From contig NW_008805072.1 of the NCBI RefSeq assembly GCF_000004825.1, positions 124,001 through 188,000 on the forward strand: a stretch of 64,000 nt of DNA, written 5' to 3'. Source of the stretch: Heterostelium album PN500 (taxonomy: Eukaryota > Evosea > Eumycetozoa > Acytosteliales > Acytosteliaceae). Under the pieces are notes generated by a model. The model saw only the letters and a list, made by a program, of their open reading frames with translations. It did no database searches and was not told the origin of the DNA. The translations under genes were made by a program, and so were the position numbers. The stretch's first letter is position 1. Each line of letters starts with the position of its first letter. Positions 1 to 64,000 of the stretch are shown here, piece by piece.

Positions 1-66
1 TTCGGTATGAATATGAAGAGATTGGGAATTTCCTATACATGTAGGTTCTATATCTAAAACTACCAT
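1..66 (-). CDS. Possible 5' end of a protein gene running off the window start
   Basis: On the minus strand an ATG at 66 is preceded by an A-run, the usual dictyostelid start context, and opens a frame that stays open to the window edge (22 codons, beginning MVVLDIEPT). The stretch upstream (67-185) is almost pure A/T. No family can be assigned from so few residues. It could equally be a chance frame beside the kinase fragments that follow. Confidence 0.35.
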   Translation of the reverse strand, partial: MVVLDIEPTCIGNSQSLHIHTE

Positions 67-185
67 TTTTTTACCTATTAAAAAATAAATAGATAGAATA
101 ATAATATAAATATCTTTTTAAATATTTTAATTCTATTTAAAAACACACTATTTTATTATATATATCTCGATATTTGATAATTAAA

Positions 186-301
186 ATGAATACAAATAAT
201 ATTATTAAAATTACTCAAAGATAATCCAAGATTTGTTCAACTTGTTGACTATCAACATGATAAAGACAATCAAATCTTTCATATCAAAACTAAATTGTAT
301 T
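186..301 (+). pseudogene. FNIP-kinase gene fragment, internally deleted
   Basis: The first 20 or so bases match the start of the kinase-family N-terminus also seen at 1051 on the other strand (ATG AAT ACA AAT AAT AT). They are joined directly to sequence matching the middle of exon 2 of the intact gene at 27886 onward, encoding residues like LKDNPRFVQLVDY and DKDNQIFHI. The join removes most of exon 1, intron 1 and the kinase N-lobe lysine, and a stop follows soon after. This is a non-functional remnant of a host gene family, lying tail-to-tail with the next fragment. Confidence 0.65.
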
Positions 302-469
302 AAATTTCCTATTTTATTTTTTCATTATTTTTATTGTTAGTGTCTTTCCTAATACAATAAAAATAATCTAGATAATCTAAATAAAAGTTATATAATAAAA
401 TTGTTATATTTCTTAATTATTGAAATTAATATCTCACCAAAAAATAAAAAATAAAAAAAATTGGTAAAT

Positions 470-1051
470 GTGTTGATAGAGCAATTTCATTGCTTTGATT
501 CATTTAATGCACTATCATAAGATTTTTGATTATCTTTATCTTTATAGTTTATCTTTTTATAAACAAACTTTTGAATTGATTTTGTTAGTTTTACGATTGT
601 CAATTGATTAATTACTTTGAAAAATGAACTTACCAATCTTTGATCATATGTACCACCCACTAAATATACATTGATAGCATTACTGTTTGTAAATCTTGAT
701 ATTGAATGATATCGTTTTTTATTAATGACATGCAAGTGTTTGAATTGACTTTCATTAATATTGATTATGTACGATTCTGATTTGTTTAATAACGCCGTGT
801 ATATAGGTATAGTGTATTCTAAATTTGCTAATCCTTTGGTAACCTATTTGATCTTATTATTATTAACTGATATTGGTTTCGACAGTATCTGGTATAACTT
901 TTTCAACAAAGGCAATATTTCTGTGTTGTTCATTATATTTATCTTTCAAATGATTATGAATTAAAACTATGAATCTATTAAAGAAGTCACAACTTATTTT
1001 CAAGATATTGTTTCCTTTGTATAGTATATCTATTATATTATTTGTATTCAT
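470..1051 (-). pseudogene. FNIP-kinase pseudogene, 5' part only
   Basis: Reading from 1051 down, the frame starts MNTNNIIDILYKGNNILKI and continues with the family N-terminal region (FDRFIVLI-like, NEQHRNI, IPDTV). It then changes frame and resumes as the conserved YHSISRFTNSNAIN and VYLVGGT segment. The family's 66-nt intron 1 is preserved at 633..568, followed by the start of exon 2 (VYKKINYKD, with KD duplicated). Homology stops near 470, so the kinase C-lobe and FNIP repeats are absent. Compared with the intact copy at 27300 it carries frame changes in exon 1 and a missing residue in NAINDVYLV. It is a truncated decayed paralogue. Confidence 0.8.
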
Positions 1052-1282
1052 TTTCTAAAAGTAATATTATATGATTTATACAACTTTTTTTGAAATTTTT
1101 AGTGGCCCACTTTAAAAACAAGATCTTTGATCATCACCTTACACTAAATGTACATCTTTTGAATACTGTTTAAAATAGATAAGATTGAACTGTTGGAGTT
1201 TGAAAAATTCTTTATTTATCTAAAATATATGTTTAAATACTACAATGAATTGAGTGATAAATTCTAAAATAATGGATGTCTT

Positions 1283-2789
1283 TTAATCCCATTCACGGTT
1301 TGGCATTAAAACAGGGGCTACTAATGTCCAAAGATACAAAAGATGAACCAACCAACCACTTACGATCTTGACCCAAACGGAAACCATACCAGAGTCGACA
1401 TTGAGGTCACCGTTTGATCCGGAAGTACCAGAGATCGTTGCCCAATTGGTGAGTAACATTCCGATATACATTGCACCAAGTGCGAATGTGATATGGAAGA
1501 ATGTATAGTTGTAAGCGACACCACCGCTTTCATCGTCCTCCATCTTATCATCAGCAGCCTCGTCATCGCTTGCAACCGTTGGTAACTTGTCGAATCCACC
1601 ACCCGAAGACGATCCCAAGATCTCATTGGAATCCGACGCTCTGAAAGCGGAATAGCAAACCGAAATAATGGTAAACATCGAACCAATAATGATTGTCCAT
1701 GTCTTTTGTTTTCCACTATTGCTATTATTATCCATTGATGGTTCACTCATAATAGCACTAAACACCAAATAAGCAGAATACAACATGACAACACCCGATT
1801 GGAATAATCCAGAAGATGGTCTAAATTCTCGAATCTACAAATAAATTAAACATTCAAATTTGTTAATATCTATGTATTTTGTTTTGTTTGTGTTATAAAG
1901 CTAACTATACCTTTTCATTAATGGATAATACACCGATGATGAGTGATAAACCGAGATTGAATACGATAAAGAATTGGTTGATTGATGTCTTACTCCAGAG
2001 AACCAACATGGTGATGGTCAGTGCCAATGCAATGCAGATCGTTGCAATGGTGCTACCGAGCAGCATGATGTAGTAACGGTTGGTGAGGTGTCCTTCGTCT
2101 TCGATCTTTGATACCCAGATCTCGTTGATGCCGTACGCAAACTCAATCAGCAAGATCAACTGAATGAGAATAAACAGTGCTGCACCAAACAATGAGATCC
2201 AGCCGTAGTAGACAAAGAATGTGTTGGGAATGAAGAACGAAGCAAACGACAGACCTGCCAAGAAGAATATCTTGACTGGCCAGTAGCCATCCTGGATAGC
2301 TGCACGTGAATCCTCCGATGACTTTACACCGATCAATGCCAATCCCAATAGAATATGATAGATTGCCAATGAGAATGTTAATCTATAAACAACTAAAGAT
2401 CCAAAACATTCATTATCATATTTAGAACAGATCTTTAAAACTACAAATATAATATTATAGTTTATTATAGTTAGTATAAACAATGTATATAATATTTAAA
2501 GATAAGATAATAGCAATCATTCATTGTATACATTACCATCTACACTTGCAAACCATTGTGAAGCGAATGCACTCAAAATATATGAAATAACCGATACTAA
2601 CAAGAAGAATATAACATAAATAACTCTTGTACCTGTTGACTTTTTAATAATAGAACCACAGCATGAACATCCTATATAGATATAAATGCATTATCAATTA
2701 GAATTATAATTCCATTTTTATATATTATATTGATTAATTTATTTACCTGCACAGCATGCCATGGTTCCACATGCTAAAATACCACACAT
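1283..2789 (-). CDS. serinc: SERINC family multipass membrane protein (serine incorporator, TDE1 type)
   Basis: Four coding exons (2789..2747, 2671..2537, 2440..1911, 1834..1283) join in frame to 419 residues. The start gives MCGILACGTMACCAG followed by CSCCG, the Cys-rich opening typical of SERINC proteins. The middle carries successive hydrophobic segments and the CFGSLVVYR region. The last exon has the family end: TFFHITFALGAMYIGMLLTNW, a WVKIVSGWLV helix and LYLWTLVAPVLMPNREWD. About ten to eleven membrane spans are visible, with an acidic loop (DDEAADDKMEDDES) before the last ones. The family acts in endomembranes and plasma membrane and is linked to lipid handling; the original serine-incorporation role is disputed. 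All introns are GT..AG and A/T-rich. The length matches the family (about 400-450). Confidence 0.95.
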
Positions 2790-3551
2790 CTTTTATATCT
2801 ACTATCTATCTTTCTATCTATCAATATAAATAGTAGTTCTAACAAAAAACAAGTTCAAATTATTTGAACAATAGAGCAATAAACAAACTACCAAACAAAC
2901 AATATTTTTTTTTTACTAGTTTATACAAAACAGTCAACCTATAAACTCAAGTAATCTTAATTACACTTTTAATCTTGAAAATAAAAAATTAAAAAATAAA
3001 CTTTTAATAAAAATAAATAAAAAACTAATAATTAAAATAAATAAATATATGTATATATTGTTTCTACAAACGGCAATAATAAAGGTATATTAAACAAAAA
3101 TAATAATAAAAATCACCACCACATTGCTCAATTATTTGGGAAACAACCAAAAATTTCAAATAAATAAAAAAAAAAAAAAAAAATTTTACAAAAAATAGTT
3201 AAACTGATTTATTTATTTTTGTTAAAATTTTATTAAAAATTATAAGTTAAAAAAAAGGTTATTGATTAAAAGATTAACAAAAATTTTAATAAATGTATAT
3301 CGCTTTAAGGTTACTAGGTAAACAATCTGATCTATGTTTTGCAATCGATGATGTCACTATTCTAGTATTTTTGAGTGAATATTAGGCTAATATTAATAGT
3401 ATGCATATTAATCTAACCTTGACGCAAATCGTTCGTATAGATTGAATAAATGATGTACTCGAGATTTTGAACGTAACATATTATCAATAGATATTTATGA
3501 AAAGATAAGGAAATATCTATTTGATAGACCTTATCCTTATACTTTTTCATT
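2790..3551. other. A/T-rich intergenic stretch
   Basis: Upstream of the SERINC start the sequence is A/T homopolymer-rich up to about 3300. A more complex stretch (3300-3550) follows with no frame I can support as a gene; it leads into the decayed ORF remnant. Confidence 0.6.
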
Positions 3552-4460
3552 TTGTTACAAGATTCAAAAGAGATTGATCTATTGAATAAAGAGCTGGTAG
3601 ATATTCAAAATCATATTGACCATTTGATATTGGAAATTGGCAATCACGAACCAGATGATCCTGTTTATCAAGATTTAGAGAATCATCTTAAATCTTTTGT
3701 AGCTCATGGTAAAGTTTATGCGAAAAATAGCAGTGGACCATTTAGGAAGCCCGAAATTCAAGTAAACCCCAATAATACCGAAATCGATGGTATTATTGAT
3801 CGCTTAGGAGAAACTCAAAGAATCTTCATGCTCTTATCGAAAAACGCCAGTCAATTCCAAGTCCTTTATATTCTGCAGCAATTGAAGCTCATAAATCCTA
3901 TCGATTGGTTGATTCTTCATTTGATAAAAAGAAGAAACGCAGTCAACTCTTAAAAGCCGACCTACTACTTTTCTATCGTGCAATTGAGACCACGTTACTT
4001 TCGGAAGAGTCTGCCCGACGAAAACGACGCTCCAAACAACGTGCCGCTGCTATATCATTTAAAACTATAAATAATTAATTTTTTTATTTTAACTATTTTT
4101 TTTTTTTTTGTTTAGTTTTAGGTAAAGGTTAAGGTACAATAACTATGTCCAATTTGGTCCCACTCTTCTCAAGGAAATAGATTTCTTAGAAAGACGTTCT
4201 CATTCTCGATATGATAAAGACCTACCTTTTCGACGAATATAAAACAGCCCAAGTAAATATGATATAAATGCTTATTTAAATTCATTCATTTATTAACAAT
4301 TATTTTTATTTTTATTGTTTTTTACAAAATAAAATAGTACTATTGCATATTTAAAAGGTAAAGCCCGTCCAACTTTATTGTGTCCATTCAAAAAGGACAA
4401 CCCGGAGGATGATTGAACGGATCTCACCGAAATGAAATGGTTTCATCGAAAGATGTAAGT
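3552..4460 (+). pseudogene. Decayed coding remnant of unrecognised family, possibly from a mobile element
   Basis: A 133-codon frame from 3552 lacks an ATG and reads as a charged, probably coiled-coil protein (NKELVDIQNHIDHLILEIG, VNPNNTEIDGIIDRLGE). Protein-like sequence continues beyond it to about 4077 with a basic end (SARRKRRSKQRAA), and shorter protein-like stretches extend to about 4440 (KEIDFLERRSHSRYDKD, EMKWFHRKM). Codon use and base composition differ from the surrounding A/T-rich DNA, so this was once coding. It is broken, with at least a few breaks. I recognise no domain. A transposable-element or old virus-like origin is possible but unproven, so it is reported only as a fossil. 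Confidence 0.5.
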
Positions 4461-4661
4461 AAAATGAAATTTTTTCATTGTTAAAAAAAAAAAAATGAAA
4501 AGCATAAAAAAGAGTGCTATTCAATTTTACACCCTGGGTGTTAGTAATTTCGACAATAAAATCGTCATTTTATAATATAATTTTAATAATTTCGTAAAAG
4601 TTTTAGTTTAACTTGACTATTTTTTATTTTTGAAATGAATGAATTATAAAAATACTTCAAA

Positions 4662-7103
4662 ATGAATAATATCGAGCTAACTGATAAATTAATCAATCGA
4701 AAAAATGTATTGAAAATTAATCTTAATAACTTTCAACAATACATAGTTTTAGTTTATAATCATTTGAAAGATAAAGAAAATGAACAACACACAAATATCA
4801 CATTAATTGGAAATATTAATCGAAATAATAATGAGATTGTAATACCAGATACTGTCGATACTCAATATCAATTAATAATAATAGATTCTTTCGCAATACA
4901 TCTTAAATCCATATGTGTCGGGCTATTAAACAAATCACAATCATACACAATCAATTTTGAAAACAATCTATTCAAAAACAACCTTGACTATTTCAAACAA
5001 TCTCATGTCATTAATAACAAACGATATCATTCAATATCAAGATTTACAAACAGTAATGCTATCAATGATGTATATTTAGTGTGTGGTACTGATGTTCATA
5101 GATTGGTAAGATCAATTTGAATCGATTGACATCATTTTTCAAAGTAATTAATCAATTGACAATCATAAAACTAACAAAATCAATTCAAAAGTATGTTTAT
5201 AAAAAGATAAATTATAAAGATAATCAGAAATCTTATGAAAGAGCTGAGAATGAAATCAAAGCAATGAAATTACTCAAAGATAATCGAAGATTTGTTCAAC
5301 TTGTTGACTATCATCATGATAAAGACAATCAAATCTTTCATATCATCACTAAATATTGTGGTGGTGGCGATCTTTCCCAAAAGTATAAACATTTAACTGA
5401 TATAAATCTGTATGTATCAAATATTAAATAACATGACTTTTATCAAGCAATTAACCACTTTCATATTGAATATAAAATAGAATCATTGAAGAATCATATA
5501 TCAGTAATTATATTTCACAACTTTTCAATATTCTTTTGGATCTTGATAAACATGGAATTGTTCATTGTGATATTAAACCATCAAACATATTCATTGATGA
5601 ATCTGATGCTTATGGTACTTTGATTCTTGGTGATTTTGGATGTTGTAAATTCATTGATAAATCAACAATCATTGAATATCAAGATACAAAAGAACATACT
5701 CTTGAAATAAATGATTTTAATTTAAAAACTATCGATCATGAAATATCGGAGCCAACCACTTTTTCAAATACAAACATAAATGCAACACGTGGAACAATTG
5801 GTTATATTTCACCAGTAAGTAAATTTTATTTATTTGATTTTCAATATAATTTTAAGTTATTTAAAATAATAACAAATAGGAAGCAATGAACAGACAATAT
5901 GCACAATCATGTGACATCTTTTCAATTGGATCAACAATTCTCAAACTATTATGTTGGTAAATACTCGAATAATCATACTTTTAAAATATTATTATCAATC
6001 AGATATTAACTCTGTATTTTTGAATATTTAAATTGATCAGTCATCCAGATGATCGAAATAATCATCAACTATTCCAAACTAAACGTGAAATTAAGATTTC
6101 AGAATTCAGATATTCAAAACAATTGATTGAATTTATTCATCGATTGTTGGATCAGATTCCAAAGAATAGAGAATCATTGAATCAATTATTAAACCAATAT
6201 ATTGAAACTATCACCAATAATCAGATAATTACATTCAATTTAAATACTCCATTTCATAATACCTCCGTCAATGTCACTGAGATCAATTTTGGAGATGAAT
6301 TCAATCAAATATTATCAATCGGTGTGTTACCTGAATCACTTGAATCATTGGTGTTTGGTCGTATATTCAATCAAATATTATCAATTGGTGTTTTACCTGA
6401 ATCACTGAAATCATTGGTGTTTGGAGATGAATTCAATCAAATATTATCAGTTGGTGTGTTACCTAAATCACTGCAATCATTGGTGTTTGGATTTGATTTC
6501 AATCAAATATTATCAGTTGGTGTGTTACCTAAATCACTTGAATCATTGGTGTTTGGATATGAATTCAATCAAATATTATCAGTTGGTGTGTTACCTAAAT
6601 CACTTGAATCATTGGTGTTTGGAGATGTGTTCAATCAAATATTATCAGTTGGTGTGTTACCTAAATCACTTGAATCATTGGTGTTTGGATATGAATTCAA
6701 TCAAATATTATCAGTTGGTGTATTACCTGAGTCACTGAAATCATTGAAGTTTGGATTTTCCTTCAATCAAATATTATCAGTCGGTGTGTTACCTGAATCA
6801 CTTAAATCATTGGTGTTTAGAAATGAATTCAATCAAATATTATCAGTTGGTGTGTTACCTGAATCACTGAAATCATTGGTGTTTGGAAATGAATTCAATC
6901 AAATATTATCAGTTGGTGTGTTGCCTAAATCACTTGAATCATTGGTGTTTGGAAATAGATTCAATCAAATATTATCGGTCGATGTCTTACCTGAATCACT
7001 GAAATCATTATCAATGACGAACTACATCGATAGAAAAGATCTACCACAACATATTGAAAACCTATTTATTGGAGGACAAAGAATAGATATCGACTCATTC
7101 TAA
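4662..7103 (+). CDS. FNIP-repeat protein kinase, intact copy 1
   Basis: Coding exons 4662..5105, 5192..5409, 5481..5814, 5880..5956 and 6041..7103 join in frame to 711 residues. Exon 1 (148 residues) encodes a family-specific N-terminal region ending NAINDVYLV, which also serves as a P-loop-like strand lacking the usual glycines. Exon 2 supplies the VAIK-type lysine (YVYKKI). Exon 3 has the catalytic loop HCDIKPSN, DFG (GDFGCCKF) and RGTIGYISP; exon 4 continues EAMNRQYAQSCDIFSIGS. Exon 5 ends the C-lobe and carries eleven FNIP repeats of 22 residues. HCD instead of HRD makes it a non-RD kinase with catalytic Asp, Lys and DFG retained. Intron 1 is 20 nt longer than in the 27.3-kb copy, so without splicing it looks like a frame break. 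Substrate and pathway are unknown. Confidence 0.88.
6283..7008 (+). repeat. FNIP repeat array, 66-nt units
   Basis: Eleven tandem units of 66 nt (22 residues) of the form FNQILSVGVLPESLKSLVFG lie inside the last exon of the kinase gene. Units are nearly identical at the nucleotide level, with two alternating variants (PESLKS and PKSLES). The FNIP repeat is a leucine-rich-repeat-like unit of dictyostelids that probably forms a solenoid for protein binding. Confidence 0.92.
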
Positions 7104-7284
7104 ATTTGCTTTAAATCTTCTATTTTAATCAAGAGTGCAGATTTTAATAGTTAGACATTCATATTCAACACACAATTTATCCAATATCAGAGGCTTTTTG
7201 GATTCTCAAAACAAATCAAAGAAGAATTCATCATCGCTCTACATTTAAAACTAGAGGATCATTTTAAATAAAAAAGATCACTTC

Positions 7285-7705
7285 GATTAAAATCAGGATG
7301 ATGTCCAACTTTGTACAGCTATGTGATATCCTCGTGGAGGAGGTGTGCATTGGCATAATCGACTGTGCCAACATTCGTCTGCACTACAGAGGTGGTGCAT
7401 GTACTGACGCCAGCTTTTTTGTTGAATTGCTGAGTTTCCTTTCGGATTTTAAGAAACTACACTTTCAGAAAGAGAGAGTGGCTCCGGCAAGAGGAAAGGA
7501 GTAACAATCACTGTTCGTATACCCAAGTGCTCTTTCGAGAGCATACAGTATTGGATTTCTAGAAGTACCATGATCACAAAGCTGCAGCTGTATGCCTTAC
7601 ATTACATCTCTCTACTTTGATGATGGTGCGACTAAGTATTTTGTGTCTGAAGCTATTTTCACCAAAGATGTCAACCACAGAGGATTATTTAATTGTTTGA
7701 ATCAT
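7285..7705 (+). pseudogene. Decayed fragment, probably of an F-box/LRR-type host gene
   Basis: A 68-codon frame at 7298..7504 (FVQLCDILVEEVCIGIIDCA) has clearly richer G+C than its surroundings. Beyond a frame change, protein-like sequence continues as VTITVRIPKCSFESIQYWIS and TKLQLYALHYI, then after another as LYFDDGATKYFVSEAIFTKD, ending in a poly-T tract. The spacing of Leu/Ile (TKLQLYAL) resembles the LRR-like part of the F-box genes elsewhere in this window, but the match is loose. It is broken in at least two places, and no start or complete domain is visible. Confidence 0.4.
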
Positions 7706-8183
7706 TTAACCAAATTTTTTTTTTTTTTTTTTTTGTTTTCTTTTTATTTTTATTTTTTTTTTGTCAAAATTAAATTTAATTTCTTTGTATTTTTTTTGCT
7801 CATTGTATACAATGAAGGAAGATAACAATACCCAGATTACCAAAAGATAACAGGTCATTTGGCACATATTTTCCTATATCAATGATTATAGAATAGATGA
7901 TTTTATTTCGAGTATTCAAACTCGAAATATTATTATGAAGTTCTTTCCCTTTCTTTCTTTTAGTTTAAAGTGTAGAATGTTTTGATATTTACATTTTATT
8001 CTTAATAACTCATTAGAGTTGTTGCAAGAAAGATACATTTAAATTAAAAAACTTAAAGAAAATAAAGCAACATAATTCTATGTTTTTTTTAATGTTAAAA
8101 CTTTGGTGATCATTTTTTTGTTTTAATCACTTTATAAAATAATATTGATTTATTATATATGATATTATCAGTTATTTGTTTAG
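7706..8183. other. Intergenic, poly-T tract and A/T-rich DNA
   Basis: A long T-run near 7717-7760 is followed by A/T-rich sequence up to the stop codon of the next gene on the minus strand. No gene is seen. Confidence 0.6.
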
Positions 8184-11100
8184 TTAATTACTGCTTAAAG
8201 ATAAACTATTTGTACTTCTTCTTAGGTTTTTGAATCTGTTATCATTGTTGTTGTTGTTATTATTTGAAGTAGGTAGTATTTCGTTGGAGCAAGCGAAATG
8301 GTAGAGTGATCCTGTGTGGAAGAAGTACTCTCCGCTCTGAAGTGGCAGTGAACATCTGGCACAGGTGAAACAACTCTTGTGGTAGTAGTTGCCGTTGGCA
8401 GCCATCAATTGTGTTGTACAGGTGAGTTGTTCTTTACAGCCAAAGCATTGCTTGTTAAGTCGTCGAGGTGATAGTGAATTTTCAGGTGAAGGTGTCTTGA
8501 CAACCACTTGTCGATTAGACGTGGTTATATTTGGTTGTTGTTGTTGTTGCTGTTGTTGTTGTTGTTGTTGTTTTGATGGTATAGGTGGTATAGGTGGTTG
8601 TGATTTGTTATTATTACTATAATTATTATTGTTATTGTTCGTTACTAGCTTAGGTTGTGGAAGTTGTTTTGGTGAAAGAGGTATTGGTGGTGTTTGTAGT
8701 GGTTTGTTTGATCTCGGTGGAATTGGTGTTGGTTTAACTATTGATACATCATTTACATTGTTGTTGTTGTTGCTATTACTATTATAATTATTGTTAATGT
8801 TATTGTTGCTGCTATGTAGAGGTGGTTTTGGTGGTATTGGTGTAAATTGGTGTGATGTTGGTGAAGGTAGTGGTTTCTTATTGGTCGAATAAGAGGTATT
8901 TACTACTACTGATGATGATGATGATGTTAAGGTTGTCGATGAGTTTGGTGAACCTGATCTAGGTGACGGTGCAATTCTTGGTGGTGATTTGTTGGAGGGT
9001 GAAGTGTTGGGATGTGACGACTTGTTGGGAGGCGTTGGTGTTGCCGGTGGAATGGGTAGCGGTCTGCCCTGAGGAATTGGTGGCAGTGGTGGTAGTGAAT
9101 TCTGTACCTGGTTACTCTTCATCCTATTGACATTATTTAGCTGATTAAAGAGATTCAGTCTCTCTTGACTGAGTGAACCAGAGTTGTTGATTCCATTGTT
9201 CAGATTGTATTCATCATGTTGTTGAGATTGTTGTGGTTGTTGTTGTTGTTGTTGCAATTGCTGTTGAGATTTAGTTTGTGGAATCTCTGGTAATGCTTTT
9301 GAGAATTGCATAGCTCTCGACTCTTGATTGATATGATTGGATGCATACACTACTTTGGGTGGTGTATTCGATGGAGTTGAAGATGCCGATGAATTCTCAT
9401 CGTCATTGCTGTTGAATTGCTCGTCACTAAAGATGTGAATGTTCTTTATCTTCATCTGCTCGATTACACGCTCTTTCTTTTCGTTGGGAGTAGGTGGTAG
9501 AGGTGGTTGGAAACGATTGTTATTTCCACCGTTACTATTACTACTGTTATTATAATTCTGTCTCTTGTAGGCGTTGATCTGTCCATTTCCATTCGTTGTT
9601 GGTATGGGCAGTGTGTTTGACTGCATTTCACGCGGTGTCATAAAGCGACCGTGTGACTGCGACTTCACACCTAGATCCTTTGGAAACGGTTTCCTCTGTT
9701 GTTGGTTATTGAATCTAAAGTTCTGAATCTCATTCTTGACCGGTAAGATTGGATAGTAATTGGACTTTGACGGAGAAGTGGAAATCTGGTTGGGATTGAC
9801 ACCACCCATGAAAGAAGATATCTGTTGTTGTGGTTGTGGCTGTTGCTGTTGCTGTTGTTGTTGATCTGAATCAACTTTGAATAGATTGATAAACTGCTTG
9901 GCAGAGGAACTCTTTTTGATTTTGTTAAAGAAGTTCGAGCGACAATCGGCGCAATACACTTGGATGCGCTCACCGTCCTTTTTCTTCAGGATGATCTTCT
10001 CACGCTCCATCTCGCGCAGTCCAACCGAGCACATCTTACAACGGAAACAGTCTTGATGCAGAGTGAAACCAGAGAACTCGAGCGATGGTCGCGAGGTTGT
10101 AGACTCCATGCAGATCGGACAGTCGTATTGTGACTGTCGCTTGGAAGCAACCGTTGGAATCTTGTCGCACACCTCTTTGGCATCCAGTAGGAACGGACAG
10201 AGCGTAGAGTCATCGATCTTTGTAAACTCATTCTCCTTTTGATTGAAGAACATCTCTATCATCTGTGAACAAACCAGCGATTCAATTAGCTTTTTCGTTT
10301 GTCCAGTGTGAGCCTGCTCAATAAACTGATCCTTATTGAACGTGAAATGATCTCCATTTCTATACATATATTGATTGTACGATTGAAACAAATGATAAAT
10401 AACTGAATAGAAAGGTTTTCTAATTTGTGAATCTATTGATCTATTATCTATATTGAAATATATAATAATTGTACAAATATGTTAGTATTTGTGTTGAGCA
10501 ATCATTAATCAATTATTAACATACATGTTGGTTGTTCATTCTTTAATCTTTTCAAAGAGTTCTCCATATAATTTATAATATGAACGGGAAGTAATGATTT
10601 AAATCCAGGATCAATCATAAATTCACATTTGTCAAGATTGTAGAGAATGACTTGTTCGGTTGGTTGTTGATAGAATGATTTCAAAGAATTGTCTAAAATT
10701 CCAACTAAAAATGGAATCGGTGCAGCTACATATGGCATTAATGGTTCTGGTAATATTGATATAAATATATGCTAAAAACAGAAACAAATTGAAATCAATT
10801 AATTAATTAATTTAGTTGAAATTATTAAATAATAATAATAATAATTATAACAAACTACTTACTTGCCAGAAAAAAGGACTGATTAAAGAATGAAGTGCCA
10901 TGATTGAATTGGAGATGTTTGAAAGTTTACTGGAACAGAGAACGATACGTGCCTCGCATAACATTGCCTCAAAGAGTTTGACAAGATGGTTTGGCTTCAT
11001 TTCATAGATTGAATCGTATGTGATATGCTGAAATTCGGAGCGTGGATGACTGTAATTGACTTCATAGTTTTCAGTCTGTGAATTGTTGGCAGAGATCCTG

Positions 11101-11862
11101 ATCTTTGTACTCTCATTGCCAAGTGGGTATAACAACAGTGAATTCAATATTGCATTGATACTGTATTTCAAATTTCTTTCAAACTTTGGTTCGATTAACT
11201 CGAATATTTCATCATATAAACTAAAATGTGGTCTATATTTTGTTTTGTTTAAAAAGGAAAGTTGTTAATTTTACTTTTTCAATCAATCCTATCTTAATTG
11301 TTAACCTACTTTTGACTTATAAAAACATGACAATAAGGCGCAACATCATGTTTTATGAATCTCTTACAATATGCAAATGATTTACCACCTAATGAATTGG
11401 TAAGAATGAATGAAAATTGATCAACTACATCTGTTTCACTGTTATTTTTGATTGATTATTAATAGTTATTATTGATTGAATGTAATATTATTGAATCTAA
11501 CTAACTAACCTTTGAGTTAATGCCAACATGATTGGATTTGATTCAGGAAAACAGAATTGTTGTATCTTTGCGTCGTCTGCTTCCTCTTTACCCTCTGTTT
11601 TACCTTTTGGTATCCATTTGAATATGATTGTTGGTTTAAATGCTGTAAATTTAGATATGAATATCAATATTATATTAATATTACTATTAATGAAATATCC
11701 AACTTTAATATTAAAAAAAAAAAGAAACCTACTTGTAATATCCAATTGAGTTATCAAGAACTTATTGATCAATCCATTTGATTGTTTTGACATTCTTTTC
11801 TGTCGGGTCAAAGGTGGACGTGGTCCAGCTGCCACCACCGAAGGAGTCTCTTCCAACATCAT
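8184..11862 (-). CDS. DENN domain protein with two LIM domains
   Basis: Exons 11862..11733, 11642..11510, 11438..11310, 11232..10863, 10771..10525 and 10447..8184 join in frame to about 1090 residues. The start at 11862 is preceded in frame by a stop (TAA at 11883..11881). The N-terminal 380 residues form a tripartite DENN module: KPTIIFKWIPKG and QQFCFPES (uDENN), DQFSFILTNSLGGKSFAYCK and an ARIVLCSSKLS-type core (cDENN), PYVAAPIPFLVGI, and an FYSVIYHLFQSYNQYMYRNG tail (dDENN). DENN modules act as GDP/GTP exchange factors for Rab GTPases. A LIM domain follows (CPIC, HQDCFRCKMC, CADC), then about 500 residues rich in Pro, Asn and Gln with many PPLPP-like motifs, and a second LIM at the C-terminus (CFGC, HKSCFTCARC). 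The combination suggests coupling of Rab control to actin or scaffold proteins, which is inference. Confidence 0.9.
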
Positions 11863-14800
11863 TGGTGGCAAACTAACTATTTATACAAATATGATTATTA
11901 TTGGTTCTGTATTGTATTATTTTGTTCTTATTTTTGCTTTGTTATTTAATTTTGATAATAATATTGATTCTGTCTATCTATCTACTAATAAAGAAAAGTG
12001 TATGTAAAATCTAACTTTTGATTAAATCTATCTGATTTCCAAGATTAAATAAACTAAAAAAACCAAATGAATTGGATTGATTAGTAATTAATTTTTAAAA
12101 ATGTATATAAAAAAAAGAGATTGATTGATTATTATTGATTGATTGATTGTGGATGTGATTGTCTAAATAAAATAAAATTCAAAAAAGTTGAAGAAAAATG
12201 ATTTTATATAAATAAAATAAATTTTATGAAATTAAATAATTAATAATAATAATAGAACTTGTTATTAATTTATATATATATATGGATTTATTTTTGGCTT
12301 TATTTGTTTTGTTTTAATATGGTAATTGTAAAATTTGAAATGATCGTGATAATAATTATTGATGTGTTATGTTATGGTGTCATATCATTATGAAAATGTT
12401 TTATGGAGATGGAAAATCGATCGATGATTTCTTGTTATTGCTGTGATGAAAGAGTGATATCGAAAAATAGAATAAAATACACTAAATATGAAAAGAGGGA
12501 AAACAACGGGATGCTGCCAAAATCCATAATATTGATGATAATATCATCAAAATCTTAATCTTACTTTCATCAAACTATGATTTGTTGATAATGTTATGTT
12601 ATATGCGGAAGACTAAATTAAAAGCATATATAAACAAAAACAAATAAACAAAAAATAATATATACACTATATACTACACTATATATTTTATTATATTTTT
12701 TTTTCAAATTATTTGTATTTTATGATTGGTAATTGAATCAAAACATTAAATAAAACATCAATATATATATATTGCTAATTAAATAATTTAATATTTATTC
12801 AATTGATATATGTGTATATATAGATGTTATTTATATACTGTTTTGCAATCATAACCACAGTCATCAAATCAAATTAAAGTGTGTGTGTGTAAAAGTGAAA
12901 GTGAATGAGTGGTGGATTAGTAGTGATATTATTTTTAATGTGAGTATTGGATTGGACAATCAAGTTTGGTAAAATTATCAACAAATACTGTATGTTGATG
13001 GTCAGTGGCATAAAGACATACTTGTCCAACAGGAAAACAAAACAAAACAAACTGTGAGATTTTAATGGTGATTGATACTGTTATCTATAAAGTAAGAAGT
13101 AACAACTACTACACCTCTTGTATGATATATTATATGATTGATTGATTATGAAAGAAAAGTCAATATTTTAAATTAGATCTAATGTGTTATTATTATTGCT
13201 GTTGCTTTAAAATCAATATGGTTTGATTTGGTTTGTATTGATTTCAAAGAGTAAAAAAGTGGAATTTTAAATTGTAAGATATATAACAAATTAATTAAGA
13301 GAGTTAATAATGGATCATTAACATAATATACATAATATAAATATAGCTATAAATGATTTAGATTTGAAAATTCGAGAGTTATGTTGTTGGGTGAATGATG
13401 TGCAATTACGCGTGTGTGTGTTGTGTGAATGTGTGGGTGTGTTGCGCAAATGTAATGAAACGGAATGGAAAGGAAAGGAATGGTGATGGGGTGGGTAGAA
13501 CTCTAAAAACAGGAGGTACCAAATTTTATGGATTCTACTTCTACTATTTTTGAAGTTAACCTCGAGGTAACTTCAAACCACACGCACCAACCACTACCAA
13601 CCAATTCGAATCTCAAAACCACCACTCGCCAATTAATTAATTTGATACAAATAAATATATATATATAACATTGAATTCTAGTTGTAATGTCACACCAGTG
13701 CATTTTTACGTTTAACAATCGTGTGTAAGGTATTGTTGTACTATAACTATAAACTAATCTAACACTAACAACTATTCTCTAACAACAAAGAACTTCTGAA
13801 TCGAATCTGTTAGGTGTTCTGTCTTTCCTTATATTATAGGAAGGATAGGTGGAACTGAATGTAGTGTTTGAATAATGTCCAATGATTATAAATTATTCCT
13901 AAACCTGTATATGAAATCCATACAATTTTATTTGTAAAAGTACCTCAACTAACTAATTTTCTGCTATAATATATAATTCTTAAAGATTCTAATAAGATAA
14001 TGAAACAATTAATAAAATAATCTTTATTTTAAAATTTTATAGTACAAAATATTAACTGATGTAATAAATAAAATACAATGTATAATTAAACTTTCAAGAT
14101 AACAATAAACAATAAATTGAATTGAATTGATGTTGTGTTGTTGTTGTTGTTGTTTGGTAGTTCATTATTGTCGATTATTGAGTTTTGTTTATTTGCTTTT
14201 TGTTTGTTAACACCTGTTTTTATTTTTGATGATGTTGTTTGTTTGTGCTTAGCACAATTTTCTTTTTCTTTTTTGTTTTGTTTTGTCTGTGTTTGTTTGT
14301 TTTTTTTTATGAATGCGGATAAAACAACATCTCGAGTTGCTGTTTTGTTTTGTTTTTTAATAATATACTTGTTTAGATAGATGATATCTTATATATTTTC
14401 AAGTTGATGAAACAATTAATATCAAACAAAATAGTAAATTTATAATATCATTGCAATACAATAAATTATATATATATACATATTGTAAGTCAACTTTAGA
14501 TTGTGTAGTGGCGGTGTTAATTTCATTGATGATGTATGTACCAACCAAATTTGTTTGTTTGTTTGAATCTGTGTGTTGTGTGTGTATATAGGGGGTTATA
14601 GTTTGTATGAAAATAGGACACATTTAAACATACATAATGAATGAATGACTGACTGGTAGTTTGTTATCTTGAACTTGTTGGTCCTATGCCAATTGTTAAT
14701 AACAATGCAACACAATAATAATAACTAAATAAATGCTAAAATTGATATTTTTTTTCTTGAAAACCTAAAATCTGTATAACATGATTATAGAACAATACAA

Positions 14801-15311
14801 TTGTTTTGTAATTTAAATAACCATTATAACCTTTTCTCTTTACATTAAAGCAAACATTTTTTTGAGCAAAGAAAAAAAAAAAGTTTTTAGTTGTTTTTTC
14901 AAAAAAAAAAAAAAATTAAGTAAAATCTGGAGTCACTGAATGGTTTTTCATGTGGATTGTTTAATAAAAATAACCAACACACACCTTTTTGGTGAAACAA
15001 ACTAAATTATGATAAAATTTTTTGAAAATTTTATTGATTTGATGATCATTGGATGACCCTTTGCTGTGTTTTTTTATTTTTTTTGTTTTTTTGTTTTTTT
15101 TTTTTTTCGATTTGTGTTGATAATCGTGATTGTGGATTGAAGGGTATGCCAGGGTGTATGCATGGTCAACAACAACCCTCCAATAATTATTAATACCCAT
15201 TGCCAACAAAAATAATATGATGTCATTACACATAACATAAGAATTTTGATTTTATTTATTAATATCGAATGTTAAGGATATTACAATTTTAATTTAATTT
15301 TTTTTTTTTGT
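11863..15311. other. 3.4-kb gene-poor stretch, G/T-rich on the plus strand
   Basis: No frame here has convincing codon use. The plus strand is rich in GT and TTG runs (for example 12880-13480, 14110-14640), so the minus strand is A/C-rich, the composition seen in front of other genes in this window. The natural reading is a long promoter and 5' leader of the DENN-LIM gene, possibly with spliced non-coding exons. A near-perfect palindrome lies at 13551..13575. Confidence 0.5.
13551..13575. repeat. Near-perfect palindrome with XhoI-like core
   Basis: Arms TGAAGTTA and TAACTTCA are exact inverse complements and flank the self-complementary core CCTCGAGG, with one unpaired A. It lies in the gene-poor stretch upstream of the DENN-LIM gene. 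It may be a binding site for a dimeric regulator or a hairpin in a leader RNA; nothing in the sequence decides. Confidence 0.6.
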
Positions 15312-16061
15312 TTATTTATTATTTTTTATAATGTTGATTATTTCTTTAGAAAGTTCAATGTTATTGTTATTGTTATTGTTTGTTGTTGATTTAATGAGTA
15401 GCTGTGAGAGTTGAGACAATTCAGTGTCGTTCATCGATGATAGTTTGTTGAATTGTGATTCCAGTGATTCTATTTCTTCTACGGCTGACTTGTGGGTGAC
15501 TTGCACTTGGTTGACATTCCACTTGTGTTTCTTTGTTTTCATGAACGAGTAGAACATCAGTGCGAATGTGCTGACACCTAGCAGTACCCAAAGCATATCA
15601 GAGTGACGCTTAATCATCTGTTCGAAATAGCTAGATCTCTTCTTGCTTCTCTCTCTTACTTCTTTCATCTGTTGGAGTTGTTCTCTCAATTGAATCTCAA
15701 GATCTGACGTCTCCTCTTTAAATCCCTTAAACATTTTATCGTATGATGTTGGTTCGAATGGTTTATGTTCATTATTACTATTATTACTCTCTTTATTATT
15801 GTTGTTGTCATTTACTTTATTATTTGTATTACTATTACTACTACTATTACTATTACTATATGATCTCATTTGTAATTTGTTATTGTTATTATTATTTATA
15901 TTATTTGATGAGTAGTATGTTAACAAATTCGATGACGATGATGATGATGAAGTCATCAATGATTGTCTCATACTATATAGCGATACATTATTATATCTTA
16001 TTTTATTAACATCTAATAATATGCTGTTAAATAAGCATCTATTGTTAAATAGTTTATTCAT
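15312..16061 (-). CDS. Probable mitochondrial membrane protein, low-complexity N-terminus
   Basis: A single exon encodes 249 residues. The first 40 residues are rich in Arg, Ser, Asn and Leu without acidic residues (MNKLFNNRCLFNSILLDVNK), fitting a mitochondrial presequence. Ser and Asn runs follow. The segment EETSDLEIQLREQLQQMKEV is predicted coiled coil, and one hydrophobic segment (MLWVLLGVSTFALMFYSFM) near residue 155-175 is followed by a Lys-rich flank. The C-terminal half is again helical (EEIESLESQFNKLSSMND). I recognise no family; the layout suggests a single-pass inner- or outer-membrane protein. The start context and lack of introns are consistent with a real gene. Confidence 0.75.
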   Translation of the reverse strand: MNKLFNNRCLFNSILLDVNKIRYNNVSLYSMRQSLMTSSSSSSSNLLTYYSSNNINNNNNNKLQMRSYSNSNSSSNSNTNNKVNDNNNNKESNNSNNEHKPFEPTSYDKMFKGFKEETSDLEIQLREQLQQMKEVRERSKKRSSYFEQMIKRHSDMLWVLLGVSTFALMFYSFMKTKKHKWNVNQVQVTHKSAVEEIESLESQFNKLSSMNDTELSQLSQLLIKSTTNNNNNNNIELSKEIINIIKNNK

Positions 16062-16419
16062 TGTTTGTCTAAATTAGACTTAAAAATCTCTAAGTTTTTA
16101 ATTATCACTTTAAGTTTGGCAATAAAAATGAAAAATTAATCTTTTTTTTATTCAAAAATTACAACTTATTTTTCTTGTTTTATTAAATTATTGAATTATA
16201 CTCAAAAAAATAAAGAATAATTTGAAAGATAATAAAGTTATATTTTAAATTCGATCGATTTAATTTTATTTATTTATAAATAATTTAAAATTATATATTT
16301 TATAATTATTTTTTAGATTTTAAGGAAAAAATTGGTTGGTTTGTTAATAACTATAAGTATATCTTAAAGTTATTATCTATTATATATATATTCTATTTGT
16401 ATATTATTATTATTATTAT
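16062..16419. other. A/T-rich intergenic DNA
   Basis: Almost pure A/T sequence lies between the start of the 249-residue gene and the stop of the zinc-protein gene, both on the minus strand. No feature is seen. Confidence 0.7.
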
Positions 16420-17031
16420 TTAAATATTAAATGGAGTCTTCTTTTGATGTTGACTACAAGAAATGCAATAGGTAACTCTTTTTGATTGGGCGGTTGATTT
16501 TGGCGATGGAGATCTCTTGATTGGTAAATAGTTTGTATTATTCTTTTCGGTAACGTTGGAGGAAGATGATGAAGTTGATGAAATATCTTTACTTTGATGT
16601 TTATAGTATTTTAAGAATGTACAGTTATCGCAGATCATTCTATGACATGAGATACATTGAGTTCCACACTTTCTACGTGAACGTGAACTGACCAAATACA
16701 ATTGAATGACACGATTGCACGATGAACAGGCATTCTTGTTTCTAAGCATCATGTCGTTGGATTTCAATTTCGACGAGGCTGTGCTACTGACGATGCTGTT
16801 ACTGGTGAGACTGCTATTGGGTGATTGTGGAACGGTTGCGTCGTCTTCGTCCATCGTCATATCGCCAGAGATGTCTAAGGGTGGTGGATAGAAAACCTCT
16901 TTACTGAGAAACTCTGAAATATAGAATGGCGAGAATATTGGTGATGAATTGATAGTTAAACTACCGATTTGTGGTGATTCTGGAGTGATCATGATTGATG
17001 GAAGTGGAGTTGCAGATTGTAATTTAATCAT
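16420..17031 (-). CDS. FYVE-like / treble-clef zinc protein
   Basis: A single exon encodes 203 residues. The N-terminal 90 residues are Pro/Ser-rich with PQSPN and PPPLD motifs. From about residue 100 a Cys cluster appears: CSSC, then RRKCGTQCISC, ICDNC, and after a Ser/Asn-rich insertion the final YCISC. The spacing C-x2-C ... C-x2-C-x4-C-x2-C ... C-x2-C is that of two-zinc treble-clef domains of the FYVE type, although the basic RRHHCR signature is reduced to SRRKCG. FYVE domains bind phosphatidylinositol 3-phosphate on endosomes; with this motif so altered, a lipid role is uncertain and another zinc-binding function is possible. A very long A/C-rich leader region lies upstream. Confidence 0.75.
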   Translation of the reverse strand: MIKLQSATPLPSIMITPESPQIGSLTINSSPIFSPFYISEFLSKEVFYPPPLDISGDMTMDEDDATVPQSPNSSLTSNSIVSSTASSKLKSNDMMLRNKNACSSCNRVIQLYLVSSRSRRKCGTQCISCHRMICDNCTFLKYYKHQSKDISSTSSSSSNVTEKNNTNYLPIKRSPSPKSTAQSKRVTYCISCSQHQKKTPFNI

Positions 17032-20000
17032 TTAAAAAAAATTATATATTTATATTTGAAAAAAAAATATTTATATGTATTTTTGTATATTTTTTAAAAA
17101 AAATTATATTTGTTTGAAAAAAATAAATTATTTATAATAAAAAATTTAAAAATAAATAAATAAATAAAATATAAAAAATTATTATTATTAATTAATTAAT
17201 AAATAAATTAAAAAAACTTGGAATTATAAAAATAAAAAAAGTAGTATTTTTTAATTTAAAAATTTAATAAAGATTGGATTTGATTGATTATTAATTGATT
17301 GTTGACTGATTGATTTAATAAAATTTTGTTGTTTAAATATTTAATAAACAACAACCGTAATTAGATTTAATTGTATATAATTAAACTTTTATTATTAAAA
17401 GTGCGCTCTTTTAATAGTTGTTAAAAATGATTGATAGTAACAAGTAGAAAAAAGAAGTTATTATTAAATTTTTGTATTGGATATTTGTATATCAATAAAA
17501 GTTAATGATTAAATAATAAAACAAATAGACAATAAACAAACAATAATGTGTATTCTGGTGAATTTGTATCTGTATCTATTAAGGAGTTTTGATAAGTTGA
17601 TAAAAAGATGTTGATACTGCTGATTGATCAGAACAAGTGCTGAGGGTGTTTTTTAGTAGTTGTTTTATTATTTGTAATTTGTGATTTGATTTGATTTGAT
17701 TGTATATAAATAAATATTAATAATAAAATGGATATTGATTTATTATTTGTTTCTTTCTATTTGTATGTGTATAAATAATTAAATATATGAATGAATGAGT
17801 GTATGTGTATATCTATTTGTTAAATGAATTATTAAATGAAAATGCTATTGTTGTTGTTGCTAATATAGATGATGATGATGATGATAATGATGATTCTGAT
17901 GCTACTACTACTACTGCTGCTGATTCTTCTAAATAAAAGTTTGTGATTGCCTATTTAATTTAATGATTTATTTGATTGAAAAATTTGATTGAATTTTAAT
18001 AGATATATGTATATATAATAACGATGATAATAAATATAAATGTATAATATATTTGTATATATAGAGAGGTGGTAAGTACTGTGTGTTGTTAATAGTGTAG
18101 ATTGTGATTCTGATAGATGTATGTAGAATTGGTTGGTTGGTTGTGGGTGACGACTACAAAACTTCCTTTACTAATTCCAAATTCGCTCTAATAGTAATTA
18201 ATGTTGTTTGAGTGTTGGGTTCGGTGCGAAATCAAGGGTGGTGGGTGGTTGTTGATTCTTTTCTTTTTTTTTTAGTGGTGAAGATGTTTTTTTGTTAATA
18301 TTGTTATTGCTGTTGTTTTAATTTATTATAAATAATATAGGCTGATTGATGATGGTCACTGATGACACATATAGGGTTGCTTGGTTTTTGGAATTTTTAT
18401 ATAACAACTAAAGAATTTGAGTTTTTCCTAGGAAGCTTAGTGTGTTGATGGTGTGTGTGTGTGTTGGTAGAAATTTAACTTGGCAGTTGGTTGTGCAATG
18501 TAAATTCTAATACGGAAATATTAAAATGTTATCAATTTAAAAAAGGTAACACGATGATTTTACTATTTTCTCTGGTTTGCTTATATTAATGTTGTTTCTT
18601 TTTTTTAATATATTGATTCAACTGATGACTGTATGATAGTGACAATTTATTATATTGGTGGTTTTTTATATTTTATTTTAGAGTCAAGTTGTATGGTTTG
18701 GTGTCTGGTAACTTGTTGTAAAGACTAATACTTTTCGTATTGATAATAATATCAGTTAGTTGAGTTATTAGGGGTGTGTGTGGTTTTTGAAGTTATATAA
18801 TAAATTTATGTGGTGGTGGTGGTGGTTATTTATTAAATATAAAATTTTGGTTGGTTCAATATTTAAATATTTAATATAAAGATTTTAGATGTATATATAA
18901 ATAAATAAGAAAAAGAAGTTAATTTAAAATTAATGGGGGAAAAAATATCGATTTGATATATTTGAAAGATTTAATAAATAAATAATGTAATTATATATAT
19001 AAAATGATGAAGTTGAAATTTCTTTTTACTTCTTTTTTGATGGTTGATTAAAATTAGATTTTTTTGTTTTAAAATTAAATAAATAGATAAATATATTTTT
19101 ATTTGTTATTTTATATTTTATATTTGTTTGTATTTATTTTTATCGATATAAGTTAAGATGAATGTTACAAGCTATAAATACTGAATGGATTGCTCATAAA
19201 GTTGATTGATGATGAGACATTGTCAATCCAATATTCACGCTTTCTCTTTCTCCACCCAACTTGGATTCGAAAGGAAGAAGTGAAAAAAAAAAAGGTGCTT
19301 GTATGACAAAGCGCAATAACACAAACCACTAATAACACAGCACCACACACAAAATTGATACCTGTCAATCCCTGTAATTTCGATTTTGAAAGGTCGGAGG
19401 TCGGAGCATCAATCAGTTCTTTTTTCGCTTCCACTGTAGTGGTGTTGTTGTGGTATGATTGATATATAATAAAAAGAACATACAATCCAAACACCTTATA
19501 TATGTTTTATATTATTTTATTTGCAATAAATTTTAAATTTTAATATATGTTTAGTTTGATTGATTGATTATCTCTATGTTTGTGGTGTGAAAAATGTGTG
19601 TGAGAGTGTGTGTTTAAAAAATAAGGATTAAATCTATTTGTGGGTTTAAATCAAAAAAACCACAACACACAAAATTTATTTATTTATTTATTACTTTTTT
19701 TAAATTAATATTGAGGTACACTAGATAGCTCATTTTAAAATCTTAACACTATGATATATGGTAACAGAAATCAAATTTATGTGTTGCTGCTATAGTTATA
19801 ATCAAAAAATACCCACTATGGTAACAAAATATTAAACAATAACAAGTGTTGTTTAAAAGCGTTTTAAAGATGAATCGTCACCTATCTTATTAATAACACT
19901 CCATAATTAGGTGATAAAACTATATTATAATAATATAAACATGCAAGCTATCTCAATCAAATATTAAACACACACATCAAAATAAAACAATTCAATTCAG

Positions 20001-21522
20001 ACTAGATATAATATCATCGCATATCTATATTTTAATACCATATTATTTTATTTTGATAAGATTATTATCATGATCTCAAAAAATAATAAAGAGATAGATA
20101 GATAGATAGATGGATTGGTTATCTACGATATCACTCCTTTATCCATCTTTTGTTAGGTTGTTGTTTCTTTACAAACAAAAATCAATAACCACAATTCGTC
20201 AGTCAATTTCCAATTTGTAAAACAAAGGTTTATTTCACAGATGTCAGACTGATTAATTCTCTATCTTTACGATTGAGTTTGTAGTCTGCATCCGATCTCA
20301 ACTACAACCTTACAATATTACAATAAACAAATGTTGTAGTCTTTACTTCAATCATACAAAGTCAGTAAATTTACTTGTATTTGTAGATCATCATTTGAAA
20401 CATCACTGCATATTGTTGTTTGTTTCGCGCGCACATGTCTATGTTGTGTTGTCCATTAATCAATAGATGACCATTTACTATTTTCTTTCATCTATTGTCT
20501 TGTCTACCATACGCACGATCAATCACCACCATCTACTGTTTACAATTCGATTTTAATGATCACAGCTGAAACCAACCAAAACTAGCATTTCTTGTCAGTA
20601 GTCCGTAGATTGCCCATCTACTATCAACCAACAATAATTAATTAATCAAACAGAACCCGATTAACATGCACACCAAACATATAACCTCGTTATACATCAA
20701 TTAGTTGATTCATTAAATCGAAAAGAGTACAATGACTATTATCTATATCGTTATCTATTCTTTGTTAATCAGATTGGATACGCATCCAATCGAACCCCTC
20801 TGTATTTACAAATTTGAAATGGCCAATTGGAATCGTGATGAATTCAAGTCATCTCATCTTACCTAGCAGTTATTCATTAATAGATAGACAGCTCGCATTT
20901 CTCTGTACATAGTTAAATAGAAAGACACCACTTTTCTCTCTCATTAAATTTTATATGGTATGTATATTGTGGTGCTCCAATACACATTATTATAAAGTGT
21001 AGATTCCATCAATATTCTAATTTCAATTTGTTAACTGTATTATATTTTGATCAACACATCAATAATACACTAATTATTATTGAAAAAGATAATCATATTT
21101 GTAAATTTACGGGTATTGAATATTGAACTTGATTAACCACAATCTACAAATTACAAATATGAACTAGATCATTTCAATATCAATATTCCTCATAATTTTT
21201 TTGTCAATTTCCATTTGTAATTTGTTTTTGATATGTGTCATTGACATTTTAATCATAGCATTTTTACGAAGAGTCGTAATACTATTTTCTAAATCTGAGT
21301 CTAACATTTTTTTGTAATCGTACCAACTGTGATTTATCAATTATATTTTTTATTATCTTCACTAAAATATGATCATTGTTTAAATTACAATAATAAATTA
21401 TTGAATATTTCGATCAATTCAAGGAATTTCTATGAAATGATCTTTGCTACGTAGCAAAATTAGAAGATTGCAATGAATAAACTAAAAAAAAAGATTTATT
21501 GATTTAATTTTATTGTAGATTA
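17032..21522. other. 4.5-kb gene-poor stretch with a strand-composition flip
   Basis: No convincing coding frame is present. From 17.0 to about 19.65 kb the plus strand is G/T-rich, with GTGTGT and TTGGTTGG tracts. From about 19.66 to 21 kb it becomes A/C-rich, with ACAAC and CCACCA tracts. Since leaders in this genome are A/C-rich on the sense strand, this suggests divergent transcription from near 19.65 kb: leftward toward the zinc-protein gene and rightward into unknown transcripts. A short GATA microsatellite lies near 20095-20113. A 109-codon frame at 19494..19165 has no ATG and is not accepted as a gene. Confidence 0.5.
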
Positions 21523-21696
21523 TCAACAATATTGTTTGCAACCACAGTCATCAATATAGGCATGGATAATTGGGCATGGGTACTGACACTTGGCCTCTGC
21601 AATAGTCTCTAGTTGTTCTTTTGCATTAACTAAGAGCAAGGGCAACAAAAAGAATAGAATAGCTGTTGAAATTGAGAATATAGTTTTAATTTGCAT
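21523..21696 (-). CDS. Small secreted Cys-rich peptide, 57 residues
   Basis: This short gene begins at 21696: MQIKTIFSISTAILFFLLPL, then LLVNA, followed by KEQLETIAEAKC and ending GCKQYC before TGA. The first 25 residues are a textbook signal peptide with cleavage after VNA. The mature 32 residues contain five cysteines, three of them in the last eight residues, plus Pro and Tyr. Codon use is of the coding type and the base composition stands out from the A/T-rich flanks. I recognise no family. It may be an extracellular signal, defence peptide or matrix component. It sits alone in the longest gene-poor stretch of the window. Confidence 0.72.
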   Translation of the reverse strand: MQIKTIFSISTAILFFLLPLLLVNAKEQLETIAEAKCQYPCPIIHAYIDDCGCKQYC

Positions 21697-22436
21697 GTTT
21701 TTTGGTAACTAAATGAAATACTATAATTTATCAATTCTTTACTTACTTATTTATCAGTAAATAATTTTTAAATTTATTATAATATCAGATTTGTGTTATT
21801 TCATTTTATAGGTTAGGTTGTATTCTCTCTTTATTTTTGCAAAATTTTCTCATTTTTTGGGGGATGCATAAAATGAAATTACACATTTTATTAGGTTCTA
21901 TTTCATACCATTCATATTTTTGTGATTTCATTTAATTTTGGCATCCAATGGAACCAATAAGTTATTTGCAACATAGTTGATGCATCATCTAGAATAAAAC
22001 TAATAAATACAAAATTATTTTTATTCCTGTATTTGAAAATCATCATTGCCTCTCTTTTTATTTGATATCATTATAAATAAAAATAAATTAAATTTATTTA
22101 TGCGAATTAAAAATGAATGATTAATGAGGAAAAAAAAAAACGTGTTTTCATAAACGTTATGAAGGATATGGTTATGATTTGTAGTAAACCCTCATATAAA
22201 AAAATTTTATTTTTTTGGGAATGCAAAATGTGTTTTGTAATCTCACGTAAAAAATATAAAAATTGAACTAAATATGGGGTTCTCAGAAAAAAAATTTTAA
22301 AAAACTTTAATTTTTTTCTAAGAACTTCATATAAAACGATTTGTTTCTTAATACGTAGTATAGAAATCTAATCTACTACGTATTATTATCTTAATGATCT
22401 TGCAAGTCATTTTAATTCGATTGTCAATTTTAAGAT
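21697..22436. other. A/T-rich intergenic DNA
   Basis: This is the divergent spacer between the secreted-peptide gene and the F-box/LRR gene. It contains A- and T-runs but no recognisable frame; both promoters must lie here. Confidence 0.6.
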
Positions 22437-23909
22437 ATGCAAAGTTTAAATAACATATTAATTAAAGAAATATTTAGCAATTTAAAACCAAATCAATTGT
22501 TTTATAATAATGGTGATTGTCATACCTTTAACAATCAATATGTGTCATCACTTAGATACTCAATATTAAATATAGCATTGGTATCTTGGAAATGGTTTAC
22601 ATCTCTATCATCGTTGATCAACCATTTGGAGATTCGGTTCTCTATCGATGACACTTGCGAGGTTGAAATCTATAATATGAGTAGGAATTACAACAGATTC
22701 AAAGATCAGAAAACGTTAGAGTTGAAACAGTTTAGCAGGACTCTTTGTTCGAAGTTCAGTTTGTTGCGAGCTTCAAATATCAGTAACCTAATCATCAGAG
22801 ATGTCTATCCGTGGAGCAAGAGTTTTGAACCGGTGCTAAAGACACTCTATGCAGGCGAGCAGCTAAAGAAAGTCACCGTTCAAGCAGAGATAGTCCTACT
22901 CCAAAGCTTTATCACCAAACACCCGCATAAGAATCGATTTCAATACTGTGTTGTTCCTACCATTACCAATGACCTAGTTTATCGAGATGTTCTAGCTTCT
23001 ATCAAGTATCTAAGTCGGCCGAGTAACAACATCGATTGGTTGGAAACCATCTATGAATGTACATACGAAACACCGATGAGCACAAGCATCGAAATACTCA
23101 AGGAAATGGAAAAGTTACAACCAAATACACCAACAAACTATTCAATTTCCTCTTCATCGATGCAATCGAATGATGGTTCGATAAACGTTGGTAGATTAAA
23201 TAGCATCTACAAGTTGGAGTTGAATCGCTTTCACCCTTTGGCAATCGCCGAAATCATCGGTGGAATGCCATCATTGAAGATTCTCAAGATCTCGGTAACG
23301 ATGTGTCAGCAGGAAGGGAACAAACAGTACATCGAGGAATCAAAGATATTCTTTGACCGACTTAAAGCGAATGAAACGATCGAGTCGTTCGCCATCAAAG
23401 AAATCTCTGGTTATAAGAGATCTAATCAACGACCAGGAATAGAATCCTTTGCAAATCAATTCGGTGATCTACTCGCAGTCAATCGATCTATAACCAAGTT
23501 GAAGCTTGATCATTTCTTTCATTTCAACACTATGTTCTTCGAATCATTATCAACGACAAACACACTAAAGAGATTGCAACTTACACTTTTTGATCATGTC
23601 ATGTGTGATAAGTTGTTTGCTGCACTTCAAGAGAATAATAGCATCGAAGATCTGTGTCTCAGTTCAGTATATAATGGATTGAACGAAGATCTTATCGAAC
23701 GACCACTAGCCAAACTTATAGAATCGAACCACAATCTCAACAAAGTAAAAGCAAGATATATAAAAATGACAGGCACCTATTTATTAAAGTCACTTAAAAT
23801 GGATTCAAATACTTTAAAACATTTATTCGTTTGTAATGATACTGGTGTATTTTTACTATCTCATTTAAAAGATATAAAAGAAACAATAATATATCAAAAC
23901 TATTATTAA
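22437..23909 (+). CDS. F-box/LRR-type protein, 490 residues
   Basis: A single exon begins MQSLNNILIKEIFSNLKPNQ, an F-box-like first helix, and continues SILNIALVSWKWFTSLSSLI, matching the second half of an F-box (ALVSKxW). The remainder holds irregular leucine-rich segments such as SLKILKISVTM, SITKLKLDHF, TLKRLQLTLFDH and SIEDLCLSS. F-box proteins recruit substrates to SCF ubiquitin ligases through SKP1; the LRR-like part would bind the substrate. Dictyostelids have many such genes and orthology cannot be assigned by eye. It ends in a long A/T-rich 3' region. Confidence 0.85.
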   Translation: MQSLNNILIKEIFSNLKPNQLFYNNGDCHTFNNQYVSSLRYSILNIALVSWKWFTSLSSLINHLEIRFSIDDTCEVEIYNMSRNYNRFKDQKTLELKQFSRTLCSKFSLLRASNISNLIIRDVYPWSKSFEPVLKTLYAGEQLKKVTVQAEIVLLQSFITKHPHKNRFQYCVVPTITNDLVYRDVLASIKYLSRPSNNIDWLETIYECTYETPMSTSIEILKEMEKLQPNTPTNYSISSSSMQSNDGSINVGRLNSIYKLELNRFHPLAIAEIIGGMPSLKILKISVTMCQQEGNKQYIEESKIFFDRLKANETIESFAIKEISGYKRSNQRPGIESFANQFGDLLAVNRSITKLKLDHFFHFNTMFFESLSTTNTLKRLQLTLFDHVMCDKLFAALQENNSIEDLCLSSVYNGLNEDLIERPLAKLIESNHNLNKVKARYIKMTGTYLLKSLKMDSNTLKHLFVCNDTGVFLLSHLKDIKETIIYQNYY

Positions 23910-24076
23910 TAAAATAATACTATTTTTTTTTATTAATTATTTAAACTTTATCTATCTTTTTTTCTTTTAAAAAGCTTTGATTTGTTCTCTATATATAATT
24001 TTTAATGATAATAAATAATAATAAATAAAAGTGTTAATATATGTTAATTTATGTTATTTATATCATATCTTATTCA

Positions 24077-24457
24077 CTAGTTGAGACTTACGAATTGGAA
24101 ATTAAGATTAGATTCATCATTACCATTGACGGTTAAGAAAAACTTCATACAGTCATGAGCAAGGTCAAAGGTAACATTGTTCTCAATGACGAATCTTCCA
24201 TTCATCGTCATACATTGTGAATACAGTGGAACCTACTAAGATTTTAACTGATTTACCTGATTTTTTATATGGAACCCACAATCCACCTATATCAAACAAA
24301 ACATAAATATAAGTATCCTATATGAACAATGAGTGCTCTACTTACTAACATGTTTAGAGTTACCAGTCATTTCAAAGTTATCACCAGAATTCTCTAAGTT
24401 ATTAAAAGAAACATGGAATGGAGTATTGTTAATGAAACATTGGAGTGCGACGACCAT
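24077..24457 (-). CDS. Small two-exon protein, 87 residues, unknown family
   Basis: Exons 24457..24350 and 24232..24077 join in frame to 87 residues. Exon 1 reads MVVALQCFINNTPFHVSFNN and ends GNSKH. Exon 2 begins VPLYSQCMTMNGRFVIENN and ends FFLTVNGNDESNLNFQFVSLN. The alternation of polar and hydrophobic residues suggests a small beta-rich fold, and there is no signal peptide. The donor used is GTTAGT. A second donor 4 nt downstream (GTAAGT) with an acceptor at 24287 gives a different, shorter product, so the splice pattern is the weak point. A short stretch of similar character (NDHVFISSTQIEFDNASWFK) lies upstream on the same strand near 24620-24700 and may be a fragment of a relative. Confidence 0.5.
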
Positions 24458-25410
24458 TTTTGTTTTGATTATTTATGTATTTGTTTCGAAAGATAATATT
24501 AATAAATGTTTATTATATTTGTTTTGATTTTTGATATTCCAATGACTTTAAAGTTCCTCTATTTATAATGATTATTTGTTGCGAAGAATTGTTATTGTTG
24601 CCGAGTACACTTCTCTCTTAAAATAATATCATTATTTCTTTGAACCAAGAGGCATTATCAAATTCAATCTGAGTACTAGAGATAAAGACATGATCATTAA
24701 TTTTATATTAATAAATGAAAATTAAGCAAACTTGATACACCAAGTAATCTGGAGATTGATTTTTTTGAAACTCGGTCTACCTAACCATTATTCGCATAAA
24801 AAAAAAAAGAATATTAAATTTCAATAGCAAAAATTTTGGTTGTGCAGATCATTTTTCGGTGCACTGGTTAAACTTTACAGTTTAATACCTTTGTGATCAA
24901 AAGACATCCCTTTTGAGAGAGGTAAATAATTATCTACAATATTTAAATTGATCAGGCATCATTTATCATTAAAACAATTACCAAGGATGATGTTCTCTAT
25001 TGAATACAAGATCCATGGAAGATTTTTAATAAAAATAAAATAAAAATAGAAATTTTCAAAATTAAAAAAAAAAAAATGGTGCATTCAGATCAAAACAAGC
25101 ATCTAACACCAAAAAATGCAAGCTGAAGATATTTAAAGTTCAAAAAAAAAAACAAAAAAAAGTAATGTTTTAATTTGGAAACAATAAATTATGTGTTATT
25201 TTTACATAAATCAGTTTAAATATTTATTTTTATAGTTTATGATGTAACCCGTAAAAGTGACAGTAAATGAGGACACCTAATTTTTTTATAATTTTTGGTC
25301 AATGACATTTAATTTCTATAAATAAACACAAACCTTCTCGTTTCCAAGGAATCAAACTTATCAATATCAACTTGATTATCTTTTTTTATTTATTTAATAT
25401 ATCATTTAAA
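24458..25410. other. Intergenic stretch with one possible gene fragment
   Basis: Mostly A/T-rich. On the minus strand around 24700-24620 a frame reads NDHVFISSTQIEFDNASWFK before a stop, which looks protein-like but has no start. The last 150 bases (25260-25410) form the promoter and leader of the FAXC-like gene, with an A-run directly before its ATG. Confidence 0.4.
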
Positions 25411-26372
25411 ATGGAATCTATTATTAAAATCGTAGTAAACAATAAAGTACAAGTATTTACTTCCACAATTGTAGTACTTGCAGGTGCCAAACTTTTAAGT
25501 TCATTTTTCAAAAAACAACCTGTAAATAACTTCTTTAACTAACAAGTCATATTCGATCATTATAATTAATATAAACTATTTTTTTTTTTTTTTTGAAAAA
25601 CAAAGGTTTATGAAAGAGATATTGTATATGTGTATGACTTTCCACAGTCATCGATGCCAGTAGCTCATCCATCTCCGTTCGTGCTGAAAGTCATCACATT
25701 TTTAAGATATACAAATATTCCACACAAAGTAATCAGTATGTAATGATCATTGTTATTCAATATTTATTTCCAAATATTAACATTCGTACAACAAAAACAA
25801 TAACAGAATCATTTGAAAATGGAGCCAAGAAACCATTCATCAGATACAACGGGGAGCTAATTTCAGACTCACAGAATATCATTGAGTTCCTCACAGAGAA
25901 GTTCAATGTTACATCGCTAAAATTGAAGGATGAACAACAAGAAGCAGAGGCACATTTGTTGAGACGTTACATCGATGACTGTTTCTATTGGAATTTGGTT
26001 TACTCTCGTTGGTGTGACCCAGTATTCTCACCAGCTGCTGTCAGAAGTATGTTGGCCAGTGTACCACCAATGTTGACCGGTATCCTTTCGGGAATGGCCA
26101 AGTCGTATGTCGCTAAACAGTTGTACAATGCCGGTATTGGCCGTTGCCCACGAGATGAAATCTACAGTGTCGCCATCAAGGATGTCAATAGCATTGCCAA
26201 ACGTCTTGGTGACAGAGAATTCCTCTTTAACGACAAACTCTCGGTTGTTGACATCTCTTTATTCTCAATGTTGGTACAACTCATCTATGTAATCGAAGCA
26301 ACTCCAATCTCAGAGGCAATCAAATCCAACAAAAACTTGGTTGACTATGTCGAAAGAATTCAAAACACTTAA
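25411..26372 (+). CDS. FAXC-like (failed axon connections) GST-fold protein
   Basis: Exons 25411..25521, 25606..25735 and 25807..26372 join in frame to 268 residues. Exon 1 encodes a hydrophobic N-terminal anchor (TSTIVVLAGAKLLSSFF). Exon 2 opens a thioredoxin-like domain (DIVYVYDFPQSSMPVAHPSP, FVLKVITFLRYTNIPHKVIK), continuing PFIRYNGELISDSQNIIEFL. The rest is an all-helical GST C-terminal domain (YIDDCFYWNLVYSRWCDPVF, LGDREFLFNDKLSVVDISLF). This layout fits the FAXC/metaxin-related group of membrane-anchored GST-like proteins, whose reaction is unclear. The second donor is fixed by frame: GTATGT at 25736 works, while GTAATC seven bases earlier breaks the frame. Confidence 0.88.
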
Positions 26373-26469
26373 GTGATATAGTCACTGGTAACGATATGAG
26401 AGAATCATTTTCTGACTAACTCACACACTGACGACCATAGTATTCTCTTGTTCTAATATACTAAATACC

Positions 26470-26880
26470 TAAACTAATCGAATCAGTGTACTAACTTTTT
26501 AAATTCTGGGTGTTCATTTACGAATGAATATGACATGATAGCTACACGGTCAATACTTCTTGATAGCCAACTGTCTAGATTCTACGGACAAAAACTTAAC
26601 AAGCTAGTCTATAATTTAAAAAAACAATAAAAAATATAAGTATTTTTATTATTATACCTCGTTGTATGTGACAATTAGGTTATATTAGTAGTGATAGAAT
26701 ACATTACAAAATGAATGATCCTCAAGGTTGTTGTCAAAATCATCTCCAATCGATGGTGCTCGATTATACTGTTGGTATTTGTGACATCCACAGAATCATC
26801 ATTGGTTTGCTCTTTGTCTGGACTGTCTTGACCAATGAGCGAGAATATGTTTATACTGGCACTACGTTCATTTTATCTGT
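26470..26880 (-). pseudogene. Protein-coding fragments of unknown family
   Basis: On the minus strand a frame from about 26880 to 26705 reads SINIFSLIGQDSPDKEQTND and DSVDVTNTNSIIEHHRLEM, acidic and protein-like. A second stretch at about 26590-26490 reads NLDSWLSRSIDRVAIMSYSF and VNEHPEFKKLVH before a stop. The two are separated by A/T-rich sequence that could be an intron, so this may be the 3' end of a small gene or a decayed one. No start codon with good context was found. A 69-codon frame on the plus strand overlaps it and is judged a shadow. Confidence 0.3.
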
Positions 26881-27064
26881 GGAATCATGTGTAAAAAGGT
26901 TACCTTTTCTCTTACTATGATTTTAAATCGTCTATTTAAAACAAAGCTCATAAAGATAAAGATACACGCAGTTTAGTTTGAGGTAAATACTAACCATTTC
27001 AAAAAAATTAAAATTTTAAAAAGAAATTACATATTTTTATTCATCTTAAAATTAGAAATTTAAT

Positions 27065-27175
27065 TTTCGAAAACCACAAGCCCAACACCTTCAGCTTCGC
27101 ACTAATTTTAAAAAAAATGTAAAAATTAAAAATAGAGGGGTTAATATGATAGGAGTGTTTTTTTTATTTTTTTTA
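27065..27175 (+). repeat. Dispersed repeat, copy 1
   Basis: The stretch around TTCGCACTAATTTTAAAAAA, the segment ATTAAAAATAGAGGG and the following AATATGAT-A-GAGTG match, in inverted orientation, the sequence at about 60015-60110. Similarity runs over roughly 80-100 nt and includes non-A/T bases, so it is more than shared A-richness. No coding capacity is seen; it is a short interspersed repeat of unknown type. Confidence 0.55.
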
Positions 27176-27299
27176 ATTTACGATTAGAGGTAAGAGCTAG
27201 TTTTGTTTTGTCTCTTTTACTTGATTGTGTTAATTTAATTTAACTTGTTTAATTTATTTATTTTTTTTCTATCTATCTTTAATATTTCTAATTTTTAAA

Positions 27300-30298
27300 A
27301 TGAATATAGATTTAATCGATAAAACAATTAACGGAAGAAATGTCTTGAAAATAATTCTTGACTGGTTTGATAGATTTATAGTTTTAATTTATAACCATTC
27401 GAAAGATAAAGATAATGAACAACACAGAAATATCATATTAATTAGATTTATTAGTAGAAATGAAAATGAAATTGTAATACCAGATACAGTCGATACTCAA
27501 TATCAATTAATAATAATAAGAAAAAAATATACCAGAATGTTTATATATACAAAGTCATTAAACAAATCACAATCATACACTATCACTCCTATTGAAATTA
27601 TACCCAATACAAACAAACACAATCTTGACTATTTTCAACAAACACATGTCATTAAAAAAAAACGATATCATTCAATATCAAGATTTCCAAACAGTAATGC
27701 TATCAATGATGTATATTTAGTGGGTGGCACTGATCAAAGATTGGTAAGATCATTTTTCAAAGTAATTAATCAATTGACAATCATAAAACTAACAAAATCA
27801 ATTCAAAAGTTTGTTTATAAAAAGATAAACTATAAAGATAACCAGAAATCTTATGAAAGAGCTGAGAATGAAATCAAAGCAATGAAATTACTCAAAGATA
27901 ATCCAAGATTTGTTCAACTTGTTGACTATCATCATGATAAAGACAATCAAATCTTTCATATCATCACTAAATATTGTGATGGTGGTGATCTTTCTCAAAA
28001 GTATCAACATTTAACTGATCAAAATGAGTATGAATATCGAGAGTTAAAGAAATATCATACAACTAACCACTTTATATTCAAATAGAACCTTTCAAGAATC
28101 AGATATTAGTTCATATATTTCACAACTTTTCAATATTCTTTTGGATCTTGATAAACATGGAATTGTTCATTGTGACATTAAACCATCAAACATATTCATT
28201 GATGATAATTATAATAGTACTTTGATGCTTGGTGATTTTGGATGTTGCAAATTCATTGATAAATCGAATATCGCTGAATATCAAGATACAAAACAATACC
28301 TTCTTGAAACAAATGATTATAATATGAAATGTATCGATCATGAAATATCATATCCATCCATTTTTGAAATGAACACACTTATAAATGCAACTCGTGGATC
28401 ACCTGGTTATATTTCACCAGTAAGTAAATTCTATCTAGTTTAATCTTTAATATTAAATATAACTTTATTCAAATAATAATACAAATAGGAAGCAATGAAC
28501 AGACAATATGCACAATCATGTGACATCTTTTCAATTGGATCAACAATTCTCAAATTATTATGTTGGTAAATACTCGAATAATCATTTTTAAAATATTATT
28601 ATCAATCAGATATTAACTCTGTATTTTTGAATATTTAAATTGATCAGTCATCAAGATGATCGAAATAATCATGATCTATTTAAATCAAATAGTGAAATTA
28701 TCATTTCACATTCCAGATATTCAAAACAATTGATTGATTTTATTCATCGATTGTTGGATCGAAGTCCAAAGAATAGAGAATCATTGAATCAATTATTAAA
28801 CCAATATATTGAAACTGTCACAAATAATCATTCAATTACATTTAATTTAGATACTACATTCCAAAATACCTCTGTCTATGTTACTGATATTAAATTTGGT
28901 GACAAATTTAATCAACCATTGAAATCTAATTCACTCCCTCCAAATCTTACATCATTATCATTTGGTAATAAATTCGACCAACCACTTATTGATGTACCTC
29001 CATATTCATTCAAAAAATTAATATTGCATCGATTTTTCAATCAAATACGACCAAAAGGTGTGTTACCAGAATCACTGAAATCATTGGTGTTTGGAAAAGA
29101 ATTCAATCAAAAATTATCAGTTGGTGTGTTACCAGAATCACTTGAATTATTGGTGTTTGGTAATGAATTCAATCAAATATTATCAGTCGGTATGTTACCT
29201 AAATCACTGAAATCATTGGTGTTTGGATATGGATTCAATCAAATATTATCAGTCGGTGTATTACCAAAATCACTTGAATCATTGGAGTTTGGATATAAAT
29301 TCAATCAAATATTATCAGTTGGTGTATTACCTAAATCACTGAAATCATTGGTGTTTGGAGTTGTTTTCAATCAAATATTATCAGTTGGTGTGTTACCTGA
29401 ATCACTGGAATCATTGGTGTTTGGATATGGATTCAATCAAAAATTATCAGTCGGTGTGTTACCTGAATCACTGAAATCATTGGTATTTGGTGGATTCAAT
29501 CAAATATTATCAGTTGGTGTATTACCTGAATCACTTGAATCATTGGTGTTTGGAGGTGCACTCAATCAAATATTATCAGTTGGTGTGTTACCTGAATCAC
29601 TGAAATCATTGGTGTTTGGTGTTGAATTCAATCAAATATTATCAGTCGGTGTGTTACCTGAATCACTTGAATCATTGGTGTTTGGAAATGAATTCAATCA
29701 AATACTATCAGTTGGTGTGTTACCTAAATCACTGAAATCATTGGAGTTTGGTTGGGAATTCAATCAAATATTATCAGTTGGTGTGTTACCTGAATCACTT
29801 GAATCATTAACAATGATGAGATATGCTCATAGAATGGAGAGAGGAGTTCTACCACAACAAATAAAAGAGATATGTTGCAATTTTAATCAACCATTGGATA
29901 TTGGAGTTCTTCCATCATCTCTTCAAAGAATAGATATTCTAGACTTAAGGCGTAAATCAAATGAAGTTCAAATATTAAAATTAATTCAACCACTCATCAT
30001 TGGTATTTATGATAAAGACGTGATGCAAAGAATACCTTCAAATATAAAAACAATCAAAATTACAGTTGGCTCTAAAACTACAATATTTGAAGCATTTATA
30101 CTCACAAATTCTCATGAATCACTTCAATTTATTCAAGAATTCAATCCAGAATATTATTCAACACAGATCAAGTACTCCTCTTTTAATTCTTCGATCAATC
30201 AAATTTCAGGAGAATACATATTTGGCCTAATTTTAACCGATAAGTCCTATTTAAATTCAAATTTGATAGATATTTATCCTTCTTCACCCAACAAGTAA
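27300..30298 (+). CDS. FNIP-repeat protein kinase, intact copy 2
   Basis: Exons 27300..27743, 27810..28027, 28086..28419, 28489..28565 and 28648..30298 join in frame to 907 residues. Residues 1-148 are the family N-terminal region (NEQHRNIILI, IPDTVDTQYQLIII). The VAIK-type lysine is near 152, the catalytic HCD at 249-251, DFG at 271-273 and the APE-like SPE across the exon 3/4 junction. The C-lobe ends near residue 400. About fourteen FNIP repeats follow, then a less regular tail ending DIYPSSPNK. Intron 1 is exactly 66 nt and open, so an unspliced reading adds 22 residues between the P-loop strand and the lysine; splicing restores canonical kinase spacing. The HRD arginine is Cys (non-RD). 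It is very similar in nucleotide sequence to copy 1, indicating recent duplication or conversion. Confidence 0.9.
29035..29820 (+). repeat. FNIP repeat array, 66-nt units (one 63-nt unit)
   Basis: About twelve tandem near-identical units of 22 residues (FNQILSVGVLPESLESLVFG type) lie in exon 5 of the kinase gene. One unit near 29490 is one codon shorter. Degenerate units flank the array on both sides (FNQPLKSNSLPPNLTSLSFG upstream, FNQPLDIGVLPSSLQRI downstream), so only the core has been homogenised. Confidence 0.9.
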
Positions 30299-30477
30299 TA
30301 CCAAATCATTAAATATTTAATATTTAATATTATTTTTTCAATAAAATTTTCAATCAAATTCAACCCCCTTCCTTATGCCATCGATCATTTATTTCAATGT
30401 TTTTAATTTGTTTTTGTTTCACATTATTAAAATTAAGATCAGATTTAATCAATGAGTATATAATATATATATATCGA

Positions 30478-32461
30478 ATGAAGAGTGCAATAAAGAGAAA
30501 CTTTTTGAAATTCACAGGTCGTTTGGGTTTCAATAGAGGTCAGATCAGTGGTAATAATGTTCCTGATGAACCTGAAGTGATAGGTCCTGATCTACCAAAA
30601 GAGAATCTACCTAAAGAACCTGTAGAGTTTGAAAGAGATGAATTCGATCATCGAATACAATTGTTTAGATCTTATCTGGTATCATTATCATTGACTGCTG
30701 TCAAAGATGAAATCAACAATGAGACTACCACAACAACCAATAACAATAATAATATATCTAATAGTGCAAGCAATACAAGTATAGTAAAGAGCAACAGTGC
30801 AAGCAATAGTAGTTTCAACCTTTCCAACATATATATACCAAATGATTTGATTCATGCAATCTTTTGTACACTCATATCCAACTCTAACATGTTAATCGAT
30901 ACATCTCATATAAACAATAATAATAATAATAATAACCGTATCTATCATCGTCAACCAATAGAAAAACAAAGTAATTGCAGTATTCTATCAAAGGTATGTA
31001 TCAACTATTATCTATAGACATGTTTTTAACTAATAACCAATTATTAACTTATTAAATTAATTAATCAAAGGCAATTCCTATTATGAGTGGTTTAAGTTGT
31101 GCTTATATAAGTTGTACGAATACAACAACACCAGAAGAGTTGGTGCAACAGTTATTTCTTCAGATTCCTTCGGATGCTGCCACCACAGCTGCCTTGATGT
31201 TAAAGAATAACAAGAGATTGAATAATATCAACAACAGTAATAATAGCAACAATTATAATTGTGGAAGTAACAACAGCAGCAATAATAATTTAGAACAATC
31301 TTTATCTTTAACAAAGTCATTAGAGACACCACCTCTCACACGATCACGTAACGAATCGGTCGGATCGTCAAGTTCACAACAGAATCAAAACTCAGCAAAC
31401 ACAAGACAAAGAACAGAAGCCAACTATAAGATGGTAGATATACTACTTGTCGATGACATCGATATTGCACCAATGCCAACTCGTTATACATTACTGCAAA
31501 TGATGACATACCGCAAGGTTGCATTCAAAGGTATCACCTACAACACACCTTCATCTCTCAGTATCATCGCAACAGCATCATCTCTCTCCAATCCAAACAT
31601 AATTTCACCAACAATCGAACCATTATCACCATTAATGGTAAGTAATCGATAACAATAACAACTAATTAATATACTAATAATTAAACTACTTGTCTTTTAC
31701 AGTTAGATTGTTTCTTTATAAATATTAGATTATATGAACAACTTAGATTACCACAGATAAAGTTGGAAACAGATCCTTTGATATCAACACCAGAATCTCA
31801 CTATATAGTTACACCATCACGTTTACACAATCTTCGTCAACTCTTACCAAAGATATATATTACACATGACATTGAACAATATATGAGAACCATCATTGTA
31901 AATCTAAGAAATCATCCACTTGTCACATTCGGTCCTTCACCACGTGCCACGCCAACACTGACATCAGCATCCAAGATAGTTGGCATGCTCTCTGGTCAGA
32001 AGTTTGTTACTCCCACACACATCTTGATGATTGCAGCACAGGTATTGAATCACAGAATCTTCCTATCGAATCCATTCCCTTTGGAACACCAACAACACAG
32101 CCCACGCGATGATGATCCACTTCAGAACTCTCCATCAGGCTCACCCAATTCTGGAACACCATCGATCAACGTCAACAACGATAGCAATGCATCGTACCAC
32201 AACGATCCATTCTCATCTAGCTCTTCGATTCCAACCAGCATGAAAATTCAGAAACCAACACTATCGATCCTTTCACAAGCAACTCTACTACCACCTCCAC
32301 CCATCTCAATCGTCGACACCAGTGCCGATCTAAACATAAAGAGTAGTGTTGAACTTAGCCAAATGAAACGATCGACTCTAAGCAACCAGGAGTTTGAAAG
32401 AGATTTCGATTCATTCAGTGTAATAAAGATTATTTTGGAGAACTTGGCACCTCCTCTTTAA
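30478..32461 (+). CDS. MoxR-type AAA protein with the P-loop replaced by an Asn run
   Basis: Exons 30478..30993, 31071..31637 and 31703..32461 join in frame to 613 residues; an upstream ATG at 30397 would add 27 residues. NDLIHAIFCTLISNSNMLID resembles the MoxR helix and strand that lead to the Walker A loop, but a run of Asn follows where GxxGKT is expected. SGLSCAYISCTNTTTPEELV matches the next MoxR strand. A Walker B-like MVDILLVDDIDIAP lies near residue 293, a sensor-1-like SLSIIATASS near 335, and the lid helix region IIVNLRNHPLVTFGPSPRAT with SGQKFVTPTHILMIAAQVLN near 420-470. Long Asn/Ser inserts interrupt the core. It is probably a non-ATP-binding or weakly binding scaffold member of the family; the function is unknown. 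Confidence 0.82.
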
Positions 32462-32715
32462 AACAAAACAATTAATATTAAAAACCAAACAAGAACCAAA
32501 TAAATAAAACTAAACAGATAAATTGTATATAAATGATGATTAAAAAAGAAAGAAACACTTTATATCATACTTGAATATGTTAGTCTCACAGTCGATAAAA
32601 TTTATAATCTTTTTATTTTGTTAATTTAAAGACATTTGTTTTTTTTTTTTTTTTTTTTTTTTTCTTTTATATATATAATACTATATGGTATAAATCTATA
32701 GGTCTTCTTTTTCTT
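32462..32715. other. Convergent 3' ends with a long T-run
   Basis: Spacer between two convergent genes, with a T-run of about 24 at 32640-32663 that may serve as poly(A) or termination sequence for both. Confidence 0.6.
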
Positions 32716-34051
32716 TTAATCGGAATCAGAATCAGAGTCATCTTCCCACTCTTTCTTTTTCTTTTTATCGGTGACAACTTTCTCACCGTCGGCCCACGAT
32801 CTAACTTCCATACCCTTTGGTGGTGCACCCTTTACAGTCTTCTTTGCTACGTCCTCCCAGTTGGTCGAGAGAACAGTACCTCCAGACTCAACGAATGATT
32901 TCATCATTGCACGTTGTTGCTCTTCCGATCCCTTTGAGAAAATATCTTGGAATACACGATTCAATGGATCACCCTCTTTGTCTTCACCGGCATCAATCTT
33001 GTCCCAATTCTTGTTGGTTTGGTATGGTGATACCAATGGTTTTGGTGCTGGTGTATCGATAGTTCCAACTGGTCCCTCCTTACCGGTGAACTCGAGATTA
33101 TCCCATCTGATAGCTCTTGATTTCTTTAAAACGATCTCAACCTTTGTACTATAGAATTTAGTTGTGCTCTCTGCTGGAACAACTGGGTCAAAGAAATCGA
33201 TATCAAAACTGTATTCACTACCTGTTGCCATTGCAAATGAAATATTAATCTAGAAATAGAATAAAGAAAGTTAGTTCTATAGAACAATGCTGAATGATAA
33301 TCAAGCTTATCAGATTTAAGAAAAAACAAACTTACAGATTTATCTTTAATCTCAATATTAGAGTTTTCTTTTGTTACAAACTTGGCAAAGATTGTCAAGG
33401 TTACGTGTGTTCCAGTTTGATACCATTCATGTCTAACCTTGGTACCTGATGATGGTACTGGTAATTGTGGTTTAGCTGGTGCTGCTGGTGTAGTGGTTGT
33501 TGGTGTTGGTGTGATGGTTGTTGCAGCTGCTGGTGTAGCAGTAGTAGTGGTAGTTGGTTTAGCAGCAACTGGTGCAGCTGGTGTTGGAGTTGGTACTGGT
33601 GCTGGTTGGCTTTGTTCCAACTCTGCCTTTGTCTTTCTAACCCATGTCTTTAATTGAGAATTCTCTGGTTCCAATGCCAAACCTTTTTCAAATACACTCA
33701 AAGCTGTATCATACTCTTCCAATTCGAAACAATATTGACTGTTTTTGTATTGTTTGATAGTTATATAAATAAGAGATCAGTTTCAATAACTATACCTGTT
33801 ATGCTAATATATATTTGTATTACTTACCCTTTCTTTAAATAACTCTTTGGGTTGTTTGGTTCTAATTTAATACAGTTGTTGATATCTTGAAGTGCATCAT
33901 TGATCGAGTCTAACTTTTGATGACATTGAGAACGTCTGAAGAATGCCTCAAATGAATTGGGCAACTCAGTACATGCTTTATTGTAGTGAGTCAAAGCATC
34001 TTCGTAGTTCTCATCAACAAACAATGAATTTCCTTTGTTTAATTCCTCCAT
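32716..34051 (-). CDS. sugt1: SGT1 homologue (TPR, CS and SGS domains), HSP90 co-chaperone
   Basis: Exons 34051..33828, 33738..33336 and 33249..32716 join in frame to 386 residues. Residues 1-110 are three TPR units (NKGNSLFVDENYEDALTHYN, QDINNCIKLEPNNPKSYLKK, EEYDTALSVFEKGLALEPEN). A Pro/Thr/Ala-rich linker leads to a CS domain (VRHEWYQTGTHVTLTIFAKF, with SYDIDFF-like and KVEIVLKKS strands). The SGS domain closes the protein (NWDKIDAGEDKEGDPLNRVF, SFVESGGTVLSTNWEDVAKK). SGT1 binds SKP1 and HSP90 and acts in SCF ligase, kinetochore and immune-receptor assembly. The length agrees with the family. It may work with the F-box proteins nearby, although physical linkage here need not mean a functional link. 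Confidence 0.95.
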
Positions 34052-34407
34052 TCTACTTTTTATTAATCTAATATTATATAAATAATAACTAAACAACAAC
34101 AACAAATGAAATTAACAAATGTTTTGAGGAATATCAAAGATTGGAAAAAAGTTTTAAAAAAAAAAAAACTAAAAATTCTTCAGAATTTCAAGTAAATTTA
34201 CTTGTGATTTCAAGTTCATATTAATTAATATCTACAAAGAAACAATAAATGATGTATGTGAACTAATGAGAAAATAAGTAAGTAAACTTGATTTTAAAAT
34301 TAAATTATGATCTTGATTTTGTATTTGCAAAAGATAATTTAAATTAAATGGGTTTAAGACGAGGAGCATTATTTATTTCTTTTTTGATCAATAAAAAACT
34401 AGACCGT

Positions 34408-35324
34408 TTAGATGGCAGCCTTGAGTAACTTTCCGTAGTCCTTGAGATGACCATGGTTGGTGATCAATTTAACGTTGGCACCGTCGTTGATGACACGACC
34501 ATCGGCCTTGAGTTGCTTGTATTCCTCACGGTCGTAGGTGGTGAAACCCCACTTCTTGGAGACGACGATCTTTTGACGACCTGGGAATTTGTATGAGGAA
34601 CGACGGAAGGCCTCAATGACGTGAGCAGACATGTTGTCCTTGCAACGGATGGAGAAAATGATTTGACCAATGTTGACACGAGCAACAGTACCCATTGGCT
34701 TACCGTAGGCACCTCTCATACCAGTTTGGAGACGATCTGCACCGGCACACGACAACATCTTGTTGATACGGAGAACGTGCCATGGGTGAACACGGACACG
34801 CATGTGGAAGGAGTCCTTACCACCCATCTTGGTGATGTACTTGTTACATGAGATACGACCAGCTTCCAAAGCTTCAGAGGACAATTGTTCGTATTCCAAT
34901 GAGATCAAATGAGCACAGAATGGGAATTCATCTGGGGATGCCTTCTTACGACCCAAATCGTAAATTCTGATCTTGGCATCTGGAACACCACGACAGTATC
35001 TTGACTTGATGTATGGCTTATTCTTACAATATCTGTAACTATTATTGTTGTTAATGTTAGTTTCTTTCTTCTAATCTCAAAGTATCAAAATCATCTTATG
35101 TTTATTCAATCCTTCTTTCGTAACTATTTCAATTCAACTTTACAATCCTCAATGTTTATCCAATCCTAATCAATCTCTATTATCTATTGTTTTGTTATTG
35201 TTTGTGTTTGATATTTACCATCTAGCTGGACCTATAGTTTTTGAATGTTGATAGATTGATTGGGATGTTAATATGATAAACGATATAGATAGGTATAATT
35301 ATAGATATACTTACGTCTACCCAT
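34408..35324 (-). CDS. rpl10: 60S ribosomal protein L10 (uL16)
   Basis: Exons 35324..35315, 35231..35219 and 35038..34408 join in frame to 217 residues: [20 protein letters not shown] and onward, with the family motifs [35 protein letters not shown] and the long loop [21 protein letters not shown]10 joins the large subunit last, near the P-site, and is needed for subunit joining. The first two coding exons are only 10 and 13 nt, a strongly fragmented start that simple gene finders would miss. Codon use is clearly biased to C-ending codons, as expected for a very highly expressed gene. Confidence 0.97.
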
Positions 35325-36051
35325 TTTGAGAGGATTGTTAAATTACTGAGGAAATAATATTGACGCTCTGAAGAGAGGATATAGTGTGTGAGTGGATGAG
35401 ATTAGGGTTAGGCAGACAGGCGAGGAGAGCGTAACCACAAAAAATTTTGAAAAATCTATAAAAATTAAAAAAAATGAAAATTTGTGTTTGAAAAGTGAAC
35501 TTTAGTTTTTTTGTTTTTATGTCTTGATTTGTTGTGTGTTATTTACAATCAAAAAAATTAAAATTGTGTTTGGTAAGATAAAAAAAATTTGACGCTGTTT
35601 AAATAGTTTTGAAAAACATTCTCCAAAAAGAATAACATTCTTTCGCAATCATATTATTCATGAAGCATTTATTCTTTTAAAGAACAACATAATATAATAT
35701 AAATAATTAACTGGTGGTTAACATTCTTTTTTTGTTTTTTTTTTGGATTTATTTTATTTATTTTTAATTAATGTGTTAAGAAAGCGATTTAATTTTAATT
35801 TATTTATCTATTAGATTTAATTTAGTTTTCAAAATTACATCGATTAATTATCTTGGGAAAATAGAAGGAATATTCAATCAATTAGTATTTAAAATTAGAT
35901 CTTCTAATCCGATCTAAAACGAATTTTAATTATTTATATTTTACGTAAAAGTTTGTTTTGTTTTATTTGTTATGTGTTTTGTTTAATTACATTAATGAGT
36001 GAGTTGATTGATTTATTATATACTTTGTTTTGTGTTTTGTTGTTTGTTTTG
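35325..36051. other. Intergenic, promoter side of rpl10
   Basis: The first 100 bases upstream of the rpl10 start are unusually G/C-rich (a GGTTAGGCAGACAGGCGAGG-like stretch at 35404-35425), probably promoter or leader. The rest, to the stop of the nitrilase gene, is A/T-rich without a frame. Confidence 0.5.
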
Positions 36052-37249
36052 TTAGATTTTGAAGGTTGTTGTTAATTTCTTTTGTTGATAAACTGGGATG
36101 TTTGTTCTCATTTCTTTGACTTTGGCAAGTTCAATGTTGGCGTAGATGATGGTTGGATCGTGTTCGGTGGTGGATACAATGTCACCCCATGGCGAGACAA
36201 CGGTGGAATGTCCCCAAGCTGTGTAGGTGGATTTTGGGTTTCTAGCGGGTGATACGGCAGCTACGTATACCTGGTTGTCAACGGCACGACCACGTTGCAG
36301 CAGTTCCCAGTGTGCCGGGCCAGTCGTCATATTGAAGGCACCGGGATACACGAGGATTTGACAACCCTCTTTGGCATAGAGCATAGCGAGCTCCGGGAAT
36401 CTAATGTCATAGCAGATACCGACGCCAAGCCTTACGCCATCACCCAACTCAATGATCGTCGGTGTTTCGCCTGGCGACAAAATCTCGCTCTCACGGAATG
36501 TAATCTTGCCTGGCACATTGATATCGAACAAGTGAATCTTTCGGTGTTTTCCAACTAGTTCACCGCTTGGATTGAAGATGAAACTGCAATTGTATATCTT
36601 TCCGTCGTCTCCACGTTCTGGAATCGATCCACCAATCAACCAAATCTTCAAACGCTTAGCTGCGTCCGCCAACATGGTAGTAGTCGGTCCACCAAACTTC
36701 TCAGCATACTCATTGAAAACTGATGTACTATACGGACAATTGAAGCATTCCTAAACAATCACATTGAACAACAACAACAATAGAAAAAGTAATCAATAAA
36801 CAAAGAAATATAAAGAAAGGAAAGATAGACTAGACTAGACATACAGGTAAACATATTATATTAGCACCGTTAGATGCAGCCTCTTCAATTGCTTTGCGAG
36901 CGGCTTCTATATTTTGATTTTTGTCTTCGCCAACCAGCAGTTGTATACCGGCAAACTTGTAGATTTTATCACTGTTGAACTCATTCATTTTGTGTTCTAT
37001 ATCGATGGGTCTGTTTCTAGGTCTGATATTAAACGAAGAGCTACTACTGTTACTATTTTTATTAGAACTGAAATATCGTTGTTGTTGTATTTGACTATTT
37101 ATAGAGCTAGATAATATTGATTTTGATATTGATAGGTTAGGAAATTGCTGATATGAACCCGATAATGAACAACCTCGATTCAGTAAATGAGAATAAGATA
37201 TTCTTGATGTTGTTGTTGCTGTTGTAAGTCTAACACCACTTAAAAACAT
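36052..37249 (-). CDS. nit2: NIT2-type omega-amidase (nitrilase superfamily), probably mitochondrial
   Basis: Exons 37249..36845 and 36750..36052 join in frame to 367 residues. The first 80 residues are rich in Arg, Ser and Thr ([20 protein letters not shown]) with no homology to NIT2, fitting a mitochondrial presequence. The nitrilase catalytic triad is visible: Glu in [16 protein letters not shown], Lys in [14 protein letters not shown] and Cys in [16 protein letters not shown]. The family hydrolyses alpha-ketoglutaramate and alpha-ketosuccinamate to keto acids and ammonia, closing the glutamine transaminase route. The single GT..AG intron falls just before the catalytic Glu. Confidence 0.95.
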
Positions 37250-39023
37250 ATTAATTATATATCAATATCACCTATTTTGTATAATTTTAATGATGTTCAT
37301 AAAAAAAATCAATTTTTGTTTTTATTTTTTTGGTTTGGCTTTTTTTCATTTTTTTTATTTTTAGTTGCAAAATGCCCAAAGGTTATATAATCTATGGCGA
37401 ACATCAATCAATCAATCAATCAATCAACCTGAGGCATAGAGTTTTAGAGTTTAAGTAACGATTAAAGAATGAACGTGAATCATTTCATAATAGTCTTTAA
37501 ATAGAGTATAATAATTAGGAGTGATGATTTTTTTTTTTTGATTTACATCATTTCTAGTTGTTATCATTTTTTTTTTTGGTTCTATTTGCAATGTTGTTAG
37601 TAATAATAATTACCATATCAATGTTTTGGGTTTTATTTTTCTTGTTTGACCAAAACCAAAACAAGTAAAAAACAAATTAAAATAAATTAAATATTGTTTT
37701 TGTAATTTATTATAATTGATATTATTTTGTTATAAGGTAACATTATACGAATGTTTTATTTAAATAAAATGAAAACGATGATTTACTGTTCTTATTCGTC
37801 ATCTACTAAAAACTAAATAGTAGTTGTCGTCCCAATGGCCATTAAATTAATGGATCACTGATACCAAAAGGATATAAAATCATTTACTATAAAAGGTAAA
37901 ATTTAAATTAATACCTTTTATGGTAAAAACATAAAACGAAATTAAACCATTCAATGAGTTGGGTTGTTGGCCTACAACCTTTTTTTTGATATGGGTTGAC
38001 CTTTTGCTTTGAATGAATGATTCACCCACATACCCACAATCACAGAAAAAAACACACACAGACTAATAAATTAATATTAAATTTTTAATATTGTTGGTCA
38101 CAACGTTCACACTTGCAAAAACTCAAAATAAAATAAAAATCAAAAAACAACAAAATTGTAAGGATCTGATTTTGGGGGAGAATGGGGCATGAGTTGATTT
38201 CACCACAATATTTGATTATCGAGATTTTTACTTTAAAAGGTAATTTCGAGGATCTCCCTCAAATGATTGAGGAGTTGCGTTTACTCTATTTTCAACACAT
38301 TCCTCACAACAATGAATATTATCAAACAACAACACCTTAACATCAAGAATCAATTAAATATAAAAAAATAAAAAAAATAAATTAAAATAAAACTCTCTAT
38401 TTATTTTCTTTAAAAGAGAGCTGAATATTCAGCTCCAACAACCACACACAAAAACAAACACACCAAAAAGCACACTGGAATACATACACATAGATAGAGA
38501 GACTTTGTTTTTATTTTGTTTTCACACATAACCACTAAACAACTTCAATTCATTAAAAATTATTGCTGTTGTGTTGTTTTTTTTCTCTTTACCTTGATTT
38601 TGTTATTTTAAACAAAACAACCAAACTAGGTACATAAATTTTGAATGATATCATTCATTTCAAGTTCAAAAGCAATATCTGTTTTTTTTTATCAACACCA
38701 ACTACTACTTCTTCTTCTTCCTAGCAGTACTAGTCAAAAATCATTTCTTCATTTTTTGTTTTTAAAATAAATAAATTAAACAGCCTACCAACAACAGCAA
38801 TATTTCCTTTTTAAAAACAATCCTTTTTCAAAACTTGTACAAAAAAAAAACATTAAAAAAAACAATTATATATTTAAAACTAAAAAGAAAAAGGTTTTAT
38901 ATTTTAAACACTATTTTAACCAAATATATACATATAAATATAAATATAATATTTCCTTTTTTTAAAAACAATCCTTTTTTGTTTTTAGTAAAATTTGTTT
39001 TTGTTTTTTTTGTTTTTTCGATT
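37250..39023. other. Divergent intergenic region with long A/C-rich leader of the next gene
   Basis: From about 37.98 kb the plus strand becomes A/C-rich (ACACACACAGAC, CAACAACCACACACAAAAAC), typical of leaders in this genome, and runs into the start at 39024. A perfect 18-nt palindrome lies at 38418..38435 and a tandem CAAT run near 37408-37430. The frame is open upstream of 39024 to an ATG at 38835, but those 63 residues are A/T-driven and are not taken as protein. Confidence 0.5.
38418..38435. repeat. Perfect 18-nt palindrome
   Basis: GAGCTGAATATTCAGCTC equals its own reverse complement. It lies about 590 bases upstream of the F-box/LRR start, inside the presumed leader or promoter. It could be a dimer-binding site or a small hairpin. 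Confidence 0.6.
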
Positions 39024-40895
39024 ATGATGACATTTTGTCAAGTTGTCGCAATTCCACAATCTACAAATATATATTATTATATAAATAGCAATAGTGGTGG
39101 TGGTAGTAGTAGTAATAGTATTAGTAGTTGTGGAATTAATAATAACAATAGTAACAACTTTTTCAATATAAATAATAATAATAATAGTAGTAATATAATT
39201 AATAATAATAAAATTCTGGCAAATCAATGTGAAATTTTACCACATTTCATCCAAAGGATGATTGTCAGTCACTTGCTGATCGATAAAAAGAATAGAAGTA
39301 ATAAAAAATATTATAGTAGCTTAGCACTGGTTTGTAAGAGATGGTTCGATTATTCTTCTTCGATTTTTTCAGAGGTCAACCTATATAATATCGATATCGG
39401 TGCACCACAGAAAATTCAGAAGCAACTTTTTTCCAATATTTGGCGTCTGGATAAATATATTTATAGATTGATTTTGGATCTCGGTGCCACTTCCATCCCA
39501 CTGGCACAGAGCTCATCATCGATCAATCCAGACCAGTTGGCAATCAGTTTATTAGGAAACTCCAGTTTAATTTCACTTTCACATCTGTCTCTAAAATTGG
39601 AAGCAGGAGCATGCACCCAGAGAATTACCAATATCCTTTCGCCGTTGTTATCGTCGTCGTTGCGATCGTCCTCGATCCAAACACTAAGTATCAGAATGAG
39701 AACGAGTTTCGAGCGTGACGGTGAGGTTCTCAAGGCTGCAGCTGCCAACGTCAGCTTTTGTCAATCTCTGAAAAAGATTGATATTTTCGACCACACTCAA
39801 TATACATTCCAGCCGGACACTCTCAATGGAAACGACGACAGTTTAACTCGTCTGATTAAATCGAATTGCTACACTTTGGAAACCATGAAAATATCATTGA
39901 CACGAGTCAATGCCGATTTCTTTGCTTCGATATTTTGCAGTCCCAACTTGTATCCCAATTTAGTCAGCTTGAAAGTCCAGGAGATCGACGACCACTTCCC
40001 ATGGACAATGCTCACCATTGCCGCACCAAAGTTGAAGGAACTATCTTACCAGCTCACCACCTGGAGCAGTTCTATCACCCGGTCACTCAACGACTTTCTC
40101 CACACAAACAACACGATCCGTGCTCTGAAATCCGAGGTCTACTTGGAGGAGAGCATGGTTCAACATTTCACAAGATTCGACAGTTTAAACATTTCAATCA
40201 ATCAATTTGCACAACAAAATCTAAAGTTCCAATATAGCGATACATTGGATCACTTGCGTCTGAGTTTCGACAATCCATCGTTCAACTGTGACATTCTCGA
40301 ACAACTCACTCACCACCAAACCATCCATCACCTCGAAATCATTGGAGTCACCCGAGATGTCCTTAAGCAGATTTCAACATTGGTGACCGGAAACCAATCA
40401 CTCCAACACCTCACACTTTCTTTTGCAGGATCCCTCCATAATCTCCGCTCACCGTACATCGTAGATCGTGACCAAATCGCAATGTTCCACAAACTACTGG
40501 CCAACAGTAAAAACATTCAAAAGTTGGACATGTTCTACTTGTACAAACCGGGTGAATTCGAAAAGCTATTCGTAGGTTATCTCTTGAAAAATAAGAATCT
40601 CCAAGAGATTAGATTCAACAACATCTACAACACAACCAATGAAATAAGATCAAACTTTAACATTGAATATGAAGGACCTGGAAATACATTTATGAAATTA
40701 ACAAGAAAAAATAACAATAACAATATTAACAACAATAACGACAATATTAGCTGTACATCGATTTTATCTATAGAACAATTATCATTGAATTCAACACCAT
40801 TATTATCATCATCGAATTCAAAATCAACACCAACTACTCCAACATCATCTTATTTCGATGGAATTAATTTAAATAAATTAAAAAATTCAATTTAA
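39024..40895 (+). CDS. F-box/LRR-type protein, 623 residues
   Basis: A single exon with the start placed at 39024 (MMTFCQVVAIPQSTN). An Asn/Ser/Gly-rich N-terminus of about 70 residues leads to an F-box-like helix pair, ILPHFIQRMIVSHLLIDKK and SSLALVCKRWFDYSSS. The remaining 450 residues hold irregular LRR segments (LSHLSLKLEAGA, SIQTLSIRMRTS, SLKKIDIFDHTQ, TIHHLEIIGVTRD, NIQKLDMFYLYK, NLQEIRFNNIY). An Asn/Ser/Thr-rich tail closes it. The presumed role is an SCF substrate receptor. Base composition shifts from A/T-rich ends to a more balanced core, as in other genes here. Confidence 0.85.
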   Translation: MMTFCQVVAIPQSTNIYYYINSNSGGGSSSNSISSCGINNNNSNNFFNINNNNNSSNIINNNKILANQCEILPHFIQRMIVSHLLIDKKNRSNKKYYSSLALVCKRWFDYSSSIFSEVNLYNIDIGAPQKIQKQLFSNIWRLDKYIYRLILDLGATSIPLAQSSSSINPDQLAISLLGNSSLISLSHLSLKLEAGACTQRITNILSPLLSSSLRSSSIQTLSIRMRTSFERDGEVLKAAAANVSFCQSLKKIDIFDHTQYTFQPDTLNGNDDSLTRLIKSNCYTLETMKISLTRVNADFFASIFCSPNLYPNLVSLKVQEIDDHFPWTMLTIAAPKLKELSYQLTTWSSSITRSLNDFLHTNNTIRALKSEVYLEESMVQHFTRFDSLNISINQFAQQNLKFQYSDTLDHLRLSFDNPSFNCDILEQLTHHQTIHHLEIIGVTRDVLKQISTLVTGNQSLQHLTLSFAGSLHNLRSPYIVDRDQIAMFHKLLANSKNIQKLDMFYLYKPGEFEKLFVGYLLKNKNLQEIRFNNIYNTTNEIRSNFNIEYEGPGNTFMKLTRKNNNNNINNNNDNISCTSILSIEQLSLNSTPLLSSSNSKSTPTTPTSSYFDGINLNKLKNSI

Positions 40896-41122
40896 ATTAA
40901 CTAAACTAATCTAAACAAAACAATTTTGTTTTCTTTTAATATATTATATCCATCTGGATTTAAATATTATTGATTTGATTGAATTTAATTTATTTAATTA
41001 AATCCAATCTTTCTTTCTTTCTTTTTTTGTTTTATTTATTTAAATTACTTTTTTATTTAAACAAAAAACAAAAAAAAGCTATGTGATGTTGATTATAAAT
41101 AATAATAATTATAATCTTTTTA

Positions 41123-43339
41123 CTAGTCGTCATCGCTAATTACTATACAATCATCGTCATCGTCTTGATTTGAATTATTGTGTACTGCTATATGATTACT
41201 GCTATTTCCATTGCTGGCACTGTGATTTGTAGAGTTGGTATTTACATTTGGAGTGGCGTGTGAACCTGTACCGTTGGCTTGTATCGGTGCACCTTCCACA
41301 CCTGAAAAGTCGAATTCGTCTTCTTCATCCTCATCGAAATCATAGTCGTTGTCGGATGCGTCAGTGTTGACCGGTGGCGTTGGAGTCATCATCGAATCCA
41401 CATCAAAGACAACACCATTGTCCGCATCAATATTATTATTATTATCATCGGTTGTTTGTGAATTTATTATATCTGTATATTCTGTTTTTTCTTCTTTTGT
41501 TTTTTCTGATTTAATTTCTGAGGAAAAATCATATTAGTAATCAGAATCCGAATTTCGGACACAATAAGCAAATCAAAATAAAACCAACATACGTATTGCA
41601 GTTTCAGTTTTTACACTCCATGATCCATCTTGTTGAATTGTAAAGTTTGCTATGCCATCGGGTAGTTCCTTGATGATCGCTGCGGTATATTTATCGTAGA
41701 CTAACATGTCGGCGGAGCCAGCACAGTTGCAAACTGGACAATTCCAAATCTGTTGCTGAAAAGAGTACTGAAGATAAAACTTTAAATCGAAACACTGCAG
41801 ATGCGTGCAATTCCTTGTTCGAACAGGACATGATAATTTTATAAAACTAAGTGGACATCGTATTGAAATATCATAAGACAACTCCTCTATATCGCTATCT
41901 TTCTTTTTCAGTGCTATCAATCCTTTAAAATCTAAACTTTCTTTTTTAATAATCTTTTCCAAAATCTAGACATTATCATTATTATAATAATAGACAAAAC
42001 CAAATGTAATGTTTAGTTAATAAAAAAGTTTGAACAAAAATCAATTCAATATCATCTCTTTAAATACAAACATTTTTAATTGGTATATTTTTAACAAACT
42101 GTATTACTAAAACACCCTCTGTTCTGGCGGGAGCAGAGAATACTATTTTGTTTCTATCTTTTTTCACAAATGAAGTTATGTCCAATGGCTTTGGAATGAT
42201 GAGTGGTGTACATCCCGATGGATTTCTAAGTTTATATGGCTATATGAAATATGATATGATGGATATGGATATTAATGAATATGATATTACTATGACGATG
42301 ATGATGATGATGATGATAATTAGATCTATTTACCAATGCTATAAAATTATCGTTGATCGAGAGTTTCATATCACTTGAATAAGTTAAATTGGTTGAGTTT
42401 TGAATTAAACGAAGATGCAGGAAGTACTGTGTTTCGTCAGAGTCTGGAGGTGGTGCTTTCGCTGTGATTTTGGTGAATGTGTCGTTGTCGATATTGAATT
42501 CCTGGTGGCCTGTCGAGCCCTTTACAATCGCATAGTGATAGAGAACCTTGACCGATTCATAGAGAATCGATTGTTTCTCGCCAAACGATGTCCAATCGAT
42601 GTTCGCCGGTTTGGCGAGAGGCGCACTCTTTCGCGCGTTCTGCACGGTTCGCTGTTGAATGACTGGTGGCGGCACTATATGTTGCGGTGCGTTGAGCGGC
42701 GGACCACCAGGAAATGCAAACGTACTGGGAAATACTATGGTCGGTGTTGTTGTCGTTGTAGTCGATGTAACTACTCTGTTGCTGTTGTTGATCCCGTTTG
42801 TTGTTGGATGTGTTGTTGTTGTTGTCATATGTTGAATTCCTATGCCTGGCGGCGGTCGATTCACTGTGAGATTGTTCGGGTTGTTTATGTGCGGTGGATT
42901 GATCTGACCGATTCGAAACTGTGCACCCGGTTGATATTGCATGTTGTGATTCTGCTGGTAAACGGGTGGAGCCGGTTGGTTATGGTGTATTGCCCTATAG
43001 ACTCTCTCTACCAACATCGATTTGTTGCCAGACAACGTTATATTATTGTTCTTTGTCTTCAAGTACTTTAGTATCTTCTTGAGATGATCTACATGTAGTC
43101 TATTAAGAGTCTCTACGCTATTATCAAGTAAGTTAGTCATAGTACTATTATTATAATACATAAAGATAGATAGATAGATAGATGATGATAATATCTTGTT
43201 GTTTCATCTCATCATTGTTTTTAATGACATACCTTCTTAATCTGTCTCTTAAGTCAGATGAACTAATAGCTAATAGGTCTCGTATCTTCTCGAAATCATC
43301 ACCACTGAGAACGCCAACAGATGTTGAGGCAGCAGACAT
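41123..43339 (-). CDS. pias: PIAS/Siz-type SUMO E3 ligase
   Basis: Exons 43339..43233, 43144..42334, 42239..42072, 41965..41593 and 41517..41123 join in frame to 617 residues. A SAP domain (DHLKKILKYLKTKNNNITLS, GNKSMLVERVYRAI) lies near residues 45-95, followed by a Pro/Gln/Thr-rich linker. A PINIT domain begins at WTSFGEKQSILYESVKVLYH and crosses two exons. The SP-RING follows (IRCPLSFIKLSCPVRTRNCT, HLQCFDLKF, IWNCPVCN). The acidic C-terminus ends in DDDDDCIVISDDD, a SUMO-interacting motif. PIAS proteins transfer SUMO from UBC9 to nuclear targets. All five domains are in the family's usual order. The intron 3 donor (GTTTGT) is weak but is the only one that keeps frame. Confidence 0.92.
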
Positions 43340-43828
43340 TCTTAATAAAACCAATAATCTTTCCTTGTTTAGTTTGTTGTTGTTGTTGTCGTTTTAAATA
43401 TTGATGTGCTGCCTTCTGTTGTTGTATTATATACTCTTTGTATCTATCTATCTATCTATCGAATAGATAAAATCTAACTAACTAACTAACTAACTATCAA
43501 ACAAACCTGTGTAAAAAGAATGAATGGATGGATGAAAAAAAAAAAAAAACAAACAATTTTAAATCTTTGTTTAAACCACCATATATTATTTGTTTGTACT
43601 ACTATTAAATGTGTATCTGAATTATTATAAGAAGAGGAGGAATGAATATGTAGATATAGATATAAAAGTATATATAAAGCGTTTGTTTTCTATTTTATTT
43701 TTTTAATTTTATTTTGCAAAATAAATTTATTTTTTGATAGTATAGATACTTTTAACTAACTAAATAGATTCATCAAAGAACAACAATTTTATCTATTCTA
43801 TTGATAGTTGTGTATTAATATTATATTT

Positions 43829-43865
<37 letters not shown>

Positions 43866-44778
43866 GAATTATTATTTTTTTTTTTTTTAACAGTTTTTTT
43901 TTTTTTTTTTTTTTTTTCAAGTGGTAAATACAACTTATAGAATTGTATAGAATGAATTAAAAAGGTATCGAGGAATTGATGATAATGGTCTTTTTGAATG
44001 ATTGATTTTCATGTAATCATATTTTAAATCAGAAGAGACAATAAATAACTAAATTTAGAACAATGCAAGTACATATTTTGTATGGCGCCAATTTTTTTCT
44101 CAATCGATTTCTTTTATTTATAGTACTATAAATAAAATAAATAAACTTTCATCTTTTAAATAAGTTTATTCATAAAATTAATTATTTTTTATTTCAATTT
44201 CCGACTCTTTATTAATTAAATAAATATATATAAAAAATATCTATAATGGAAATAAATATTCCATAATGTGTTGTTTATATCCGTTGGAACGAAACTTTCC
44301 AATTCAAATAGGACTTCCAACGCGTTTTATAACTGTCTCTTCAAATTTTTTTGTTTTATTTTTTTGCAAAAAACACAAATTGGGCTTTTTTTTTTTTTTT
44401 TTTTTTACCAAAAGAATTTTTTGGGCAGTGACATCAAAGGTGGTTACTACACCATAGATCCTCAAGATGGAATGATATATTAGACATGGCATTGCTAATG
44501 ATAAATTTTATTGATATTTTTTTTGTTGATATTTTTCAAACAATTGTCAATTTGAAACCTTTTTATTTCAATCTTTAATTTGAATAATTTTAATCTTAAT
44601 AAATAAAATAAAATAATAACAGATAATAACAGATAATCAAAGTAATAATCAATAAATTAAATTAATAGATAAACAATTAAAGATATATATAGTAGATATA
44701 TAATTAAATTTGTAGTACAATAAAATATTTAGTGTAATAATATAATATAGAAATAGTTTGAAAATTTTAGAATAAAAT
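43340..44778. other. Divergent spacer with microsatellites and long T-runs
   Basis: This holds tetranucleotide runs (ATCT near 43441-43462, AACT near 43476-43497) and three long T-runs at about 43830-43859, 43873-43888 and 43894-43917. Frames of 60-70 codons near 44266-44492 occur on both strands, are driven by a T-run and carry no recognisable protein. Confidence 0.6.
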
Positions 44779-46722
44779 ATGGTAAAATCAATTGTTAGAG
44801 GAAAAAGAGTTATTTTCAATGGTAGTGTTAAGGAAGCAACTATTGTTGTTGATGACGGTGTAGTTGTTGATATTCTACCTTATGAACATGGATTGCCAGC
44901 TGGATCTTACAAGACGTTGGTCGATGCTCCAGATAATCAAGTGGTGATGGGTGGACTTGTAGATAGCCACGTTCATGTCAATGAACCGGGTAGAACGGAA
45001 TGGGAGGGTTTTGTCACTGCCACTTCGGCTGCTGCTGCCGGTGGTGTCACAACCATTGTCGACATGCCACTGAATAGCGATCCCGTGACAACATCGTTCG
45101 CCGCCCTCCAATCAAAGATCTCGTCGATGAGCGGAAAATGTTTTGTCGATGTTGGACTGCTCGGTGGAATCATCCCAAACAACGAAGATCAAATAAAGAG
45201 AATGATTTTGGAGGGTGGAGTCGTTGGATTCAAGTGTTTCCTCGTGCATTCCGGTATCGATGATTTCCCTGCGGTCGAACGTGAACATGTTGATCGTGCA
45301 ATGAAAGTGATGGCCGAGTTGAAGCACGTTGGAAAGGATGTGGTTGTTATGTTCCACGCTGAAGTGCCGGGTCCGATTGACGACGCCATTGCCAAGCTCG
45401 AAGACGACTGCGACACCGGTGACTATCACACTTTCCTGAGTAGTCGTCCCAAGGCATCGGAGAACGAAGCAATCGACATGGTGATCTCACTCACCAGAGA
45501 AAACAATGTGCGCACTCACATCGTCCATTTGTCATCGGCAGAAGCACTGCCAATGATTCGCGCTGCCCACACTGACAACATTCCAATTTCGGCGGAAACC
45601 ACTTTCCACTATCTCTATTTCGAAGCGGAAAAGGTTCCTCACGGAAATACTCTCTATAAATGTTGTCCACCCATCAGAGAATCGTTGAATAGAGATGCAC
45701 TATGGCAAGCTGTATCGGATCGTACTGTCTCCATGATTATCTCTGACCATTCGCCATGCACAGTAAATCTAAAGTTGTTGGAGGATGGTGATTTCATGAA
45801 GGCATGGGGTGGAATTTCATCGTTGCAACTCGGATTGAGCATCATTTGGACTGAAGCGAAACGACGTGGAATTCTCTCGCTTACCGACCTGCCAGAACTG
45901 ATGTCCGATGCTCCAGCGAAACTAGTGAATTTGAACGATAGAAAAGGATCGATTGCCGTTGGAAGAGATGCAGATTTCTTAGTTTGGGATCCAGAAGCAT
46001 CGTTTACAGTGGATCAAGAGAAGATGTACGTTAGAAACAGAGCGTCGCCATACCATGGACAAACTCTCTACGGTGTCGTCGAACAGACTATCTTGAGAGG
46101 CAGAGAAATCTACTCAAAGCGCAACGGACACATCGAAATTTTCACAGGTGAGCGTCTCACCCCAACCAACATCCAATCTTCGAGCAGCGGATATGCCGAT
46201 ATCCGTCTGCCACCGATTGCCAGATTGAACAGCCAGCTTAGCGACACCGACTTTTTGAGTGTTGTCAATATGCTGTTGGAAGTGGCACCACCATTAGCCA
46301 GTGGACTACTTGCAGCCAGACCATACTCTAGCTACGATCAGCTCATCGAAACAGTGGTCGCTATCATCGAACAATGTACAACAGAACAAAAGGTAGAGAT
46401 TATCAATTCACATCCAAAGATCGGTGCAAATCCATCAAAGATTTCAACACTCTCTTACTATGAGCAAGGATATCACAGAGAATCACATCCAGACAAAGAT
46501 CCAGAGCAACAGAGAATCTTGGAAGCACTGAACTCACTCAACAACGAATATCAACAGAAATATGGATTTTCATTTATCGTTTTTGTAAATGGCCGAACAA
46601 AAGCTGAAATCATTCCAATTATTCAGCAACGTCTACATCATTCCACCAAAGAACAAGAGTTGGCAACTGGTTTATCTGAATATATTGAAATTGCAAAATC
46701 AAGATTAAATAAACTTTTATAA
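44779..46722 (+). CDS. allB: Allantoinase fused to OHCU decarboxylase
   Basis: A single exon encodes 647 residues. Residues 1-455 are a cyclic amidohydrolase of the allantoinase type, with metal ligands in VDSHVHVNEPGRTEWEGF, the carbamylated-Lys motif VGFKCFLVHSG, VVMFHAE, RTHIVHLSSAEA and SDHSPC. From about residue 485 a second domain begins (LSDTDFLSVVNMLLEVAPPL) with the OHCU-decarboxylase signature EIINSHPKIGA and the helix YQQKYGFSFIVFVNGRT. In urate breakdown OHCU decarboxylase makes S-allantoin and allantoinase opens it to allantoate, so the fused enzymes catalyse consecutive steps. All visible catalytic residues are present. Codon use is C-rich, suggesting strong expression. The product is probably cytosolic or peroxisomal; the C-terminus (LNKLL) is not a clear PTS1. 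Confidence 0.95.
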   Translation: MVKSIVRGKRVIFNGSVKEATIVVDDGVVVDILPYEHGLPAGSYKTLVDAPDNQVVMGGLVDSHVHVNEPGRTEWEGFVTATSAAAAGGVTTIVDMPLNSDPVTTSFAALQSKISSMSGKCFVDVGLLGGIIPNNEDQIKRMILEGGVVGFKCFLVHSGIDDFPAVEREHVDRAMKVMAELKHVGKDVVVMFHAEVPGPIDDAIAKLEDDCDTGDYHTFLSSRPKASENEAIDMVISLTRENNVRTHIVHLSSAEALPMIRAAHTDNIPISAETTFHYLYFEAEKVPHGNTLYKCCPPIRESLNRDALWQAVSDRTVSMIISDHSPCTVNLKLLEDGDFMKAWGGISSLQLGLSIIWTEAKRRGILSLTDLPELMSDAPAKLVNLNDRKGSIAVGRDADFLVWDPEASFTVDQEKMYVRNRASPYHGQTLYGVVEQTILRGREIYSKRNGHIEIFTGERLTPTNIQSSSSGYADIRLPPIARLNSQLSDTDFLSVVNMLLEVAPPLASGLLAARPYSSYDQLIETVVAIIEQCTTEQKVEIINSHPKIGANPSKISTLSYYEQGYHRESHPDKDPEQQRILEALNSLNNEYQQKYGFSFIVFVNGRTKAEIIPIIQQRLHHSTKEQELATGLSEYIEIAKSRLNKLL

Positions 46723-47097
46723 ATATAAATATAATATATAATTTAATATATAGTATAATATAATCGGATCGAATTGATCATTATTTTTCTTCATTTCAAA
46801 AGATTATTAATCACAAATCTTTAATAAAAATTAATAAAATTAAAAAATAAATAATTATATTTTTATGTGAATATGATAATGTTTTTCGCAAGTTTCTAAG
46901 ATGAAAGAAATTGCAAACTAATTAGTTATTAAAAATTTAATTTTTTTATCATTCATATAATTTGTTATCATTATTTTATTTTTGTTATTAATTTATTATA
47001 TAGATTTATAACTTTTTAGATTTTGTTTTTTTTTGTTATTTTTTTATAATTTTGTTTATTATCATCATATATCATATATATATATTAGTTTATAAAG
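46723..47097. other. A/T-rich intergenic DNA
   Basis: Spacer between the fused allantoinase and VTA1 genes, both on the plus strand, made of A/T-rich sequence with no frame. Confidence 0.7.
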
Positions 47098-49035
47098 ATG
47101 GATAATATACCTGTACAGTTGAAACCGATTTCACCATTCATCAAGCAAGCTAAGCAATTAGAGAAACATGACTTGATCATGTCTTACTATTGTAAGCTTT
47201 ATGCTCTACAGCTGGCTGTCGACATAAAGAAGAAGCTGGGTCCTGCTGGTAGTTCTCTGAGTACTTTTATCGTAAAGATTTTGGATCTAGCAGAGAATGT
47301 ATGTTTATAAATCAAATCAAGTCAGATACATTGCATCTTTTTGAGTATCTATATTAATAGAGTTCGAATTCGATTCACACACATATAAATAGGATAAAAA
47401 GAAGATAGGTGCTCAACTAGATGAAGAAGGAATGGAATTAGACTATGTAGAAGGTTTTGCAATGAGAGCATTCAATCATGCCGATTCTGAAGATAGAGCT
47501 GGTGTTGCAACAAAGTAAGAGAGAGAGAGAGAAAGAGAGAGTAACAGATTGTTACATAGACTTATTAAAAACTAACCTTTTTATATCATTAATTTAGAGC
47601 AACAGCTACTACATTCTACTCTTGCTATTTGTTCTTTGATGTAATGAAACAGTTTGGTGAATTACCAGAGGAAGTTAAACAGAAGCAAAAGTATGCAGGT
47701 TGGAGAGCAGCCGAGATTAATACTGCCATCAAGAATGGTGTACAACCAACTCCACCACCTACACTTGTATGTCGATGTCTCAATATTCAATTCTATTGTT
47801 TTATTCTGCACATTTGTTTTGTTTAGTAACTAATATTATTTTGATTTGCTTGATTTTAGGAGGAAGAAGATGGAGGTGCTGATGATTTAGAGGATGGTAG
47901 TAATCAAGAGTCATCAAATCAAGATTCATCGTTCCCTGCATTCCCATCAACACCACAATCCAACCAATTTCCAAGTTTCCCTTCGACCGTCGATAGCAAT
48001 CCATCATTCCCATCGTTCCCAAGGGCTGGAGGTGACAATCAATCACCACCATCATTCCCATCTTTCAACAATAGCAATGTAGGTGATACGCAATCACCAT
48101 CTTTCCCATCGTTCCCAAAGGCAGGTGGAAACGATCAACCATCATTCCCATCATTCCCAAAGGCTGGCGGAAACGATCAACCCTCATTCCCATCGTTCCC
48201 AAAGGCAGGTGGAAACGATCAACCCTCATTCCCATCATTCCCAAATGCCGGAAGAAACGACCAGTCATCATTCCCATCGTTCCCAAATGCCGGTGGAAAC
48301 GACCAGCCATCATTCCCTTCATTCCCAAAGGCAGGTGGTAATGACCAACCCTCATTCCCCTCTTTCCCAAAGGCAGGTGACGATCAACCTTCATTCCCTT
48401 CATTCCCCAAAGCAGGTGGTAATGACCAGCCATCGTTCCCATCTTTCCCAAAGTCAGGTAGTAATGATCAATCATCGCTAAACAGATCGAGTGATCACCA
48501 ACAACCATCATTCCCAACCTTTAATAAGCAAGAACCATCACCACCACCATACCAACAAGACATTTATTCTCCACACCAAACACAATCACCTCCAAATAAC
48601 AGAAGAGACTTTGACCAGCAATCTTCTCATCATCAACAACCACCACAACAATATCAACAACACCAGCAGCAACAACAATCGCCACCAAGCTATCAACAGC
48701 ATCAACAGCAACCACAACAACACCAGCAACAACAACATCCACAACAAAAACAACAACCACCGCAACAGCAACAACAACATCAGCAACAGCAACAATATCA
48801 ACAACCACAACAACAGCCACAACAATATCAACAATACAACCAACAACAACAACAGCAACAACAACAAAATTATGGATCAATGAATAAGGCATATACACCA
48901 TCGGAAGAAGACATCGCCAATGCCTCTAAATATGCCAAATGGGTTATCAGTTCTCTCAATTTCGACGATGTAAACACTGCAATCAAAAACTTGAAGTTAT
49001 CATATAAACATCTGACTGGAATTGATTTAAATTAA
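47098..49035 (+). CDS. vta1: VTA1/LIP5, activator of the VPS4 ATPase (ESCRT-III disassembly)
   Basis: Exons 47098..47298, 47393..47514, 47598..47766 and 47860..49035 join in frame to 555 residues. Residues 1-160 are the paired MIT-like domain (PISPFIKQAKQLEKHDLIMS, YYCKLYALQLAVDIKKK, TTFYSCYLFFDVMKQFGELP, KQKYAGWRAAEI). A long linker contains a PSFPSFPKAGGNDQ tandem array and a Gln/His-rich stretch. The last 45 residues are the Vta1 C-terminal domain (EEDIANASKYAKWVISSLNF, DDVNTAIKNLKLS), which binds VPS4. The protein recycles ESCRT-III at endosomes. The linker makes it much longer than yeast Vta1 (330 residues). Confidence 0.95.
48090..48475 (+). repeat. Tandem 42-nt coding repeat in the VTA1 linker
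   Basis: About nine units of 14 residues (PSFPSFPKAGGNDQ, variants NAGRNDQ, KSGSNDQ and a shortened KAGDDQ) are tandemly arranged. Wobble positions vary between units, so the array is not brand new. Shorter FPSFP motifs precede it from 47935. Confidence 0.9.
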
Positions 49036-49321
49036 ATTAATAAATTTGTAATCGATATTTTCTAAAATTACATCAGATTGTGTATGTATGATGAGTGATT
49101 AGGCACAAGCATATTATTGTCTTTCCTACTGATTGAACTTAAACTCAATTTATTTATTCTTATTGTACATAGGTTATCAGACTAAATTATTGTTGAGTGG
49201 TTATCTAATTGTGATACACCAAAATAATCTTTTAGTTTTTTTATAAATTTAAATTAATTAAAAAAAAAAAAGTGTTTATGATTAACTAATTATTGTTAAT
49301 TTGATTTCATAATTTTTATTC

Positions 49322-51932
49322 TTAATTTTTAATTAATGTAACAAGTAGAGCGGTGATATATTCTCCTTGAAGTGGAGAGGTTAATTCTAAGTAATGAGAC
49401 GAAAAATATACTGGATAGAATTCTTGAATATATTTAAGTGATTCAATAGAATTTGTAAGAATAGATGCTTCATATTTATGTCCTCCACCAAGATCAATTT
49501 CGAGAGTCTTTAGAAATTTTCTTTTTTTAATCTCTAATTCATTATATCCACTTATTATGAGTGATTCAATAGATGTGGGTATCAATTCAAAAATTCCATT
49601 TGTGTTGCTAGATTGTTTAGAATTGTCATGACAAAAAAACATTATTCTTTTTAGAGATGAAGGGAGAACACCAATGCTAATGTGTTGACCTTCTGAACCA
49701 AATCGTAAATCTTCAAGAGTTTGTGGTAATACTCCAATATCCAAAGGTTGTCTTAATTTTGTGAATGTTAAAGATCTAATTTGATTTGAAAAGGTTCCAA
49801 TATCCAATGTTTGATTAAACGATCCAAAATATAAATTTTCGAGATTATTAGGTAGAACATCTCTATCAATTCTAAGATTGTATCCCATCATTTTTAATGA
49901 TTTTAGTGATTCAGGAAACACTCCCTTTGATAATAATAGATTGAATCTATCTCCAAGCACCAATGATAAGAGTGATTTAGGTAACACACCAACTGATAAT
50001 ATTTGATTGAATCCATTTCCAGAAAACAATGATTTCAATTTTACAGGTAATTCACCGACTGATAACACTTGATTGAATGCATCCCCAAATGATAATGATA
50101 AAAGAGAATTGGGTAGCACTCCTATTTCCAGTTTTTGATTGAAATAGTAACCAAATGATAAATATTTGAGTGATTTTGGGAGCACATCAATAAGTATTGG
50201 TTGATTGAAATAATGTCCAAATGATAATGTAATAATATTTGGAGGAAGAGAGTTTCTATTCAAATGTTGATTAAATTCTCTACCAAAATATAATTCAGTA
50301 ATATTTTTTGATGTATTATTGAAATCTGTATCCACATTGAAAGTAATAGTATATTCATTAGTGATGGCATCAATATATTTGTTTAGAAAACATTTCAATG
50401 ATTCTCTATTCTTTGATCTCTGATCCAACAATCGATTAACTAATTCAATCAATTGTTTTGAATATCTGCATTCTGAAATCTTAATTTCACCATTAGTTTG
50501 GAATAGTTGATGATTATTTCGATCTTCTTGATGACTGATCAATTTAAATATTCAAAAATACAGAGTTAATATCTGATTGATAATAATATTTTAAAAATGA
50601 TTATTCGAGTATTTACCAACATAATAATTTGAGAATCGTTGATCCAATTGAAAAAATATCACATGAATGTGCATATTGTTTGTTCATTGCTTCCTAATTG
50701 TATTATTATTTAAATAAAGTTATATTAATATTATTTGAATTTAGTTTTATTTAATAAATTATAAGAATTAATTCATTAATTTATATTATAATTTAACTTA
50801 CCGGTGAAATATAACCTTTAGTTCCTCTTATATATGGGTTTGAAATAATAGTTGGATATGATATATCAGTATTGTTATATTCCTTCCTAGTATCAAGATT
50901 ATTTTCTTTTGTATTTATATATTCAATGACAGGTAATTGGTCGATGAATAAACAGCTTCCAAAATCACCAAGTTTCAAAGAAAAATCATAATCAAATTCA
51001 TGAATAAATATATTTGATGGTTTGATATCACAATGAACAATTCCATGTTTATCAAGGTCCAAAAGAATATTGAAAAGTTGTGAGATATATTTCTTTAAAA
51101 CCAATTCATCAATGATTCTATTTGTATATTTAAAATAAAAGTAGTTTGTTAGCTTTTTAAAATAGTAAATTTAAAAACTGCTTATATGTACCTATCTTGT
51201 TCAGTTAAACGTTTTATTATATGAGAAAGATCCCCATCAAAACAATATTCAGTGATGATATGAAAGATTTGATTACCTTTGTCTTCTTGATAGTCAACAA
51301 GTTGAACAAATCTTTGATTTCCTTTAAATAATTTCATTGCTTTGATTTCATTCTCAGCACTTTCATAAGATTTCTGATTATCTTTATAGTTTATCTTTTT
51401 ATAAACATACTTTTGAATTGATTTTGTTAGTTTTATGATTGTCATTAATATCTTTGAAAAATGAACTTACCAATCTTTGATCATCAGTACCACCTACCAA
51501 ATATACATCATTGATAGCATTACTGTTTGTAAATCTTGATATTAAATGATATCGTTTGTTATTAATGACTTGTGTTTGTTGGAAATAGTTAATATCCTCT
51601 TGGAAGTCACTCTCTATTAAATTGATTTTATATGATTCTGATTTATTTAATATCTTAGTGGATATAGATATTTTATTTGTTTTAGTTGAGAAATATCTAC
51701 AATATCTAAGTATTATTAATTTATATTGATCATCAACTGTTTTTGGAACTATAATCTTATTTTCAATTTGATCAATCCCTCCAATTAATTTAATATTTCT
51801 AAGCTGTTCATTCTCTTTTTCTCTCAAATGATTATAAATTAAAATTGTTAATTTACCAAAGAAATATTGAAAACTAATCTCCAAGACTTTTTTTGATTCC
51901 TCTATTTCTATTTCTATATCTTTTATTTCCAT
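49322..51932 (-). CDS. FNIP-repeat protein kinase, intact copy 3 (divergent)
   Basis: Exons 51932..51471, 51409..51192, 51117..50802, 50693..50617 and 50534..49322 join in frame to 761 residues. The N-terminal region is more divergent (MEIKDIEIEIEESKKVLEIS) but keeps NEQLRNIKLI and RYHLISRFTNSNAINDVYLV. The kinase part has YVYKKINYKD, HCDIKPSNIF, LGDFGSCLF and GYISPEAMNKQYAHSCDIFS. The FNIP part contains about eleven divergent units (LPPNIITLSFG, IGVLPNSLLSLSFG, VGVLPKSLLSLVLG), unlike the homogenised arrays of the other two genes. Intron 1 is 61 nt, not a multiple of three, so the frame only joins after splicing. Catalytic residues are kept, again with HCD in place of HRD. Confidence 0.88.
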
Positions 51933-52589
51933 TTGAAAGCTTTAGAAGATAAATCCTATTATGATTTTCAAAATCTATTATGAAAAATAAATACAATATT
52001 AAAATTTAATGTATCCAAAAAAAAATTATTTTTTATAATAGTATCATACACTCACAATGAAAATTTTACACAAATAATCGCTATGATTGTGTCTAGTGGT
52101 AATAGAAAAAGGGAACAAAAACTATTGTTTTTACTAAGAAAGTGTTTAGGGGTAATCACATTTTTATTTGTTTAAAACAAATTTAATTCTTGGGGGTTTT
52201 AGAGTGAACACCATATTAATTCAATATTGTAAATAAAAATTAATATGGTTTTTTTTGTTAATTTTTTATAATTTTTAATTTATTATTTGATGAATGAAAA
52301 TAAACTTTTTTATGTGACACAAATGAATAAATTAACTTAATTGATTCATTAGACAACTTAAATAAATTGGAGTGTTTGACCCAAATTTTAATTTTTTCCA
52401 TCTGTCTTTGAATGGAATTGTTTAAATTAAACATTTTACTTTTCTAATTAATTCTTTTTCTTTTCAGTTCAGCAGCTTTTTTATTATATATATCTTTAAA
52501 GATACTTTTATCTATAGTTTGTATTATATTTGAAAGTTTAGAATATTATTTTTAGTTTTGTTAGTTTTTTTGTATAATTTACATAGAGA
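51933..52589. other. Divergent A/T-rich spacer
   Basis: Upstream region of the third FNIP kinase and of the QYGQP-type remnant. A/T-rich, with no frame. Confidence 0.6.
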
Positions 52590-52905
52590 ATGAGTAAAGT
52601 TCCAAAACAACCACTTGAAGGTATAACAGGTTCAGCAGGATACTCAACTATGTCAGATCCAGGTCAATACGAACAACCAGCTCAATACAGTCGACCACAA
52701 CCTATTCAATACGGTCAACCACAACTAGGTCAATATGGACCACCACAGCCATGTCAATACGGTTAACCACAACCAGAACATATGGTCAACTACAACTAGG
52801 TCAATACGGTCAACCACCACAGCCAGGTGCTTATCCACCAACAGGACAATAAGGACAGCCACAAGCTCCAGGTCAATATGGACAACCACAACCAGGTGAA
52901 AACAA
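52590..52905 (+). pseudogene. Decayed Gly-Gln-Tyr-Pro repeat gene (start only)
   Basis: An ATG at 52590 opens MSKVPKQPLEGITGSAGYST, followed by repeats of the PGQYGQPQ kind (QYGQPQLGQYGPPQPCQYG), ending in TAA at 52766. The same repeat continues beyond it, after a frame change and a further TAA, to about 52895 (PGAYPPTGQ, GQYGQPQPGE). Such PGQYGQP leaders occur at the N-terminus of dictyostelid annexin and of several membrane-binding proteins. No downstream domain is found; instead sequence related to an LRR gene follows on the other strand. It appears to be a truncated, broken gene start. Confidence 0.55.
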
Positions 52906-53039
52906 AATAAAAAAAATACAATAAAAGAACAAACTACTCCATTTCTTTGACAATATTATCTTTTTTTGTTTGTTATTTATTGGAAAAGTTTTTTTTAATA
53001 ATATACGAATTTTAAATGTGGATAGGTAGCTTCGATTGC

Positions 53040-53660
53040 TGATCATGTTAAATTGCTCCAATCTAATATTGACAATACTAGTGTGCTAACTTGACTGTCG
53101 TCTGGTAGAATCGTTAAGGATTGGCTGGTGGAAGGAATAGATGTAAGTTTCAACTTCCTTAGAGATTTGGATATTAATTCAGAACTGAAGATTAAGTTTT
53201 TGATTAGAGATTGTGATATATCCAGTGATGTCAGTAAGGGTACTTGTTTTAACATCTGAAATATCTTGATGTTATCTATTTATATAACAAATTTGAAGAG
53301 ATTCTAGATTTGGCATGTTTGTATTGGGTGAACAATTTACAAAATGGAACTTTGTTTGTTTTTCTTTTCATTGAAACTAGTTTGAATTTCCTTACATTGT
53401 TGAAGATCAAGCCCAATTCAACTGATGTTCAAAAAGATTTGTTGGTGATTTCCTTCATGATTTCCGATGTCATTTCCAAATTTCAGATATTCTTGAGGAT
53501 CTAATACGGATTCAATACACTCTCTTTGAAGTGTCGTGCTAGAATATCTGGCATTCTATCATTGTACTTACTTAAAATTCGAATAATGATGATATCAATT
53601 TGAATTACTCTTTGGAAACGAGAGCAATAGAGAGCAGCCATTGGTAGTTTAACATTAATA
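53040..53660 (-). pseudogene. F-box/LRR pseudogene
   Basis: Minus-strand reading from about 53660: QWLLSIALVSKE then a stop where the F-box Trp would be, followed in other frames by RILSKYNDRMPDILARHFKE. The last part is an LRR-like frame of 70 codons (53255..53043): LKQVPLLTSLDISQSLIKNL and SLRKLKLTSIPSTSQSLTIL. The layout matches the F-box/LRR genes at 22437 and 39024 but is interrupted by several stops and frame changes. Confidence 0.6.
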
Positions 53661-54024
53661 TATTTAAATTAAAGTTGATATCATACCAGATGTTGTCCTT
53701 CTAAGGACAATAGTGTAGCCACCAAGGCAATGCTAGTACCTATCAAACAACATCAATAATATACACCAGTCAACATATAGTAATGGTCAATTAAAATAAT
53801 TAAATTAATTAAATCAACTAAATAAGTAATAGTTTAAAACAACAGATCGAAATAATAATTAAATAAAAATCTGTTTTTTTTAAAATAAGTTATTCAACAC
53901 TCAGCCCTCAAGCTTCTCAATAATCAATACATTTAGTTTAACGCGAAATAAAAGTTAAAAATAGATTATATAAAATATTATTAGAAATACTTTATATTGT
54001 TATTAATTACAAATCATATGAGAA

Positions 54025-54333
54025 ATGGTAGATCCAAACGAACAATCAACTGATACAACTACAACAACCACAACCACAACGACTAATGATTCAACGACAT
54101 CTACAAATCCAACTACTATCACGAATGAATTAAGAATGAGTGATCTCGACTGTAATAATAACAATAATGAAAATCAACCAGCTACTACTCTATTCCCAGA
54201 GGTCACTCCTGTCAATACTCATCAAGATCCGCTCCCAACTGATCTCTTTCAGTCTAGCCTGGCATCATCTAAGCTCCCGATCTCCTCTACCATCGTTCCA
54301 GGCCAACCGGATGGAAACCAGATTGTATATTAA
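54025..54333 (+). CDS. Thr-rich short ORF, unknown
   Basis: A frame of 102 codons from ATG at 54025: MVDPNEQSTDTTTTTTTTTT, then Asn- and Pro-rich sequence (NENQPATTLFPEVTPVNTHQ) ending QPDGNQIVY. The ATG context is good and the composition is protein-like, but there is no domain, and the frame ends exactly where a fragment of the FNIP-kinase family begins on the other strand. It is most likely the truncated N-terminus of a longer protein cut by that insertion or deletion. The origin is unknown. Confidence 0.4.
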   Translation: MVDPNEQSTDTTTTTTTTTTNDSTTSTNPTTITNELRMSDLDCNNNNNENQPATTLFPEVTPVNTHQDPLPTDLFQSSLASSKLPISSTIVPGQPDGNQIVY

Positions 54334-54610
54334 TGTGATTTGTTTAGTTTCTTAGTGTATATGGGTCTTGCTAGATCATAGAGTGAAGAGTCTGTTCTAA
54401 TTATTATTAATTGATATTCAGTATCGACTGTATCTGGTAAAACAATTATGTTATCTTTATTATCAATATTTCCCAATAGAATGATATTTGAATGTTGTTC
54501 ACTATCTTTATCTTTCAAATGATTATAAACTAAATATTAACTCCTCCAAGATATTTCTTCCATTGATCAATTTATCTGACTTCTCGAAAAAGTTTGTATG
54601 AATTCATTAT
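54330..54610 (-). pseudogene. FNIP-kinase gene fragment, N-terminal region
   Basis: The minus strand shows degraded exon 1 of the kinase family: DKLINGRNILEE-like sequence near 54580-54545, then after a frame change LKDKDSEQHSNIILLGNIDN (54518 onward), VLPDTVDTEYQLIIIRT and IYTKKLNKSH, ending at 54330 by abutting the Thr-rich ORF. It corresponds to residues 5-90 of the intact protein at 27300. No kinase or FNIP part is present. Confidence 0.7.
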
Positions 54611-54863
54611 TAAAAAGTAAACTAAAATCGTTGATGATAATCTTAAAAACAACCCCATAAAAAAAGTGGTAATTGGGTGAAAGAATATTAATTTTTTTGA
54701 TCAATCAAAAACAACTTACAACATTGTTACCTATAACTGATTCTAGAAAGTAGATAAAGTGGTACAAGTTTAAAATTTAAAATAATTAATCAGATTCCAT
54801 CAAAGAAATAAACTAAGTTATTTTTACTTTTGCTTTATTAACAATTAAAGGATATCTAGAGCA

Positions 54864-56745
54864 TTAAAAAGTTGTACTAATAATGGCAGATCCAAATTCC
54901 TCTCTTAAATATTCATCATTGGTGAATATTGGTTCCCATTCATCCTTTTCTATTGAATACCGGTGATTACCAATAGTTACTCCACCAACAACATAAATAT
55001 AGGACTCTTCATTTGACACTTTGTGGTGTATCATTGAGAAGCAATATTTAATATTTGATGCCTTTAGATTAACCTTTTCTTTGGTTTCCAAATTGAATCG
55101 AATAAATGTATTATGACCTGGAATGCAATAGATATTTCCATTTCCATCGAAACACATATCGGAATTTACTATCGATTTATCACACTGACTCTCTGTTACC
55201 TTCTTATCTGATGGATTGAAGATCTGTAGTGTATCCCCCTCCACCGGTAAACAATAGATCAATCCTTTGTAGAAAAATGATTGGAAGAGTTTGATGTTTC
55301 GATCATTTGGTTTTGATTTATAGATCTCTTGGAATTCAAGAGTAAGAACATTGAACCTGCAAATTATCATATATTTAAATTTACGAACTAAATAGATGTA
55401 ATCACCACCATCATAGCACACAGTAAAAACATTATCACTATATTCGATTCCTTTGACTTGGTTGGTCTCCATTTTCCTGGTTCCCATCGCTAATCTGATA
55501 TATTTATTGCCACTATTGAATCCACCAAAAAATATAGAAATAATCACCAACACCCACAACCTCTGATCCACTGAAATCGATTTTAGTGTCCTTTAAGTTG
55601 ATTATTTCTTTGGGCTCGGTTGAGTTATTGGAGATATCAAAAATTGTCGCACCGTTGTCACTGTGCATAGATAGGAGGTAAGTATGTTTGGTAATATGTG
55701 GCTTTGGTGGAATGGCGCGTAACTTGATTGATTCATTCAGTACCCTGGCAACTTGATTATGACTGATAAGATTTGTTTTTAATTTATATTCATTGATTTG
55801 GCTGTTGATTAAAGAATTTGATTTACGTGTTGTTAATATTAATTGACTGTTTAATTTATAGATAGAATCTAATATCATTGAATCAACATCACTATATTGT
55901 TTAAATACATCTTTGATATTGATATAAGATATATTCTGTTGATTGAAAACTGTATCGTTATTTGATTGAATGAATGATATTAATGATTCATTTGTATTTA
56001 TTGATTCTATTAATGCCTTTGTTGAGTAACTATCTGCAGTATCTAATGTTGTTTCTGTAGAATATATATGATTCTCATTATTGTTATTGTTGTTGATGTT
56101 ATCATTGTGTAAATTGATTAGCTGATTATTTAAATAAAAGATATTTGTATAGTATTTTAATTCATTAATACTATGTTCTATTTGATTAACAATTAGTTCT
56201 TTGTCATTGACGATTTCTCTTGTTAGAGCTTTCTCTTCATCAATAAGGAATCTGTGATACTCATTGAAGTGTTTAGAGATATCACTTTGAGTTATTGTTA
56301 ACTTTTTATATTGTTCTGAAGATGATTTGATTGTCTTCCAAATATCTGCTATTCTTTCACTGATAAAACTCTTACTATTTGGATCTAAACTTTCATTATC
56401 ATTATTAATACGATCTTTATCAATATTACTATCTTTATCTATATCATTATCATTATCTTGCTCTGGTGTGTCTAAATCTGAATGATTATCATTATTATCA
56501 CTTTTATGGTCTAATTTTTGTCTTTTAAAAGGATTTGTTATTGTAGTTGTTTGTAGTTTAAAACATTCAGAGAGCATATGATTTTCAAGTGTTAGTTTGA
56601 TATCATCTATATGTTCACAATATTTATAATGATTTTTATCTTTGTTGTGTGCTGTCAAACATCTTGAGCATAACAAATGATTGCATTGAAAACATATATT
56701 TTCAAATAATCTTTGATGTTCTTGACATTTGAAATCATTATTCAT
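54864..56745 (-). CDS. B-box zinc-finger / kelch-like protein with a one-base frame break
   Basis: From ATG 56745 the frame encodes a B-box (CQEHQRLFENICFQCNHLLC, then SRCLTAHNKDKNH), an Asn/Asp-rich stretch, a coiled-coil region (EKALTREIVNDKELIVNQIE) and the start of a kelch-like propeller (HTYLLSMHSDNGATIFDISN). It meets a stop soon after a run of six T at 55532..55527. In the next frame the propeller continues directly (FGGFNSGNKYIRLAMGTR, then repeats such as IYCLPVEGDTLQIFNPSDKK and YIYVVGGVTIGNHRY) to a stop at 54864. One T fewer would give a continuous protein of about 626 residues. Dictyostelids have many such B-box/propeller proteins. The break is either a sequencing error in a homopolymer or a young mutation. 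Confidence 0.82.
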
Positions 56746-57142
56746 TATTTTTATAGAATGTATTTAATAATATTCAGATCTGAATATAATGAATAAAAAT
56801 CTGTTAAAACGAACAAAGAAAATAATTTAAAATCAAAAATTGAATTAACACTAATGAAAAATATTTGTGGTGAACACTTAAGTGTGTTGTTCAATCGATT
56901 TTTAATACACTTTATTCTATATCTGGTTATTAATTAACATTATTATTTTTTCATATTATTAAATTAATTATTTTAAATAAAAAAAAAAATAATATTGTTT
57001 TTTTGATATTAATTAACAAAATAAAGTTATATAGATAGATATATATAAACTTATAAGATAGTGGATCTTGGGAAAATGATTTGATTTTCGAAAGAATTGA
57101 ATTTTGAAATTTTAAAAAGTTATAATTTATTTAAATAATTAT

Positions 57143-57682
57143 TTACTCGAAACGACCAGTGGACATGTTATCGTGGCTCTCCTCAGACAACAAGGAGTTT
57201 GAACAAGAGGCGAGATTGTAGTATTGTGTGGATCCTGGGTAGTTTTGGGAGGAACTTGGGTTGTAGACGACCAATAAGTTGAATGGGTTGTTGACTACAC
57301 CCTTGACGGTGGTGTAACCGGTGATACGGTCGGAACCTGGAGTGTAAAGATTTCCGATTCCAGTGAAAGTAGAATCGCTGTTAAGAGTGATATTTCTCAA
57401 GTATGCAGAACCATCGGTTGCTCTAAAAGAACTATATTGTCCATTGGAGAAAGTAACATTAACTAAGATTGGCTTGGAACATGGGGAATCTGAGTACCAG
57501 TTGTATTGACCAACGTTGATTGTAAAAGCTATAGATAAAAAGAAATAAATAATAATCAAAAAATTAAAATCATATCTTTCCTTTTTTTATATAGCTAGAA
57601 TATTTAAATATTTATTTGTTAACTTACCAGCTTCAGACAAAGCCAATAAAGCGAAAATTGCAAGAATTGTGTATTTCAACAT
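57143..57682 (-). CDS. Small secreted protein, copy A (intact)
   Basis: Exons 57682..57628 and 57528..57143 join in frame to 146 residues. MLKYTILAIFALLALSEA is a signal peptide, and the splice falls directly at its end. The mature part begins AFTINVGQYNWYSDSPCSKP and contains ILVNVTFSNGQYSSFRATDG, ITGYTTVKGVVNNPFNLLVV and the tail LASCSNSLLSEESHDN. Two conserved Cys (SPCSKP and ASCSNS) probably form a disulphide; several N-glycosylation sites (NVT, NIT) are visible. I cannot name the family. Two decayed copies follow at 58.5 and 59.1 kb on the same strand, so this is a local tandem family. Confidence 0.85.
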
Positions 57683-57689
57683 TATTTAT

Positions 57690-58470
57690 CTGTATATATA
57701 TTTATATTTAAAAAGTGTAGATCCAAAAAAATGATGATGTTAGATATTCAAATTTAAACGATTTAAATACTCAAAATTTTTTTAAGATTTTTTCTGTATT
57801 ACCACCTTTAATAAAAATCTTTGCCACCTGGATACCAGACAAGATCATTTCACCCAAAAATGGTGATCACCTACTCAAAAAAGGTGTGAAATTACTTTAA
57901 CGAAAATCTGTTTTTTTTTTAATTTATTTATTTTTTTAGTAATACCAAAGGTTGATTTTGGTTACCACAAGATTTTAAATTCAGATTCGTAAACCGTGGC
58001 AATGATCAAAAAATAAAATAGATTTTATAATGAGTGGTCCTGTGAAATGGTAGATCGTTTCATCTGGTATATGCACAATCACTTTCTTAGAAAAGATTTA
58101 TTTATTCCCATTAACACGATCAAAATGGTCACCAAAAAAAAACAAAAAAAATTTAATGTTTTTTTTTTTTTTTTTTTGTATATTTTACTCTTATAATGAT
58201 CTTTTTTTTATTTTGTATTAATAAACATAAAAAAATTTCAAATAATCTTGTTGCTCTTAACTATTAAAATCATTCTATCAAGTTCTATTTAAAAGTAAAA
58301 GAATAAAAATTATGTTATTACAATCACACAAAAAATGAATGAACTCCAAAACAATATCTATTTTTGCTTACGGATAACAATAAGTATAGATTAAATCTGG
58401 TTAATGTATATATATCAACTTCAGAATAAAAAAAAAGGATTTTTTTTTTAATATTCAAATGTTTGTATCC
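57690..58470. other. Intergenic, A/T-rich with T-run
   Basis: Promoter side of copy A followed by A/T-rich DNA with T-runs near 57910 and 58160. No frame is seen. Confidence 0.6.
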
Positions 58471-58487
58471 AACATAATGAATCATAG

Positions 58488-58792
58488 GTTTCCTCATCAG
58501 ACAACAATCTTTATTTTGTACAAGATACCCAGTTATAGTTATCTGTTCCTGGAAGGAAGAGCTTTGATTGTAGACAATCAATAAGTTGAATGGGTTGTTG
58601 ACTACACCCTTGACTGTGGTTGTACCGATGATACGTTTAGTAACTGGGTTGTAAGATTTCCGATTCCATTGAATGTACCATCGGTGTTATACCGGTGTAA
58701 GAGTGATATTAGTCAAAAAGGGTAATCCATTGATGGCTTTAACAGAGGAATACTGTCCATTGGAGTAAGTAACATTAACTACGTACTCTAAA
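58488..58792 (-). pseudogene. Small secreted protein, copy B (5'-truncated, broken)
   Basis: The minus strand reads VVNVTYSNGQYSSVKAINGL, then after a stop and frame change VTKRIIGTTTVKGVVNNPFN and LLIVYNQSSSFQEQ, losing frame again before the Cys near the end. The signal-peptide exon and the first conserved Cys are missing. It is clearly homologous to copies A and C over about 300 nt. Confidence 0.8.
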
Positions 58793-59103
58793 TACAAACA
58801 GATTAGATTTGAGAGAAACAATTAGTTTAATTCTTGATCCATCTACTTATTGTAATCTTCTTCTTCTTTTGCCAGTTTATTGTGTGACAAAAACGAAATC
58901 CTCAGGTATTTCTATATTCTTGGTTGCTGGTTGTTTCCTCTCTTCAACAAAAGCTTGAATTGAACATTTTTATGTCAATGGTTCGTGCTTTTGCACAGTT
59001 GTTGATATATTCACACCATTCTAGGGAGTTTAGAGGAATATTGATTGTTGTCTTTCGAGAAAAATACAAATTTAATTTATTTAGTTAATTTAAAATCAAT
59101 TAT

Positions 59104-59628
59104 TTACTCGAAACCAGTGGAGGTCAAGGTGTCATCGCTCTCCTCATACTTCAAGATTTTGAACAAGACACTAGGTTATAGTAATCTGTGGATCCTGGGA
59201 AATGTAATGAGGGTGCTGGATTGTAGATAATGATTAAGTTGAATGGGTTTCTGAGTACACCTTTGATGGTGGTGTAACCGATAATACGTTTAGGAGTACC
59301 ATTGTAAAGAGCAGCAAATCCATTGAATGTGGCGTCCGAGTTAACAGTGACATTTGTCAAATATGTCGTTGTAGCATCGGAGGCTTTGAAAGAGGAATAC
59401 ACTCCATTTGAGTAAGTAACATTTACTAACAATGGCTTTGAGCATGGGGAAGGATCTAGGAACCAGTTATATTGACCGACTGAAATAGTTAAGCTATTTA
59501 AAAAAAAAAAAAATAACAAATTAATATATAATGACCTATCGAATGGAAAGATATAATAATTAAGTATTCAACCTACCTTGAGACAATGCCAACTAAGCGA
59601 AAATTGTAAAGATTGTATATTTCAACAT
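59104..59628 (-). pseudogene. Small secreted protein, copy C (probably broken)
   Basis: Exon 1 (59628..59577) matches copy A's signal peptide but carries TAG at codon 12 (MLKYTIFTIFA-stop-LALSQ). Exon 2 from 59479 rejoins in phase as VGQYNWFLDPSPCSKP and stays open through GYTTIKGVLRNPFNLIIIYN to SCSKS, where it stops; the family tail (YEESDDTLTSTGFE) follows in another frame. Two lesions in otherwise well-preserved sequence indicate a recent pseudogene. A leaderless product from an internal ATG cannot be excluded. Confidence 0.75.
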
Positions 59629-59769
59629 TTTTTATTTGAATATTTTATAGGTGTAGAATGTTAGATCCTAAGAAATGATGATATTTAGAGAATCCAAATT
59701 GAATCTACATGATATATATACCTTGTTTTTTTTGTTTTTTATTTCAATTGTGAATTACACTTCTTATTC

Positions 59770-60153
59770 TGTAGTAGAAAGTTTATCTACACTAGATTCG
59801 AGCAATTAAATTTAATAAAAATCACCAATTTGAAACACTGGATAGCAGTAGAAAGTTTATCTACACTCACCAAATTACAAAAAATTTAGATTTTTATGGT
59901 TTTCAAGGTAAAAGTCAGTGTAGATAACAATGTTGGTGCTATGTTTCAAATTGGGGCAATTAAATTTAATAAAACAAAACAGGCTCTTGCTTGTAACCAT
60001 AAATCAAATAAAATAAAAAAACCACTCTGATCATATTCACCCTCTATTTTTAATTTTTACTTTTTTTTAAAATTAATGCGAGTGCGAAAGTGGTGGGGAG
60101 CCAGTTTCGTTTTGAAATCACCAATTTGAAACATATCACCAACATTCTAAAGC
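59770..60153. repeat. Inverted-repeat element with shared internal segment (dispersed repeat, copy 2)
   Basis: Arms 59929..59954 and 60121..60146 are inverse complements at 25 of 26 positions (AATGTTGGTG-A/C-TATGTTTC then AAATTGG) with a 166-nt spacer. The spacer (about 60015-60110) matches 27065-27175 in inverted orientation. A 20-nt phrase, GTAGAAAGTTTATCTACACT, occurs twice just upstream, near 59775 and 59850, and AATTAAATTTAATAAAA also occurs twice. The structure resembles a MITE-like element or a hairpin RNA source. No protein is encoded. Confidence 0.55.
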
Positions 60154-60291
60154 GTGCACAAAGAGGTGATCAAATTTGTTTTTTTTTGTATTTTATTTTA
60201 AGCATTGGAGATATTTTTGTCAAACAAAAAGTTGGGTCACCTAAATAAGTCAAAAAGATTTTGAGATTTATTTATTTATCATCAAAGTTGA

Positions 60292-63200
60292 ATGATGAAT
60301 ACAACATTGTTTCGTTCTCTTATTGTATTGTTATTTTTATTTTTTAATTATCACATAGGTATGATAGATTTTATTACAGTATACATAAACTGTAGTGCAT
60401 AACAAACATTACATTTATTAATATATTCATTCATATTGGAACTTACTATATATTTAGATATTGTAAATTCACAACCATCTTTAATATATTCATATTCTAG
60501 AACTATATTAGTTGGAAAGTATTGTCCTTTTGATCAGGTCAATAAGAGAGAGTATATCGATGGCTATGCCCTATTAAACTACACGAGTAATTTGGAGGCT
60601 ACCAACGAGGCTACAATAGATGGTACCCCTGCTACAGCGGTAACCACCTATTTCAATAATAATTATGTTGGACAATTATTGTATATCAACATTGTTTCAC
60701 CCATTTCATCAACTGGTACAACCATCCTAAATAATAGTGTAATAGTAAATTTACAAGATCCAAATAATTCATCACTCATTTGGCAAGTACCAATTGGAAA
60801 TATATCATGTTATTGTATGTATAAATTAAAGTAAAAGAAAAGAAAGTAAAAGAAGAGTTTGGATGGAGTGAATTAATATTTAAATTAATTTAAAAGCATT
60901 TAGAGATCAACCATTAATATTAAAAAGTAATGGAATAATACAAGCATCAATGTTTGATGCAAGATTATCAATTGTAACATTTATAGTTGAATTTGGACAA
61001 GTTCCAACTGACAATATCGACTGTGTTGAGGATGGTGGACAATTTAATTGTATTTGTCATCCCTACGATTTTGGGTACAAATTGTATCCTGTAAGAGGAA
61101 AGATATTTTTAAAGTGTTCGTTGGCACCATTGGCAAACACGTTTACGGGTTGGGACAATGCTGTCAATGTAACATTTTCAGACAAAGGAAGAGTCAATAT
61201 TGGATCGGTCTCGGCAACAGTCGACTTCCCATTTATGGCCAATTGGAATAGCAGCACGACGGTGTTTAACAAAGTTACTACCGGCGTGAAAAACAGAACA
61301 TGGATCGACATTCAATCACAGGTGAACCAATTTAGTGTCTATGCCAATGTGTCTGATTGGAACAGTCAGTTTATCGTGTACAAGGCCGACGGAGGTGTCA
61401 TCCCATCGACTGGTGTCAATTACTATGGTAACACGTATAAACCATTGTTGGCTGATGACAAGGGAAATGCCCTGATCCACTTTGCACTTCCACAGTCAAT
61501 GACAGCGGCCAATGTACCTGCCACATTGACAAGCACGTCGATTAGTACACTCAACAATGCGTCGATTCTAGCTACCAATTATACTCACTACCGATACCCC
61601 TATAATAACACTGCTACAAGCTCACACGTAGCGTACGATGGTGCTAGATATGTGGTCACACCCATATGGAAGTCGACCGGTGCCGCCCCGTTCATCAAGG
61701 TGCAAGCCAATTCGTTGCTGAATAACTTTGTGCAGACAGTGAAACAGCCATTCCCCTATGGATTAAAGAAGGGTATTCCCTCGATGGGCAAGTACGACTA
61801 TGCGTTTGACCAACCCGTCCATCCCAACTTTGTGTCCAACAAGCTGACCGTGTGGGGTCCACACAATGAGCGATTGGTCGAGGGAGAGACGAACTCTGGC
61901 AAGACAGGTACACCAAGTCGAACGCCTTTGGTCTTGGTAGACATATTTCGAAGGTTTACGTCGCACCAGAATGTGTTTTGTTTCAAGATCACATATAATG
62001 ACGGGTTTGGATTCCAAGGTGGATACGTTCCCTTTGGTCCCGAAAATGGCGTTTATATTCGAGCAAGCGATCACTCGTACACTAACAATTACGAAGTGGA
62101 GTTGAATATCACCCAGACAGATTATGGTCGTCGTTTCCGATTCCACTTGTTGTCACTTGATGGCAAGACACAACGTCTCTACCAGCAAAACGATGTGGTC
62201 CAGATGTTTTTCCGTCATCCCATGGTGTTGGGTGACGTGCCGGCAACCAGTCTTCTCGAATTCTCCATCGATGAGGTTTCAGAGTTGTTTTGGTCACCAC
62301 CAACTGTTGGTGTCACCCTCGGCCCGGCCAAATCTACCCTCTCCTTCAAGTTGGCAACCACCACCTACTTCCCAAGCATAACGGATCGTCCTGCCGTGAT
62401 GATCTACAAGCGTCACAAATCCAACGTCTACGACTTGGCACAATACTTTATGGGCAAGTATGAAGACGGATATTACAAGGTTGAGGTAACCATTGATCAG
62501 GGAAGTTTCCCCGGTCCAGCCGAATACTTTATCGCGTCGTCCAACACCAACATTACCAGCGAGGCACTCCGTTCCAACCCTCTGGTTGGAGACAATGCCA
62601 TTCTCACTATTGTATGCCAAAATACCGATGAAATGGGTCCCATTGTAGGATGCGTATCGCCACCCTCCTACTCGATCAATGTCACCTCACCACAAGAGGA
62701 ATCAGTGACCCTTCAATGGACCATCAATATCCAAGATCGTCCAAGTGGCATTGCACTCGCCAACAGCTATGCTATCGTCACCAGCAACATCGACCCAACC
62801 CCTCGTCGAGTCAGTCTTGTCCAAGTGTCTGGCGACGTATTTAGCGGTGTTTACAGCGCCACTCACTCTGCACGTGCTGGTGCCAGCTGTGAGATATTTA
62901 AATTGGATTTAGTATTGACCGATTCACTCGGTAATGTAGCCACCTCCATTGCACTTGGTGATCTTGATGACAATCAAATCAACGTCGATCCATTCCATTA
63001 CTTGCCCGATCATATAGGTCGATACATATCAGTGTTGTATCCCACTGCAGTCGTCGACACTGACCCACCCGTTCTTGTCGACCTGTCATTCTTCACTGCT
63101 GTTCCTGTAGACGTGTCATTGTACAATCGTACGGTTGAATTCCAATTTACATTGTATGATCAAGTCAGTGGAGTATCGTTGGCATCTACCCCATACCTCT

Positions 63201-64000
63201 ACGTCACTGGATTGAATGGTGAATCTGCCAGTTGTGCGGGTGTCATGATCTCCATGACAAACGACTCTCTGTTGGCCAACGCTGGCAATGTCACCTACCG
63301 ATGCAATGTTGAACTTCCCTATGGCTTTGGTTACCAGACCTCGCCAGTCGTATCCATCTATGGATACAGTGACAACAGTCGAAACTTTGGATCGCAAACA
63401 TCGGCCGATCTCCTTGCCAAGGGATTCGTATCGTCATTTGCCGTCGTCATGAATAATATCCAGCCAATCATTTTGTCGACCAGCGGTATCCCCATCATCA
63501 CAGCCGACGACAAACCCATTACCATCCGTGGACGTAGACTTATCCCCTTGGAGTCTTACACATTCACTATGGTAAATTTGTTTGTCAATGATAATCCCAC
63601 AGCTGTCCAGACCGCCACTCCATCGTTTTACTCGTATACAGTTATCACTTGTTCGCTCAATGGCAATCTATTCCAACCAACTGACAATTTAAAGATCCAA
63701 ATCACCTATACATACAGTCCAGGTGGTAGTCAAGTCATTACAAGAATCTCCAACTTTTGGAATTTAACCTATGCTCCAGCCATTCCATACAATCCTATAC
63801 CAGAACCTCCTGCCGGTGCCATTGAACCATTCAACTTTTACACACCATCCGCTGAATGTCCAGTACCTCTTGTTCTTCCACCTGACCAATGTACAGTTGT
63901 ATTCCCGTCTCAAGAGACTGACGATTCTTCATCTTCGTCTTCATCTTCATCTTCGTCATCCTCCTCTAATTCAGATTCTTCATCTTCGTCATCCTCCTCT
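60292..64000 (+). CDS. Large secreted or surface glycoprotein, N-terminal part (ComC-like family), runs off the window
   Basis: Exons 60292..60358, 60458..60814 and 60897..beyond 64000 join in frame, giving 1176 codons without a stop. MMNTTLFRSLIVLLFLFFNY is a signal peptide, split from the rest by intron 1. The body is rich in Thr, Ser, Val and N-glycosylation sites, with beta-sandwich-like repeats (SGVSLASTPYLYVTGLNGES, GVYSATHSARAGASCEIFKL) and the motif QPFPYGLKKGIPSMGKYDY. It ends in a Ser-rich run (from about 63920). Dictyostelid ComC-type surface proteins share this layout and continue with EGF-like repeats and one membrane span, which would lie beyond the window. Exon 3 is much richer in G+C, with C-ending codons, than exons 1 and 2. 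The family assignment is by layout only. Confidence 0.85.

Follow-up and report, generated by a model that had tools for sequence, protein, structure and literature searches.

The window analysed here is a 64,000-nt stretch of the Heterostelium album PN500 genome (assembly GCF_000004825.1, contig NW_008805072.1, positions 124,001 to 188,000 of the forward strand). Its AT-rich sequence, short introns and FNIP repeats fit a dictyostelid. It holds genes A (L014), B (L013) and C (L027) of the FNIP-kinase family, which are compared below around their fourth intron. The features concerned, in window coordinates, are:

27300..30298, plus strand: FNIP-kinase gene A, beginning with the first ATG in the exon 2 reading frame and ending at the stop codon in the exon 5 frame (open reading frames and Pfam)
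28489..28565, plus strand: exon 4 of gene A, 77 nt, nearly uniform across the family (splice signals, frame and family alignment)
28566..28647, plus strand: intron 4 of gene A, the 82-nt haplotype '82a' (GTAAATA ... TATTAAC ... CAG)
28546..28656, plus strand: 111-nt identical tract in gene A, common to gene B; best estimate of the putative conversion tract (sequence comparison and runs test)
28649..29500, plus strand: part of exon 5 of gene A submitted to Pfam, covering the end of the kinase region and the first FNIP repeats; diverged between paralogues
50535..50616, minus strand: intron 4 of gene B, the identical 82 nt
50526..50636, minus strand: 111-nt identical tract in gene B
5957..6040, plus strand: intron 4 of gene C, an 84-nt haplotype with AC inserted

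The exon pieces of gene A have the architecture of an FNIP-repeat kinase, in which a kinase domain is followed by FNIP repeats. Exon 3 matched Pkinase in Pfam (3.4e-13) and also an ABC1 kinase-like domain (1.1e-7), exon 5 matched the FNIP repeat (4e-78) and exon 2 gave a kinase match under the curated cut-off (20.7 vs 23.1 bits). These Pfam pieces came from gene A, and the other copies were assigned to the family by DNA similarity. Exon boundaries were placed from splice signals and reading frame; introns 2, 3 and 4 were located, numbered as in an earlier, sequence-only reading of the window. Intron 4 has GT...AG ends and its removal joins kinase exons 4 and 5 in frame. Among its 17 distinct versions the GTAAATA start is nearly invariant, and the TAYTAAC branch-point-like motif and the AG are invariant. 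By these signals it is predicted to be an ordinary spliceosomal intron, of U2 type by consensus. Retention of intron 4 as coding sequence was rejected, as a stop lies in frame directly after exon 4 (TGG TAA).

The sequence-only reading had claimed that the 82-nt introns of genes A and B are equal at every position, that the 77-nt exon before them carries about five differences and that the exon after them differs much more. Direct comparison reproduced all three statements: the introns agree at 82 of 82 positions, exon 4 has five differences, all outside its last 20 nt, and the first 168 nt of exon 5 have 30. For gene C the same reading had described a small indel and a substitution. The indel is real, a pure 2-nt insertion (AC) after position 20 relative to genes A and B, and there are no substitutions. 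Identity between genes A and B overruns intron 4 on both sides, taking in 20 nt of exon 4 and 9 nt of exon 5, and gives a tract of 111 nt. If intron 4 diverged like its flanks, which have a difference rate of 0.162, the probability of 111 consecutive matches at a given place would be approximately 3e-9.

A DNA search of the 32.9-Mb genome assembly (39 contigs) with the 82-nt intron yielded 33 matches, 10 of them at 100% over 82 nt. Thirty-one follow an FNIP-kinase exon 4, one belongs to a truncated family copy in which the intron end and exon 5 alone remain (L039), and one lies in a phosphoenolpyruvate carboxylase (PEPC) gene (L040). Among the 31 family copies, 10 are identical at 82 nt and another nine are mutually identical at 84 nt. 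Exon 4 and the start of exon 5, used as queries in their turn, had at least 36 and at least 39 matches, respectively, including eight places where the intron search had found nothing. Intron 4 is partly or strongly diverged in L042–L045: little is left in L042 and L045 beyond the splice and branch-like signals, with a GTAAATA-like start (GTAATTA in L045) and TATTAAC remaining, and in L043 part of the intron's first half is missing. As for the other places, L046 and L047 are fragments, L048 has an unrelated intron and L049 has no recognisable intron. The FNIP-kinase family is expanded and mostly clustered, with clusters on contigs 11 and 35. The sequence-only reading had taken divergence of intron 4 in most members as the mark of a chance conversion event, and on this point the outcome is mixed, with 31 recognisable copies set against eight further places, four with a diverged intron 4 and four without a comparable intron. 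The alignment, divergence rates, tree and runs test described below used 29 of the 33 matches, leaving out L029, whose match adjoins a run of N (an assembly gap or a withheld stretch) that takes up 44 of the 77 exon 4 nucleotides, the truncated copy L039, the PEPC match L040, and L041.

Across these 29 copies intron 4 differs at 0.038 per site, against 0.275 and 0.282 per site for introns 2 and 3 and a pS of 0.081–0.153 at silent sites, depending on the exon. The comparison with synonymous sites was the one that the sequence-only reading had proposed, and its premise that introns drift faster than exons is borne out by introns 2 and 3 and fails for intron 4. In 375 of the 406 pairs divergence is lower in intron 4 than at silent sites, and 172 pairs show no substitution in the intron (gaps not counted). 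In most exons pN and pS are approximately equal. At the protein level exon 4 varies unusually little (pN 0.024), yet its pS of 0.150, calculated over approximately 16 silent sites in the 29 copies, is not low. The low-diversity stretch runs for approximately 160–180 nt from exon 4 into exon 5; since exon 4 is nearly uniform too, what stands out is a whole block and not just the intron. The 45 pairs that have haplotype 82a in common differ elsewhere, with pS ranging from 0.050 to 0.230 and a mean intron 3 p of 0.289.

Intron 4 also changes more slowly than silent sites among older lineages. Within the old clade taken from the exon tree, intron 4 stands at 0.097 and silent sites at 0.180. With this old set, diversity among young copies amounts to 0.38 of old divergence for the intron vs 0.57 for silent sites, or 0.28 vs 0.52 with two long branches added; the stronger contrast of 0.19 vs 0.58 came from an old set chosen partly by the intron itself and is therefore circular. 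Pairwise intron distances to the oldest copies, a comparison in which L037 gave no values, were discarded, as the lenient gap settings aligned even introns 3 and 4, which are unrelated, with mismatches averaging 0.188 (minimum 0.043).

We compared the distribution of block variants with a tree of exons 2 and 3. On this tree the AC insertion needs seven changes for its eight carriers, the central variant six and an exon 4 variant nine. In this tree no more than four of 26 inner branches are starred, and the tree is probably mosaic itself, so these change counts are not counts of events. A single clade was rejected both for carriers of the 84-nt haplotype (p-AU 1e-74, lnL loss 178) and for carriers of 82a (p-AU 5e-78, lnL loss 202), the haplotype groups having been picked after inspection of the data. 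L013 and L021 are long branches in the exon tree, yet carry the common haplotypes 82a and 84.

Identical runs were also tested over 531 polymorphic sites. With one run, the longest, scored for each pair, 72 of the 406 pairs lay above the 95% global threshold obtained from 300 permutations. Nineteen of these runs overlap intron 4 and the other 53 do not, so exchange takes place along the entire gene. Genes A and B pass narrowly (12.71 vs a threshold of 12.49), while L010/L013 scores 14.48 (p 0.0033). The test is only partly shielded from constraint. Intron 4 has 29 polymorphic sites, and at most of them the variation seems to be confined to a few older copies, which lengthens the runs between other copies and makes the test less independent of constraint. 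Over the 29 copies we have both over-long identical tracts and a tract phylogeny discordant with that of the flanks, two of the signs by which interlocus gene conversion is recognised. The sequence-only reading had left the choice between a functional element and a short conversion tract; the latter gains from the tree discordance, the tract ends in both exons and the narrow pass in the runs test, while no positive evidence emerged for the former.

The match outside the family lies on a different contig (contig 6), in a gene with a strong PEPcase hit in Pfam (5.7e-85). Over its first 65 nt the last intron of this gene is 83% identical to FNIP-kinase intron 4 and 85% identical to the L037 version, with scores of 63.5 and 67.1 bits, respectively. 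Two random 33-Mb genomes, generated by a fifth-order Markov model built on the window, gave 42.8 bits at best. The similarity runs from the 5' splice site past the branch-like motif, and the last 16 nt are unmatched. The PEPC version has the older features TTCAATA, ATTGATATTAAC and TCGTT in common with L037, L043 or L044, and is closer to older family versions than to the homogenised one. The reversed intron gave no match in the genome, and the preceding PEPC intron had no matches beyond itself and one decayed piece of that gene. The L044 intron found only itself; as the intron search had also missed L044, such searches overlook diverged relatives. A 22-nt core pattern found 31 sites at zero or one mismatch, all of them known copies including PEPC, and 19 more at two mismatches, comprising L044 and 18 candidate sites outside the known copies, against five in all for the reversed pattern. 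A 26-nt pattern for the intron start found five sites, all known copies or PEPC, with no control match. The PEPC intron was already taken into account when the two patterns were designed. Judging by these pattern matches, the genome may hold further diverged relatives of intron 4.

Introner-like mobile introns are recognised as near-identical copies in many unrelated genes, whereas here one of 33 matches lies in an unrelated gene, at 83%. A 180-nt fragment of the PEPC gene approximately 7.5 kb away stops matching before the site of the last intron, so no empty site is visible. It is conceivable, though less likely than not, that the intron 4 sequence moved as an intron between unrelated genes by transposition, possibly through reverse splicing, or that the two introns have a functional core in common. 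Alternatively, a patch of intron sequence could have been copied by repair. Intron transposition and intron gain by reverse splicing (PMC3443670, PMC3879977) resemble this case in that approximately 65 nt from the 5' splice site are common to unrelated genes, but differ in that here there is a single case, at 83–85% identity and with 16 nt unmatched at the end.

Taking the evidence together, the uniformity of intron 4 is best explained by interlocus gene conversion among the paralogues, a reading we regard as probable. Purifying selection on a functional element within the intron, such as a small RNA, a splicing regulator or a DNA signal, with conversion at most occasional, would account for an intron that changes about half as fast as silent sites, in old lineages too, and whose first 65 nt recur in the unrelated PEPC gene. 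We nevertheless think it unlikely. Folding gave z values of 0.28 and −0.05 for the two strands, near the shuffle mean, the consensus structure has no base pairs, and Rfam gave no match in the window at gathering scores, so that intron 4 displays neither the stable or covarying fold nor the Rfam match expected of an intronic structured small RNA (snoRNA or miRNA-like). Constraint alone, moreover, does not scatter derived variants such as the AC insertion and the TCTGT/GAGT blocks over the gene tree, and the intron has decayed in the older members L042, L045 and L043.

If the intron were instead the true clock, the genes would have arisen by recent whole-gene duplication and selection would have driven their exons apart. 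Gene families with conserved introns and fast-evolving exons are known, and the near equality of pN and pS in most exons fits such a history. Protein selection, however, explains neither the excess of silent-site divergence over intron 4 in the great majority of pairs nor the far greater divergence of introns 2 and 3, and we consider this account very improbable. Just as improbable is an assembly artefact in which near-identical copies were collapsed or cross-joined: one copy, L029, does abut a run of N, but the sequences flanking the copies are diverged on either side, and the uniform block is probably shorter than typical assembly reads.

It is well supported that blocks spanning intron 4 and the adjoining parts of exons 4 and 5 have been exchanged between paralogues, so that the same intron haplotype is found in genes that differ elsewhere. 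We infer that the exchange was mostly non-reciprocal, in tracts of approximately 100–200 bp, with unequal crossing over possible for some pairs. It may recur at this block because exon 4 and intron 4 together are nearly identical over a long distance, while the neighbouring intron 3, rich in AT and in indels, would stop pairing. Part of the similarity would come from weak constraint, which would act on the splice signals (GTAAATA, the TAYTAAC motif and the 3' AG) at least. As exchange occurs along the whole gene, conversion by itself leaves unexplained why uniformity is greatest in this block; mechanical pairing of this kind, or mild constraint, is suggested as the reason.

Concerted evolution in multigene families (PMC3966226) likewise features identical tracts in diverged paralogues, shuffled haplotypes and discordant trees; what differs from interlocus gene conversion generally is that the most uniform tract is centred here on a small exon and an intron, with strongly diverged neighbouring introns. 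Gene conversion around introns in social amoebae also appears in a study of Dictyostelium, which proposed that introns were lost by conversion with spliced cDNA (PMC4683709). Introns are lost in that system, whereas here the intron sits inside the exchanged tract, so the donor would have to be DNA or unspliced RNA. Among the titles and abstract openings listed in literature searches, there was no description of intron 4 or of the PEPC/FNIP-kinase intron match.

For this family, then, an intron more conserved than the exons around it can come from exchange among paralogues rather than from function, which counsels caution before conserved introns are called functional. The PEPC intron, for its part, offers a concrete and testable candidate for the movement of an intron between unrelated genes.

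Among the 33 genome-wide matches to intron 4 of the FNIP-kinase genes, one lies in a phosphoenolpyruvate carboxylase (PEPC) gene, and a fragment of that gene is found on the same contig:

Contig 6, 113185-113265, minus strand: last intron of PEPC (L040), resembling FNIP-kinase intron 4
Contig 6, about 105.7-105.9 kb: decayed PEPC duplicate of approximately 180 nt (L050)

The likeness between intron 4 and the last PEPC intron covers their first 65 nt, at 83-85% identity, and is well beyond the expectation from random genomes drawn from a fifth-order Markov model of the window. The decayed duplicate, approximately 7.5 kb from the PEPC gene, takes in the penultimate PEPC intron. The penultimate intron of the PEPC gene also carries the TAYTAAC motif, which is kept in all 17 distinct versions of intron 4 in the alignment and which resembles the yeast branch point. 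Beyond the known copies, a search of the organism's own genome with a 22-nt core pattern of intron 4, written with the PEPC intron in view, yielded 18 sites at two mismatches, more than the total of five hits for the reversed control pattern; these sites may be other introns with the same branch-like motif and T-rich tract.

A coding-like tandem repeat with a 42-nt unit (PSFPSFPKAGGNDQ by our own reading) was found by repeat scan at 48054-48470 of the window.

Across the 29 aligned FNIP-kinase copies, pN (0.07-0.13) was similar to pS (0.08-0.15) in exons 2, 3 and 5, with exon 4 the exception, which suggests that the kinase domain has been evolving in a relaxed or diversifying manner.
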